Of a stretch of DNA of 51,296 nt, positions 1 through 51,296 are shown piece by piece. This DNA comes from Alkalibacterium putridalgicola (GTDB taxonomy: Bacteria > Bacillota > Bacilli > Lactobacillales > Carnobacteriaceae_A): assembly GCF_900109825.1 (NCBI RefSeq), contig NZ_FOBL01000020.1, positions 1 through 51,296 on the forward strand, written 5' to 3'. Position numbers and translations under genes: made by a program. The notes under the pieces are model-generated. The model saw nothing but the letters and a program-made list of their open reading frames with translations. It was not told the DNA's origin and made no database searches. Each line of letters begins with the position of its first letter. Position 1 is the stretch's first letter.

Positions 1-13
1 AGGACTTAACCAC
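1..13 (+). rRNA. 3' end of 23S rRNA (partial)
   Basis: The first bases match the usual 3' terminus of 23S rRNA in Bacilli (AGGACTTAACCA), and a 5S gene follows about 115 bp later. The exact mature end cannot be fixed. Bases 5-28 form an imperfect hairpin (CTTAA..CCACC with GGTGG..TTAAG) that probably belongs to the processing stalk. A second stem (84-90 with 102-108) lies in the 23S-5S spacer. Confidence 0.55.
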
Positions 14-127
14 CAAAGGTGGCTTAAGGGTAAGATGCGGTGTTGTAGAAAAACGTTGTGTGTACGTAAAATCAACTGTCTAGTTTTGAGAGAACAGAGT
101 TCTCAAAAAAATAAAAAGAAGAGTCAC

Positions 128-246
128 TGTGCGGTGACGATGGCGGGAAGGACCCACCTGTTCCCATTCCGAACACAGCCGTTAAGCTTCCCAGCGCCGA
201 GGATAGTGAAGGGTTTCCCTTTGTGAAAGCAGGACGTTGCCGTGCA
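128..246 (+). rRNA. rrf: 5S ribosomal RNA
   Basis: About 119 nt with the conserved core of bacterial 5S rRNA (CCCATTCCGAACAC followed by GTTAAGCTTCCCAGCGCCGA). The two ends pair (TGTGCGGTGAC at 128-138 with GTTGCCGTGCA at 236-246, allowing G-U pairs), which sets the boundaries. It follows the 23S tail and precedes tRNA-Asn, as expected for the end of an rRNA operon. A short T tract lies just after it. Confidence 0.95.
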
Positions 247-279
247 GCTCTTTTTTTGATATAATGATTATATAATTAT

Positions 280-352
280 TCCGCAATAGCTCAGCTGGTA
301 GAGCGCATGACTGTTAATCATGATGTCGCAGGTTCGAGCCCTGCTTGCGGAG
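280..352 (+). tRNA. tRNA-Asn (GTT)
   Basis: 73-nt cloverleaf. The acceptor arm TCCGCAA pairs with TTGCGGA, and the anticodon GTT is at 313-315. The D-loop AGCTCAGCTGGTAGAG and T-arm GGTTCGAGCC are standard. CCA is not encoded. It lies directly behind 5S rRNA and was probably transcribed with it. Confidence 0.95.
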
Positions 353-374
353 TTATTTTTTTTGAAAATAATTA

Positions 375-447
375 GCCGCTTTAGCTCAGCAGGTAGAGCG
401 CATCCATGGTAAGGATGAGGTCGCCGGTTCAAACCCGGCAAGTGGCT
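375..447 (+). tRNA. tRNA-Thr (GGT)
   Basis: 73-nt cloverleaf. The acceptor arm GCCGCTT pairs with AAGTGGC, and the anticodon stem CATCC/GGATG encloses loop ATGGTAA with anticodon GGT. The T-arm is GGTTCAAACC. It is the last gene of the rRNA-tRNA cluster before a strong terminator. Confidence 0.94.
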
Positions 448-454
448 TAAGATG

Positions 455-483
455 GACGAGATCCCTGGATCTCGTCTTTTTAT
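455..483 (+). terminator. terminator of the rRNA-tRNA operon
   Basis: A near-perfect stem GACGAGATCC/GGATCTCGTC with a tiny loop is followed by CTTTTTATAT. It closes the 5S/tRNA-Asn/tRNA-Thr unit. Confidence 0.9.
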
Positions 484-806
484 ATTTACTAAAATAAATT
501 AGAGAGTTTTATTGGAGTCATATCCTGCAAAGAATTGATCCAAGTATTATCCCTTGTAATAAATTTTTTATAGTATAAAATGAAAAAAAGTGTAACTATA
601 TATATATGGTCAATCTTGAATGGCAACATAAGCTAGTTTTTTATAATGTAGATACTTATTTGGCTCTTCTGCTGATCGATCTTCGTGATTTTGTGAGAGA
701 TTGGGGGTCAAGACTTGATGCCATTCATTTAGTAGAAGAAAGGGAAAGTATTGCTATCATACGATTTCTACATAGAGATACTATAAGTCAGAAAGGAGTC
801 TCTCCC
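484..806. other. AT-rich intergenic region with no convincing gene
   Basis: The frame of the downstream gene stays open from 606, but that stretch has no good SD and looks unlike a protein start. Another short frame starts at the ATG following TATAAA near 580 and stops after 18 codons. The stretch may hold a promoter or a decayed gene. I see no RNA gene or known element in it. Confidence 0.4.
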
Positions 807-1208
807 ATGTCTGTCATTATAAAAAGAAAAGCAATGATCTTTAGAGGCTTTACTAGATTAGAGATGAAACTGAATGGAAAAGCTATCGGCACTATAAGTA
901 ACGGCGAAAAAAGAGAGATAAATGTCCCGTATAAAAATTCATGCTTGCAGGTGACTCAGTTTGGCGGAAAAAGTAATGAACTGTCTGTAAGTGACGGAGA
1001 TATGGTGCTTATCAGTACTGCGGCGTGGACGGGATGGGGACTTTTTCTCATTGCGATCATTGTTCCGATGATGGTCAACAGTTTTGACGGATTACCTCAA
1101 GTCAGTAGTGTCATGCTGACCTTTGTGATGTATCTTTCTGCATTTTGGCTGGTATATTCTTTTAAACTGACTAAGCTGACCGCTGTTAATGAACTAAAGA
1201 AGAGGTAG
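807..1208 (+). CDS. small membrane protein of unknown function, two C-terminal TM helices
   Basis: 133 aa with no family I can name. The start at 807 is chosen because GAAAGGAG lies 8 nt upstream; the open frame reaches back to 606 but lacks an SD there. Residues 1-70 look beta-rich with a PEGA-like pattern (GFTRLEMKLNGK..., then NVPY..LQVTQFGG), ending in a turn before the membrane. Residues about 75-95 and 105-125 are two hydrophobic helices, followed by a basic tail. The likely topology is an extracytoplasmic or cytoplasmic beta domain anchored by a helical hairpin. It stands alone between the tRNA terminator and its own terminator. Function is unknown. Confidence 0.65.
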   Translation: MSVIIKRKAMIFRGFTRLEMKLNGKAIGTISNGEKREINVPYKNSCLQVTQFGGKSNELSVSDGDMVLISTAAWTGWGLFLIAIIVPMMVNSFDGLPQVSSVMLTFVMYLSAFWLVYSFKLTKLTAVNELKKR

Positions 1209-1283
1209 ATCTTTAAGAATGAAGACTTACCTCTATTTCAGTATGATTAAGAGGAACCACGAAAATCATATAAGCTGTTTTTG

Positions 1284-1320
1284 AGCCACTAGAGTTGATT
1301 ACTGCTCTATGGTTTTTTTA
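1284..1320 (+). terminator. terminator after the small membrane protein
   Basis: The stem CCACTAGAG/CTCTATGG carries one bulge and a 10-nt loop, and is followed by seven T. The gene on the other strand ends about 130 bp farther on. Confidence 0.6.
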
Positions 1321-1448
1321 TTATCTGATGGATAGATTGGTGTTTCTAGTAATCTCCCGATTCAACCTTAAACAGCTCGAAGGCGTATTATATGGTGGGA
1401 AAGTTCAACTGTCCATGAAACCCTATCTTATTGAGTAACCTCATCCAT

Positions 1449-2285
1449 TTAAATCAATTTAAGATGTCTAAATGCATTATACAGGCCATCATTAGCGACA
1501 TCATCCGTCACGTGATCCGCCATTTCCTTGATTTCTCGGCTGCCATTTCCCATGGCAATACCAGTACCACAAACTTCCAGCATAGGGATATCGACGGCAG
1601 CATCACCAAATGCAATCGTATTTTTTTCAGATTCTCCCAGGTAATCCAAAAGTTCTGTGATTGCTGTTCGTTTATCGATATTATTTAAGGCAATGTCGCC
1701 AAAAAGAGCTGTTTCTCCCGCACCACCCCACGTTCCTACTTTAAATTCGCTGAAGAGGTGTTTTGCTTTCAAATAATCTTCATAAGAGTTCAAGATGAAG
1801 CTGATTTTATTGATGTCATCACGATAGGGAAGTTCTCCGAAAATCATATCTGGGAAGACATCTTTAACCTTGAGATGATCAGTCTGCTCTTGCCCTTTTT
1901 TTGCTGAATATAACTGTATAGGTCTTTCAGCTTCCTCTTCAAACCTCTCACTGGCGAACAGTCCGGCGTTACTTTCAAGATAAAATTCCAGATTATTTTC
2001 ATATAGCCAGTCTACGATCATTCGAGTATCTTTGGCCGACAGTTTTTTTTCAGCTATGACATTGTTATTACTTTCGATATAACTTCCATTTCCACCAATG
2101 TATCCATTGAATCCTATATCCAGGATTTTTTTATACATTTCAGCTTTACTTCTTCCTGTAACAGTGAAGACTTTATGACCGTTGGCTTGTGCGGCTTTGA
2201 TCGCTCTGACGGCTGATTCAGGCAGTTCATTAGTGTAAGTCACTAATGTTCCGTCTACGTCTAAAAAGATATAGTGTGATTCCAT
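1449..2285 (-). CDS. HAD-superfamily phosphatase, Cof/IIB subfamily
   Basis: 278 aa, the usual length of Cof-type phosphatases, which dephosphorylate sugar phosphates or phosphorylated cofactors such as PLP or FMN. Motif I (LDVDGTLVTY) is at residues 8-17, with the two catalytic Asp. Motif II is VTGRS near residue 43. The cap domain occupies about 85-190. The lysine in NNIDKRT is motif III, and GDAAVDIPMLE near 228-238 carries the motif IV acids. The start is fixed by AAGGAG 7-8 nt upstream. It is monocistronic, convergent with the small membrane protein and divergent from the UDG gene. The substrate cannot be told from sequence. Confidence 0.9.
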   Translation of the reverse strand: MESHYIFLDVDGTLVTYTNELPESAVRAIKAAQANGHKVFTVTGRSKAEMYKKILDIGFNGYIGGNGSYIESNNNVIAEKKLSAKDTRMIVDWLYENNLEFYLESNAGLFASERFEEEAERPIQLYSAKKGQEQTDHLKVKDVFPDMIFGELPYRDDINKISFILNSYEDYLKAKHLFSEFKVGTWGGAGETALFGDIALNNIDKRTAITELLDYLGESEKNTIAFGDAAVDIPMLEVCGTGIAMGNGSREIKEMADHVTDDVANDGLYNAFRHLKLI

Positions 2286-2716
2286 AATTATTCTCCTTAT
2301 ATAGTTGTTTATAAATTTGTCACCTTACTATAATTAGTTCTGGTCAGACCAGCTGACATTCCATGAGCCGCTGGTCACTTGATCCAAGTCAGCGAAGGAT
2401 TGGTCAAAATAGAAAAACCTGAATCAATAATTGTCTGACAAAAGAAACTGTCAAAACAACTACTGATTCAGGTTTTGCCTAGTCGAGCTAGTAACAATCC
2501 AGATGATTTATGTGAGTCTATAGTATCATATATCCTTATGAATAGATATGCATTCTTACTCTCGTTTTTTTCAGTATCATTATGACGGATTTTACGTGCG
2601 TTCAGCAGAGGATACTTTATGATCGATTTTAGAAAAAACTCCTTCTGATACTTTCAGGTATTATCTATGCTAAACTAGTATTGAGATATCTTATATAGAA
2701 AGGGAACGGTAAGTAT
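2286..2716. other. divergent intergenic region with a long imperfect hairpin
   Basis: It separates the HAD gene (-) from the UDG-like gene (+). It contains the 63-nt inverted repeat annotated separately and, around 2341-2407, several GGTCA/TGACC words in both orientations that can form short stems. No open frame with an SD is visible. The promoter of the UDG gene should lie near 2650-2700 (TATCTATGCTAAACTAGTATTG). Confidence 0.4.
2414..2476. repeat. 63-nt inverted repeat
   Basis: The 13-bp perfect arms AAAACCTGAATCA (2414-2426) and TGATTCAGGTTTT (2464-2476) enclose a second small stem TGACA/TGTCA. It lies between divergent genes, where a terminator is not needed. It could be a leftover mobile-element end, a small RNA or a regulatory fold. 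I do not recognise the family. Confidence 0.6.
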
Positions 2717-3295
2717 ATGACGATTTTTGACGATATCAAGGAAGAAATCATGGCAGATCCAATGAATGCCGGCTACACAGAACGAGGTGTTAGGCCTCTG
2801 TTTAAAGCTTCGAGAGATGCCAAAATAGCTATCGTCGGACAAGCACCGGGTCGGAAAGCGGAAGAGACTCAGATGTTCTGGAACGACCCGAGCGGCGACC
2901 GACTTAGAGAGTGGATGGGCATCTCGAGAGAAGTATTTTATGATACGCACATCGTAGCGCACCTGCCCATGGATTTTTATTATCCGGGTAAAGCAAAGTC
3001 AGGAGATGTGCCTCCCCGGAAAGGATTTGCTGAAAAGTGGCATCCAATGATCCTTGAGGAGATGCCCCAGGTCGAGACGATCATCCTGGTGGGAAATCAT
3101 GCACAGAAACACTATCTAGGCAAAAGGAGAGAACGGAACTTAACGGAAACTGTCAAGAATTATGAGCAGTATCTGCCTGACTATCTGCCTTTGGTGCATC
3201 CTTCTCCATTAAATCACGGCTGGCTGAAACGTCACCCCTGGTTTGAACAAGACGTGGTCCCGGTCCTTCGAAACATCGTACATGAACACATTTAA
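2717..3295 (+). CDS. uracil-DNA glycosylase superfamily protein
   Basis: 192 aa, a compact single-domain UDG-fold protein. Motif 1, GQAPGRKAEET, starts near residue 41 and corresponds to the G-x-A-P-G water/uracil-binding loop. The C-terminal motif HPSPLN (about 161-166) is the leucine-loop/histidine motif that inserts into the minor groove. The family removes uracil or related damaged bases, or has uncharacterised nucleic-acid roles. This member is not the canonical Ung family, which has GQDPYH. It is monocistronic, with an SD-like AAAGGGAA upstream, and is followed by a shared terminator. The exact base specificity is inferred to be uracil only by family. Confidence 0.8.
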   Translation: MTIFDDIKEEIMADPMNAGYTERGVRPLFKASRDAKIAIVGQAPGRKAEETQMFWNDPSGDRLREWMGISREVFYDTHIVAHLPMDFYYPGKAKSGDVPPRKGFAEKWHPMILEEMPQVETIILVGNHAQKHYLGKRRERNLTETVKNYEQYLPDYLPLVHPSPLNHGWLKRHPWFEQDVVPVLRNIVHEHI

Positions 3296-3320
3296 AGCTT
3301 AATCCAAGGTGAAGTCAAAT

Positions 3321-3360
3321 AAACATGCAAGGGAGGGTTCCCTCCCTGCATGTTTATTTA
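3321..3360. terminator. bidirectional terminator (UDG / FMN reductase)
   Basis: AAACATGCA-A-GGGAGGG pairs with CCCTCCCTGCATGTTT with one bulged A, and T/A tracts lie on both sides. It sits between converging genes. Confidence 0.85.
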
Positions 3361-3382
3361 TAGCTAGTCAGTTAACGAGCTG

Positions 3383-3976
3383 TTATTTTTTAGGATCGCC
3401 TGCAGCTTCTGCTTTTTTCTCTCTAACTGATTTCATCGCTTCTGTCCAGTAAGTCAGCTGATAAAGCATCGTTTCTACAGCGTCTTTTTGTGCATCACTC
3501 GGGTTCAACCCATCGTCGTTCCAGTCATAAAATAATGAAAGAGCGGGGTGCGTACGTACGTGGGCAACCTGGAATTCAGAAAGTACCGTACGAAGCTGTT
3601 CTGCTGCTCGTACGCCGCCTGCCGAGCCATAGCTTACGATACCGGCTGCCTTATCGTTTAATTCGTTATAGACGAAATCCAGACCATTTTTCAGTGCGGA
3701 AGACATCCCGTGATTGTATTCAGGGGTAACAAAGATATAGCCGTCTAAGCTGTTTAGTTTTTCTGACCAGGGACGCTGTTTTTCTTTCTCTACAAGGTCA
3801 TCAGTATAAGCGGGTGAAGCGGGTTCAGCAAACACCGGCAGATCGTATTCTTTCAGATCCACCAACTCGAATTTCAGCTCCTGCGTATAGTTCTCCGCTA
3901 TATTTTTGACCCATTTTGCAACGTCCTCATTTACACGGCCTTCACGGATACTTCCTAATATTATCCCGATCTTCAT
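3383..3976 (-). CDS. NADPH-dependent FMN reductase family protein
   Basis: 197 aa with a flavodoxin-like fold. The N-terminal phosphate-binding loop GSIREGRVNE (residues 8-17) and the TPEYNHGMSSALKNGLDF motif (about 84-101) are the signature of the azoreductase/chromate reductase/NQO group. GSAGGVRAAEQLR follows near residue 118. These soluble enzymes use NAD(P)H to reduce FMN, quinones, azo dyes or metals. The start has AAGGAGG about 8 nt upstream. A short perfect palindrome (GACGC-TTTAA-GCGTC, 4004-4018) lies just upstream of the SD. The physiological substrate is unknown. Confidence 0.9.
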   Translation of the reverse strand: MKIGIILGSIREGRVNEDVAKWVKNIAENYTQELKFELVDLKEYDLPVFAEPASPAYTDDLVEKEKQRPWSEKLNSLDGYIFVTPEYNHGMSSALKNGLDFVYNELNDKAAGIVSYGSAGGVRAAEQLRTVLSEFQVAHVRTHPALSLFYDWNDDGLNPSDAQKDAVETMLYQLTYWTEAMKSVREKKAEAAGDPKK

Positions 3977-4236
3977 TCGATCATTCCTCCTTTGAATTTG
4001 TGCGACGCTTTAAGCGTCTTCTGTTTAAGTATATCATATATATATTTTAAGTCGAATTCGAAGCACCTGCTTTAACGTCAAGAGGGAGTTGCGTATGTTC
4101 ATAAGGGCCCTTTCAAATAGTCAGATCAGAGACTTTACGGCTATTCTTCGTCTTTTTCTAGAACTAAGAGAGTAATTTAATGTTAAATTTGAACCTACGT
4201 GTTACACTTATATCAAATACACAAGGAGTGGAACCA

Positions 4237-4509
4237 ATGGAATTTACAAAAGGGGATAATCGTTTTTATAAGAAACAGGATGACAAACTCGTTGCAGAAA
4301 TCACTTATATTCCTAAAGGCGATAATGTCGATGTCAATCATACATTTGTTGATCCGTCACTCAGAGGTCAGGGCATAGCTGAACAGCTTGTCGAACGTGT
4401 CGTAGAAGAAATGGAAAAAGAAGGAAAGAAAATCATCCCTTCTTGTCCATATGTAGGTAAGTTGTTCGAACGCAAGCCTGAAAAGTACGGGCATATCCAC
4501 GCAAAATGA
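4237..4509 (+). CDS. small GNAT-type N-acetyltransferase (YjdJ-like)
   Basis: 90 aa, the size of the stand-alone minimal GNAT domain family (Gcn5-related, YjdJ/ElaA-like small form). The start at 4237 is chosen over the upstream ATG at 4180 because ACAAGGAG lies 8-9 nt before it. The acetyl-CoA site is visible as VDPSLRGQGIAEQLVERVV near residues 39-57, with the Q/R-x-x-G-x-G/A signature. The conserved cysteine in SCPYVGKLFERKPE near 70 is typical of this subfamily. The substrate is unknown. It is a single gene directly upstream of the tRNA cluster. Confidence 0.85.
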   Translation: MEFTKGDNRFYKKQDDKLVAEITYIPKGDNVDVNHTFVDPSLRGQGIAEQLVERVVEEMEKEGKKIIPSCPYVGKLFERKPEKYGHIHAK

Positions 4510-4607
4510 GTTTTCTCTAATAAAGCGAGATTCTTTTGAAATGATGTTGACAATTTATGCTTTTCATTATAGAATATATCTTGTGCTCAAAAAGTACAAG
4601 ATATGCA

Positions 4608-4679
4608 GGCCCCTTGGTCAAGCGGTTAAGACACCGCCCTTTCACGGCGGTAACACGGGTTCGAATCCCGTAGGGGTCA
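4608..4679 (+). tRNA. tRNA-Glu (TTC)
   Basis: 72-nt cloverleaf. GGCCCCT pairs with AGGGGTC (one G-U). The anticodon loop CTTTCAC holds TTC. The T-arm is GGTTCGAATCC. First of four tRNAs in tandem. Confidence 0.94.
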
Positions 4680-4707
4680 TCGCGCTTTATTCATAATGCG
4701 TCATAAT

Positions 4708-4780
4708 GCCGGCTTAGCTCAGTAGGTAGAGCAACTGAATCGTAATCAGTGGGTCGAGGGTTCAATTCCTTTAGCCGGCA
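4708..4780 (+). tRNA. tRNA-Thr (CGT)
   Basis: 73-nt cloverleaf. GCCGGCT pairs with AGCCGGC, and the anticodon stem ACTGA/TCAGT encloses ATCGTAA with CGT. It is a second threonine isoacceptor beside the GGT form at 375. Confidence 0.92.
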
Positions 4781-4796
4781 TTGTTTATTTAATAGC

Positions 4797-4877
4797 GGAG
4801 GGATAGCGAAGTGGCCAAACGCAGCGGACTGTAAATCCGTTCCTTCGGGTTCGTAGGTTCAAATCCTACTCCCTCCA
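4797..4877 (+). tRNA. tRNA-Tyr (GTA)
   Basis: 81 nt with the long variable arm of bacterial tRNA-Tyr (TCCTTCGGGTTC). The acceptor arm GGAGGGA pairs with TCCCTCC, and the anticodon GTA lies within CTGTAAA. Confidence 0.94.
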
Positions 4878-4882
4878 TTTAT

Positions 4883-4954
4883 TGGGCTATAGCCAAGCGG
4901 TAAGGCAGCGGGTTTTGATCCCGTCATTCCTAGGTTCGAATCCTAGTAGCCCAG
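4883..4954 (+). tRNA. tRNA-Gln (TTG)
   Basis: 72-nt cloverleaf. TGGGCTA pairs with TAGCCCA, and the anticodon stem GCGGG/CCCGT encloses TTTTGAT with TTG. Last tRNA before a terminator. Confidence 0.94.
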
Positions 4955-4960
4955 TATGAT

Positions 4961-4997
4961 AAAAAACTGTGCGGCGATATGCTGCACAGTTTTTTTG
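4961..4997 (+). terminator. terminator of the tRNA cluster
   Basis: The stem AACTGTGC/GCACAGTT with an 11-nt loop is followed by seven T. Confidence 0.88.
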
Positions 4998-5071
4998 TTT
5001 ATCCAGAGAGACTAAGGCTGCTCATAAAAAGAAAATTGTCAGAATTCACTCGTTAATGCAGGCTGATTATG

Positions 5072-5080
5072 TGGTATACT
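5072..5080 (+). promoter_or_regulatory. extended -10 promoter of cdaA-cdaR-glmM
   Basis: TGGTATACT is a TGN extended -10 hexamer 35 bp before the cdaA start, ahead of GGAGGTGG. A good -35 at normal distance is not visible, which fits an extended -10 promoter. Confidence 0.55.
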
Positions 5081-5115
5081 TACACCGTATATGTTTAGAT
5101 TTTGGAGGTGGCATA

Positions 5116-5976
5116 ATGCCCATAGAATTTCTTAGAACGTTCGACTGGTCACGCCTGCTGGCCTGGCGGACAGGAATCAATATTATCGATATTTTGATTG
5201 TTGCTTTCTTTATGTACCAGCTTATGAGAATAGTAAAAGGCACACGTGCTGTAGAACTTTTAAAAGGAATCGGAGTCATTTTACTGCTGAAATTAGTCAG
5301 TGTCCTGTTTCAGCTGAATACAACAGAATTTGTTGTCGACTTTGTCATTCAATGGTCTGCCCTGGCACTGATCATCATCTTTCAGCCTGAACTGAGACGT
5401 GGATTGGAACATCTTGGTAGAGGTTCGGTCTTTGGAAGAAAGAGAAAATCCAATCCGAGTGAACAGGTCGTGGATCATCTATCCCATGCGCTTCAATATA
5501 TGGGGAAAAGACGTATTGGTGCCTTGATCTCAATTGAAATGGAAACGGGTCTGGATGAATACATTGAAACGGGTATCCCGATCAATGCAGATCTGTCCTC
5601 AGAATTGCTGATCAACATCTTTATACCGAACACGCCTTTGCACGACGGCGCTGTTATCATTAAAGACTTTAAGGTGGCTACAGCAGCAAGTTATCTGCCA
5701 CTGTCAGAAAGTCCGGCTATTCCTAAGAAATTGGGGACACGACATCGTGCGGCAATCGGGCTGTCTGAAGTTTCCGATGCGATAACCCTGATAGTTTCAG
5801 AAGAAACGGGAGACATAAGCATTTCCCGCAGAGGGAACTTGATCAATGACATGACTCAGGAAGAAGTTGTTGATTACTTGAACAGAGAAATCGTTGAAAC
5901 GGAGAAAGAAAAAGAAACAAAAGGACCTTTACAGCAATTTATAGAAGCTGTCAGAAAAGGGGTGTGGGGTAAATGA
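5116..5976 (+). CDS. cdaA: diadenylate cyclase CdaA
   Basis: 286 aa. CdaA makes the second messenger c-di-AMP from two ATP at the membrane. The start at 5116 follows GGAGGTGG by 5 nt; the longer frame upstream has no SD. Three N-terminal hydrophobic segments (roughly residues 15-85) anchor it. The DAC domain follows, with both signature motifs: DGAVII (near 180) and the RHR in GTRHRAAIG (near 210). The gene overlaps cdaR by 4 nt (ATGA), and glmM follows, the conserved cdaA-cdaR-glmM unit that ties c-di-AMP to cell-wall precursor supply. Expression is probably from the extended -10 promoter behind the tRNA terminator. Confidence 0.96.
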   Translation: MPIEFLRTFDWSRLLAWRTGINIIDILIVAFFMYQLMRIVKGTRAVELLKGIGVILLLKLVSVLFQLNTTEFVVDFVIQWSALALIIIFQPELRRGLEHLGRGSVFGRKRKSNPSEQVVDHLSHALQYMGKRRIGALISIEMETGLDEYIETGIPINADLSSELLINIFIPNTPLHDGAVIIKDFKVATAASYLPLSESPAIPKKLGTRHRAAIGLSEVSDAITLIVSEETGDISISRRGNLINDMTQEEVVDYLNREIVETEKEKETKGPLQQFIEAVRKGVWGK

Positions 5977-6977
5977 AAATGAATGTTGAAAATCCTTGGA
6001 TTTCAAAACTCATTGCTTTATTCTTCGCCATCGTCCTGTTCTCATTTGTCGCGTATGAGAATGAATCGCGTAATCTTTCAACAAACCCGACAGATGGAGC
6101 AAGCATCACAAGTTCTGAAGTCATAACCAATTTACCTATAGATATCAACATCGATCGTGATACTTATTTTGTTTCAGGTATTCCCGAAACAGCTACGATA
6201 CGTCTAGAGGGGCCACAAGCCATTTTAACTCAGACCCTGGCCACACAGAACTTTACTGTTGAAACGCCTGATCTCGATGAATTGGGTCCGGGCAGTCATA
6301 CGATCGAACTGGAAGTCGAAGGACTAAGCAATCAGCTGGAATATAGTGTGATGCCGGCAGAGGTCATGCTGGAGATCGAAGAGAAACGAGTAGAAGAATA
6401 TGAAGTGAGAGTCGAGTTCAATGAATCAGCTCACTTGGAAGATGGCTATAGAGCTGAAGATCCGATATTGTCTACTGAAACAGTAACAATTTCAGGAGCA
6501 TTGTCCACAATGGAGGAAATCAGTGATGTCATGGTCGTTGTCATGCCTGAAGGCGGCAGCATCACCGAGGATATCGAAACGACATTGAACGTCCTTGCAC
6601 TCGATGAGACAGGTGATCCATTGAATGTCAACATTTCACCTCAGCAGATCGATGTTACGATTCCCGTGAGAGGGACGCAGCGGACCCTGCCGATCGTTCT
6701 TGAAGAGTCAGGCGTGCCGAATGAAGATTATGAGTATGCATTAGAAATAGCTCAGGGAGAACCTGAGAACGTGACGATTACTGGAGAATCTGATACTATA
6801 GAAGAGTTGAATAACTTTGTGATAGAAGTGGATGTATCAGGTGTAACAGAATCAACTATACGTACGATACCTTTGAATCTGCCTGAAGGGATCACAGAAA
6901 CAGAACCTGAAGAATTAGACGTTCTGATTCGCGTGAATAAAGTAGAACCAGCAGAAACAGATAATGGAACAGAATAA
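5973..6977 (+). CDS. cdaR: CdaR, YbbR-domain regulator of CdaA
   Basis: 334 aa. One N-terminal membrane helix (about residues 8-28) is followed by an extracytoplasmic region made of YbbR repeats, seen as recurring beta-rich blocks (for example near residues 45-125, 130-215 and 220-310). The protein is acidic outside the membrane. CdaR binds CdaA and modulates c-di-AMP output in Listeria and Lactococcus. The start ATG overlaps the cdaA stop, so translation is likely coupled. A second in-frame ATG lies two codons on. Confidence 0.93.
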   Translation: MKMNVENPWISKLIALFFAIVLFSFVAYENESRNLSTNPTDGASITSSEVITNLPIDINIDRDTYFVSGIPETATIRLEGPQAILTQTLATQNFTVETPDLDELGPGSHTIELEVEGLSNQLEYSVMPAEVMLEIEEKRVEEYEVRVEFNESAHLEDGYRAEDPILSTETVTISGALSTMEEISDVMVVVMPEGGSITEDIETTLNVLALDETGDPLNVNISPQQIDVTIPVRGTQRTLPIVLEESGVPNEDYEYALEIAQGEPENVTITGESDTIEELNNFVIEVDVSGVTESTIRTIPLNLPEGITETEPEELDVLIRVNKVEPAETDNGTE

Positions 6978-7020
6978 ATCAAACAGATGAATAACAATAA
7001 TGTGAGGAGTTAATTTTACT

Positions 7021-8379
7021 ATGGGAAAATATTTTGGAACCGATGGTGTACGAGGAGTAGCCAATAAAGAACTGACACCGGAAATAGCATTTAAACTGGG
7101 ACGTTTTGGCGGATATGTCTTGTCACAACACTCAGATTCTGACAGACCGCGTGTTTTAGTAGGTAAAGATACACGCATTTCGGGTAAAATGCTGGAATAT
7201 GCACTAATATCCGGTCTTTTATCTGTAGGTGTCGAAGTGCTGCGTCTAGGGGTCATCACGACACCGGGTGTCTCTTTCCTGACACGTCAGCAGGATGCTA
7301 CTGCAGGAATCATGATTTCGGCCTCGCACAATCCTGTACAGGATAATGGCATAAAATTCTTCGGTTCGGACGGTTTCAAACTTTCTGATGAACAGGAAGC
7401 TGAAATCGAAGCTTATCTTGATGGAGATAGTGATGACCTGCCTCGTCCAAGTGCGGATGATTTAGGTACATCTGACGAGTACAAAGAAGGCCTTCAGAAA
7501 TATATCCAATTCCTGACACAGACGATTTCTGGTGACTTATCCGGGATACATGTGGCTCTGGATGGCGCAAACGGTGCAGCCAGTCCATTATTGAACCGCT
7601 TGTTTGCCGATCTGGATACGGATTTTGATGTGACGGGCAATACGCCTAACGGCTTGAATATCAATGAAGGAGTCGGAAGTACTCATCCGGAATATTTATC
7701 TCAATTCGTAAAAGAAAAAGGTGCTGATGTCGGTCTGGCATTTGATGGCGACGGTGACCGCCTGATCGCTGTAGATGAGTTAGGTAATATCGTCGATGGC
7801 GATAAGATCATGTACATCTGCGGCAAATTCATGCATGAAGAAGGACGTTTGAAAAAGAATACGATCGTTTCAACTGTGATGAGCAACATCGGGTTCTATA
7901 AAGCACTGGAAACGCATGATCTGGAATCGGTGAAAACAAAAGTGGGTGACCGCTTTGTTATGGAAGAAATGGTTAAAAACGGCTATAACTTAGGTGGCGA
8001 GCAGTCCGGACATGTTATCTTCCTGGACTATCATACAACAGGGGATGGCTTGCTGACTGGTGTACAGCTGTTGCATGTGATGAAAGAAACAGGGAAAAAA
8101 CTATCAGAACTGGCGGAGGAAGTGACGTCTTACCCTCAAAAACTGGTCAACATACCTGTCACGGATAAACATAATGTGATGTCGAATCCGGCAATCAGTA
8201 ACGTGATCGATGAAGTTGAAAAGGAAATGGCCGGAAATGGTCGTGTCCTTGTTCGTCCGAGCGGGACTGAATCTTTACTCCGAGTGATGGCAGAAGCTCC
8301 AACACAGGAGGCCGTTTCTGAATATGTTGAACGCATCGCTAAAGTGGTAAGAGAAGAGTTAGGAACTAACGAAGCTTAA
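7021..8379 (+). CDS. glmM: phosphoglucosamine mutase GlmM
   Basis: 452 aa, standard length. It converts glucosamine-6-P to glucosamine-1-P for UDP-GlcNAc and peptidoglycan synthesis. The N-terminus [12 protein letters not shown] is typical. The catalytic phosphoserine loop [17 protein letters not shown] lies near residue 100, the metal-binding loop DGDGDRL near 242, the sugar-binding GGEQSGH near 327 and the phosphate-binding RPSGTE near 412. GTGAGGAG precedes the start by 10-12 nt. It is third in the cdaA-cdaR-glmM operon and is closed by a terminator. GlmM is reported to bind and inhibit CdaA in related bacteria. Confidence 0.97.
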
Positions 8380-8384
8380 TCATG

Positions 8385-8428
8385 AAAAAACTACAAACCC
8401 CGTCTAAAGGTGGTTTGTAGTTTTTTAT
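8385..8428 (+). terminator. terminator after glmM
   Basis: AAAAAACTACAAACC pairs with GGTTTGTAGTTTTTT around a 12-nt loop. It works on the plus strand and may also serve the converging DUF456 gene. Confidence 0.9.
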
Positions 8429-8450
8429 GTGGGTTGTTTATCAGGTGTGG

Positions 8451-8933
8451 CTAGAACCAGACAAGTAAAAAGAACCAGCTGATCATAATGAATTGAATGA
8501 GGCCTTCTGCCACTTTCCCGCTCAGAAAACCGATGAGTGTGCCGACAGCGGCGCGAAAAGCAGCGGATAGATCTTTATGCTGCCAATACTCGACGATGAT
8601 GACGGCGATGAACGGAAGAGCCAGGATGCCGAATGGTGGATAGATAAAAGTACCGATGATCACGGAAACAGCTGCGACTCGTTCACCAAGTTTACTGCCG
8701 CCGAATCGTTTCACAGCCGCCGAATTGGTAAAGACATCGGCCAGCACAAGCACGGCAGTTAGGACAGCCATGGATATCCAAAAAAATGTCGTGAGCTCTG
8801 TGGAATTGATGAAGAAGTGATAAATTAGAAAACCTCCCCATACGGCAAAGACAGAGGGCAGGACCGGGAAAATCAGTCCGATAAAACTGACTATGAATAA
8901 TGCCAGGACTAATATCCATAAAAGTATATTCAA
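8451..8933 (-). CDS. DUF456 family membrane protein
   Basis: 160 aa with four to five hydrophobic segments (about residues 3-40, 48-70, 82-115 and 130-158). It has the DUF456 pattern of a GLIFPVLP motif near residue 20 and GFLSGKVAEGL near the C-terminus. The start is TTG, with AAAGGAG 9-10 nt upstream and no nearby ATG. No enzymatic residues are recognisable and the family has no established function. A perfect 18-bp palindrome lies about 30 bp upstream and may be an operator. It is monocistronic. Confidence 0.85.
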   Translation of the reverse strand: MNILLWILVLALFIVSFIGLIFPVLPSVFAVWGGFLIYHFFINSTELTTFFWISMAVLTAVLVLADVFTNSAAVKRFGGSKLGERVAAVSVIIGTFIYPPFGILALPFIAVIIVEYWQHKDLSAAFRAAVGTLIGFLSGKVAEGLIQFIMISWFFLLVWF

Positions 8934-8965
8934 AATGTAAGACTCCTTTCTGATTGATTAAGATA

Positions 8966-8983
8966 TATCCAGTATACTGGATA
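8966..8983. promoter_or_regulatory. perfect 18-bp palindrome upstream of the DUF456 gene
   Basis: TATCCAGTA/TACTGGATA is fully symmetric, and a further half-site CCAGTAT follows at 8986-8992. It lies where the minus-strand promoter of the DUF456 gene is expected (TATACT sits inside it), so it could be an operator for a dimeric repressor. The cysE gene diverges about 200 bp away. Confidence 0.55.
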
Positions 8984-9098
8984 AACCAGTATTTGAAAAA
9001 AGTTTGAGCTGACATCGAGCCGCGTTCCTGTTTGATCGCTGTACCAGTTGAAGCCAGAAACTGATTGATTGAATAAAAAAGTTATTATAGAGATAATA

Positions 9099-9107
9099 TG
9101 ATATGAT
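9099..9107 (+). promoter_or_regulatory. probable extended -10 promoter of cysE-luxS
   Basis: TGATATGAT is a TGN-extended -10 element about 85 bp ahead of cysE. No T-box, SAM or other riboswitch motif is visible in the leader. Confidence 0.4.
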
Positions 9108-9190
9108 GTAAGTTCTAAAATGCATACTTAGATAGAAATAATACAACACTCGCAACTTATGGTCATGAGAAAATAGGTAAAGGAGTTACT

Positions 9191-9742
9191 ATGGGATTAT
9201 TTAAAAAGTTTATTACCACCTACAAAAGGAACGATCCTTCAGCCAGATCGACTCTTGAAATTGTATTGACCTATCCTGGTTTCTGGGCGATCATTTATTA
9301 TCGTATTGCCCACTTTCTACATCAGAAAAATCTAAAGCTGATTGCCCGTATGGTCTCTTCTTTCAGCCGTTGGGTCACTGGGGTGGAGATTCACCCAGGA
9401 GCGCAGATCGGCCGCTGTTTCTTCATCGACCACGGGATGGGGATTGTTATCGGAGAAACTGCCGTTATCGGGAATGATGTGAAAGTTTTCCATGGTGTGA
9501 CGTTAGGTGGACGAGGAGACGAATCCGGCAAGCGTCATCCTACGATCGAAGATGGTGTGATGCTGTCCGCACATGTTCAGGTCATCGGAAATGTGACCGT
9601 TGGTAAAAATGCGAAAATCGGTGCCGGAGCTGTGGTGCTGAGTGATATCCCTGAAGGCGTAACGGCTGTGGGTATTCCGGCTAAGGTGGTCAAATCCAAG
9701 ATCCAGAATCTGGAAGAACACAGTGAATGCAGACTTGATTAA
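9191..9742 (+). CDS. cysE: serine O-acetyltransferase CysE
   Basis: 183 aa. It acetylates serine from acetyl-CoA to give O-acetylserine for cysteine synthesis. The left-handed beta-helix hexapeptide repeats run from about residue 58 to 165. HPGAQIGRCFFIDHGMGIVIG carries the catalytic His, and KRHPTIEDGVMLSAHVQVIGN and GIPAKVV complete the acetyl-CoA site. It is the short Bacillus/Lactobacillales form that lacks most of the N-terminal helical domain. AAAGGAG precedes the start. luxS follows after 24 bp, so the pair probably forms one operon linking cysteine and homocysteine recycling. Confidence 0.93.
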   Translation: MGLFKKFITTYKRNDPSARSTLEIVLTYPGFWAIIYYRIAHFLHQKNLKLIARMVSSFSRWVTGVEIHPGAQIGRCFFIDHGMGIVIGETAVIGNDVKVFHGVTLGGRGDESGKRHPTIEDGVMLSAHVQVIGNVTVGKNAKIGAGAVVLSDIPEGVTAVGIPAKVVKSKIQNLEEHSECRLD

Positions 9743-9766
9743 AGTGAACAAAAGGAGAAAACTATA

Positions 9767-10243
9767 ATGACCGATGAAAAAATGAACGTGGAAAGTTTCA
9801 ACCTGGACCATACAAAAGTTAAAGCGCCTTACGTGCGTGTGGCAGATAGAAAAACGGGAGCCAATGGAGATATTATCGTTAAGTACGATGTAAGGTTTAC
9901 TCAACCGAATAAAGAACATATGGATATGATGGCTGTTCATTCGCTGGAGCACTTGACTGCCGAACTGATCCGCAATCATGCTGATTATGTTATCGACTTT
10001 GGACCGATGGGCTGCCAGACTGGTTTTTATTTAACAGTCATGAATCATGAGGATTATAATGACGTACTGACTGTTTTGGAAAAGACTATGCTGGATGTTC
10101 TGGAAGCGGAAGAAGTGCCTGCAAGCAACGAGAAACAGTGCGGATGGGCGGCCAGCCACACACTGGAAGGTGCAAAAGAAGTTGCCAGGACCTTTTTGAT
10201 GAAACGTCAGGAATGGTCCACCGTTTTTGCGGAAAATGTTTAA
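9767..10243 (+). CDS. luxS: S-ribosylhomocysteine lyase LuxS
   Basis: 158 aa, full length. It splits S-ribosylhomocysteine into homocysteine and DPD, the precursor of autoinducer-2. The metal ligands are visible: HSLEH (residues 58-62) and the cysteine in [10 protein letters not shown] near 126. [13 protein letters not shown] is the conserved core. AAAGGAG lies 9 nt before the start. It is second in the cysE-luxS unit and is followed by a strong terminator. Confidence 0.97.
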
Positions 10244-10256
10244 TTTGAATCAAACT

Positions 10257-10299
10257 CTAAAAGCTGATTTCCTGTATTGGGGGGAAATCAGCTTTTTTC
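10257..10299 (+). terminator. terminator after luxS
   Basis: AAAAGCTGATTTCC (10259-10272) pairs with GGAAATCAGCTTTT around a 10-nt loop, followed by six T in total. Confidence 0.9.
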
Positions 10300-10388
10300 G
10301 TCCCACGTGATGAGAAACTATACTGAGTAAATCTGAGCGAAATATAAATAGCTGTTTTTCATTGCTCAGAATGAAGTGTTGGCCTGAA

Positions 10389-10637
10389 GCGTGCCCTCTA
10401 GAGAAAAACGGGAGGCGTGAAGGTCACGCAAAGAGGTAGAGCGTGCCCTTCAGAGAGAAACAGGAGGCGCGAAGGTCACGCAAAGAGGCAGAGCGTGCCC
10501 TTCAGAGCGAAACAAGAGGTGCGAAGGTCACGCAAAGAGGCAGGGCGAGCCCTTCAGCGAGAAACAGGAGGTGCGAAGGTCACGCAAAGAGATGGAGCGT
10601 GCCCTTCAGAGCGAATTCGAAGGCGTGAACGTCACGC
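10389..10637. repeat. hairpin array A: five 41-nt units, exact 52-bp period
   Basis: Units start at 10389, 10441, 10493, 10545 and 10597. Each is 41 nt with left arm GCGTGCCCTTC (variants in units 1 and 4) and right arm GAAGGTCACGC (GAACGTCACGC in unit 5), and an 11-nt spacer like AAAGAGGCAGA. The arms pair except for a conserved C-U mismatch at position 6. The array fills the gap between the terminators of luxS (+) and yugP (-). Open frames across it are side effects of the repeat. It belongs to the same sequence family as the array at 21226. Confidence 0.92.
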
Positions 10638-10678
10638 TCCACTTTCAAGAACGTCCTAAATCAACTGAAGTGGATACA

Positions 10679-10724
10679 AAAAAAGGATGAAACGGGAGAA
10701 CTTCTCCTGTTTCATCCTTTTTTA
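10679..10724 (-). terminator. terminator of yugP
   Basis: AAAAAGGATGAAACGGGAGA pairs with TTCTCCTGTTTCATCCTTTT with one G-U pair and a very small loop. A and T tracts lie on both sides, so it may also act on the plus strand. Confidence 0.88.
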
Positions 10725-10736
10725 TTCTATTTATTT

Positions 10737-11438
10737 TTAATGGCGGCGACGGCCTCCAAAAATCAGGAAGAGACGCATCACACTCAAGAATGAAGCGATA
10801 GCTGCGGCGATATAGGTCAATGCAGCGGCATTCAAAACTTTCTTTGCTTGAGGGATCTCTTCTCTGGTCAGTAAGCTCTGTTCTTCCAGGATACGAATGG
10901 CGCGTTTGGATGCATCGAATTCAACCGGTAACGTAACGAGCTGAAAGAGCAGTGTCAAAGAGAAGAGCAGTATCCCGATAGTGATCAGCATATCGCCACC
11001 TTCACCCAGGAACATACCTAAAATAAGAATCGGAAAGGCGGCTGTCTGACCGAAGTTTGTTACAGGAACGAGTGCGGCACGCAGACGCAAGGGTCCGTAA
11101 TTGTCGCGATCCTGCAGGGCATGACCGGCTTCGTGAGCGGCCACACCAATGGCTGCAACAGATGTTGAAGTGCGGGTCGCGTCGGATAGACGCAGGACAT
11201 TTTCCTGTGCGTTATAATGGTCGGTCAAATTTCCGCGTATGCCTTCCAGACGGACATTCTGCAGATTTGAAGCGTCTAAAATCTGACGACAGACGTCAGA
11301 GGCCGTATAACCGCGTTGACTTTTTACTTCGCTGAATTTTGAGTAAGTGGACTGCACATACATGCTGGCCGCTCCGGAAATGATCAAACCGATAATGATC
11401 AGTATCATCGTTGGATCCCAAAATAGTGGGAAATACAT
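10737..11438 (-). CDS. yugP: YugP-type membrane zinc metalloprotease
   Basis: 233 aa. An N-terminal helix (about residues 6-26) is followed by a soluble stretch, the zinc motif HEAGHALQ (near 101-108, HExxH) and two or three further hydrophobic helices (about 120-165 and 200-225). The late acidic residue in PVEFDASKRA (about 172-181) fits the third zinc ligand of this family, often called neutral zinc metallopeptidase 2. The substrate is unknown. GGAGG lies 9 nt before the start. It is monocistronic and convergent with luxS across array A. Confidence 0.88.
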   Translation of the reverse strand: MYFPLFWDPTMILIIIGLIISGAASMYVQSTYSKFSEVKSQRGYTASDVCRQILDASNLQNVRLEGIRGNLTDHYNAQENVLRLSDATRTSTSVAAIGVAAHEAGHALQDRDNYGPLRLRAALVPVTNFGQTAAFPILILGMFLGEGGDMLITIGILLFSLTLLFQLVTLPVEFDASKRAIRILEEQSLLTREEIPQAKKVLNAAALTYIAAAIASFLSVMRLFLIFGGRRRH

Positions 11439-11585
11439 AATAAGAACCTCCAGTATTATTTAAACTAAGTTGATATCAAGAGAATGAATCTCCCTTAATT
11501 ATACCATATATCAGGGGGAGTTATCGATCCAGGATTATGATTAATGCGTGAAATTTTATATTTTGAAATATTAACAGCAATTTTT

Positions 11586-11625
11586 AGTAAATTTACTTGT
11601 TTAGTTTTACTAAAGGGGTTACAAT
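11586..11625 (+). promoter_or_regulatory. gal operon promoter with two palindromic operator candidates
   Basis: -35 TTGTTT (11597-11602) and -10 TACAAT (11620-11625) are separated by 17 bp. AGTAAATTTACT (11586-11597) is a perfect palindrome that abuts the -35. TTTAGT-TTT-ACTAAA (11600-11614) is a second one inside the spacer. Both contain the same half-site AGTAAA/TTTACT and would be blocked by a LacI-family dimer. The obvious candidate is GalR, encoded at the end of the operon. Confidence 0.72.
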
Positions 11626-11657
11626 AATAGTGACTAACTAAAAGGAGCGTGAATTGA

Positions 11658-12833
11658 ATGGAACGCAAACAGTTGATGCAGGACTTTAAAGAACAATTTG
11701 GCCATAAAGCCGACCGTGTTTTATTTTCGCCGGGACGGATCAATTTAATTGGGGAACATACAGATTACAATGGTGGAAAGGTTTTCCCCTGTGCGATCAC
11801 GATGGGTACTTACGGTGTCGTCAAAAAGCGGGAAGATAAAGAAGTCCATGCCTTTTCCGGCAATTTTCCGGAAGTTGGCGAAATCACTTTTAATATACAG
11901 GACCTGTCGTTTAAAAAAGAAGATAACTGGACCAACTATGTCAAAGGCATGATCAGGTATATGCAAGAGAAAGTGGGAGAGCTGCCTCATGGCTTTGATC
12001 TCTATATCTATGGAACGATCCCAAACGGTGCTTCTCTTTCCTCATCCGCTTCACTGGAGCTTTTGACGGGTGTGATTGTCCGTGACATGTATCAGCTCGA
12101 TATCCCGCAGCTGGACTTGGTGAAGCTGGGTATGCGTACGGAAAATGAATTTCTGGGACTCAATTCAGGTATTTTGGATCAGTTTGCTGTCGGTATGGCT
12201 AAAAAAGGTTATGCAATGCTCCTGGATACTAATACGCTTGAGTATGAACAGGTGCCGGTAGAACTGCCGGATCACAAAATAGTGATCATGAATTCCATGA
12301 CGCGACGTGAACTGGTCGATTCCGAGTACAATACACGTCGGGAACAGTGTGAACAAGCTTTAGAACAGCTTCAGGAAGTCGTCGATGTAAAATCGCTTGG
12401 TGAGCTGTCGGTCGAGGCATTCGAGGAGCATAAACATGTCATTAATGACGATGTCCTGATGCGTCGTGCCCGTCATGCCGTGTACGAAAACGTTCGTACG
12501 GATCGCGCAGCTGAAGCATTGAAAGCCGGGGAATTAAACACGTTTGGTCAATATATGAACGAGTCGCATAAGTCTCTGGATGAAGATTATGAAGTAACGA
12601 TCAAAGCGACAGACTATCTTGCCCGAGCAGCCTGGAAAGAAGCAGGTGTAGCAGGTGCCCGTATGACTGGTGGCGGCTTTGGTGGCTGCTGTATAGCCAT
12701 CGTTGAGAATGAAGACGTCGACACATTCATTGACCATGTAGGGCGTGGATTTAAAGAAGAAATCGGCCATGATGCTGAGTTTTATATTGCAGAAACGGCA
12801 GATGGTACAAAGGAATGGGTCGCTCATGAATAA
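11658..12833 (+). CDS. galK: galactokinase GalK
   Basis: 391 aa, a GHMP kinase that phosphorylates galactose with ATP in the Leloir pathway. The galactokinase signature GRINLIGEHTDYNGG is near residues 26-40, the ATP loop is PNGASLSSSASLE near 122-134, and GARMTGGGFGGC is near residue 333. AAAGGAG precedes the start. Its stop overlaps the galT start by 8 nt. It is the first gene of galK-galT-galM-galR, probably repressed by GalR at the promoter described above. Confidence 0.97.
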   Translation: MERKQLMQDFKEQFGHKADRVLFSPGRINLIGEHTDYNGGKVFPCAITMGTYGVVKKREDKEVHAFSGNFPEVGEITFNIQDLSFKKEDNWTNYVKGMIRYMQEKVGELPHGFDLYIYGTIPNGASLSSSASLELLTGVIVRDMYQLDIPQLDLVKLGMRTENEFLGLNSGILDQFAVGMAKKGYAMLLDTNTLEYEQVPVELPDHKIVIMNSMTRRELVDSEYNTRREQCEQALEQLQEVVDVKSLGELSVEAFEEHKHVINDDVLMRRARHAVYENVRTDRAAEALKAGELNTFGQYMNESHKSLDEDYEVTIKATDYLARAAWKEAGVAGARMTGGGFGGCCIAIVENEDVDTFIDHVGRGFKEEIGHDAEFYIAETADGTKEWVAHE

Positions 12834-14331
12834 AACCGTATCAGAAGAGACCATCGATCAGATCATCACCGACTTTCTTGAGTATTATATCCAAACGGGC
12901 AAGGTGGATGCTCTTGACCGCATTTATCTGACGAACCGGCTGCTCGATCTGCTGGGTAAAAAAGAATTCAGGCAGATCGAACCTTCAGGGGAAATTAAAC
13001 AGCCACTTGAACTGCTTGATGCTATGGTCGTCTATGCTGTTGAATCAGAAGCGATCGAGGATCTGTCTTCAAGCAAGGATGTCTTTGGAGCTAAAGTGAT
13101 GGATCTGGTGACGCCTCGCCCTTCAGAAGTAAATCAGCTGTTCTGGGAGCATTATGAAAAAGGACCTAAGGAAGCCACGGATGTCTTCTTTGATCTGAGC
13201 AGACAGAACAACTATATCAAGACGAGAGAAATAGCCAAAAATATCGAGTACACCCATGCGACTGAATATGGGGACCTTGAGATAACGATCAATTTATCGA
13301 AACCGGAGAAAGACCCAAAAGAGATCGCCTTGGCCGGTAAGAGTGAGACGAATTATCCTGAATGCAAGCTATGCATGGAAAATGAGGGGTATGAAGGTCA
13401 TCTGACTCATCCGGGAAGAGCGAACCACCGTATCGTCAGAATGGATGTCAATGGCGAAGAATGGGGCTTCCAGTATTCTCCTTATGCCTACTATAACGAA
13501 CATTCTATCTTCCTGTCGCGTGTCCACCGGAAAATGGATGTAGGCGTGCAGGCGATAAGAAATCTTTTGGATATCCTGACCACACTGCCGCACTATTTTG
13601 TCGGCTCGAATGCGGGACTGCCTATCGTAGGAGGATCGATCCTCTCTCATGATCATTATCAGGGTGGACGCCACACTTTTCCACTGGAACGGGCTGAAGC
13701 TGACTATTCTTTTGAGATGAGTGGTTCATCCGAAGTTGAGACGAGTGTCATCAAGTGGCCGATGTCAGTGATCCGCTTGTCGGGTACTGACAAAGAAGCA
13801 GTCGTAGAAAAAGCAGATAGGATCATGCAGTACTGGGAAACGTATTCTGATGAATCGGTCGGTATTTATGCAGAAACAGACGGGACACCGCACAATGCCG
13901 TCACACCGATCGCAAGGCGTGACGGAGAAAAGTATGAGCTGGATCTGGTCCTTAGAAATAACCGGACATCAGAAAACTATCCAGATGGGATTTTCCATCC
14001 CCATCCACCGGTTCAGCATATCAAGAAGGAGAATATCGGCTTGATCGAAGTAATGGGACTGGCTATTTTGCCGCCGCGTCTAAAAGATGAACTGCAGACT
14101 GTGCGAGAATATCTTACCGGTAAGCAGACAGCGGTCGATCCGATCCATCAGGAATGGGCAGATGAATTAAAAAAGCAGTATGAAATCACAGAAGAAAATG
14201 TTGAAGAGATCGTGGATGAAGCGGTCGGTGACATCTTTCTGCAGGTACTGAAAGATGCCGGTGTCTTTAAACGGGATAAAGAAGGCAAAGCAGCCTTTAA
14301 ACGGTTTATTGACGCCTTGATAAAAGATTGA
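12826..14331 (+). CDS. galT: galactose-1-phosphate uridylyltransferase, type 2
   Basis: 501 aa, the long Firmicutes type 2 form, unlike the ~350-aa E. coli form. The start at 12826 overlaps galK and has AAAGGA about 12 nt upstream. The longer frame from 12745 reads inside galK. It transfers UMP from UDP-glucose to galactose-1-P. SHDHYQGGRH (near 272-281) carries the histidine motif of the nucleotidyl-transfer site. PECKLCMENEGY (near 180) and HPGRANHRIV are also typical. Translational coupling to galK is likely. Confidence 0.95.
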   Translation: MNKTVSEETIDQIITDFLEYYIQTGKVDALDRIYLTNRLLDLLGKKEFRQIEPSGEIKQPLELLDAMVVYAVESEAIEDLSSSKDVFGAKVMDLVTPRPSEVNQLFWEHYEKGPKEATDVFFDLSRQNNYIKTREIAKNIEYTHATEYGDLEITINLSKPEKDPKEIALAGKSETNYPECKLCMENEGYEGHLTHPGRANHRIVRMDVNGEEWGFQYSPYAYYNEHSIFLSRVHRKMDVGVQAIRNLLDILTTLPHYFVGSNAGLPIVGGSILSHDHYQGGRHTFPLERAEADYSFEMSGSSEVETSVIKWPMSVIRLSGTDKEAVVEKADRIMQYWETYSDESVGIYAETDGTPHNAVTPIARRDGEKYELDLVLRNNRTSENYPDGIFHPHPPVQHIKKENIGLIEVMGLAILPPRLKDELQTVREYLTGKQTAVDPIHQEWADELKKQYEITEENVEEIVDEAVGDIFLQVLKDAGVFKRDKEGKAAFKRFIDALIKD

Positions 14332-14358
14332 TATAAAAGAGAAAGTGGAGGAATGACT

Positions 14359-15399
14359 ATGGAACTGACAAAAAAAGTGTTTGGCCGATTTGAAAACCAG
14401 GATGTGTATGAATACACATTGACAAACAAGAACGGCGTATCGATCAGTGCGACCCCATTTGGTGCGACCCTTACTAAACTCGTTACCCCGGATAAAGAGG
14501 GCAAGCGTGAAAATATCACGCTGAACGTGGAGAACTTAGAAGATTTCGCCAGCAACCGCCCGTTTTACGGCGCCACGATCGGACGCGTGGCCGGGCGCAT
14601 AACTAAAGGCAAGTTCACTTTAGACGGGAAAGACTACCAGGTCGACGTCAACGAAGGGGAAAATATGCTGCATGGCGGCCCCAATGGTCTGGATACTAAG
14701 CTTTGGGATATCGTAGTCGATGAATCAGCTGGCAGACTTGTCTTTACCTATGAAAGTCCGGCGGGTGAAAATAATTTTCCAGGCACGATGCAGATCAGAG
14801 TCACTTACACACTGACCGAAGAGAACGACTGGGTCATCGATTATGAAGCAACGACCGATGAAGCGACCCTGTTCAATCCGACGAACCATGTGTATTTTAA
14901 TCTGACCGGTGATATCAAAAAGCCGATCCTTGACCATGAACTGGAGCTGGCTAGTCTAAAGTATGTCCCGCTGGCTGAAGAAAACCTGCCGAGCGAAGAG
15001 AAAGCAAGTGTAGAAGGGACGCCTTTCGACTTTCAGACTGCAAAACCGGTCAAAGAGGCTGTTCTTTCTGATCATGAACAGATCAAGCCGCTGAACGGTC
15101 TGGATCATCCTTTCGTCCTTGATCAGGGCAAAGAGGTCAAAGGCACTCTGTATGATCCTGAAAGCGGACGTGAAGTAACGTTTTACACCGACTGTAACAG
15201 TGTGGTCGTCTTTACACATAATGGAGAAGTGGATGACTATACGATCGAAGGTGAACCTGCCAGACAGTATGCGGGCATTACACTGGAGACTCAGACACTA
15301 CCAGATGCGATCAACAAGAAAGGTTTTGGCAACATTGTTTTAAGGCCGGGAGAAACCTTCCAGTCACGCACCACCTATCATTTTGGAACGAGAGACTGA
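14359..15399 (+). CDS. galM: aldose 1-epimerase (mutarotase) GalM
   Basis: 346 aa. It interconverts the anomers of galactose. The start at 14359 is preferred to the ATG at 14353 because GGAGGA abuts the latter and lies 6-7 nt before the former. NRPFYGATIGRVAGRI (near 60) and the catalytic His in NPTNHVYFNLTG (near 180) are visible, with the acid in GITLETQTLPDA near 309. It lies 21 bp after galT in the Leloir operon. Confidence 0.95.
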   Translation: MELTKKVFGRFENQDVYEYTLTNKNGVSISATPFGATLTKLVTPDKEGKRENITLNVENLEDFASNRPFYGATIGRVAGRITKGKFTLDGKDYQVDVNEGENMLHGGPNGLDTKLWDIVVDESAGRLVFTYESPAGENNFPGTMQIRVTYTLTEENDWVIDYEATTDEATLFNPTNHVYFNLTGDIKKPILDHELELASLKYVPLAEENLPSEEKASVEGTPFDFQTAKPVKEAVLSDHEQIKPLNGLDHPFVLDQGKEVKGTLYDPESGREVTFYTDCNSVVVFTHNGEVDDYTIEGEPARQYAGITLETQTLPDAINKKGFGNIVLRPGETFQSRTTYHFGTRD

Positions 15400-15423
15400 T
15401 CAGGTTTTATATAGATCAAGTAA

Positions 15424-16431
<1,008 letters not shown>

Positions 16432-16467
16432 AAAAAACGTCGGCTCATTTGAGCTGACGTTTTTTTA
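16432..16467 (+). terminator. terminator of the gal operon
   Basis: AAAAAACGTCGGCTCA pairs with GAGCTGACGTTTTTT across a 3-nt loop, with a seven-T tail. The group II intron-like sequence begins 4-5 nt after the T tract. Confidence 0.93.
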
Positions 16468-16470
16468 CTG

Positions 16471-16645
16471 GTGCGCCCGGCATGGGCGACAACTTGGTGG
16501 TGAAAGTCCACTACAAACCTTCGAATGAATACATAACGAAATGCTAAGATACTTTAAACAACAGAAAGAAACGCAAGCGGCAAAGAAATATAATGAATCA
16601 TCAGGCAGCCTTGCCTGATCAGGACCGCATTAAAGCTGATCTCTG
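16471..16645 (+). mobile_element. 5' fragment of a group II intron (IIC-like), no reverse transcriptase
   Basis: It begins GTGCGCCCGGCATGGGCG, the 5' end typical of bacterial group II introns, followed by ACTTGGTGGTGAAAGTCCAC, also a domain I hallmark. Weaker likeness continues through CGCAAGCGGCAAAG, a small stem ATCAGGCA/TGCCTGAT (16600-16619) and AGGACCGCAT. No maturase frame and no domain V are visible before the next gene, so this is a truncated relic. Its position directly behind a Rho-independent terminator is the known target choice of class C introns. The right boundary is uncertain. Confidence 0.62.
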
Positions 16646-16689
16646 CTCGATGAAGGAGAAACTTCTCTGAACTTGATAGAAAAAGAGAT

Positions 16690-17037
16690 CGAGTTTATAT
16701 TACCAGGTCGTAGTTCTATGAACTCAATTTCTTATAAAAGAAGAGTTGATAGAAAAGAGAGCATCTTTTATCAACTCTTTCTGTTTTCATGCGGGAGTTA
16801 TGAAAAGAAGAGCTATCTTCTAGTAACTAAAATGCCAATATGCTCTGGGTTGCTAAAAGAAGGGAGCTCTTTTAGTAACTCACACCGGATTCTCAAAAAA
16901 GTTATTAAAAGAAGAGGCATCTTTTAGCAGCTCGGGTCTTTCAAAAAGAGCCAGTTACTAAAACACGGCCTATTTTTTAGGAAGTCATTCAAACAATAGG
17001 CATGAGTTAACAAAAGAAATCATCTGTTCTCAAAAAT
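16690..17037. repeat. hairpin array B: about seven 35-nt units, 52-bp period
   Basis: Units start at 16690, 16742, 16794, 16846, 16898, 16951 and 17003; each is 35 nt with a 17-18-nt spacer. The clearest unit (16742-16776) has arms GAGTTGATA/TATCAACTC. Others are diverged, for example GGGTTGCTA/TAGTAACTC. The outer units are decayed. The array lies between the intron relic after galR (+) and the terminator of the epimerase gene (-). Its sequence is unrelated to array A but its period is identical. Confidence 0.85.
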
Positions 17038-17091
17038 TCGTACAAAGTGTTAGGTTAGTTTATAGAACTCTGGATACCTTCTAAAATAAAG

Positions 17092-17140
17092 CAATCAAGT
17101 AGGAGGTAAATAAATTAATCATTTACCTCCTACTTGATTG
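17092..17140 (-). terminator. long perfect hairpin, terminator of the epimerase gene
   Basis: A 20-bp perfect stem (17092-17111 with 17121-17140; outer bases CAATCAAGTAGG) has a 9-nt loop. On the minus strand it is followed by CTTTATTTTA. Confidence 0.8.
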
Positions 17141-17147
17141 ATCAGTA

Positions 17148-17894
17148 TTATAACTTATTCAGCTTTTCAAAGGCATTGTCCTGCGGTTCATAGCCCAGTT
17201 TCACTTTGGCAGAATGAATATCCAGACGAGGGAAGGTATTATTCGAAATACCATTGACCAGCAGATACGGTTCAAGAAGCTCTGCCTCCAGACAACGGTC
17301 GATCAGGTGATTCATATCCCTGGCTGAGAAATACATAGCCATGCCGTTAAAGTCGCTGTCAGGATCCAGCTCTGAATCATCTGATTTATAATCCCCGATG
17401 CGGATACCGATGGACTCGATACCTTTATTGAAGGCATAGTAGCTTGCCAGGGCCTCGATATACACTTTTGAAACACCGTATAAATCATCCGGTCGTGGCT
17501 GGTCTGTTGTCTTGACCTGGACGTTATCCGGATAGGCATCGCTGGCGTGGATGGAGCTGGCAAAAATGATTCGTTTCAACTTGGATGCGTCCATTGCCTT
17601 TTTATAAAGGTTCTGCGGCAGCACATAGTTCAAACCAACCAGTTCATCGTAAAAATCAGCGTCTGGATCCGGATTAGCGGCAAGTTGAATGACATACTCG
17701 ACATCATCAAGCAACCCATCCCAGGCCTCCAACTCAATGAGATCGTCCTTAATGATCTCAACACCCTGTTTCAAGTCTTCCGGAAAGGATGAAAAATCGA
17801 TATCTACAAGCACCAAATCGTGTTTTCCTTTCAAGTGTCTGGTCAGATTGGTACCGATCGTGCCCGTCGCACCCGTTATTAAAATCCTGCTCAT
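17148..17894 (-). CDS. NAD(P)-dependent epimerase/dehydratase (extended SDR)
   Basis: 248 aa. The start is set by AAGGAGG 6 nt before the Met of MSRILITG; the open frame is 17 codons longer. The Rossmann loop GATGTIGTNL is at residues 7-16, VLVDID marks NAD binding, and LAAN is near 69. The Ser of ASSIHAS (about 110) and YGVSK (Tyr-x-x-x-Lys, about 137-141) form the catalytic set. The domain order resembles uronate dehydrogenase-like and small sugar-nucleotide SDRs. The substrate cannot be named. It is monocistronic and converges on the gal operon. Confidence 0.85.
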   Translation of the reverse strand: MSRILITGATGTIGTNLTRHLKGKHDLVLVDIDFSSFPEDLKQGVEIIKDDLIELEAWDGLLDDVEYVIQLAANPDPDADFYDELVGLNYVLPQNLYKKAMDASKLKRIIFASSIHASDAYPDNVQVKTTDQPRPDDLYGVSKVYIEALASYYAFNKGIESIGIRIGDYKSDDSELDPDSDFNGMAMYFSARDMNHLIDRCLEAELLEPYLLVNGISNNTFPRLDIHSAKVKLGYEPQDNAFEKLNKL

Positions 17895-17969
17895 GTCGAT
17901 CCTCCTTGGATACTTTATGGAAATAAGGACTCCACCCTTAGACAACTAAGGATGGAGAGTAGTTGAAAC

Positions 17970-18167
17970 TTATCTACGGTTTTTGTCGTCTTCTTTGGCT
18001 TCGCCAACAGCTTCATGTGCGTGACCTTCAGCTTTCTGGGCCTTGCCTTCAGCTTGCTTTCCTAAGTCATCGGTTGCGCCACCGTAAGCGTCTTTGGCTG
18101 CTCCGACTGCCTTGTCTTTGGCACCTTCTGCTTTATGCTTCAAACTTTCTTTGTTTTCATCAGTCAT
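17970..18167 (-). CDS. CsbD-family stress protein
   Basis: 65 aa, highly charged and Ala/Gly-rich, with the CsbD-like pattern of repeated AEGAKDKAVGAAKDAYGG and GKAQKAEGHAHEAVGEAK. It is probably intrinsically disordered or amphipathic. The start MTDENKE at 18167 has AAGGAG about 10 nt upstream. CsbD proteins are general-stress proteins of unknown mechanism, sigma-B controlled in B. subtilis. Here a housekeeping-type promoter is visible (next entry). Confidence 0.88.
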   Translation of the reverse strand: MTDENKESLKHKAEGAKDKAVGAAKDAYGGATDDLGKQAEGKAQKAEGHAHEAVGEAKEDDKNRR

Positions 18168-18206
18168 ATACACTCGCTCCTTCTTCATCGAATTTTGTTC
18201 ACTTTT

Positions 18207-18235
18207 ATTGTATGATGCGAAATGATTATTTGCAA
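18207..18235 (-). promoter_or_regulatory. sigma-A-type promoter of the CsbD gene
   Basis: Read on the minus strand: -35 TTGCAA (18235-18230), 17-bp spacer, -10 TACAAT (18212-18207), about 40 bp before the start codon. Confidence 0.65.
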
Positions 18236-18329
18236 AAGATATGGCTGTATCCCGTCGGAATCGTTTCTCAAAGGCGTCAGATTGTGCTAAACTTAATCTA
18301 AATAGATTGATGACCAGAGGAGTCTAAGA

Positions 18330-19058
18330 ATGAGAATATTGGCTATAGATACATCTAACCAGTTAATGTCTGTCGCTTTGCTCGATGATGACCGATTGAT
18401 CATCGAACGGACAGTCAACGTGAAACGTAATCACAGTATTCAGCTGATGCCGGCGATCGAGGAAATGATGAAAGAAGCGGAATGGAGACCCAAAGATCTG
18501 ACACGCATCGTCGTGGCTAAAGGTCCGGGATCTTATACCGGCGTACGTATCGGAGTTACGGTCGCCAAGACTCTTGCCTTTAGTCTGGATATCGAACTTG
18601 TCGGCGTGTCCAGCCTGGAAGTCCTGGCCGCAAACGGAGCTCAGATAGAAGGTTCGTATTGTATACCGCTGTTTGATGCACGACGCGGCAATATATATAC
18701 AGGCCTGTATCAGTATCAGGACAATACGCTTGTCCAGGTGGAAAAAGACACCCACATCTCAGCAGAGCAGTGGGCGAAATACTTAAAACAGCTGGATGGT
18801 CCCCTTCAGCTGCTGGGTGAAGACAGACTCAAACATATGGAGTTATTCGAGGAAGAATGTGGAGAAAGACTGATCGAACTGCCTTCCAGCCGACATTTTG
18901 CTCGCGCAAGCGTCCTGGCAGAACGCGGGAAAAACCGTGAACCTGAAAACAAACATGTATTTGAACCGGAATATCTGAAGCTGGCAGAGGCAGAACAGAA
19001 CTGGATGGAGGCACATCCTGACTTTAAACAAGGAGGCGGGTGGATTGAAAAACTTTAA
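18330..19058 (+). CDS. tsaB: tRNA t6A biosynthesis protein TsaB
   Basis: 242 aa, ASKHA fold. The N-terminus MRILAIDTSNQLMSVAL and the KGPGSYTGVRIGVTVAKTLAF motif (near 64-84) identify TsaB (YeaZ), the partner that activates TsaD in making threonylcarbamoyladenosine-37 in tRNAs reading ANN codons. AGAGGAG lies upstream. The gene overlaps rimI by 14 nt and opens the tsaB-rimI-GNAT-tsaD unit. Confidence 0.96.
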   Translation: MRILAIDTSNQLMSVALLDDDRLIIERTVNVKRNHSIQLMPAIEEMMKEAEWRPKDLTRIVVAKGPGSYTGVRIGVTVAKTLAFSLDIELVGVSSLEVLAANGAQIEGSYCIPLFDARRGNIYTGLYQYQDNTLVQVEKDTHISAEQWAKYLKQLDGPLQLLGEDRLKHMELFEEECGERLIELPSSRHFARASVLAERGKNREPENKHVFEPEYLKLAEAEQNWMEAHPDFKQGGGWIEKL

Positions 19059-19644
19059 GGAATGGATATCTGAAAGAGTAGCCAAGTCAACGACTAAATC
19101 GTTTTTACCCATTTCAACCCGAGTAAAACTTCACCAGCCTTTTTATGGTCTCTCTGACGAGCATTTTTTAAAAGCAAAGATAGCAGATGAGGGAGACGTC
19201 GATGGTATCCTTCAGATCGAACGCCTTTGTTATAATGGCCTGACGCCCTGGAATCGTACAGCCGTTTTGCATGAAATCCGCTATAATAAAAATGCTTTCT
19301 ATATCGTCATATATGACGATGACAAACCGGTCGCCTTCGTAGGTGCCTGGTTCGTGACACAGGAAGCTCATATCACCAATATAGCTACGATTCCTGCCTA
19401 TGAGAAAAAAGGCATAGCAACGTACTTACTGAAAGAAATTATTCGACTCGCACAGGAAGAGGGTATTGAAAAAGTGACACTGGAAGTGAGAGTATCCAAC
19501 GATACTGCTCAGAGTCTGTATCGTACCCTTGGCTTTGAAGAAGGCCGAGTGAAAAAAGGATATTATGCAAGAGACCATGAAGATGCACTCGAAATGGTCC
19601 GTCCGCTCGCTGATCCCACTGAAGAGTCGATCTATGAAGAATGA
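19045..19644 (+). CDS. rimI: ribosomal-protein alanine N-acetyltransferase RimI-like
   Basis: 199 aa. The start is TTG at 19045, fixed by AAGGAGG 9 nt upstream and by the overlap with tsaB. About 45 N-terminal residues precede a GNAT domain. Its acetyl-CoA motif is IPAYEKKGIATYLLKEI (near 113-129), followed by LEVRVSNDTAQSLYRTLGFEEGRVKKGYY, the RimI signature. RimI acetylates the N-terminus of ribosomal protein S18 in E. coli; in Firmicutes the target is less certain. It sits between tsaB and tsaD as in many Firmicutes. Confidence 0.88.
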   Translation: MKNFKEWISERVAKSTTKSFLPISTRVKLHQPFYGLSDEHFLKAKIADEGDVDGILQIERLCYNGLTPWNRTAVLHEIRYNKNAFYIVIYDDDKPVAFVGAWFVTQEAHITNIATIPAYEKKGIATYLLKEIIRLAQEEGIEKVTLEVRVSNDTAQSLYRTLGFEEGRVKKGYYARDHEDALEMVRPLADPTEESIYEE

Positions 19645-20167
19645 TCAGGACAGGAAGAAAATACAGCCGATCATACGGCGGTATGATTTCAATGAAGAAA
19701 ATTACGAGCGATTCTACGACATTGCCGATCAGTCCTTCCGATATGGGGCACCGTGGACGTACAAGCAGTATAAGGAAACCTTAGGCAGAGAGGATCTGGT
19801 TTTTTTCGTCGCAGAAGTGGATGGACAGCTTGTCGGGTACATTGGAGGCAAGCTGCTTCTGGATGAAGCTGAAATCTATACGATCGTCGTGTCCAAGAGA
19901 TTTCAGAAGAAAAAAATCGCCCGTGCTTTACTTAAGCGGTTCAAAGAAGAATGCCGGATAAAAGGGGTCGAAGCGATCTTCCTGGAGGTCAGAAAGTCCA
20001 ATAAGAAGGCGCGATCTTTTTACAGAAAGAATCAGTTCGATGTGATTTCTTCTAGAACAGACTATTACACAGAGCCGGGGGAAGATGCGCTCGTTATGAA
20101 ATGCAGAATGAGAAAGAAGGAAGAGAATGGAAAAGAAGCTGATATTAGCGATAGAGACAAGTTGTGA
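19634..20167 (+). CDS. second RimI-like GNAT acetyltransferase
   Basis: 177 aa. The start at 19634 overlaps the rimI stop by 11 nt. The GNAT core has [19 protein letters not shown] (near 99-117) in place of the usual Q/R-x-x-G-x-G/A; here the motif reads QKKKIA, so a conserved glycine is replaced by lysine. Then comes [21 protein letters not shown], close to the RimI pattern. It looks like a diverged duplicate of the preceding gene. The C-terminal 41 nt overlap tsaD. Whether the altered acetyl-CoA loop still works is unclear. Confidence 0.8.
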
Positions 20168-21137
20168 TGAAACAAGTGCGGCCGTTATCGAAAACGGACA
20201 GACGATTCTATCAAATATTGTCGCTTCGCAGATCAAAAGTCACCAGCGGTTTGGCGGCGTCGTACCGGAAATCGCCAGCCGGCACCATGTCGAGCAGATC
20301 ACGCTGATCATTGAAGAGGCGCTGGAAAAGGCCGACGTCTCTTATGATGAGCTCGATGCTGTGGCGGTCACTGAAGGCCCCGGCTTAGTCGGCGCTCTTT
20401 TGATCGGTGTGAATGCGGCCAAAGCGATTGCGTTTGCTCACGATCTGCCGCTGATCGCCGTCAATCACATCAAAGGACATATTTTTGCAAACCAGTTAGT
20501 CACGCCTCTTGAATTCCCGCTGCTGTCCTTAGTGGTTAGTGGAGGGCATACGGAACTTCTCTATATGGCATCTGAAGATTCTTATGAGATCGTTGGAGAA
20601 ACACGTGATGATGCCGCTGGTGAAGCATACGATAAGATAGGGCGCGTGCTGGGTGTCCCTTACCCAGGCGGTAAACATATCGATCAGATGGCTCATGAAG
20701 GGAAAGATACGTATGAATTTCCGCGGGCAATGATCCAGGATGATAATTTCGATTTCAGTTTCAGTGGATTGAAAAGTTCGTTCATCAATACCGTCCATAA
20801 TGCGAAGCAGAAAAATGAGGAAATCAACGCCAATGATCTGGCCGCAAGTTTTCAGGCTGCTGTGATCGATGTACTTGTCGACAAGACGATACGGGCAGCC
20901 AAGGAGAAAAATGTCAGACAGCTGATCCTGGCTGGGGGAGTGGCTGCCAACAAAGGTCTGCGCACCGCTTTGGAGAAAGCAGTGTCTGAAGAACTGACCG
21001 ATGTGGAACTGCTTATCCCGCCGCTCGAATTGTGCGGAGATAATGCCGCAATGATCGGCGCTGCTGCATATGTTCAGCTTAAAAACAATAATTACGCTGA
21101 TTTTTCACTAAACGGCAGACCAGGATTATCAGTATAA
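20127..21137 (+). CDS. tsaD: tRNA t6A transferase TsaD
   Basis: 336 aa, full length. It transfers the threonylcarbamoyl group to A37 of t[14 protein letters not shown] is at residues 9-19, and the metal ligands are HIKGH near 113-117 and the late Asp in [11 protein letters not shown] near 297-307. GGHTEL and [12 protein letters not shown] are further signatures. AAGAAGGAAGAG precedes the start inside the upstream gene, so translation is probably coupled. It ends the operon and is followed by a terminator and hairpin array C. Confidence 0.97.
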
Positions 21138-21164
21138 GGTAGATTATCTATATTAACTGATTTT

Positions 21165-21210
21165 CAGCAGCGATGTATCCGGTATTTTTTGATACATTGC
21201 TGTCTTTTTA
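21165..21210 (+). terminator. terminator after tsaD
   Basis: CAGCGATGTATC (21168-21179) pairs with GATACATTGCTG (21191-21202), followed by TCTTTTTAT. Confidence 0.82.
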
Positions 21211-21225
21211 TATCTATCTACGATT

Positions 21226-21530
21226 GCGTGCCCTTCCTGAAGAGTGAGGAGCAGTGGAGGTCACGCAAAAGGAAAATGCGTGCCCTTCGAGAAGTTTAGG
21301 AAGCGGTGAAAGTCACGGAAAAGTGAATTGCGTGCCCTTCACGAGATTTAGGAAGCAGTGAAGGTAACGCAAAAGGAAATTGCTTGCCCTTCACGAGATT
21401 TAGAAAGCAGCGAAGGTAACGCAAAAAGGAAATTGCGTGCCCTTCACGAGATTTACGAAGTAATAAAGGTCACACAAATGACCAGAGAGTGACCTTTAAG
21501 GAGATTGCGGAGCTGTGAAGGGCACTCTCT
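21226..21530. repeat. hairpin array C: five 41-nt units plus one inverted unit, 52-bp period
   Basis: Units start at 21226, 21278, 21330, 21382 and 21435. Each is 41 nt with left arm GCGTGCCCTTC and right arm GAAGGTCACGC or GAAGGTAACGC; spacers are 11-12 nt (AAAAGGAAATT type). A sixth element (about 21490-21530) reads GAGTGACCTTT...GAAGGGCACTC, the same arms in inverted order. It shares arms with array A but has different loops and spacers. It lies between the terminators of tsaD (+) and the ABC-F gene (-). Confidence 0.92.
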
Positions 21531-21563
21531 AAACATAAAAACCAATAAAAGATCAGAAAATAA

Positions 21564-21612
21564 TGAAAGCAGCAGATCAGGAGAGGGTACTTCCTGATCT
21601 GCTGCTTTTTCA
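21564..21612 (-). terminator. terminator of the ABC-F gene
   Basis: AAAGCAGCAGATCAGGA (21566-21582) pairs with TCCTGATCTGCTGCTTT (21592-21608). It is flanked by A and T runs on both sides. Confidence 0.9.
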
Positions 21613-21613
21613 A

Positions 21614-23566
21614 TTAATTCAAAGCGTCTAAGGCGAGCTGTTTTTCTTCCCATTCCTCAAGTAAGGTTTCTTGTTTGGACTGCAATTCCTGATTTTTTTT
21701 GGCGAGACGTTCGAGCTCTTCAAAATCATTGGATATCTCCGGTTCACTCAAGGCTTCCTGGACAGACTGTATCTTATCTTCCAGTTCTTCGAGTTCATCT
21801 TCGATAGCTTGAACAGCACGTTCAAGCTTCCGCTGATTCTTCTGATTCTCTTTCTGTGCTTCAAACGATTGTTTCGTGGTTGAAGGAGAAGAATCACTCT
21901 GTCCGTCTTCCTCTTCTTTTTCAGAAGACGTCAGTTGTTCCAGGGCTTCGAGCTCGGCTTTCTTTTGAAGGTAATAATCGTAGTCCCCAAGATAGACATC
22001 AGCGCCATTTTCGTTCAACTCAATGACTTTTGTGGCCAGACGGTTAATAAAGTAACGGTCATGAGAGACGAACAGCAAAGTGCCTGTATAATCGATAAGG
22101 GCGTTTTCAAGGACTTCTTTTGAATCGATGTCCAGATGGTTGGTCGGTTCGTCTAAAAGCAGGAAATTATTCTTTTCCAAGGACAGTTTGGCTAAAGCCA
22201 CACGCGCTTTTTCGCCACCACTTAAAGAGGCGATGGATTTTTCGACATCATCACCGCTGAAGAGAAAAGAACCTAACAATGTTCGTATCGTCTGTTCCGG
22301 GAGACTAGGATGGTCGTCCCACACTTCATTCAATACCGTTTTCTTATTATTCAACAGATTCTGTTCCTGATCATAATATCCCAGATCGACTTTTGCTCCG
22401 TATGAAACATTACCGCCAAGAGCGGGGATCATCTGATTGACCGTTTTCAGCAGTGTCGTTTTTCCGATCCCATTGGGTCCGACGACAGCAATCGACTCCT
22501 CTTTTCGGATGTCCAGATCGATATGACTCGAGAGAGCAGTGGTTTCATATCCGATGGTCAAATCGTCAGTCTGCAGAACGATCTGTCCCGATTCTCTACC
22601 TGTCTGGAACTGGAAATGGGCGCTTTTTTCGTCATTTTGCGGCTTGGATAAAGGGTCCATTTTCTCCAGCTGTTTTCGGCGAGCCTGTGCCCGTTTTGTG
22701 GTTGAGGCACGTACGATATTTTTGTCGACAAAATCTTCGAGTTTGGCGATTTTTTTCTGCTGTTTCTCAAAGACCTTCCATTCACGTTTGATTTTTTCTG
22801 CTTTTAATTTCAGATAATTCGTATAGTTGCCCGGGAAATAATCCACGGACCCTCTGCTCACTTCGTAAACCTCGTTGATCACCTTGTCTAAAAAGTACCG
22901 GTCGTGAGAAACGATCAGGAGGGCTTTGGAATAGTTCTGCAGATACGTTTCCAGCCAGGAAAGCGTATCGATATCCAGATGGTTGGTCGGTTCATCCAGA
23001 ATCAGCAAATCTTTTTTCTCTAAAAGCAGCTGGGCAAGGGCTAGGCGTGTTTTCTGCCCGCCTGACAGATTTTGTATTGGAGTGTCATAGTCTTCTTCAT
23101 AAAACCTGAAGCCGTGAAGGACGGAACGGATCTCACTCTCGATCCCATAGCCGTTTTTTTCATGAAAAGTCAATTGCAGGGTATCGTAGCGTTTAAGCAG
23201 TTCGTCATAGTCACGGCCCGATTTTTCAAGGTCTGGATCGCTCAGCTGCGATTCGATGTCGCGCATCTGTTGCTCCATATCAAGCAGTGGTTCGGCGATT
23301 TTCATCATTTCATCCCAAATCGTCAGCGAGGAGTCGAGTCCTGTGTACTGATCAAGGTAACCGATGGTGATATCCTTTTTCTTGTGGATATTTCCGGAAT
23401 CCGGTTCTTCCCGACCGGATAATATTTCAAGCAGGGTCGTTTTGCCGGCACCGTTCCTTCCGACCAAGCCGATACGTGCGTTGTCTTTAATTTCAATGGA
23501 GACATTATCGAACAGTTTATCTGCACCGAAATAACGCGAAATTTTTTCAGTTTGTAAAAGTATCAT
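21614..23566 (-). CDS. ABC-F family ATPase (YdiF-like)
   Basis: 650 aa with two ABC domains and no membrane part. Domain 1: Walker A GRNGAGKTT (about 36-44), signature LSGGQKTRLAL, Walker B LLILDEPTNHLD. The linker of about 80 residues is rich in Lys/Glu (REWKVFEKQQKKIAKLEDFV). Domain 2: Walker A GPNGIGKTT, LSGGEKARVAL, FLLLDEPTNHLD. The C-terminal coiled coil spans about residues 540-648. ABC-F proteins act on the ribosome in translation quality control or antibiotic protection. Synteny with tsaD and rex matches B. subtilis ydiF. Resistance to a drug cannot be inferred. Confidence 0.92.
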   Translation of the reverse strand: MILLQTEKISRYFGADKLFDNVSIEIKDNARIGLVGRNGAGKTTLLEILSGREEPDSGNIHKKKDITIGYLDQYTGLDSSLTIWDEMMKIAEPLLDMEQQMRDIESQLSDPDLEKSGRDYDELLKRYDTLQLTFHEKNGYGIESEIRSVLHGFRFYEEDYDTPIQNLSGGQKTRLALAQLLLEKKDLLILDEPTNHLDIDTLSWLETYLQNYSKALLIVSHDRYFLDKVINEVYEVSRGSVDYFPGNYTNYLKLKAEKIKREWKVFEKQQKKIAKLEDFVDKNIVRASTTKRAQARRKQLEKMDPLSKPQNDEKSAHFQFQTGRESGQIVLQTDDLTIGYETTALSSHIDLDIRKEESIAVVGPNGIGKTTLLKTVNQMIPALGGNVSYGAKVDLGYYDQEQNLLNNKKTVLNEVWDDHPSLPEQTIRTLLGSFLFSGDDVEKSIASLSGGEKARVALAKLSLEKNNFLLLDEPTNHLDIDSKEVLENALIDYTGTLLFVSHDRYFINRLATKVIELNENGADVYLGDYDYYLQKKAELEALEQLTSSEKEEEDGQSDSSPSTTKQSFEAQKENQKNQRKLERAVQAIEDELEELEDKIQSVQEALSEPEISNDFEELERLAKKNQELQSKQETLLEEWEEKQLALDALN

Positions 23567-23823
23567 GTTAGTATCCTCATTTTCATAAAAATTACCTTAA
23601 TTCATCTCTTAATAGTTTAGCATACATACAGCAGATAACAATACAGGAGTCCAGTGATATAAGATTATATTGTGAATCACATTCTCAATTAAGAATTAGC
23701 TATTATCATGTACGATTGCTCACTAATCGTTTTAACGTTCATATATATACAATTTAGATGTACTCTAAAGTTTATGAATATTCTCAGATTTCAGGCTATT
23801 TTACTTTTATTTAGTAAGATTAA
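23567..23823. other. divergent control region between the ABC-F gene and rex
   Basis: AT-rich, with no open frame. It holds TTGTGAATCACATTCTCAA (23670-23688), an imperfect Rex-like inverted repeat with arms TTGTGAA/TTCTCAA and a 5-bp centre instead of 4. The minus-strand promoter of the ABC-F gene should lie near 23590-23640. Confidence 0.4.
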
Positions 23824-23871
23824 TGCTATAATAGAAAGTGGCATATTACTTATAGTTTGTGAATGCACAAA
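23824..23871 (+). promoter_or_regulatory. rex promoter and candidate Rex operator
   Basis: TGCTATAAT (23824-23832) is an extended -10 element. The palindrome TTTGTG-AATG-CACAAA (23856-23871) lies 24 bp downstream, in the early transcribed region. Its TTGTG/CACAA arms resemble Rex boxes (TTGTGAA-N4-TTCACAA), suggesting autoregulation by NADH/NAD+ state. The inner bases deviate, so binding is uncertain. Confidence 0.5.
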
Positions 23872-23940
23872 GACTGAATAAACAGTAATTTATAATGATT
23901 AAACTAAAGTTAATTTAAAATCGGATAAGGAGAATGAATG

Positions 23941-24621
23941 ATGGTTGAAAAGAAAATACCTAAAGCGACAGCGAGACGTTTGCCGCTGTACTATCGCTAT
24001 TTGAGGTTCTTATATGAAGCAGGCAAGGAACGCATCTCATCTGCCAAGTTAAGTGAAGCCGTAAAAGTGGACAGCGCAACGATCCGACGCGACTTTTCAT
24101 ATTTCGGTGCTCTAGGTAAAAGAGGTTATGGTTATGATGTTGAAGCGTTAATGAACTTTTTCAGTAAAACGCTGAATCAGGATAGACTGACCAACGTTGC
24201 CCTGATCGGTGTAGGTAATTTGGGACAGGCGTTACTGAACTATAATTTCCGCCGCAATAATAATATCCGCATCAGTGCCGGATTTGATGTCAAAGATGAG
24301 CTGATCGGAACGATCCATCAAGGTGTGCCGATCTACTCCATAGATGAAATGGTAGAACAGCTCGACCTGCAGCAGATCGATGTGGCCATCTTAACAGTGC
24401 CTTCAGAAATCGCTCAGGATATGGCCAACCAGCTGGTTGAAGGTGGAGTTAAAGGTATCATGAATTTCACGCCGATCCGTGTGACGGTGCCTAAACATAT
24501 CCGCGTCCATAATGTTGATTTGACAAATGAGCTGCAGACACTGATCTACTTTATCAATTACTATCAGGATCTGGAAAATTCAGATGACCCGGATGAACCG
24601 TTGAATGATTTTATTATCTAA
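23941..24621 (+). CDS. rex: redox-sensing repressor Rex
   Basis: 226 aa. The N-terminal winged helix ([20 protein letters not shown], then [25 protein letters not shown]) and the Rossmann loop [14 protein letters not shown] (near 91-104) are diagnostic. Rex senses the NADH/NAD+ ratio and represses fermentative and respiratory genes. ATG 23941 is preferred to 23938 because AAGGAG lies 8 nt upstream. It stands between ydiF and ydiK as in B. subtilis. Likely targets in this window include its own promoter; I found no clear Rex box before ndh2. Confidence 0.96.
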
Positions 24622-24630
24622 ATTGAAATT

Positions 24631-24670
24631 AAAAAAGCGTACCCGCTTGATTAGAGCGGGTACGCTTTTA
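24631..24670 (+). terminator. terminator after rex, probably bidirectional
   Basis: AAAAGCGTACCCGCT pairs with AGCGGGTACGCTTTT around a short loop; it is AT-flanked on both sides and lies between converging rex and ydiK. Confidence 0.88.
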
Positions 24671-24671
24671 G

Positions 24672-24872
24672 TTATCTCTTACTTTTTTTGATGTTGTAAT
24701 AGGCTTGCGCCAAACGTGTCCCGTTCACAAAGTCCTTTGTTGCAAAAAGGGCAAACAGATAGGAAAAGAACCCCCACCCATTTGATGAAACCGAGTCAAT
24801 GGTGAAGAAGAGGAAAAGTGCAAAGAATACATATTTAAAAACGATTTGTAGTTTAAGCTGTTTTTCTGTCAT
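24672..24872 (-). CDS. YdiK-like small membrane protein
   Basis: 66 aa with two hydrophobic segments (about residues 10-28 and 33-50) and a basic tail ending KKSKR. Size, topology and position (rex - ydiK - ydiL - groES) match B. subtilis YdiK, a DUF4305-type protein of unknown function. AGAAAGGA lies 6 nt before the start. It probably forms an operon with the CPBP gene upstream. Confidence 0.7.
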   Translation of the reverse strand: MTEKQLKLQIVFKYVFFALFLFFTIDSVSSNGWGFFSYLFALFATKDFVNGTRLAQAYYNIKKSKR

Positions 24873-24907
24873 AGTGGATCCTTTCTACATGGGAAATTTA
24901 GTCATGA

Positions 24908-25570
24908 TCAGAGGAAATATAGGTTCGCAATTACGGCCAGGGTATTCATCAGACAATGCGCAATGATCGGTGTCCAGATATTCTTGGTTTTGAAGTAAAG
25001 CCAGGAGAATACAAACCCCATGGATGAATAGACAAGTAGCAGACCGTCAAAATGGACGAAAGCAAACAATAGTGAACTGATGACCGCTGCACCGATACCG
25101 CCAGTTTTTTCAATGAGCATCCCAAAAATCGCTTTTCGAAATACGAATTCTTCCATGACCGGCCCGGCCACTCCTATGAGAAGGATGAAGACAGGGTAGT
25201 TTCTGACCACTTCGACAAGCATTTGTGTATTCTGAGACTCCATCGGTGATCCCAGCAACTGGACCTCGATGATGCTCGCCAGGTTCTGTGCAAAGAGGGC
25301 GATAAAGATACCGGCGATTCCCCATAGCAGAACGTCTTTCTTCTGCTTGTTTAGAGGTTTTTCAAATGGAAAATGCATGTGAAATCTTTTTTCGATCGCT
25401 ATCATACCGACCGCACCTAGAGTGAAGAGGACGAGTGACGGTGTCAAAAATCCTATCGTTCCTAATGATTCAGGTAGAAAGACAGGAATGACCCCTGCCA
25501 GGACTTGAACAAGCAGGAAAAGTATGATGATACGTGTTGCCGCTTTTTTATTTAAAGTGATTTGATCCAT
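24908..25570 (-). CDS. CPBP-family intramembrane metalloprotease (YdiL-like)
   Basis: 220 aa with about six to seven membrane helices. The Abi/CAAX protease signature appears as GPVMEEFVFRKAIFG (EExxxR, near 135-149), followed by FAFVHFDG (FxxxH) and a late AHCLMN (near 206). These residues form the glutamate/histidine site of Rce1-type proteases. The start at 25570 (MDQITL) is favoured by AAAGGA 8 nt upstream; the ATG three codons earlier is too close to it. Position before groESL matches ydiL. The substrate is unknown. Confidence 0.85.
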   Translation of the reverse strand: MDQITLNKKAATRIIILFLLVQVLAGVIPVFLPESLGTIGFLTPSLVLFTLGAVGMIAIEKRFHMHFPFEKPLNKQKKDVLLWGIAGIFIALFAQNLASIIEVQLLGSPMESQNTQMLVEVVRNYPVFILLIGVAGPVMEEFVFRKAIFGMLIEKTGGIGAAVISSLLFAFVHFDGLLLVYSSMGFVFSWLYFKTKNIWTPIIAHCLMNTLAVIANLYFL

Positions 25571-25670
25571 TAAAGTCATCCTTTGTTTGTTATATACAAT
25601 ACTAGTAATTTAACACAAATAGAGGTCCGTTTCCACACAAGGAAAAATGAATGTTTTTTTGAGATAGGGC

Positions 25671-25699
25671 TTGCAAGATCATTCTGTTTTGAATATACT
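25671..25699 (+). promoter_or_regulatory. sigma-A promoter of groESL
   Basis: -35 TTGCAA (25671-25676), 17-bp spacer, -10 TATACT (25694-25699). The CIRCE element starts 12 bp after the -10, covering the start of transcription. Confidence 0.85.
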
Positions 25700-25710
25700 T
25701 AGAATTGGAG

Positions 25711-25737
25711 TTAGCACTCGACTGGTTAGAGTGCTAA
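25711..25737 (+). promoter_or_regulatory. CIRCE operator (HrcA site)
   Basis: TTAGCACTC - 9 bp - GAGTGCTAA is the consensus CIRCE inverted repeat without a mismatch. It predicts HrcA-mediated heat-shock control of groESL. hrcA itself is not in the window. Confidence 0.97.
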
Positions 25738-25811
25738 AACTCACTTATTCACTAGCTGATAGTGAAAAAAATAAGACAAAACAAACAATTTACTTATGGA
25801 GGGATTACATT

Positions 25812-26096
25812 ATGTTGAAACCTTTAGGAAATCGCGTACTTCTTGAAGTGAAAAAAGAAGAAGAAAAAACTGCAAGCGGCTTGGTCCTGCCGGATTCTGC
25901 CAAAGAAAAACCACAGACAGCCGTAGTAGTCGCTGCAGGAGAAGGTAGACTGCTTGATAATGGTAACTATTCCAAACCAGCCGTTTCAGTTGGCGACAAA
26001 GTTATCTTTGAAAAATATGCCGGATCTGAGATCAAATATCAGGGGACCGAATATTTAGTTGTCAAAGATACAGACATCATTGCGATCGTCGAATAA
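25812..26096 (+). CDS. groES: co-chaperonin GroES
   Basis: 94 aa. The start at 25812 ([13 protein letters not shown]) has GGAGGG 8-9 nt upstream; the longer frame begins inside the promoter. The GroES fold is evident from [21 protein letters not shown], the mobile loop near residues 17-32 ([15 protein letters not shown]), and the C-terminal [11 protein letters not shown]. It forms the lid of the GroEL cage. groEL follows after 57 bp. Confidence 0.97.
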
Positions 26097-26150
26097 TTCG
26101 TTCGTTTTAACGATTTCATTTTCAATATAATCAACGAAGGAGAGAATTAA

Positions 26151-27779
<1,629 letters not shown>

Positions 27780-27820
27780 TAACGAGATTTATTTCCTGAA
27801 CAATATAGAAATTTTAGATG

Positions 27821-27853
27821 AAAAGAGGGTAGGACTTTTGTCCTACCCTCTTT
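27821..27853 (+). terminator. terminator after groEL
   Basis: AAAGAGGGTAGGAC pairs perfectly with GTCCTACCCTCTTT around a 4-nt loop. Confidence 0.88.
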
Positions 27854-27894
27854 GGCGATTCCGAATCATTTGTTATAAACGTGTTCCAATAAAC

Positions 27895-27934
27895 AGCCCC
27901 GCCGAAAACTACTTCAGCAGTTATCGGCGGGGCT
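27895..27934 (-). terminator. GC-rich 40-nt hairpin downstream of the menA-like gene
   Basis: AGCCCCGCCGA (27895-27905) pairs perfectly with TCGGCGGGGCT (27924-27934), and the inner AAACT/AGTT can extend the stem. It is unusually GC-rich for this genome. On the minus strand it is followed by GTTTATTGG, so it may end the prenyltransferase transcript 126 bp after the stop. Alternatively it is a stray single unit of a hairpin repeat. Bases 27940-28059 hold nothing I can identify. Confidence 0.5.
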
Positions 27935-28059
27935 GCGTTAGAAGCTACAGGGCTAAACGCTTTTTGTCCCGTCCTCTTAAATTCTTTGATCGATCAGAGA
28001 ATCATGCCGGAATGATGATCTTGGGCCGACGTTAGAGCGCTGATAAATATTCTTGAAAT

Positions 28060-29001
28060 TTATACAAAAAATAAGCTGAGAGCCAGCAGGCCGACTTCTA
28101 CACTGCTGAAAAGGACTACATTTTTGATGGCTACCACAAACGTTTCCGTTTTTATCTGTTTTTGGTTGTAGGCATTCAAGTTCTTTTTGATCAAGGGGAA
28201 AGTAATGAAAACAGCGAGCATTAAAGGATGAAGGTACCCCAGGACAACAGATAAAGCGATGATCACATAACAGAGATACATCAACAGGTTAAAAAGTAAA
28301 ACAGCTCTTTCTTTCCCGATATAAAAGGGGAGAGTAAACCGGTGATTGACAATATCCTCTTCAAGGTCACACGTGTTGTTAGCTAGCATGATATTTGAAA
28401 TCAGAAATACAGTCGGCAAGGATACTAAAAAGACTGAAAAGATAGCCTGCAGATTACCGGTCAGAAAAAATTCAGGTCCCTCAAAAGCTAAACGGATCAG
28501 ACTGCCATCTGAATCATTGATCAGCACTGCAATAAAGAAAATGCCAAAGCCCATAGTCAGTCCGGAAAGTATTTCTCCCAATGGCGTTCTAGAGATAGGT
28601 ATTGGTCCGAACGTATAAAAGATCCCTATAGCAAAACAAACAACCCCGATAGCCAAAAGTAAAAATGTTGTCCGATAGACTAGTATTAAACCCAGTACTA
28701 TGGAAAGTCCAAGCATAATAAAAATCAGACGAATCACTTTCTTTTCTGATAAACCGGTACGTCCGATAATATTGACGTTCTGCTGATATGTTTTATCTTT
28801 TGCTTTTTGAAAATCCATTAGATTATTAATGGCTGTTGTCGTCATATCAAACAAAATCATGGCGACAAAAAAGAGAAGCGTGTTCCAAAAGTTGAATTCG
28901 GAAAAGTAGTAAGCCGAAAACAACACGCCGAGGAGGAACGGGAATAAACTGGCGATTTTAGTTTGTATTTCCACTAATTTCATGAATACAGATACTTTCA
29001 T
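28060..29001 (-). CDS. UbiA-family prenyltransferase, MenA/DmkA-like
   Basis: 313 aa with eight to nine predicted helices. The start at 29001 (MKVSVFMKLVEIQTK) is supported by AAGGAAG about 8 nt upstream; the open frame runs 68 codons farther without an SD. The first prenyl-diphosphate motif is NNLMDFQKAKD (near 73-83), and the second aspartate-rich motif reads NNTCDLEEDIVNH (near 208). It would attach a polyprenyl chain to 1,4-dihydroxy-2-naphthoate. It diverges from ndh2, and a polyprenyl synthase follows ndh2, as in Listeria dmkA/ndh2/dmkB. No men genes for DHNA synthesis are seen here. Confidence 0.85.
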   Translation of the reverse strand: MKVSVFMKLVEIQTKIASLFPFLLGVLFSAYYFSEFNFWNTLLFFVAMILFDMTTTAINNLMDFQKAKDKTYQQNVNIIGRTGLSEKKVIRLIFIMLGLSIVLGLILVYRTTFLLLAIGVVCFAIGIFYTFGPIPISRTPLGEILSGLTMGFGIFFIAVLINDSDGSLIRLAFEGPEFFLTGNLQAIFSVFLVSLPTVFLISNIMLANNTCDLEEDIVNHRFTLPFYIGKERAVLLFNLLMYLCYVIIALSVVLGYLHPLMLAVFITFPLIKKNLNAYNQKQIKTETFVVAIKNVVLFSSVEVGLLALSLFFV

Positions 29002-29185
29002 TTTGATCTTCCTTCTTTTTCTATTTTGATTCTTTGCAACTAGCATGACATTACTGCTTCTAAAATACTCTGCTATAGAGTATAACATAAAACTATAGGA
29101 GGAAATATGAGATTTTATCTTCTGACATTTTATATTAGTGAGAGAAATAAGGATAAAAAAAACAAGGACGTAGTCGGAAAGACGG

Positions 29186-29281
29186 TGTGAGACAATAATT
29201 GTCACATAAAATTAATATTCTCTCGAGTTATTGAAATTTGTCTCATATTAACTAGACAAAATTTTTCTTCTAATGTATAAT
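29186..29281. promoter_or_regulatory. divergent control region with ndh2 promoter and two palindromes
   Basis: ndh2 promoter: -35 TAGACA (29253-29258), 17 bp, -10 TATAAT (29276-29281). TTTGTCT-N10-AGACAAA (29237-29260) covers the -35. GACAAT-A-ATTGTC (29191-29203) is a perfect 13-bp palindrome, itself flanked by TGTGA and TCACA. These could be operators for a redox or metal regulator acting on both ndh2 and the menA-like gene. The leader from about 29290 to 29432 shows no known riboswitch. Confidence 0.6.
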
Positions 29282-29432
29282 TAATCCTGTTGCATGTGAA
29301 AGTTTAAACATTGTCTGCTGTTCTATTTTCAGACGCAATCTGCCTTTTAGGGTTTATAAATAAGTATTATCATAATCTTGTAAGAAAAGTTTGTTTAAAC
29401 TGTTGTGTAAAAAATATTAAGGAGTGGGAAGA

Positions 29433-31286
29433 ATGTCCCAAAAAAACATAGTCGTCGTCGGTGCGGGATTTGCCGGAGTTGCGGCAACTAAAAGACTCGC
29501 TAAACGATTCAAGAAAAATGAAGATGTTACGATTACATTGATCGATCGTCATCCTTATCAAACATATATGACTGAACTTCATGAAGTTGCTGGTGGGCGT
29601 GTAGAACCTGATGCGATTCAGTTTGATCTGCAGCGTCTGTTCAGCCGTAAGAAGAACGTGAAGTTGGTGACTGACAATGTACTGGATATCGATCATGATA
29701 AAAACATAGTCAAGACTGAGAATGATTCTTATTCATTCGATTATCTGATTTTAGGTATGGGTGGAGAACCCAACGACTTTGGCACTCCTGGTGTTAAAGA
29801 GCATGCCTTCACACTGTGGTCTATGGAAGATGCAATCAAGATTCGTGAACACATTGAGAGCACAGTTGCCGAAGCCTCAACTGTACGTGACGATGCCAAG
29901 CGTAAAGCCATGCTGACATTCACTGTCTGCGGCTCCGGTTTTACAGGGATCGAAATGATCGGTGAACTCGCAGACTGGAAAGACCGTCTTGCAAAAGATC
30001 ATAAAGTCGATCCAGATGAAATCTCACTGATCGTTGTTGAAGCTATTCCGACTATTTTAAATATGATATCACGTAAAAATGCTGAAAAAGCAGAACGTTA
30101 TATGGAAAAAAGAGGAATCAAAATCCTCAAAAGTTCTCCTATTGTAAAAGTGGCACCTGATCATATCGAACTGAAATCTGGAGAAAAAATACCGACACAT
30201 ACTCTTATCTGGACAGCCGGTGTTAAAGCCAACTCTGATACAGAAGATTTCGGACTGGAAAAAGCACGTGCCAATCGTTTAGTGGCCAATGAGTACATGG
30301 AAGCTGAAGGTTATGATGATGTTTATGTTATCGGTGACCTGGTTTACTATGTAGAGGAAGATGGGGCTCCAACTCCTCAAATCGTTCAGGCTGCTGAACA
30401 GACCGGACATACAGCTGCCGAAAACATTGTCGCTGCTATTGAAGGTACTGAAAAGCACAAACATGAAAGTAATTATCAGGGCTTCATGGTTTCCATCGGA
30501 TCGACATATGGTGTAGCTGAATTGATGGGCAAGTATAATCTCTCTGGCTTCTTTGCTATTTTAGTTAAACACTTGGTCAATCTTCTTTACTTCTTTGAAA
30601 TCCGTTCTGGATACTATGCCGTTCAATATGTTTTCCATGAGTTCTTCCATATTAGAGATAAACGGAATATTTTCCGCGGACATCTTTCCCGATATGGCAA
30701 TGTGCTGTGGAGTGTTCCACTGAGGGTATTCTTCGGTAGTATGTGGCTCGTTGAAGGACTGAAAAAAGCGTTTGGTTTATTCGGTTCAGAAAGCTGGTTC
30801 ACTGATAGAGTGGCTTTACCATTCTCATGGCTCCAGGATGCAACTTCCGGTGCTTCACCTGCTGCCGAAACAGCAGCGGCTGATCCGGTATTTGGACTAA
30901 GTTATGTATATGGTGAAGAACCTATGATGATTTTAAAGGAAGCACCAGGCTGGTTTGAAGCGATCATGGAGTTTATGATTCCAAATACCGACATTGCTCT
31001 TATTTTCCAGAAAGTTATGACACTTGTTGAAATTGGTGTAGGTCTGGCGCTTATTTTCGGATTGTTCACTTGGCTTGTTAGTGCTTTAACTATTGCTCTG
31101 GTAGCCAGCTTTACTTTATCCGGTATGTTCTATTGGGTGAATATCTGGTTCGTCTTTGTAGCTCTTTCATTAATGAATGGTTCCGGCCGTGCATTCGGTT
31201 TAGATTACTACGCTATTCCATGGATACAGAAGGTTGCTGGAAATTGGTGGTATGGAAAAACAAAGCCAGTATATAAACAGAAATAA
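29433..31286 (+). CDS. ndh2: type II NADH dehydrogenase with DoxX-like membrane tail (Ndh2)
   Basis: 617 aa, far longer than ordinary NDH-2 (~400 aa). ATG 29433 has AAGGAG 8 nt upstream. The FAD-binding loop GAGFAGVAA (residues 9-17), the second Rossmann loop CGSGFTGIEMIGEL (about 166-179) and the C-terminal FAD motif YVIGDL (about 293) are intact. After residue ~370 there is an amphipathic/membrane part: FFAILVKHLVNLLYFFEI, a segment near WSVPLRVFFGSMWLVEGL, and a DoxX-like helix bundle at about 515-590. This layout matches the Ndh2 that feeds demethylmenaquinone in extracellular electron transfer. A terminator follows. Confidence 0.9.
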   Translation: MSQKNIVVVGAGFAGVAATKRLAKRFKKNEDVTITLIDRHPYQTYMTELHEVAGGRVEPDAIQFDLQRLFSRKKNVKLVTDNVLDIDHDKNIVKTENDSYSFDYLILGMGGEPNDFGTPGVKEHAFTLWSMEDAIKIREHIESTVAEASTVRDDAKRKAMLTFTVCGSGFTGIEMIGELADWKDRLAKDHKVDPDEISLIVVEAIPTILNMISRKNAEKAERYMEKRGIKILKSSPIVKVAPDHIELKSGEKIPTHTLIWTAGVKANSDTEDFGLEKARANRLVANEYMEAEGYDDVYVIGDLVYYVEEDGAPTPQIVQAAEQTGHTAAENIVAAIEGTEKHKHESNYQGFMVSIGSTYGVAELMGKYNLSGFFAILVKHLVNLLYFFEIRSGYYAVQYVFHEFFHIRDKRNIFRGHLSRYGNVLWSVPLRVFFGSMWLVEGLKKAFGLFGSESWFTDRVALPFSWLQDATSGASPAAETAAADPVFGLSYVYGEEPMMILKEAPGWFEAIMEFMIPNTDIALIFQKVMTLVEIGVGLALIFGLFTWLVSALTIALVASFTLSGMFYWVNIWFVFVALSLMNGSGRAFGLDYYAIPWIQKVAGNWWYGKTKPVYKQK

Positions 31287-31306
31287 CTTTTTCAATTAAA
31301 TAACTA

Positions 31307-31352
31307 AAAAAGAGTGAAGGATGAATGATGATGCTCTCCTTCATTCTTTTTT
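31307..31352 (+). terminator. terminator after ndh2
   Basis: AAAAAGAGTGAAGGA pairs with TCCTTCATTCTTTTT (one G-U pair) around a 15-nt loop. Confidence 0.85.
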
Positions 31353-31456
31353 ATCGTTTTAAAATATTTTAATTCAATGGTCTGTTCTGATCGTAGAATA
31401 ATGGTAAACTAAAAGAGACTGCTAAAGTGAAAAATAGAATGGTATCCAGGAGGCCA

Positions 31457-31552
31457 ATGCCGAGAGTATATTTATTGGCTGCTGTATTAGTGTTGGTTGT
31501 ACCAACGCCCTCCCTGCGAAAACTGTGTCAAAAAAAGGAAAGAGGAATCAAG
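31457..31552 (+). other. in-frame upstream extension or leader of the polyprenyl synthase
   Basis: ATG 31457 lies 5 nt after a perfect AGGAGG. It encodes MPRVYLLAAVLVLVVPTPSL and then a basic stretch running without a stop into the synthase start. It could be an alternative start giving a membrane-anchored isoform, or the remnant of a deleted membrane-protein gene fused to the synthase frame. A possible promoter, with TAAACT near 31404, lies just upstream. Confidence 0.45.
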
Positions 31553-32533
31553 ATGGAGATACACCCAATGTGGGACGCCTATCCTGAAGTAAAGTCTGAA
31601 CTAAAAGAGACGCTTACGATGATCGATAAGGAGATATTCCTTCGAAATAAGGAAGTTGAAGCGGCTATCTTAGATATGCTTCATTCAGGCGGGAAACTTT
31701 TGCGTCCAGCCTACACTCTGTTATTTTCAAGTTTTGGTGAAGAGCATTCGCCTGAAAGAGCACGTAGTCTAGCTGCGGCTATAGAGCTGCTGCATACAGC
31801 TACGTTAATTCATGATGATATTATTGATGAAGCTTCAACAAGACGAAGCAAGCAGACGATTCAAGATAAATACGGGAAAGATGTTGCAGTATATGCCGGG
31901 GACTATCTGTTTACTGTCTTTTTCCGTATTCTAGCCAAACATGCTGAATCAATGGAGAATTTGACGATCAGTACGGATGGTATGGAGCGTATTTTAATGG
32001 GGGAATTGAACCAGATGCATTTACGCTATAAAAAAGATATGAGCATCCGTGAATATCTGACCCAGATTTCAGGAAAAACAGCTCAGCTCTTTGCTTTATC
32101 TTGTTATGCAGGAGCAATGGAGAGTGGCAATTCAAAGTCATTTTCTCGCTACTGTTATTATATCGGAAGTCATATCGGTATGGCTTTCCAGATTATGGAT
32201 GATGTCCTGGATTATACTCAGTTATCTGAAGATTTTGGTAAGCCTGTTCTGGAAGATGTTAGACAGGGTATCTATACTGCTCCTCTGATTTTTGCTTTAA
32301 GAAAGAACAAGAAAGATCTGCTGCCGTTGTTATCGAAAGGTGAGAGAACAACGAAAGAAGAGGCAAGAAAAATACAGCTGCTCGTGACTGAAGCAGATGG
32401 AGTGAATGAGGCAAAAAAACTGGCTGAGAAATATACCAAAAAAGCCATGAAGCGTATTGCCGGTCTTCCAGAATCAAAAGAAAAACAAGTGATCGAGGAA
32501 ATCACACTGAAAATGCTCAATCGTGAAATGTAG
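31553..32533 (+). CDS. polyprenyl diphosphate synthase (HepT/DmkB-like)
   Basis: 326 aa. It is a trans-prenyl chain-elongating enzyme with both aspartate-rich motifs: DDIIDEASTRR (near 89) and DDVLDYT (near 215). KLLRPAYTLL supplies the basic diphosphate-binding site. It probably makes the side chain for demethylmenaquinone. The start at 31553 (MEIHPMWDAY) has AGGAAAGAGG upstream. The frame stays open to an ATG at 31457 that has its own strong SD, AGGAGG at 31446-31451, and would add 32 residues with a hydrophobic stretch. Which start is used is unclear. Confidence 0.88.
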   Translation: MEIHPMWDAYPEVKSELKETLTMIDKEIFLRNKEVEAAILDMLHSGGKLLRPAYTLLFSSFGEEHSPERARSLAAAIELLHTATLIHDDIIDEASTRRSKQTIQDKYGKDVAVYAGDYLFTVFFRILAKHAESMENLTISTDGMERILMGELNQMHLRYKKDMSIREYLTQISGKTAQLFALSCYAGAMESGNSKSFSRYCYYIGSHIGMAFQIMDDVLDYTQLSEDFGKPVLEDVRQGIYTAPLIFALRKNKKDLLPLLSKGERTTKEEARKIQLLVTEADGVNEAKKLAEKYTKKAMKRIAGLPESKEKQVIEEITLKMLNREM

Positions 32534-32541
32534 AACCAATC

Positions 32542-32571
32542 AAAAAAGCTCCCCTGAGGGAGCTTTTTTTG
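32542..32571 (+). terminator. terminator after the polyprenyl synthase
   Basis: AAAAAAGCTCCC pairs with GGGAGCTTTTTT across a 4-nt loop, with eight T. Confidence 0.93.
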
Positions 32572-32732
32572 TGCCATATTATATATACTTCATATATGAA
32601 GTGATGCTGAGCTTTCATGGTTTGATAGTTTTTTTGAATGATACTGAATTTCATTACATAATAAACTGTTAAGTTTAGCCAATGATCATTGTTACTGGTA
32701 AAATGAAGAAAACAAATCAGAGGAGAGATAGA

Positions 32733-33512
32733 ATGAGAGTAGCAGCTGTGCAGCCTGATTTAGCTTTTAAGGAACCAGCGAAGAATTTCAGAAAAATATC
32801 TGAACTTATCCGGACAGCGGTCGAGAGAAAAAAACCAGATGTGATCGTACTTCCAGAAATGTGGAATGTCTCTTTCTTCCCGAAGGATCTGGAAGGATGT
32901 GCAGATGTTAAAGGTGAAGAGACAAAACGTCTGTTAAGTGATCTGTCAAAGAAATATATGATCAATATCGTCGGAGGTTCGGTGGCAGTTCAGTCTGACG
33001 GGAAATTTTACAACACAAGTTATGTTTTCAATCGTATGGGGGAAGTGGTGCATGCCTATAATAAAGTGCATCTCTTTTCGCCATCACAGGAGCATCAGAT
33101 TTTTAAAGCTGGAAATCAGATGGGCATTTTTGATATTGATGGTGTAAAAGCGGGAATCGCAATCTGTTACGATCTGCGTTTTCCAGAATGGATCCGTAAA
33201 ATGGCTCTGGAGGGGGTCCAAGTCTTATTTATTCCAGCTGCTTGGCCGCACCCCCGTATGCGCGCCTGGGAAACCTTGTTATGCGCGCGGGCTATTGAAA
33301 ATCAATTTTTTGTTGTGGGGGTAAATAGTGTTGGTACAACGGATAAATTGAATTTTTGTGGTCATTCAAGTATTTTCGGACCATCAGGCGAGAGTCTGGC
33401 TGCAGCACGAGAAGAAGAAATGGTGTTATGGGCTGATCTGGACCTTACTAGTATCCCGGATATCCGTCGGGAGATCGCTGTTTACAACGACCGGCGCAGG
33501 GAATTGTACTAA
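32733..33512 (+). CDS. carbon-nitrogen hydrolase (nitrilase superfamily, amidase-like)
   Basis: 259 aa. The start at 32733 (MRVAAVQPDL) follows AGAGGAGAG; the upstream in-frame ATG lacks an SD. The catalytic triad is visible: Glu in LPEMWN (near 43), Lys in YNKVHLF (near 110) and Cys in GIAICYDLRFPEW (near 144). This subgroup contains omega-amidases and Nit2/YafV-type enzymes that hydrolyse keto-acid amides. The true substrate is unknown. It is separated from its neighbours by a terminator upstream and 137 bp downstream. Confidence 0.9.
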   Translation: MRVAAVQPDLAFKEPAKNFRKISELIRTAVERKKPDVIVLPEMWNVSFFPKDLEGCADVKGEETKRLLSDLSKKYMINIVGGSVAVQSDGKFYNTSYVFNRMGEVVHAYNKVHLFSPSQEHQIFKAGNQMGIFDIDGVKAGIAICYDLRFPEWIRKMALEGVQVLFIPAAWPHPRMRAWETLLCARAIENQFFVVGVNSVGTTDKLNFCGHSSIFGPSGESLAAAREEEMVLWADLDLTSIPDIRREIAVYNDRRRELY

Positions 33513-33649
33513 AGCAAACATGTCCCGGTTTTTCTGATTGCAGAATGAAAGGGATATGCACTGGCATAAAGAGTGCTTCAGTGTGCTGTCTTTTCTAAAG
33601 TAAAGCAACTGTTTAGCAGGATGGCTGATTATTTTAAGGAGGCAACAGC

Positions 33650-35128
33650 ATGATAACAGAGTATGACTTTAATGACTTTGAGAACCCGTATAGTCAGTTC
33701 AAAACAAAGGAACTGGGGGAACGGCTTTCTCGGGCGCAGCGTTTAATAGGTAATCTTGATATTCCCGTACTTATCATAATAGATGGTTGGGAATCCTCCG
33801 GTAAAGGATATGTCATAAAAGATTTAGTGAAGGAATTGAATCCCAAGCATTTCAAGGTAAGCGTCTTTGAAACACCAACGGAAGAAGAACGGACGCGGCC
33901 TTTTTTATGCCGCTTCTGGAATAAAACGCCGCGCTATGGAGACATCGCTATTTATGACCGGAGCTTTTATTTTAAGCTGTTCAACGATTTGTCGATTGAA
34001 CAGGAAGAACTGGAGCAGAATATAGAGGATATCAGTTCGATAGAAAAACAGCTGTTGGATGACAATGCGATCATTATCAAGTTTTTCCTGCACCAGAAAG
34101 AAGACACACTGCAAAAGCGGATCGATGAGCTGAAAGGTGACGAATACCGTTCATTTATGATCAGCGAACGTGATGAGGATCAGTATGATCAGTATCATGA
34201 CTATCTTGAACATTTTGATAAAATATTGGAAAAGTCAGACTTCACCTTCAGTAAGTGGCATGTCGTCTCTTCTGAAGATAAAAAAGAGGCCTCAGATAAA
34301 GTGCTCGGAATGTCGATCGATCTGATCCATGAAGGTATCGACCGGATCATGGGGATGAAAAATGGCGGCCTTCGCAGACAGATGAGAGATTATGTACCTA
34401 TGGAAAAGCCGCTGAACAAATTGAATTTGAATTTGAAGCTGGATGATGATGAATACGATGAATTAAAAGACGAACTGCAGATGGAAGCTCAAGAACTAGC
34501 TTTTGAGTTGTACACAAAAGGTATACCGACTATACTGGTCTTTGAGGGTGTAGACGCAGCGGGTAAAGGCGGGGCCATCGAACGTCTGACAAGGGAAATG
34601 GACCCTCGGGGTTATGAAGTCGTGACGACGTCGGCGCCATCGCAGCTCGAACGGGAACACCATTACTTATGGCGTTTCTACAAGGATTTTCCAAAAGAAG
34701 GCGACATGAAGATTTTTGACCGGAGCTGGTATGGCCGGGTGATGGTCGAGCGTGTGGAAGATCTGGCTGACATGGAAGAATGGAATCGTGCGTATAAAGA
34801 AATCAATCAGATGGAAAAACATCTTTATAATGCCGGTACGCTTATATTGAAATTCTTTATCTATATCGATAAGAATGAACAACTGGATCGGTTCAAAGAC
34901 CGAGAGACTGAACCGGACAAAGTATATAAACTCACTGATGAAGACTGGCGCAATCGTGAAAAATGGAATGAGCACATCGAAGCCATGAATGAGATGCTGG
35001 TTCGGACTGATACGGATCATGCGCCCTGGATCATCGTCGAAGGACAGCAGAAAAAATATGCCAGAATCAAAGTGCTCAAAACGTTCATCGAACAGGCCAA
35101 AAAGAAGATAGAACAGTGGGATGCATAA
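33650..35128 (+). CDS. tandem-PPK2 phosphotransferase (polyphosphate:AMP phosphotransferase-like)
   Basis: 492 aa made of two PPK2 modules. Module 1 has Walker A DGWESSGKGYVIKDL (residues ~43-57) and lid/Walker B YDRSFYFK (near 103). Module 2 has EGVDAAGKGGAIERL (near 299-313) and FDRSWYGRVMVERV (near 356-369). Two-domain PPK2 proteins phosphorylate AMP to ADP with polyphosphate. Here the first module has the aberrant loop ESSGKG in place of DAAGKG, so only the second may be fully active. AAGGAGG lies 8 nt before the start. The atypical pyruvate kinase follows. Confidence 0.88.
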   Translation: MITEYDFNDFENPYSQFKTKELGERLSRAQRLIGNLDIPVLIIIDGWESSGKGYVIKDLVKELNPKHFKVSVFETPTEEERTRPFLCRFWNKTPRYGDIAIYDRSFYFKLFNDLSIEQEELEQNIEDISSIEKQLLDDNAIIIKFFLHQKEDTLQKRIDELKGDEYRSFMISERDEDQYDQYHDYLEHFDKILEKSDFTFSKWHVVSSEDKKEASDKVLGMSIDLIHEGIDRIMGMKNGGLRRQMRDYVPMEKPLNKLNLNLKLDDDEYDELKDELQMEAQELAFELYTKGIPTILVFEGVDAAGKGGAIERLTREMDPRGYEVVTTSAPSQLEREHHYLWRFYKDFPKEGDMKIFDRSWYGRVMVERVEDLADMEEWNRAYKEINQMEKHLYNAGTLILKFFIYIDKNEQLDRFKDRETEPDKVYKLTDEDWRNREKWNEHIEAMNEMLVRTDTDHAPWIIVEGQQKKYARIKVLKTFIEQAKKKIEQWDA

Positions 35129-35212
35129 CTAAAGAACGATCATTTCTTATGGTAGGGGCTTTTTCTGTATGTTATCTGAAAAGCTATGACGTGAGAAACA
35201 GCCAGATTCCGG

Positions 35213-35218
35213 TATAAT
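35213..35218 (+). promoter_or_regulatory. -10 element before the pyruvate kinase-like gene
   Basis: Perfect TATAAT, 55 bp before the start codon. No convincing -35 at 16-18 bp. Confidence 0.45.
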
Positions 35219-35272
35219 ATAACTGAAGAGAATATCATGCCCGTGTTGATAAAAGTCAGGAGAGGGAAGAAT

Positions 35273-36775
35273 ATGGATCAGGAATCCACAGAACGTGTGA
35301 ATAACTTGTTAAACAAGGTCGCAGACTTGAGAGATAACATCTATGAAGAAGGGACAAAAGCATTCAAAAAATGGGAGAATGAAATCAGCCGTGATGCCTT
35401 CGAATTAAGTGCACAAAATCTGGCCTATTATCTTGCGCTCCGAAGACGTGATGTACGAGACATTCAAAGTGAACTCACACCGTGGGGCTTGTCTTCTTTG
35501 GGCAGGCTAGAGTCCCGTACACTGAATAACATCGATGCTGTCCTGGCCAGTTTATCGGCGATAGCTGGAAAAGACAGTCGATGGTCTTACCCATCCCAGT
35601 CATCATATATCACTGGTCAGGAACAGTTGAGTAAAAATGCGATTGAACAGTTCGGGAAGCAGCCTCAGAACCGGCATACGCGTATCATGGTCACTTTGCC
35701 GTCAGAGGCAGCAACAGACAGCAAGTTTCTCAGAGAACTGATCGCTTGCGGTATGAATGTCGCCCGGATCAACTGTGCCCATGATAATACCGAGACTTGG
35801 AAAAAAATGGTCGACAAAGTTAGAAAAGCAGCAAAAGACGAACAGACTGAAGTGAAAATACTGATGGATATTGCGGGGCCAAAAATAAGAACAGACTGGG
35901 TCTTTACGACTTTGAAAAAGCCCAAAGTCAGTCCTGGGGACAGATGGTATCTGACGAAGGATAATCAGACATTACCTCTAGATTTTGAATCAAAAGTAAC
36001 TGCCGGATGCAGTATCCCGGAAATATTTGAAACCCTTAAAAAAGGGGACCCGGTCTTATACGATGATGGAACGATTGAATCGGTAGTGGATGAAGTAGCG
36101 GAGAATGGAGCGGTCCTTAAAGTGAAACGGACCCGTACCGGAAAAAGCGTCCGTGTGAAAGCCGAAAAAGGTCTGAACTTCCCGAAAAGTCAGTTCGATC
36201 TTGAAATGCTGACAGCTAAGGACAAGGATGATTTGGGATTTGCTGTTGAACATGCCGATATCCTTGGCTTGTCATTTGTTAAAGATGCGGACGACATCAA
36301 AAAAGTCCAGAAAGAACTTATCCATCAGACAAATAAACAGCGTGCAGCTGAAATCCCTTTGATGGCTAAGATAGAAACGGTTCAGGCTGTGGAAAATCTG
36401 CCTGCCATTATCATGACGGCTGCCAGCAGGAATCCATTCAGCGTCATGATCGCTAGAGGAGACTTGGCCGTGGAAACTGGATACAGCCGATTAGCCGAAC
36501 TTCAGCAGGAAATCATGTGGATCTCTGAAGCGGCTGATATCCCAGTTGTATGGGGGACGGAAGTACTGGATAATATGGTTTCAAGTGGTGTCCCGACAAG
36601 AGCCGAAGTGACAGATGCAGCAGAGAGTGAACGGGCAGAATGTGTCATGCTCAACAAAGGCGATCATCTTCCGGAGGGTGTGGCCTTTTTAAGTGAGATA
36701 CTGGAAAAGATGCAGGAACATCAATACAAAAAGACATCACTTTTGAGAGCGCTAAGTATTGCTAAAGATAAATAG
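35273..36775 (+). CDS. atypical pyruvate kinase-like protein with N-terminal extension
   Basis: 500 aa. The start at 35273 follows AGGAGAGGG. Residues 1-145 form an extra helical domain (LAYYLALRRRDVRDIQ, then GLSSLGRLESRTLNNIDAVLASL). The pyruvate-kinase barrel starts at TRIMVTL (near 149). MDIAGPKIRT, GLNFPKSQFDLEMLTAKD, the catalytic-lysine block MAKIETVQAVENLP and MIARGDLAVETG are conserved. The segment usually reading PVITATQMLDSM is PVVWGTEVLDNM, and CVMLNKGDHLPEG replaces the usual MLSGETA. The ~100-residue regulatory C domain is missing; only about 45 residues follow. Activity as pyruvate kinase is plausible but not certain. Confidence 0.82.
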   Translation: MDQESTERVNNLLNKVADLRDNIYEEGTKAFKKWENEISRDAFELSAQNLAYYLALRRRDVRDIQSELTPWGLSSLGRLESRTLNNIDAVLASLSAIAGKDSRWSYPSQSSYITGQEQLSKNAIEQFGKQPQNRHTRIMVTLPSEAATDSKFLRELIACGMNVARINCAHDNTETWKKMVDKVRKAAKDEQTEVKILMDIAGPKIRTDWVFTTLKKPKVSPGDRWYLTKDNQTLPLDFESKVTAGCSIPEIFETLKKGDPVLYDDGTIESVVDEVAENGAVLKVKRTRTGKSVRVKAEKGLNFPKSQFDLEMLTAKDKDDLGFAVEHADILGLSFVKDADDIKKVQKELIHQTNKQRAAEIPLMAKIETVQAVENLPAIIMTAASRNPFSVMIARGDLAVETGYSRLAELQQEIMWISEAADIPVVWGTEVLDNMVSSGVPTRAEVTDAAESERAECVMLNKGDHLPEGVAFLSEILEKMQEHQYKKTSLLRALSIAKDK

Positions 36776-36789
36776 AAGATCTCCAAAAC

Positions 36790-36836
36790 AAAAAAAGCAG
36801 AAGCGGGCTGATCATCAACTCGCTTCTGCTTTAAAA
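36790..36836. terminator. bidirectional terminator (pyruvate kinase / CAP protein)
   Basis: AAAGCAGAAGCG (36794-36805) pairs with CGCTTCTGCTTT (36821-36832). The T run is stronger when read on the minus strand, so it chiefly serves the CAP-domain gene. Confidence 0.85.
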
Positions 36837-36877
36837 ATGTAAACTAAGGACAGTCACTGATTTGGCTGTGTGGCTGT

Positions 36878-37564
36878 TCAGTATAAAGGCGTACCAAAAA
36901 TCTGAGTGGCATAGAGGAATTCACCATCGTAATGAACGCCTACACCGATTTCTTCATATTCCGGTTTGATCATGTTTTCGTAGTGACCTTCACTTTCGAC
37001 CCAGCCATTGAACAGCAGTTCAGCCATCTCTTCTTCATTCATGTAATAGGTCGCCATTCCCAGGTTTTCGCCCACGACCTTATACGGATAGGATATCCCT
37101 TCTTCTTCAAAGACGGTAAAAGGTCCTGATCCATCGGGGCGGATATGGTCGAAGCTTTCTTCCGTTTCCACGGCACGGATGATGGCAGCGGCTTTCAGCA
37201 TGTCGTTGGAGGCTAGTGTGTTGAGATTTTGTTCTTCCCTTAATTCATTCACCAATGTCAGTATTGTCTGTTCAACAACATCATAGTCGACGTCTGCATG
37301 GGTATTTGATTCCAGTATCGTATTGTTTTTTGATTTCTGACCTTCCTGATCTTGTGTAAAAGAGGTATCTTGAATAAGAGGGAAAGTGTCAAATGAAGAC
37401 CTTAACTGCTGCAGCTCCATTCGCGTAGGGAAATAATCCACGGCTGTATTCATCCAGCTGCCGGCACGCGTACCGTTCAGCAGGCCGCTTGCCCCGAGCC
37501 AGAAGCCTATAGTGAGGACTAATAGTAATGTGATTATTTTTCTTAGAAGTTTCATCATTCTCAT
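36878..37564 (-). CDS. secreted or membrane-anchored CAP-domain protein
   Basis: 228 aa. An N-terminal hydrophobic segment (about residues 8-27) without an obvious cleavage site is followed by a linker of about 70 residues. A CAP/SCP-PR1 domain (about 95-225) follows, with VNELREEQNLNTL, the His in SFDHIRPDG, GENLGMA and WVESEGHYENM..., IGVGV. Bacterial CAP proteins are usually exported; their activity is mostly unknown. The start codon follows CAGAAAGGC, a weak SD. It is monocistronic. Confidence 0.88.
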   Translation of the reverse strand: MRMMKLLRKIITLLLVLTIGFWLGASGLLNGTRAGSWMNTAVDYFPTRMELQQLRSSFDTFPLIQDTSFTQDQEGQKSKNNTILESNTHADVDYDVVEQTILTLVNELREEQNLNTLASNDMLKAAAIIRAVETEESFDHIRPDGSGPFTVFEEEGISYPYKVVGENLGMATYYMNEEEMAELLFNGWVESEGHYENMIKPEYEEIGVGVHYDGEFLYATQIFGTPLY

Positions 37565-37732
37565 GCCTTTCTGTTATTGAATCAGTTTACCAGAAAGTGA
37601 TTCAAGGAAAAAGTTAAACAGATTATTATTCATTCATTTTTAACTAGGGCCATTCACTTCAATTCGGGATGCTGCTTTTGTATACTAAAAGAAGTTACGA
37701 TTAGACGATACATATTTCTAGGAGATAGTGAC

Positions 37733-39088
37733 ATGAAAAATATGAATTCAAAAAAGCTCGGCACGATGCCGATGAATAGACTCATTTTAACTCTTTCGGT
37801 ACCAATGATGATCTCGATGTTCATCCAGTCCCTTTACAATGTGGTCGACAGCATGTTCGTCGCTCAGATCAGCGAAGATGCCTTGGCAGCTCTGTCACTC
37901 GTTTTTCCGATTCAGATGCTCATGGTTGCTATCGGTATCGGGACCGGTGTCGGAATGAATGCAGAGTTATCCAAGCGATTAGGAGAAGACGACAGAAAAC
38001 TGGCGAGTGCTGCGGCCAATAATGGCGTATTCCTGACGCTCTTCCATTATGGGATATTCCTTGTCTTTGGCTTGTTCTTTGTTCGACCATTTTTTGAGAT
38101 GCAGACGGATAACAGTGAAATTATTCGATACGGAATGGAGTATACGGTACTTATTACGACCCTGTCGATAGGTAAATTGATGCAGTTCACTTATGAACGT
38201 ATTCTGCAGGCGACCGGCCGGACGTACTATACGATGATCACTCAGGGGACCGGGGCTATCTTGAACATCATCCTTGACCCGATCCTTATCTTCGGATGGT
38301 TCGGTGTCCCGGCGCTGGGGGTATATGGTGCTGCTATTGCCACGGTCATCGCACAGATGACATCTGCTACATTAGCCTTTGTCATAAACAGTAAAGTCAA
38401 CGATGACCTGGATATGCATATTTTCGGAAATAAGCCGGATCTGAAAGTGATCAAGCGTATTTATTCGGTAGGTATCCCGTCGATGGTCATGACCTCTATC
38501 ACGTCATTAGTGACGCTGATTTTCAATAATATCCTGCTGCAGTTCACACCCACAGCTATAGCGGTATATGGGGTCTATATAAAATTTCAAGGCTTTGCAT
38601 TCATGCCAGTATTCGGTCTGAATAACGGCATGGTCCCTATCGTGTCTTATAACTTCGGAGCCAGAAATAAAGAGCGGATGGTTAACGCGATCAAACTGTC
38701 TCTCATGTACGGCGGATTGATCATGCTGACAGGGACCCTGCTGTTTCAAATCTTCCCAGTCCAGTTTTTGAACCTGTTCAGTGCTTCGGATGAAATGCTG
38801 AGGATCGGGGTCCCAGCATTGAGAACCATCAGCCTGAGTTTTGTCTTTGCAGGCATAAGTATCATGCTAGGGACTGTTTTTCAGGCTATCGGCAATGCCG
38901 TGATCAGTTTATGGATCCAAGTCATCCGGCAACTGCTCGTGCTCGTGCCGGTTGCCTACGCTTTATCCCTGACTGGAGATGTCAATATGGTCTGGTGGTC
39001 TAAGCTGATCTCTGAAAGTGTGACTGTTGTCTTTGCAGTCATGGCTATGCGCTTTATATACAAGAAGAAAATCGAACCATTAAAATAA
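37733..39088 (+). CDS. MATE-family multidrug/Na+ efflux transporter
   Basis: 451 aa with about twelve membrane helices in two similar halves. The N-terminal half starts LGTMPMNRLILTLSVPMMISMFIQSLYNVVDSMFVAQIS, with the typical MATE helix 1 proline and N-V-V-D-S motif. The second half repeats it near residue 240 (SVGIPSMVMTSITSLVTLIFNNIL). It is a MepA-like member. TAGGAGAT lies before the start. It exports cationic drugs or metabolites in exchange for Na+ or H+; the substrate is unknown. Confidence 0.9.
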   Translation: MKNMNSKKLGTMPMNRLILTLSVPMMISMFIQSLYNVVDSMFVAQISEDALAALSLVFPIQMLMVAIGIGTGVGMNAELSKRLGEDDRKLASAAANNGVFLTLFHYGIFLVFGLFFVRPFFEMQTDNSEIIRYGMEYTVLITTLSIGKLMQFTYERILQATGRTYYTMITQGTGAILNIILDPILIFGWFGVPALGVYGAAIATVIAQMTSATLAFVINSKVNDDLDMHIFGNKPDLKVIKRIYSVGIPSMVMTSITSLVTLIFNNILLQFTPTAIAVYGVYIKFQGFAFMPVFGLNNGMVPIVSYNFGARNKERMVNAIKLSLMYGGLIMLTGTLLFQIFPVQFLNLFSASDEMLRIGVPALRTISLSFVFAGISIMLGTVFQAIGNAVISLWIQVIRQLLVLVPVAYALSLTGDVNMVWWSKLISESVTVVFAVMAMRFIYKKKIEPLK

Positions 39089-39100
39089 ACAACAGAAGAG

Positions 39101-39245
39101 AGCCTGGGACAAAGGTGTATCTTAAATCTAAATGGAAATATAAAGCAGAAATAATTTGCTCGATCTACAAAATATTTCTGCTTAGTTGTGTTTAAAAAAG
39201 TCCTGAATAAAAATCTTTATGATTTTTTGTTCAGGACTTTTCTGT
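39101..39245 (+). repeat. intergenic element with CTGGGACAAA start and terminal hairpin
   Basis: AGCCTGGGACAAAGG after the MATE gene resembles the CTGGGACAAA end of short repeats common between genes of Lactobacillales. The expected complementary end is absent. Instead AAAAGTCCTGAA pairs with TTCAGGACTTTT (about 39209-39242), a likely terminator. Calling it a mobile repeat is tentative. Confidence 0.4.
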
Positions 39246-39286
39246 TTTTAACTGGGATTTCGACTGTGGTTTTTATTATAAGCGTG

Positions 39287-39533
39287 TTCGACAAGTAGGA
39301 TATCATTTAGGAATCTAACCTGTCGAAGTTGACTATGTTCGGTAAGTAGCTGACGAAGCCGATAAGCTACATACCGAATTAACCCTCTATTCGACACTTT
39401 GATAAGCGATTTGACGTGCTACTTACCGAATAAGCGCTTCTTCGGTAAGTAGGTTTCCTTTATCGATTTCTATCGACCGAACATCACCTAGGTTCGACAA
39501 TTAGGAAGAAATAAGGAGCGTGTACTTACCGAA
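39287..39533. repeat. hairpin array D: five 41-nt units, 51/52-bp period
   Basis: Units start at 39287, 39338, 39390, 39441 and 39493, each exactly 41 nt, all beginning TTCG and ending CGAA. Arms are of two types: TTCGACA/TGTCGAA and TTCGGTAAGTAG/CTACTTACCGAA, sometimes mixed within one unit. Unit 39338-39378 pairs over 13 of 14 positions. The right arm of unit 3 and left arm of unit 4 are perfectly complementary over 12 bp. Sequence is unrelated to arrays A-C but the unit length and period are the same. It lies between the MATE gene (+) and the rhodanese gene (-). Confidence 0.9.
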
Positions 39534-39691
39534 CTTCGCTACATTCAGCACTTAAGAGAGTGATAACTGATCCTAATCGTCTAACCTACATCTGATAAGG
39601 AAAGCGGTCGACGCATCGACCGCTACCTTTAAATAATCAGAGTATGAAATTTTTATTACGCATTTAGATACATGAATCTATGAAATCAGGA

Positions 39692-41062
39692 TCACTCATC
39701 CATCAGTTCTTCCAGTTGGCCGAAACCGCCTTTGATATCCACGATATGAGTATAGCCCCGTTTTTCGAGTGCTCCCAGGGCTATACCGGAACGGACCCCC
39801 GACTGGCAGTGAACAAAGACTGGTTCATTTTTGTCAAAAGGGAGATCATCGGTCAGCAGATCCCCGAACAGGACCCGTCTGGCTCCTTCCAGATGGTTCT
39901 CTTCCCACTCAGACTTACTTCGTACGTCTAAGATATTCAGATCCTGATTTTTCTGCTTATACATCGTCACAAATTGTTCTGATTCGATAGTCAGAGAAAC
40001 GGTATCCAGGTCTAAATTATCCGGACTGATGTAACCTTTTACTTTATCGTAGCCGATGAGCTGCAACTGTTTAGCTGCTTCGTCGGCGTCATTTTTTCTG
40101 CCAATGAAGGTCATATTTTTGTCGTAATCAAGGAACCACCCGGCGTAACTGAGAAAACTCTCGTTCATAGGAATATTAAGTGTTCCGTGCTTATGTCCGG
40201 ACTGATAAACCTCTTTTGGACGAAGATCGATCGTCAACTCAGTCAGCTCGTTTGTCGAAACGGGATAGGTCCGTGTATCCGCAGCCAGAGGGACATCGAT
40301 CTTGTTGATTTTTTTCATTTGGGCAAAGTAATGCGGCGGTTCCGGCTGATCTTCTACGAGTTCTTTTTTGAATTCTTTTTCATCAGTATACTGGAATGCC
40401 CAGTTATTTTCTTTTTCATAACCGAGGGTACTCATCGGCACTGCGCCCAGTGACTTTCCGCAGGCACTTCCTGCACCATGTCCTGGCCAGATTTGAAGAT
40501 GGTCCGGCAATTCTTTGGCTTTCTGCACAGATCCATACATATCTTCAGCTCCAGATTCAGTCGTACCTTCCAGTTTAGCAGCTGTTTCAAGCAGATCTGG
40601 ACGGCCGACATCACCGACGAAAAGGAAATCGCCCGAGAAGATACCCATCGGGATGGAAGAACCGCCGCCTTTGTCTGTCAGTAAGAAGGATAGGCTTTCT
40701 GGTGTATGCCCTGGGGTATGCATCACATCGAGGATGATGTTGCCGATTTCAATGGTATCACCTTCTGCCAGGAATACAGTATTGTCAGGCATGTTCTGGT
40801 ATTTCCAATCCTCACCACCCATGTCAGAAACGTAGGGAACGGCGTCCAGTTTACGGTTGACATCTCGCAGTCCAGATGCGAAGTCGGCATGGATATGAGT
40901 TTCCGCTGTTTTTGTGATCCTTAATCCTTCTGCTTCGGCAGTCTCGATATAGTCTTCGATATCCCGGAGAGGGTCTATGATGATGGCTTCGCCAGTCCGC
41001 TGGCAGCCGACAAGATAAGCCATTTGTGCGAGTTGTTTATCAAAAAAAGATTTAAAATACAT
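39692..41062 (-). CDS. persulfide dioxygenase-rhodanese fusion (CstB/YrkH-like)
   Basis: 456 aa. The N-terminal metallo-beta-lactamase domain (1-250) has THIHADFASG (near 56-65), HTPGHTPESL, SGDFLFVGDVGRPDL and the late metal His in WPGHGAG. Two rhodanese domains follow. The first (about 265-350) lacks a catalytic Cys. The second (about 360-455) has the active-site loop CQSGVRS near 424. Such fusions oxidise low-molecular-weight persulfides and handle sulfane sulfur in S. aureus CstB. AAGGAG lies about 8-10 nt before the start. No CstR-type repressor or cst partner is next to it. Confidence 0.9.
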   Translation of the reverse strand: MYFKSFFDKQLAQMAYLVGCQRTGEAIIIDPLRDIEDYIETAEAEGLRITKTAETHIHADFASGLRDVNRKLDAVPYVSDMGGEDWKYQNMPDNTVFLAEGDTIEIGNIILDVMHTPGHTPESLSFLLTDKGGGSSIPMGIFSGDFLFVGDVGRPDLLETAAKLEGTTESGAEDMYGSVQKAKELPDHLQIWPGHGAGSACGKSLGAVPMSTLGYEKENNWAFQYTDEKEFKKELVEDQPEPPHYFAQMKKINKIDVPLAADTRTYPVSTNELTELTIDLRPKEVYQSGHKHGTLNIPMNESFLSYAGWFLDYDKNMTFIGRKNDADEAAKQLQLIGYDKVKGYISPDNLDLDTVSLTIESEQFVTMYKQKNQDLNILDVRSKSEWEENHLEGARRVLFGDLLTDDLPFDKNEPVFVHCQSGVRSGIALGALEKRGYTHIVDIKGGFGQLEELMDE

Positions 41063-41226
41063 GTAATCAGCTCCTTGAATGAATAAAAGATTCTTATTGA
41101 TTATAGTTTAACATGATAAATGTTATCCTTTTATCATAATGCTTGAGCAGTGTTCAAGTCTTTATGATCGATTTTTATGATTATAATTTGTTAAACTGAG
41201 GGTAGTACTTAGAAGGAGAGAAGATT

Positions 41227-41853
41227 ATGATACCTAAAATTATTCATTATGCCTGGTTTGGTGGGAATGAACTAGGACCACTTGAAAAAAAGTGCCTGGA
41301 AAGCTGGAAAAAATACTGTCCTGACTGGGAAATCAAGCGCTGGGATGAGTCTAATTTTGATCCGAAAGAACACGGAAAGTACGCTGAACAAGCTTATGAG
41401 AGAGAAGACTGGGCCTTCGTTTCAGATGTGGCCCGACTATATGCATTGAATGAATACGGTGGCGTGTACTGCGATACTGATATGGAACTTATCAAGCCGA
41501 TCGACAAGTTCCGAAAATTCCCGGCTTTTTTCAGCTTTGAAATCGAAACTGAAATATCCACTGGAATCATTGGCGCAGAACCGCATCATCCCTTTATCGA
41601 AGAACTGTACAATGACTATGAAGGCAGAGAATTCATTTTGCCCGACGGTTCTAGAGATGATAAGACAAACGTCATAAGGATCACTGAAATAATGATCGAA
41701 AGAGGCCTCAAACCAAATAATACACGTCAGGAGATAGAAGGCTGCACGATTTTTCCGCGTGAATATTTTTCTCCGAAAGATTACTGGACCCGGGAAGTGG
41801 ATGCGACAGAAAATACACATGGGATCCACCAGTTCACGGGCAGCTGGTTATAG
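41227..41853 (+). CDS. GT32-family glycosyltransferase
   Basis: 208 aa. The N-terminus MIPKIIHYAWFGG and the nucleotide-sugar motif VARLYALNEYGGVYCDTDMEL (near 73-93) with the D-x-D acids are diagnostic of the GT32 sugar-binding region with DXD. There are no membrane helices. Such enzymes decorate capsular or secondary wall polysaccharides, but no polysaccharide genes are adjacent, so the acceptor is unknown. AGAAGGAGAG lies 7 nt before the start. Monocistronic with its own terminator. Confidence 0.92.
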   Translation: MIPKIIHYAWFGGNELGPLEKKCLESWKKYCPDWEIKRWDESNFDPKEHGKYAEQAYEREDWAFVSDVARLYALNEYGGVYCDTDMELIKPIDKFRKFPAFFSFEIETEISTGIIGAEPHHPFIEELYNDYEGREFILPDGSRDDKTNVIRITEIMIERGLKPNNTRQEIEGCTIFPREYFSPKDYWTREVDATENTHGIHQFTGSWL

Positions 41854-41878
41854 ACTTTGTCATTACCGTTTAGAAGCA

Positions 41879-41909
41879 AGTCAGAACATTACAGTTCTGG
41901 CTTTTTTTC
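41879..41909 (+). terminator. terminator after the GT32 gene
   Basis: AGTCAGAAC pairs with GTTCTGGCT (one G-U pair) across a 6-nt loop, followed by seven T. Confidence 0.85.
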
Positions 41910-41982
41910 ATGGGATACGGTGCATACAGACAGGTTTAACGTTATAATGTGAAAGAGTGTGAGTACATGAAAGGGTGATTGG

Positions 41983-43611
41983 ATGAAAGTATTTATAAAT
42001 GGAAAAATATACCTTGAACGCGATTCCTTTGCAGAAGCGATGATCGTAGAAGGTAATCGAATAATCAAAGTTGGAACGAACGATGCCTGCCTGCAGGGCC
42101 TTACAGAAGCAGCACGGGAATCAGTGACAGACTTAAAAGGAAAAACAGTCTTGCCGGGGCTTAATGATTCGCATCTGCATTTTCTGATGACTGCAGAGTA
42201 TCTAAGTTTGCTGCCAATCACAGATGTGACCTCAATGAACGAACTCATAAAAAGATGTCGGGACTACATAAAGAAGAATAAATTGACGGCAGATGATGTT
42301 TTATATACTGAAGGATGGAACCATACGACCTTTACAGATGAAAAAAGGATGCCGGACCGTTCGGATCTTGATCAGGCTTCAACGGAGGTCCCTATCGTAT
42401 TGGTGCGGGTGGACAGACACGTTATGAGCCTGAATACCGCAGCTTTAGATCATTTTAATATAACAGTTGAGACCCGTCCTTCTACAGGCGGAGAAATAAA
42501 GAAAGATGATGCCGGTCAGCTGACGGGGATATTGACAGAAGGAGCTGTTGATCTCGTTAAGGCAAAATTGCCGAAGAAATCCCGTGAAGAGAAAAAAGAA
42601 TTGCTCGTGGATACGATGGCACTGGCCAATAAAAAAGGACTGACATCGATGCACACGAATGATGCTAAAGATGAAACGATCGAAGAAACCCTCTTACTGT
42701 ATAAAGAACTGGAAGATGAAGACCGGTTGTCGGTCCGTTTTTATCAGCAGGTCTGGTTTAATAACGGCAAGTATTTATCCGACTTCTTCAATAGTGACTA
42801 TACATTCCAACAAGGCTCAGCCTGGAATAAAATCGGTCCGGTCAAATTCTTTATCGACGGGACACTGGGAGCGCGGACTGCGGCCTTGAGAAAGCCTTAT
42901 ACGGATGACCCGGCTGCTTTTGGGATAGTGACCAAGACTCAGGAAAAGCTGACAGAAGAAGTGACACTTGCAGTAGAGAATGGCTATCAGGTGATCATTC
43001 ACGGCATAGGGGACCGCGGTATCGAAATGATCCTGAACGCTTATGACAACACCCTGAATGGTCAGCCGAATACGCTCCGACTCGGCATCAACCATATGCA
43101 GATCACCGGACACGACCTTATCGACCGGGTAGCAGAAAAGGATTATCTCACATACGTCCAGCCGATCTTTCTTGATGACGACATCCCGATTATAAGAGAG
43201 CGCGTGGGAAATGAGCGGGCAGAAACCTCTTATTTGTTTAAGACGATGCATGACAAAGGGATCCATCAGTCATTCAGTAGTGATGCCCCTGTGGTTTCTT
43301 TTGATCCTTTTTATAACATTCAATGTGCAGTAACACGAAACCGTCTAGAAAGTACCGGAAATGACCCTTATCTTCCTGAAGAAGCTATGGATATCTGTGC
43401 AGCGATCGATGCCTATACCTATGAAAGTGCCTATGCATCATTTGAAGAAACTGAAAAAGGGCGGATCAGAGAGGGATATCTGGCTGATTTTATCGTTCTG
43501 GACAAAGACATTTTCACTTGTGATCTGGACGATATAAAGACGACTAATGTTCTGGCGACCTTTGTTGACGGGAAATGTGTCTACAAGACCGGTGAAGCAA
43601 ATGAAAAATAA
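41983..43611 (+). CDS. amidohydrolase family 3 protein (YtcJ-like)
   Basis: 542 aa. A composite beta sandwich at both ends (KVFINGKIYLE and the C-terminal GYLADFIVLDKD) encloses the metal barrel. LPGLNDSHLHF (near 57-67) carries the first metal His pair, IHGIGDRG (near 341) and the Asp of FSSDAPV near 427 the others. This family hydrolyses N-acyl or N-formyl compounds. The substrate is unknown. The start follows AAAGGGTG. The YitT gene overlaps its end, so the two are probably co-transcribed. Confidence 0.9.
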   Translation: MKVFINGKIYLERDSFAEAMIVEGNRIIKVGTNDACLQGLTEAARESVTDLKGKTVLPGLNDSHLHFLMTAEYLSLLPITDVTSMNELIKRCRDYIKKNKLTADDVLYTEGWNHTTFTDEKRMPDRSDLDQASTEVPIVLVRVDRHVMSLNTAALDHFNITVETRPSTGGEIKKDDAGQLTGILTEGAVDLVKAKLPKKSREEKKELLVDTMALANKKGLTSMHTNDAKDETIEETLLLYKELEDEDRLSVRFYQQVWFNNGKYLSDFFNSDYTFQQGSAWNKIGPVKFFIDGTLGARTAALRKPYTDDPAAFGIVTKTQEKLTEEVTLAVENGYQVIIHGIGDRGIEMILNAYDNTLNGQPNTLRLGINHMQITGHDLIDRVAEKDYLTYVQPIFLDDDIPIIRERVGNERAETSYLFKTMHDKGIHQSFSSDAPVVSFDPFYNIQCAVTRNRLESTGNDPYLPEEAMDICAAIDAYTYESAYASFEETEKGRIREGYLADFIVLDKDIFTCDLDDIKTTNVLATFVDGKCVYKTGEANEK

Positions 43612-44503
43612 TGTGATAACTCAAGCTCGTGTGAAAAACATTATACTCATTGTCATCGGTTCACTTCTTTATGCCATAAGTGTGAATGTGTTTACCGTGC
43701 CGAATGGTTTGGCTGAAGGCGGATTGACGGGTTTTTCTCTGATCCTGTTTTATCTTTTTGGGCTTCCGCCTTCTTATACCATCTTCATTATAAATATATT
43801 TATTCTTGCCATCGGTTATAAGTTCCTGGATAAAAAAACCTTATATTATACGCTGATAGCCAACGGTATCATCTCTGTCCTTTTACTGGTCGTCACACAG
43901 TGGGCCTTCATTCCTGAAACCACTCTGCTGGCGCCTATAGGTTCTGGCGTATTCATGGGAGCAGGGATCGGACTGATCATGCTGGGACACGGAACGACAG
44001 CTGGCAGTGATATCATCGCCAAGCTCCTTCACAAATACGCGGGCATCAATGTCCCAACAGCCTTACTTTTGATCGACGTCTTTATCGTTGTTCCGAGTGC
44101 TTTTATTATCGGTGCGGAAAATGCCTTCTTGACCCTGATCAATTTATACATCCAGAGTAAAGTGATAGACTTTATACTTGAGGGTCTGAATCCCAGGAAA
44201 TCCTTCTTCATCATTTCTGCTAAGTATGTGGAGATAGCCGAAGCGATCGAGCAGCAGCTGGGCCGGGGCATCACGATTTTAGACGGCAAAGGTTATTATA
44301 CCAAAGAAAAGAAAGAGATTCTGTACATCATAATCAGCCGTAGAGAAGTCCTTCGGATCAAACGGATCGTTGAGGCGATCGATCCCAATGCATTCATGAC
44401 GATCTCTCATGTTCAGGAAGTAACGGGAGAAGGGTTTTCTTACTTATCAGAGGAAGTACAGGCACAACGGATAACCGAGGCTGAAGAAGAGTGGAATGAT
44501 TAA
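43601..44503 (+). CDS. YitT-family membrane protein (DUF2179)
   Basis: 300 aa. The start at 43601 overlaps the preceding stop by 11 nt; it has only a weak SD (CCGGTGAAG), so translational coupling is likely. Five to six helices fill residues about 12-180 (with FTVPNGLAEGGLTGFS near 32 and MLGHGTTAGSDIIAKLL near 127). A soluble C-terminal DUF2179 domain follows (about 205-290). The family has no proven function; transport of a small molecule has been suggested. Confidence 0.9.
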   Translation: MKNNVITQARVKNIILIVIGSLLYAISVNVFTVPNGLAEGGLTGFSLILFYLFGLPPSYTIFIINIFILAIGYKFLDKKTLYYTLIANGIISVLLLVVTQWAFIPETTLLAPIGSGVFMGAGIGLIMLGHGTTAGSDIIAKLLHKYAGINVPTALLLIDVFIVVPSAFIIGAENAFLTLINLYIQSKVIDFILEGLNPRKSFFIISAKYVEIAEAIEQQLGRGITILDGKGYYTKEKKEILYIIISRREVLRIKRIVEAIDPNAFMTISHVQEVTGEGFSYLSEEVQAQRITEAEEEWND

Positions 44504-44574
44504 ACAAGAATGGTTGTAATTTGATTTGTTTAGTTTATAATTATTATAAAGTGTAAAAAAAGAGGAGTAATGAC

Positions 44575-45225
44575 ATGACAGATAATATCATAGAGGTCAA
44601 TAACATAAGTTTTAACGTTGGCCATGAAAAAATATTAAGTGGCGTGGATTTTTCCATTGTCAAAGGAGAGCGTGTGACGATCACTGGTCCTTCGGGGGGA
44701 GGCAAGAGCACCCTGCTGAAAATCATAGCCAGTATTCTGACGCCCACAAAAGGAAACATCGTTTATAAAGGTAAAGACGTCTCTGAAATCGATCCGATCG
44801 ATTACCGTAAAGAAGTGTCCTATTTCTTTCAGAATGCGACCTTGTTCGATCAGACGGTCAGAGATAATTTAGCATTTCCTTATGAGATCCGCGACGAAGA
44901 ATTCAATGAAACAAAAAGCGTGACCATGCTGGAAAGATTGAAATTGAACCGCTCATACCTGGACAAAGAAGTGAAGGATCTTTCAGGGGGAGAAAAACAG
45001 CGTGTCGCCCTTGTAAGAAATCTGCTGTATAAACCTGAAGTCATCTTGCTGGATGAAGTGACGAGTTCACTGGATGCTGAAAATAAAGATATTATCTACA
45101 GTATACTAGACGAATTGAATGAAGAAGATAACATGACGATTCTTTCAGTCACCCATGATGAGAGAGAAATTAATAAGGCTGATCGGATCATACGAATCCT
45201 AGATGGAAAGGTGGCTGAACAATAA
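44575..45225 (+). CDS. ABC transporter ATPase, FetA/YbbL-like
   Basis: 216 aa. Walker A GPSGGGKST (residues ~37-45), Q-loop YFFQNATLFD, signature LSGGEKQRVAL (near 137), Walker B VILLDEVTSSLD and the switch His in SVTHDERE are all present. It pairs with the FetB-like permease whose ATG shares one base with its stop. In E. coli FetAB exports iron under oxidative stress. AAGAGGAG lies 8 nt before the start. Confidence 0.9.
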   Translation: MTDNIIEVNNISFNVGHEKILSGVDFSIVKGERVTITGPSGGGKSTLLKIIASILTPTKGNIVYKGKDVSEIDPIDYRKEVSYFFQNATLFDQTVRDNLAFPYEIRDEEFNETKSVTMLERLKLNRSYLDKEVKDLSGGEKQRVALVRNLLYKPEVILLDEVTSSLDAENKDIIYSILDELNEEDNMTILSVTHDEREINKADRIIRILDGKVAEQ

Positions 45226-45989
45226 TGGGTGCAAACTTAGAAATCGGAAATTTTTCGTTACTGTTATCTACAGGGTTGCTGTTTATTGCCATATTTGTAG
45301 ATTATAAAGAAAAACTGGATCTAGGTAACGACATTTTCATCGCCGGTGTCAGAGCGGTCGTGCAGCTGTTCGCCATCGGTTATGTCCTGAAGTATATCAT
45401 TCAAGTCGACAACTTCTTTATTACGCTCGCAATGGTCCTGTTCATCGTCTTTAATGCGGGTTTCAATGCCCACAAGCGCAGCGAAGGAATATCGAATTCC
45501 TTATTTATCTCACTCACAGCGATCGGAGTGGGGACTGCAATCACGTTGGGCGTTATGCTCGTTTCAGGAGCCATTATATGGGTCCCGTCACAGATCGTAC
45601 CGATCACAGGGATGATCGCCAGTAATGCCATGGTCGCCATCGGATTGACTTACCGAGCATTGAACAGCAAGTTTACTGATCAGAGACAACAAGTCCTGGA
45701 AAAACTTGCTTTAGGTGCTAATGAGAAACAGGCATCCATGAGCATCATAAGAGAAAGTGTGAAGACAGGCATGAGTCCGTCGATCGACCGGACGAAAACG
45801 GTAGGTCTAGTGAGTCTGCCGGGAATGATGTCTGGCTTGATCTTTGCGGGTGTTGATCCTACAGATGCTATTAGATACCAGATCGTTGTTATGTTCATGC
45901 TTATTGCCGTTACAAGTATTGCAAGCTTCATTGCAAGCTATCTGGCCTACAGAGAATACTATAATGACCGGAACCAGCTGATGATATAA
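45225..45989 (+). CDS. ABC permease, FetB/UPF0014 family
   Basis: 254 aa with about seven helices. The UPF0014 hallmarks are VRAVVQLFAIGYVLKYI (near 38-54), the MIASNAMVAIGLTYRAL motif (near 127-143) and VGLVSLPGMMSGLIFAGVDP (near 191-210). It forms the membrane part of the putative iron exporter with the preceding ATPase. The 1-nt overlap shows tight coupling. A terminator follows. Confidence 0.9.
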   Translation: MGANLEIGNFSLLLSTGLLFIAIFVDYKEKLDLGNDIFIAGVRAVVQLFAIGYVLKYIIQVDNFFITLAMVLFIVFNAGFNAHKRSEGISNSLFISLTAIGVGTAITLGVMLVSGAIIWVPSQIVPITGMIASNAMVAIGLTYRALNSKFTDQRQQVLEKLALGANEKQASMSIIRESVKTGMSPSIDRTKTVGLVSLPGMMSGLIFAGVDPTDAIRYQIVVMFMLIAVTSIASFIASYLAYREYYNDRNQLMI

Positions 45990-46003
45990 AAAATTATACG
46001 AGC

Positions 46004-46043
46004 AAGACCACTCTGTCCATAGTTGATCAGGGTGGTCTTTTTA
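46004..46043 (+). terminator. terminator after fetAB
   Basis: AAGACCACTCTG (46004-46015) pairs with CAGGGTGGTCTT (46028-46039), one G-U pair, and TTTTAT follows. Confidence 0.85.
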
Positions 46044-46082
46044 TATTACACTGTTACAAAACATATCGATACTGAAATAGTT

Positions 46083-46111
46083 TTGAGATATTAGTTCATG
46101 AATAATACAAA
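46083..46111 (+). promoter_or_regulatory. probable promoter of the LysM/3D gene
   Basis: -35 TTGAGA (46083-46088), 17-bp spacer, -10 TACAAA (46106-46111). It predicts a leader of about 150 nt before the start codon. Confidence 0.5.
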
Positions 46112-46130
46112 CTAACTAAAAGGAAGTGAC

Positions 46131-46257
46131 AAAGGGCCCAAACCCCTTTTCTTTATGATTTAGCATGGTAAGATACAATCAGTTGTTCAGGAAAACCAGA
46201 TGAACAAACGCGAACACTGTCTAATTAACCTTACCAATCGAACTATATGAAAAGGGG
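46131..46257 (+). promoter_or_regulatory. structured leader able to sequester the SD of the LysM/3D gene
   Basis: Three complementary pairs are nested: CCCCTTTTC (46143-46151) with GAAAAGGGG (46249-46257), TGGTAAG (46166-46172) with CTTACCA (46230-46236), and TTGTTCA (46183-46189) with TGAACAA (46201-46207). The outer helix contains the SD AAAAGGGG. A competing small hairpin AAAGGG (46131-46136)/CCCTTT (46144-46149) would free the SD. It does not match the ydaO (c-di-AMP) riboswitch core or any other class I know. Confidence 0.5.
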
Positions 46258-46266
46258 AATAAATTA

Positions 46267-47202
46267 ATGACTATTCAAAAAAATACATGGCTTAAAGCAG
46301 GCTTGACATTATCCGCAGCTGGATTGATGCTGCTGACAAATGATACAGAAGCAAGTGCCAATTCAAACTGGGCACCGCGTACGGTTCTGGAAATCGAAGA
46401 AGATATCAATGAAGCTAAAGCAGATTATGATGAAGACAAAACATTGGAATATACTTTCCAATGGGGAGATACACTATGGGGCGTTTCTCAAGCCACTGAT
46501 ATCTCGGTTGAAAAACTGGCAACAGTGAATGATATTGATAACCGCAGCCTGATTCAGGTAGGGACGACTATTTATTTAAGTAATGATTTATCCGTCATTT
46601 CTGTAGAAAATGAAGAAGAGGTCGTCAGTTACGATGTATCTGAAGAGGAAGTGAAAGAAACAGAAACACCTAAAGAAGTAGAAGAAGCTAAAGAAGAGAA
46701 AAAAGAAGTGAAAGATAACCAGGCAGCGGCTGAAAAAGCAGCAGCCGAAAAAGCGGCAGCCGAAAAAGCAGCAGCTGAAAAAGCGGCAGCCGAAAAAGCA
46801 GCAGCCGAAAAAGCAGCAGCCGAAAAAGCGGCAGCTGAAAAAGCAGCAGCCGAAAAAGCGGCAACAGAACAAGCAGCGTCAACTTCTTCTAACAATACAG
46901 CATCACAGGAAGAATCTGGCCGTTGGATATCAGTTGAAGCCACAGCGTATTCTAGAAATCAGGCAAGCTTAAGTAACTTTACCTTTATGGGTATTGATTT
47001 AAGAGAGAATTCTCGCGTTATTGCTGTAGATCCGAATGTCATTCCACTGGGTTCTAAAGTATTGGTACCTGGATATGGTGAATACATTGCCGGAGATACT
47101 GGTGGTGCCATTAAAGGTAATCGAATCGATGTCCACATGGAAGATTTAGATGCGGCATGGTCATTTGGACGTCGTCAAATCGACATCAAAATATTAGACT
47201 AA
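46267..47202 (+). CDS. exported LysM - (AAAEK)n - 3D-domain cell-wall protein
   Basis: 311 aa. The signal peptide (residues 1 to ~35; basic start, LTLSAAGLMLL, then EASANS) is followed by one LysM domain (about 59-103, FQWGDTLWGVSQATDISVEKLA). An acidic/Lys-rich stretch leads into nine perfect AAAEK repeats (about 153-197). The C-terminal 3D domain (about 220-311) contains VEATAYS, VIAVDPNVIPLGSKVLVPG and the three aspartates of AGDTGGAIKGNRIDVHM. 3D domains are lytic-transglycosylase-like folds found in Rpf-type and YocH-type wall-remodelling proteins. The SD AAAAGGGG is 9 nt from ATG and lies inside the putative leader fold. Confidence 0.9.
   Translation: MTIQKNTWLKAGLTLSAAGLMLLTNDTEASANSNWAPRTVLEIEEDINEAKADYDEDKTLEYTFQWGDTLWGVSQATDISVEKLATVNDIDNRSLIQVGTTIYLSNDLSVISVENEEEVVSYDVSEEEVKETETPKEVEEAKEEKKEVKDNQAAAEKAAAEKAAAEKAAAEKAAAEKAAAEKAAAEKAAAEKAAAEKAATEQAASTSSNNTASQEESGRWISVEATAYSRNQASLSNFTFMGIDLRENSRVIAVDPNVIPLGSKVLVPGYGEYIAGDTGGAIKGNRIDVHMEDLDAAWSFGRRQIDIKILD
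46723..46857 (+). repeat. nine tandem 15-bp repeats coding AAAEK
   Basis: GCAGC(A/G)GC(C/T)GAAAAA is repeated nine times in frame within the LysM/3D gene; only third-position silent changes occur, so selection keeps the peptide. The repeat probably forms a rigid Ala-rich helix crossing the wall, and its copy number may vary between strains. Confidence 0.93.
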
Positions 47203-47210
47203 TAGAAAAG

Positions 47211-47253
47211 TCAAAAAAAAAGTACAGAGTAACTATACTCTGTACTTTTTTTT
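47211..47253 (+). terminator. terminator after the LysM/3D gene
   Basis: AGTACAGAGT (47221-47230) pairs with ACTCTGTACT (47237-47246), extended by A and T runs of nine. Confidence 0.92.
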
Positions 47254-47674
47254 TGATGAAAATCGATCCTTTGTAATATTAATAATACTAAATACAAACG
47301 AGTAACCAAATTGTTAAAGCGTTATCTTTTTAAAAAAATGCTATTAATGATAGGGTATAAGTAGATAGGATCTTGGAAACATTAGTACGTTCATTCGTTC
47401 GTCAGTGTTTGATATGTCATATAAAAGTGATAACAGTAAAATGAGTCGACGTGCTATCACTTTTAAAAATAACCTTATTCTGATAGGTTATTTATAGATA
47501 ATACACAAAAGGAGAGATGCTATGAACGAAGAGTTTTCTAGCATAGCAGAACCGGCCGTCCCATAATTCGAAGTGGCATGGTTAACGATACGTTGACGAA
47601 CTGGATACTGACACCGTAGATGACATATACGGATAAAACAGATAACTGCAGAATTATTGAAAGGAGAATATATA
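47254..47674. other. intergenic region with one possible 14-codon ORF
   Basis: AAAAGTGATA (about 47422) and TATCACTTTT (about 47454) form a stem with a 22-nt loop. At 47522-47566 the sequence AAAAGGAGAG is followed by an ATG opening a 14-codon frame (MNEEFSSIAEPAVP). TGCTATG and CATAGCA around that ATG are complementary. No other gene is visible. The stretch probably also carries the promoter of the mini-lipoprotein genes. Confidence 0.35.
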
Positions 47675-47872
47675 ATGAAGAAACTGACAAAGTTACTTGC
47701 TCTGATAATGACCGGTGGTATGCTCATGGTCGGTTGTGGAGAAGTTGACGAAGAGCTGCCTGATGTAGAAGAAACAGAAGAAAATATAGATGAAGGACTT
47801 AACGATGTAGAAGAAGGGGTAGAGGATACGGGGGACGAAATTGATGAAGAGTTAGACGAAGAAACGGAATAA
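47675..47872 (+). CDS. mini-lipoprotein, copy 1
   Basis: 65 aa. The start at 47675 has AAAGGAG about 8 nt upstream. The lipoprotein signal MKKLTKLLALIMTGGMLMVGC ends in a lipobox with Cys 21. The mature part is about 44 residues and strongly acidic (runs of E and D, with LPDVEETEEN and LNDVEEGVEDTGDEIDEEL). No family is recognised. It could be an acidic surface peptide, an ion buffer or a partner of a larger wall protein. It is the first of three tandem copies. Confidence 0.8.
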   Translation: MKKLTKLLALIMTGGMLMVGCGEVDEELPDVEETEENIDEGLNDVEEGVEDTGDEIDEELDEETE

Positions 47873-47904
47873 CAGGCTGATTCACCTAAAAAGGAATGAG
47901 TATT

Positions 47905-48072
47905 ATGAAAAAACTGACAAAACTTATTGCCCTTACCCTGACTGGTGGTTTGCTTTTAGTCGGGTGTGGAGAAACAGATGATATGGAAAATGATTTGCCT
48001 GATGTAGAAGAAACAGAAGACGATTTAATGAATGATGACTTGGGTGATGAAATGGAAGACGACGCTGAATGA
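47905..48072 (+). CDS. mini-lipoprotein, copy 2
   Basis: 55 aa, short and easy to miss. AAAGGAATGAG lies 9-10 nt before the ATG at 47905. The signal MKKLTKLIALTLTGGLLLVGC is nearly the same as in copy 1, with lipobox LVGC. The mature part shares LPDVEETE and is acidic, but it is shorter. It clearly arose by duplication of the upstream gene; the intergenic distance is 32 bp, so both are probably in one transcript. Confidence 0.78.
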   Translation: MKKLTKLIALTLTGGLLLVGCGETDDMENDLPDVEETEDDLMNDDLGDEMEDDAE

Positions 48073-48108
48073 TATTCTGGTCAAACATTATAAATTACTA
48101 AAACTCTA

Positions 48109-48216
48109 ATGAAAAAAGCGGATCAACCTGCTTGCTCTGATGATGACTAACGGCATAGTCATAGTTACAAGCGGAGACAGCGATCAATGAAGAGTTAGCT
48201 GATGTGAAAGAGCCCT
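48109..48216 (+). pseudogene. mini-lipoprotein, copy 3 (decayed)
   Basis: The nucleotide sequence follows copy 1: CTTGCTCTGATGATGAC matches CTTGCTCTGATAATGAC, and GAAGAGTTAGCTGATGTG matches GAAGAGCTGCCTGATGTA. A frameshift near the start makes the ATG frame stop after 13 codons. In the surviving frame the lipobox Cys has become Ser (ITSGD-like), and a TGA follows soon after. It is a dead duplicate. Confidence 0.65.
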
Positions 48217-48300
48217 CAGATTCTCTCGTCCGTTGGTTGGGTTAGAATTGTGAGAAAGTACAGACGAATAACAAACGTTCAATCTTAGAATATGTATGTT

Positions 48301-48340
48301 AAAAAGACACACACCTTATTGAAGGCGTGTGCCTTTTTTA
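48301..48340 (-). terminator. terminator between the mini-lipoproteins and alr
   Basis: AAAAAGACACACACC pairs with GGCGTGTGCCTTTTT using a few G-U/A-C mismatches. A/T tracts on both sides make it usable by alr (-) and the lipoprotein transcript (+). Confidence 0.75.
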
Positions 48341-49510
48341 CTAGTCCAAAAGTGAATTATGTTTTGCTTCAATGGATTCATTTTTATAATATACACGTGG
48401 GACCCTTTTACCAATACCGCAGAGAATCTCATAATGAAAACTGTCAGTCAGGTCTGCCATTTTATATATACTGGGATGCCCTTTTTTAGGATCGCCTATA
48501 AACACTAGCTCAGTATCTTTATTGAAACCCGGGATATCACTTACGTCGACCATCAGCTGATCCATACATATTCGTCCCACGATAGGCGCTTTATGATCAT
48601 CTGTAGTCAGATACCAGCGGTTGGATAATTCTCTAGGGATCCCATCGGCATATCCCAGTAAGATCGTTGCTATAGTTTTTTCTTCCGCTGCTGTAAAAGT
48701 TCTTCCGTATCCGATCGTTGTTCCTTCTTCGACCTTTTTTACATAAGCCGCATGAGTAGATAATCTCATTACCGGCTGCAGATCTATTTTATCTTCAAGA
48801 GACTTGTCCGGGTGATATCCGAACAAAGAAATTCCTGTACGGATCATATCCAGGTGATATTCAGGGTATAAAAGAGTTGCTGCAGTATTACTGCAGTGGG
48901 TCAGGTCAAAGTATATCCCCTGGTCTTTGAGGTCATTAACGATATCCATAAAAAAATCAAATTGGTGTTTTGTATAAGTTGGATCTTCGGTATTTTCGGC
49001 TTCGGCAAAGTGAGTGAAAATACCTTCGAACTCTACCCATTCGGAAGTCATGGTTCGACTTAATCTTGCTGCTTCTTCACGTGAACGTACACCGATCCTG
49101 GCCATACCCGAATCGACCTTTAAATGGATCTTTGCCTTTTTCTGAAGACTTTCGGCGGAATGTTTAACCTTACCGGCAATTTCATCAGAGAAAACTGTAA
49201 TGGAAATGTCATTCTTGATTGCTGTTGGAATTGTATCCGGTTCAATTGGACTCAACAGAAGAATGGGACTTTTCACTCCTGCTTCCCTCAATTCCATGGC
49301 TTCATCCAAGACAGCTACAGCTAGAAAATCGATGTTCTGACTTTCGAGATGCCTGCCGACCTCTACAGCGCCATGGCCATAGGCATCTGCTTTGATCACA
49401 CCCATGAATTTGGTTTTAGGGGATAATAATTCCTTCATACGAATATAATTATCAGTCAGTTTATCTAAGTCGATCGTTGCACGAGTATAGCGATAACTAC
49501 CATAATGCAT
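48341..49510 (-). CDS. alr: alanine racemase
   Basis: 389 aa. A PLP enzyme that interconverts L- and D-alanine for peptidoglycan. The PLP lysine is in VIKADAYGHGAVEV (Lys near residue 39), and the catalytic Tyr in GYGRTFTA (near 266). RIGVRS and the C-terminal MDQLMVDVS are further signatures. AAAGGAG is 9 nt before the start. Monocistronic here, divergent from pepC. Confidence 0.96.
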   Translation of the reverse strand: MHYGSYRYTRATIDLDKLTDNYIRMKELLSPKTKFMGVIKADAYGHGAVEVGRHLESQNIDFLAVAVLDEAMELREAGVKSPILLLSPIEPDTIPTAIKNDISITVFSDEIAGKVKHSAESLQKKAKIHLKVDSGMARIGVRSREEAARLSRTMTSEWVEFEGIFTHFAEAENTEDPTYTKHQFDFFMDIVNDLKDQGIYFDLTHCSNTAATLLYPEYHLDMIRTGISLFGYHPDKSLEDKIDLQPVMRLSTHAAYVKKVEEGTTIGYGRTFTAAEEKTIATILLGYADGIPRELSNRWYLTTDDHKAPIVGRICMDQLMVDVSDIPGFNKDTELVFIGDPKKGHPSIYKMADLTDSFHYEILCGIGKRVPRVYYKNESIEAKHNSLLD

Positions 49511-49646
49511 AATCAGTACTCCTTTCAGTTACACTTTATTTTAACATGAAAAAGGGGAATTAATGAAGCAGCGATGTGGGATTTCATAGACTTTAAACAC
49601 GAATAAATAGTTAGGGATGGAATGGGAACGAGAAAAAAATGACAGC

Positions 49647-49675
49647 TTGTCATCATTCCTGTTTTTGTATAAAAT
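49647..49675 (+). promoter_or_regulatory. promoter of pepC
   Basis: -35 TTGTCA (49647-49652), 17-bp spacer, -10 TAAAAT (49670-49675), 29 bp before the start codon. Confidence 0.65.
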
Positions 49676-49704
49676 AGAGATAGTGATTAAAGGGAGATGT
49701 AAAT

Positions 49705-51045
49705 ATGATGAAAATTACCAAAGAATCATTAGCAAATTACAAAGATAGATATAACGGAAATGCGACCAATAAAGTGGTACAGAATGCGATCGCCAAAGTA
49801 GGAATAAACAAATCCTCTGTCGATAATAACATGACCAGACGACATAATTTCGTATTCTCTCATGAAACAGAAAAAGGCGACATCACGAATCAGAAGTCCA
49901 GTGGGCGCTGCTGGATGTTTGCCGCATTAAATACTGCTCGCGTAGATACAATGGAGAAACTGAATGTGAAGACATTTGAATTTTCGCAGAATTATACCCT
50001 TTTCTGGGATAAGTTGGAAAAATCAAATTATTTCCTCGACAGTATAATTGAAACGGTGGATGAACCCCTCAACTCACGTCTGGTTCAGCACCTGCTGCAG
50101 GACCCCGTTCAAGATGGTGGACAGTGGGATATGTTTTCTGGGATCCTTGAAAAATACGGGGCTGTTCCCAAATCAGCCATGCCGGAAACCTATCATTCTT
50201 CTAATACACGAGAACTCAACCAGCTTCTGACTGCCAAACTGAGAGACTTTGCCGCGAAGATTCGAGAAAATCATAAGAGTGGAAAAACAAAGGATGAGCT
50301 TGTTGAACTGAAAGAGGACTACCTCTATTTTGTCTATGCCTTGTTAGTGAAGACATTGGGTGAGGTTCCGGAATCATTTACGTATGAATATCGCGATAAG
50401 GACGAAGAATTCCACCGTATTCATGAGATAACTCCACGTGAGTTCTTTGAAAAATATGTTGCATGGGATTTGGAGGAACGCATTAGTTTGATCAATGCGC
50501 CCACTGATGATAAGCCGTTTGGTAAAGCATATACTGTTAAATATCTGGGAACGATCAAAGAAGCACAACCGATCAGATATGTTAATGCACCTATTGATGC
50601 ATTGAAAAAAGCAGCGGTCCAGTCGATCAAAGATGGTGAACCGGTATGGTTTGGCTGCGATGTCGGAAAAATGCTTGACCGTGAAGCAGGGATCATGGAT
50701 GATAAAGCGTATGATTACGAAGCAACCTTGGGAGAGTCTGTTGAACTGACTAAAGGCCAGCGCCTCGATTATGGTGAAAGTTTACTGACCCATGCGATGG
50801 TTTTTGTTGGAGTTGACCTCGATGATGAAGGCAACCCGATCAAGTGGAAAGTCGAAAACAGCTGGGGCGACAAGAGCGGAGATAAAGGTGTCTATTCGAT
50901 GACTGATAAATGGTTTGACGAATATAACTATCAAGTGGCCGTTAAACGTAAATACATTGATGAAAAATGGCTGAAAGCTCTAGACGAACCAGTTGTTGAA
51001 CTGGAACCGTGGGATCCTATGGGTGCTCTGGCCATGGTCAAATAA
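49705..51045 (+). CDS. pepC: aminopeptidase C (bleomycin hydrolase family)
   Basis: 446 aa, the usual length. It is a cytosolic hexameric papain-like C1B peptidase that removes N-terminal residues. The catalytic Cys is in QKSSGRCWMFAALN (near 68-75), His in THAMVFVGVD (near 366) and Asn in VENSWGDKSGDKG (near 387). AAGGGAGATG precedes the ATG; a second ATG follows as codon 2. After the stop, CCTTCAG/CTGAAGG (51047-51073) forms a stem without a T tract. Confidence 0.97.
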   Translation: MMKITKESLANYKDRYNGNATNKVVQNAIAKVGINKSSVDNNMTRRHNFVFSHETEKGDITNQKSSGRCWMFAALNTARVDTMEKLNVKTFEFSQNYTLFWDKLEKSNYFLDSIIETVDEPLNSRLVQHLLQDPVQDGGQWDMFSGILEKYGAVPKSAMPETYHSSNTRELNQLLTAKLRDFAAKIRENHKSGKTKDELVELKEDYLYFVYALLVKTLGEVPESFTYEYRDKDEEFHRIHEITPREFFEKYVAWDLEERISLINAPTDDKPFGKAYTVKYLGTIKEAQPIRYVNAPIDALKKAAVQSIKDGEPVWFGCDVGKMLDREAGIMDDKAYDYEATLGESVELTKGQRLDYGESLLTHAMVFVGVDLDDEGNPIKWKVENSWGDKSGDKGVYSMTDKWFDEYNYQVAVKRKYIDEKWLKALDEPVVELEPWDPMGALAMVK

Positions 51046-51112
51046 ACCTTCAGGCATTCTAACTTGCTGAAGGGAGACGTCTATCATCATTAGTCACCTG
51101 GACTAACGATGC

Positions 51113-51296
51113 GGTGCGTACAGCTATTCTTGATCTCATTAGGCGCACCCAGCAAGGAGACAAATTGAGTACGCTGAATGAGCCGGACAAAGGACGTACT
51201 CATCGAGAATAAAGCATGAGTACGCTGAATGAGCTACGCAAAGGACGTACCCGGCGAGAATAATACGTGAGTACGCTGAATGAGCCGGACAAAGGA
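51113..51296. repeat. hairpin array E: 35-nt units, 51-bp period, cut by the window end
   Basis: Units start at 51167, 51218 and 51269. The first is 35 nt with arms GAGTACG/CGTACTC; the second ends CGTACCC; the third runs off the window. The loop GCCGGACAAAGG is conserved. A related but diverged stem GGTGCG/CGCACC (51113-51149) precedes them by 54 bp. Spacers are 16 nt (ATCGAGAATAAAGCAT type). The array starts about 40 bp after the pepC stem. Confidence 0.85.

Follow-up and report, generated by a model that had tools for sequence, protein, structure and literature searches.

The window, a stretch of 51,296 nucleotides from Alkalibacterium putridalgicola, raises the question of why intergenic arrays of unlike sequence should repeat at nearly the same distance. 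A first-pass annotation, made from the letters alone, described five arrays of hairpins with one shared geometry, all of which are confirmed here, three by TRF and two by lag identity. They comprise the following features:

10389..10637, plus strand: F1 array, five units of 41 nt, period 52
16690..17060, no strand assigned: F2 array, diverged, best lag 52, half-site approximately GAGTTRCTAAAAGA by eye
21226..21475, plus strand: F1 array (the tsaD array), five units, period 52/53
21487..21527, minus strand: sixth F1 unit of the tsaD array, inverted, with the mismatch pair A/G, not C/T
39283..39560, no strand assigned: F3 array, diverged, lags 51-52 and 103
51113..51296, no strand assigned: F5 array, GAGTACG ... 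CGTACTC, units of 35 nt, period 51

Arrays of one period

The first array, whose units read GCGTGCCCTTC ... GAAGGTCACGC, is flanked by luxS (plus strand) and a Zn-peptidase gene (minus strand); both terminators sit inside the flanks and the array lies beyond them. The F2 array has a LacI-family gene on one side and an epimerase-like gene on the other. The second F1 array lies between tsaD (plus) and a minus-strand gene whose ATPase product contains two ABC domains. The F3 array, with the half-site TTCGGTAAGTAGG / TTCGACAAGTAGG (by eye), is flanked by a MatE gene (plus) and a rhodanese and beta-lactamase-fold gene (minus). Finally, the F5 array follows a Peptidase_C1_2 (pepC-type) gene and runs off the contig end; repeat arrays are also found at the ends of many contigs of the assembly.

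TRF delimits arrays at 10388-10637 and 21223-21478, both of period 52, and at 51166-51296, of period 51. Neither TRF nor a 70%-identity scan detects the more diverged arrays, at 16690-17060 and 39283-39560. Over lags of 20-119, the former gives its best identities at 52 (0.47) and 104 (0.43), with a mean of 0.27, and the latter at 103 (0.47), 51 (0.39) and 52 (0.39), with a mean of 0.25.

A repeat scan of five complete contigs (332,866 bp including the window; lags 20-200; threshold of at least 42 matches in 60) places all non-coding repeat pairs at 50-53, 101-105 or 152-157 bp, in 15 arrays, the sole exception, at lag 95, being a pair of tRNAs; lags of coding repeats in the same scan are mixed. 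The first-pass annotation had conceded that a lack of further arrays, or arrays of random period, would make the common geometry a coincidence; the search was run, and its outcome favors the period near 52. A chance origin of the shared period is ruled out, and the proposed length of about five helical turns agrees with the 51 or 52 bp found almost throughout. Successive F1 units lie exactly 52 bp apart in 83 of 97 cases in four genomes, and successive F5 units exactly 51 bp apart in 79 of 103 cases in two genomes, as counted on 149 of 334 F1 and 148 of 286 F5 matches and omitting two F5 rows of contig C70. The remaining distances, save 1 of 394, differ by one or lie near a multiple.

The period is kept across unrelated sequences, as had been claimed, with at least seven families distinguished by eye in the five contigs. 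Six sampled congeners carry further arrays at 51/52, mostly of other sequence, and so does a second genus (g9), while a third (g8) has arrays at 40-41 bp, about four helical turns. The sequence families are not the same from species to species: F5 is strongly present in G000 and G004 only, and F1 in G000, G001, G004 and G007. Against this regularity of period, the congener samples also contain repeats at 105 (G002), 91 (G003) and 99 (G011) bp that lie outside any long open frame.

Conserved half-sites and free loops

The description of each unit as a 41- or 35-nt hairpin plus spacer is a valid reading, but it is one of two equivalent ones. In the other, pairing of the arms runs across the spacer, and most dyads therefore sit on a 26-bp ladder, at 10435, 10461, 10487, 10513, 10591 and 10617 in the F1 array and at 16708, 16734, 16760, 16838, 16864 and 16890 in the F2 array; one F2 dyad, at 16984.5, lies off the ladder, and the F5 array yields no unit under the strict criteria used for these dyads. 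Peaks at 26 and 52 appear in a spectrum of hairpin spacings, although that analysis was overly strict. The two unit lengths are not fixed across families, the palindrome of family F6, for example, being 24 nt long by eye. Near-perfect palindromy is not general either, because a strict per-array dyad test is passed (p<=0.05) by just 18 of 76 arrays, with a mean best score of 8.68 versus 7.67 in shuffles; one period-40 family of G018 has no dyad symmetry.

At least 122 F1 and 145 F5 unit matches occur in the A. putridalgicola genome, both lower bounds since 150 candidates were scored per genome. Between loci, identity in F1 is 0.78/0.73 in the arms, 0.31 in the loop and 0.38 in the spacer (13 forward loci, including two coding single matches that depress arm identity), and in F5 it is 0.71/0.67, 0.35 and 0.38, respectively. 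In both families, loops and spacers are therefore near random between loci while their lengths are almost constant. The distance between F1 half-sites is 29 in 107 cases, 28 in 7 and 30 in 4, and that between F5 half-sites is 20 in 342 of 405, all these counts being inflated by overlapping loci and by counting both strands. Conserved half-sites at a fixed spacing over free sequence, as in a protein-binding array, are thus found in F1 and F5. The first-pass proposal that the hairpins would sit on one face of the helix has a parallel in the conserved positions of F5, where the fifth harmonic takes 47% of the variance in pattern-selected units and 26% in unselected ones; it finds none in F1 (1% at harmonic 5), which has no helix-face pattern.

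Selection might instead act on a hairpin of RNA or single-stranded DNA, such as a 3′-UTR stabilizer, an RNase III substrate or a structure against read-through, as the inverted arms with their recurrent mismatch zone and the position of the arrays behind genes would allow. However, covariation of the arms does not exceed that of shuffles in F1 or F5 (72 and 388 of 500 shuffles, respectively, are as high), and the hairpin, taken at first as the conserved object, changes its arms without such compensation. In addition, of 26 gene 3′ sides that face an array, 18 have a terminator ahead of it (compared with 80 of 156 other gene ends), and hairpins leave the locked 51-52 period over free loops unexplained. 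At gathering score the only Rfam families in the window are those of 5S rRNA and tRNA, and in six further loci no array is matched; the weak matches at 16400-17200 are below every gathering score. This explanation is accordingly judged decidedly unlikely. As covariation does not rise beyond shuffles in either family, the apparent target of selection is the duplex half-site rather than the hairpin.

Gene ends and orthologous arrays

The first-pass annotation had placed the arrays in convergent gaps only. This holds for the window, but genome-wide, of the 36 arrays with both neighbors, 15 lie in convergent gaps, 19 in co-directional and 2 in divergent ones (14, 19 and 3 by a second gene calling). 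Half of the arrays being co-directional, a barrier between convergent genes is therefore not the whole story. The count sets aside four repeats that overlap ORFs, one truly coding and three open-frame F5 arrays (one in the A. putridalgicola genome, two in G004). An open frame in some F5 arrays, together with a period of 51 that equals 17 codons, would suit DNA coding for proteins of 17-residue repeats. This reading is rejected as barely credible, given the absence of a codon-position signal (0.541, 0.553, 0.582), stops in that frame in many arrays and 52-bp steps that break it in some; the F1 period, moreover, is 52.

No dedicated gene family was found beside the arrays, and the protein clusters checked among their neighbors are ordinary by Pfam: ABC transporters, P-type ATPases, dehydrogenase and aldo/keto reductase, and CbiQ. 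Likewise, no candidate gene for a cognate binding protein was found among these neighbors. Tyrosine recombinases, matched 5-7 times in each of five genomes, present nothing special, and spread on plasmids or phages is disfavored for F1, the F1 array giving no match there.

Orthology with A. subtropicum was asked for 20 array places, of which 11 are readable, and arrays are present in 8 of these 11 gaps. The gap between luxS and the Zn-peptidase gene holds 2 F1 units there and 5 in the window, and that of the tsaD array holds 1. At the F2 place the aligned flanks are only about 20 bp apart, whereas the F3 array is co-linear (278 columns, 30 substitutions, 0 indels) and the counterpart of the F5 array at 51113 extends over about 450 bp. 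The counterpart of an array at 63885 of contig C32 has no F1 half-site. Six orthologous arrays together show 145 substitutions and no short indel in 746 columns, where 6.4 would be expected from the 128 short indels of other intergenic DNA (11,050 columns, 2,901 substitutions). This count omits the array at 47456 of contig C37, at whose site A. subtropicum has no array; with it, there are 858 columns, 204 substitutions and 2 short indels versus 9.0 expected. Orthologous arrays differ by the gain or loss of whole units, with copy-number steps of 157 and 262 bp, and one step of 150 bp is no clean multiple of 52.

Such changes by units, and the greater likeness of units within one locus than between loci, are what neutral satellites would display if they duplicated by slippage or unequal exchange, inherited their period within each family and spread by multi-unit copying. 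Common descent could indeed also fix whether a family has 51 or 52. Against neutral satellites, families unrelated by eye share 51/52 in two genera, loops that are near random between loci show almost no length change, and the arms remain conserved between loci. We regard this origin as unlikely.

Comparison with known repeats

A search of titles and abstracts in the open-access literature found no description of such arrays. Their closest parallels are the BIME-2/REP elements of enterobacteria and pseudomonads, which PMC2817692 describes as imperfect palindromes of extragenic DNA that form arrays, most of them downstream of genes, with several families per genome and regular spacing of units within BIMEs. 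Imperfect extragenic palindromes of 20-40 bp in many copies are likewise found here. Spacers in REP dimers are mostly 20 to 100 bp long, and some are of unlike sequence but similar length (PMC3733652). By contrast, the arrays described here are locked at 51-52 or 40-41 bp across many families.

It could thus be postulated that the arrays are selfish hairpins of the REP/BIME kind, which a RAYT or another HUH enzyme would mobilize and multiply and which are tolerated only behind genes. The REP-like traits, including the few divergent gaps (compare PMC3733652 and PMC2817692), and the turnover of families between species speak for this. Nevertheless, a search for Y1_Tnp in five congeners that all carry arrays (G001, G005, G006, G007 and G011) gives no match, which makes RAYT or IS200 unlikely as the driver. 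Six Y1_Tnp fragments occur in the A. putridalgicola genome; three of them are readable at the C-terminal end and have the Y---Q motif of the IS200 type, and a RAYT-type motif was seen in none of the six. The REP end tag is lacking in F1 by count: of 92 units, 7 have GTAG no more than 8 nt beyond an end (1 on the left, 6 on the right) and none has CGTC there. In F5 its absence is judged by eye only. Selfish movement also fits poorly with arrays that stay at orthologous sites, and overall this account appears unlikely. The same stability, and a search that found no such machinery, weaken the earlier suggestion of an element that measures a fixed length.

Other known repeats differ in further respects. 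BOX, RUP and other small streptococcal repeats are intergenic elements with dyad symmetry in Lactobacillales, and BOX may contain several boxB copies. Each element type is one sequence family, and a helical period kept constant over unrelated families is not known to us among them. Plasmid centromeres such as sopC consist of tandem 43-bp units, each with an inverted repeat; they resemble the present arrays in outline, as tandem units of about four turns with an inverted (here putative) protein site. However, sopC is a single plasmid locus with its own ParB, whereas these arrays occupy many chromosomal loci in many sequence families. Integron attC sites are likewise inverted and variable in sequence, and their stem contains an unpaired zone; they divide gene cassettes of varying length, while the arrays have no cassettes and a period fixed at 51-52. 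Nor are they CRISPR arrays with unique spacers, since spacers repeat within an array (within-locus identity 0.63 in F1 and 0.66 in F5).

A near-constant 51-52 bp, about five turns, over unlike sequences suggests that DNA-binding proteins line up along the arrays. Our tentative best explanation, on which we remain almost evenly divided, is that the arrays are duplex binding sites phased along the helix for proteins that form a stacked nucleoprotein array with a barrier function. Each unit would offer two inverted copies of a half-site of 10-15 bp, recognized in the duplex by a sequence-specific protein that is probably different for each family. Loop and spacer sequence would be free, with lengths held so that the unit recurs about every five turns, and the other genus would follow the same principle at about four. 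We infer that the phasing is the feature kept by selection, bound proteins stacking in register. In the weakest step of the model, the array would act behind genes as a barrier that stops read-through transcription or the spread of supercoils. The period, the geometry and the hint at a DNA-bound function thus survive from the first-pass interpretation, whereas its convergent-only placement, conserved hairpin and two unit lengths do not.

Intergenic repeats of bacteria are usually sorted into classes by their sequence. The arrays may possibly, if doubtfully, represent a new class of bacterial satellite defined by geometry, with a unit length quantized in whole turns and protein arrays that insulate the 3′ ends of genes. 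If so, dozens of loci or more per genome would carry unrelated families that turn over between species, at five turns in Alkalibacterium and genus g9 and at four in genus g8, as the bacterial equivalent of chromatin-phased satellites and of boundary elements. Since sequence varies by family and species while unit length stays near whole turns, DNA geometry may be read by something at many gene ends, and the arrays could point to a nucleoid or insulator protein, or to a mobile system that measures length.

Array structure in the window and its period across the genome

The window is a complete contig (C28, 51,296 bp) of a draft genome of 2.60 Mb in 72 contigs. Among named organisms, the nearest relatives found belong to Alkalibacterium, the tsaB gene being 90% identical to its counterpart in A. 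subtropicum DSM 23664. All five repeat arrays described in the first-pass annotation are present:

10389: family F1, luxS gap
16690: family F2, lacI gap
21226: family F1, tsaD gap
39283: family F3
51113: family F5

TRF returns periods of 52, 52 and 51 for three of them, while the diverged array at 16690 has its best lag (the distance between matching segments) at 52 and that at 39283 at 103, 51 and 52. The division of these arrays into "hairpin plus spacer" units is one of two equivalent cuts, since half-sites of alternating orientation follow one another like rungs, giving one dyad per ~26 bp. In the tsaD array, a single F1 unit (21487-21527) is reversed relative to its five neighbours. Directly after the lacI terminator, positions 16469-16525 may resemble the 5' terminus of bacterial group II introns (GTGCGCCCGGC ... 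GGTGAAAGTCC); searched against Rfam, the stretch 16400-17200 returned nothing of the group II class. The in-frame 15-bp repeats (GCAGCAGCCGAAAAA) at 46723-46877, within the gene at 46267-47202, are coding and unrelated to the arrays.

A search for the period beyond the window, proposed in the same annotation, bore it out. Five complete contigs, the window included (332,866 bp), were scanned for segment pairs with at least 42/60 matches at lags of 20-200; the other four had been picked for their F1 matches, which biases the density of arrays but not their period. Non-coding repeats occur only at 50-53, 101-105 and 152-157 bp, in 15 arrays, the sole further non-coding match being a tRNA pair at lag 95, and coding repeats in the same scan show mixed lags. 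At least seven sequence families can be told apart.

Sequence families among the arrays (by eye)
F1: GCGTGMCCTTC
F2: GAGTTRCTAAAAGA
F3: TTCGGTAAGTAGG
F4: TGTTCACTSA
F5: GAGTACGNNNAATGA
F6: TGTNNCAATA
F7: GTGACCACTTCC

Many contigs end in the interior of an array, which looks like assembly breakage. The genome also holds six Y1 transposase pieces (L032-L037), and because several lie at contig ends and are of IS200 type where readable, they suggest a multi-copy IS200 element that may likewise break the assembly.

Fixed lengths over free sequence, and arrays within and beyond the genus

Covariance models of F1 and F5 were run on 12 genus genomes, with 150 candidates scored each, so that high counts are lower bounds. 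F1 matched at least 122 times in the own genome, at least 75 times in both G007 and A. subtropicum (G004) and at least 56 times in G001, with 4 matches in G003 and 2 in G006; the other six genomes gave no F1 match. F5 gave at least 145 matches in the own genome, at least 139 in A. subtropicum and 2 in G003, and was absent from the results for the other nine. Among the matches listed (149 of 334 used for F1, 148 of 286 for F5), the distance from one unit to the next is exactly 52 bp in 83 of 97 F1 cases and exactly 51 bp in 79 of 103 F5 cases; the remaining distances are off by one or near multiples, with a single exception of 394 bp. Identity between F1 loci (13 forward loci, including two coding single matches, with units chosen by arms and length) is 0.78 and 0.73 in the arms, 0.31 in the loops and 0.38 in the spacers. 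For F5, with a selection pattern that included the arms, the values are 0.71 and 0.67, 0.35 and 0.38, and the profile is similar without unit-by-unit selection (29 loci, 174 units). With no length condition, the half-site distance is 29 in 107 F1 cases (28 in 7, 30 in 4) and 20 in 342 of 405 F5 cases, counts inflated by overlapping loci and both strands.

Arrays at 51/52 bp in sampled stretches of Alkalibacterium congeners
G001: 4 arrays (40 kb sampled); three are F1, the other looks new by eye
G005: 2 arrays (120 kb)
G006: 4 arrays (100 kb)
G007: 2 arrays (60 kb), resembling F1 and F6
G008: 1 array (24 kb)
G011: 2 arrays (80 kb)

None was found in the sampled G002 (106 kb), G003 (83 kb) or G009 (26 kb). 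Congener repeats at other lags lie mostly within open frames; those outside have lags of 105 (one, G002), 91 (G003) and 99 (G011). Outside the genus, 772,819 bp from 17 sources, of which G012 supplied masked bases alone, yielded a single array of period 51 in G021 (genus g9), which on extension to 240 kb has arrays at 51 and 52, and arrays at 40-41 in G018 (genus g8), together with repeats at other lags that were classed in part. Extended to 256 kb, the G018 sample contains six arrays with a period of 40-41 and no array at 50-53. One of the G018 array families lacks dyad symmetry, and the remaining repeats, where inspected, are tRNA clusters and open-frame repeats. A selenocysteine tRNA gene lies ~100 bp before a 40-bp-period array in this genus (L165:2524-2617). 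Periods of 41 and 52 bp correspond to about four and five turns of B-DNA. In G015 (genus g5), L159:9504-9770 carries two copies 154 bp apart, with next-best, weaker self-match lags of 51 and 103, a pattern that hints at the same kind of array in a further genus.

Genomic placement and turnover

Arrays with both neighbours (n = 36, own genome and A. subtropicum) fall in 15 convergent, 19 co-directional and 2 divergent gaps, against a background of 99, 412 and 104 among 615 gaps; under a second gene calling the split is 14, 19 and 3. The arrays lie mostly behind genes. A simple detector finds a terminator separating the gene from the array on 18 of 26 facing 3' sides, and a terminator at 80 of 156 other gene ends. 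The recurring adjoining genes are ordinary, where checked. One divergent exception, in A. subtropicum, is a ~1 kb F5 array flanked by rpoN and an M3-peptidase gene; no longer F5 array was seen in that species (18 units by pattern, one strand). The own genome also has an array beside an M3-peptidase gene of the same type (pair: L106:9828-10829 and L122:2550-3218).

Twenty array places were sought in A. subtropicum stretches, and 8 of the 11 readable gaps hold a matching family at the matching place. The array is absent from the other three, the counterparts of window 16690, where the aligned flanks lie ~20 bp apart, of C37 47456 and of C32 63885, the last of which yielded no F1 half-site. Neither the lacI nor the tsaD gap holds an array in Alkalibacterium sp. 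20, a more distant relative. Unit numbers in the own genome versus A. subtropicum are 5 versus 2 in the luxS gap and 6 versus 1 in the tsaD gap, and copy number shifts by whole units in these two arrays (157- and 262-bp steps); the step of 150 bp at C32 49595 is less clean. Six orthologous arrays show 145 substitutions and no short indels in 746 aligned columns, versus 2,901 and 128 in 11,050 columns of the remaining intergenic DNA of the same blocks, a ratio from which 6.4 indels would be expected (Poisson P of none ~0.002). Adding a seventh array, left out of the main count, gives 2 indels versus 9.0 expected. The F3 array of the window differs from its counterpart by 30 substitutions and no indels in 278 columns.

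Hairpin or duplex site, and nearest known systems

In a hairpin under selection, a change in one arm is expected to be answered in the other. Covariation between arms did not exceed that of shuffled sets in F1 (44 distinct units, 72 of 500 shuffles as high) or in F5 (27 distinct units, 388 of 500). Each arm appears to be conserved independently as sequence, consistent with half-sites that a putative protein recognises in double-stranded DNA. On this view, the mismatched stretch within each palindrome would be a portion of the half-site under looser recognition. On the proposal that the units may sit on one face of the helix, the two families differ: the conserved positions of F5 show a 10.2-bp periodicity, which accounts for 47% of the profile variance when units are selected by pattern and 26% when they are not, and those of F1 show no such recurrence (1%).

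The best reading of the arrays is as phased sites for a putative protein. They resemble BIME-2 arrays in place and palindromes. Plasmid centromeres such as sopC consist of tandem units, each with an inverted site, and are alike in this respect. They do not qualify as REP elements, given that no RAYT was found in the own genome or five array-bearing congeners, that F1 has no end tag and that the period is fixed. Searches of the open-access literature brought up no account of such arrays. REP spacers of different sequence but similar length are already on record (PMC3733652), and because of this precedent and the putative nature of the mechanism, we file the arrays as a variant of bacterial extragenic repeat arrays. 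They may act as a transcription or supercoil barrier, in chromosome organisation, or as a selfish satellite. If helical quantisation holds true across complete genomes, the arrays would constitute a separate class.
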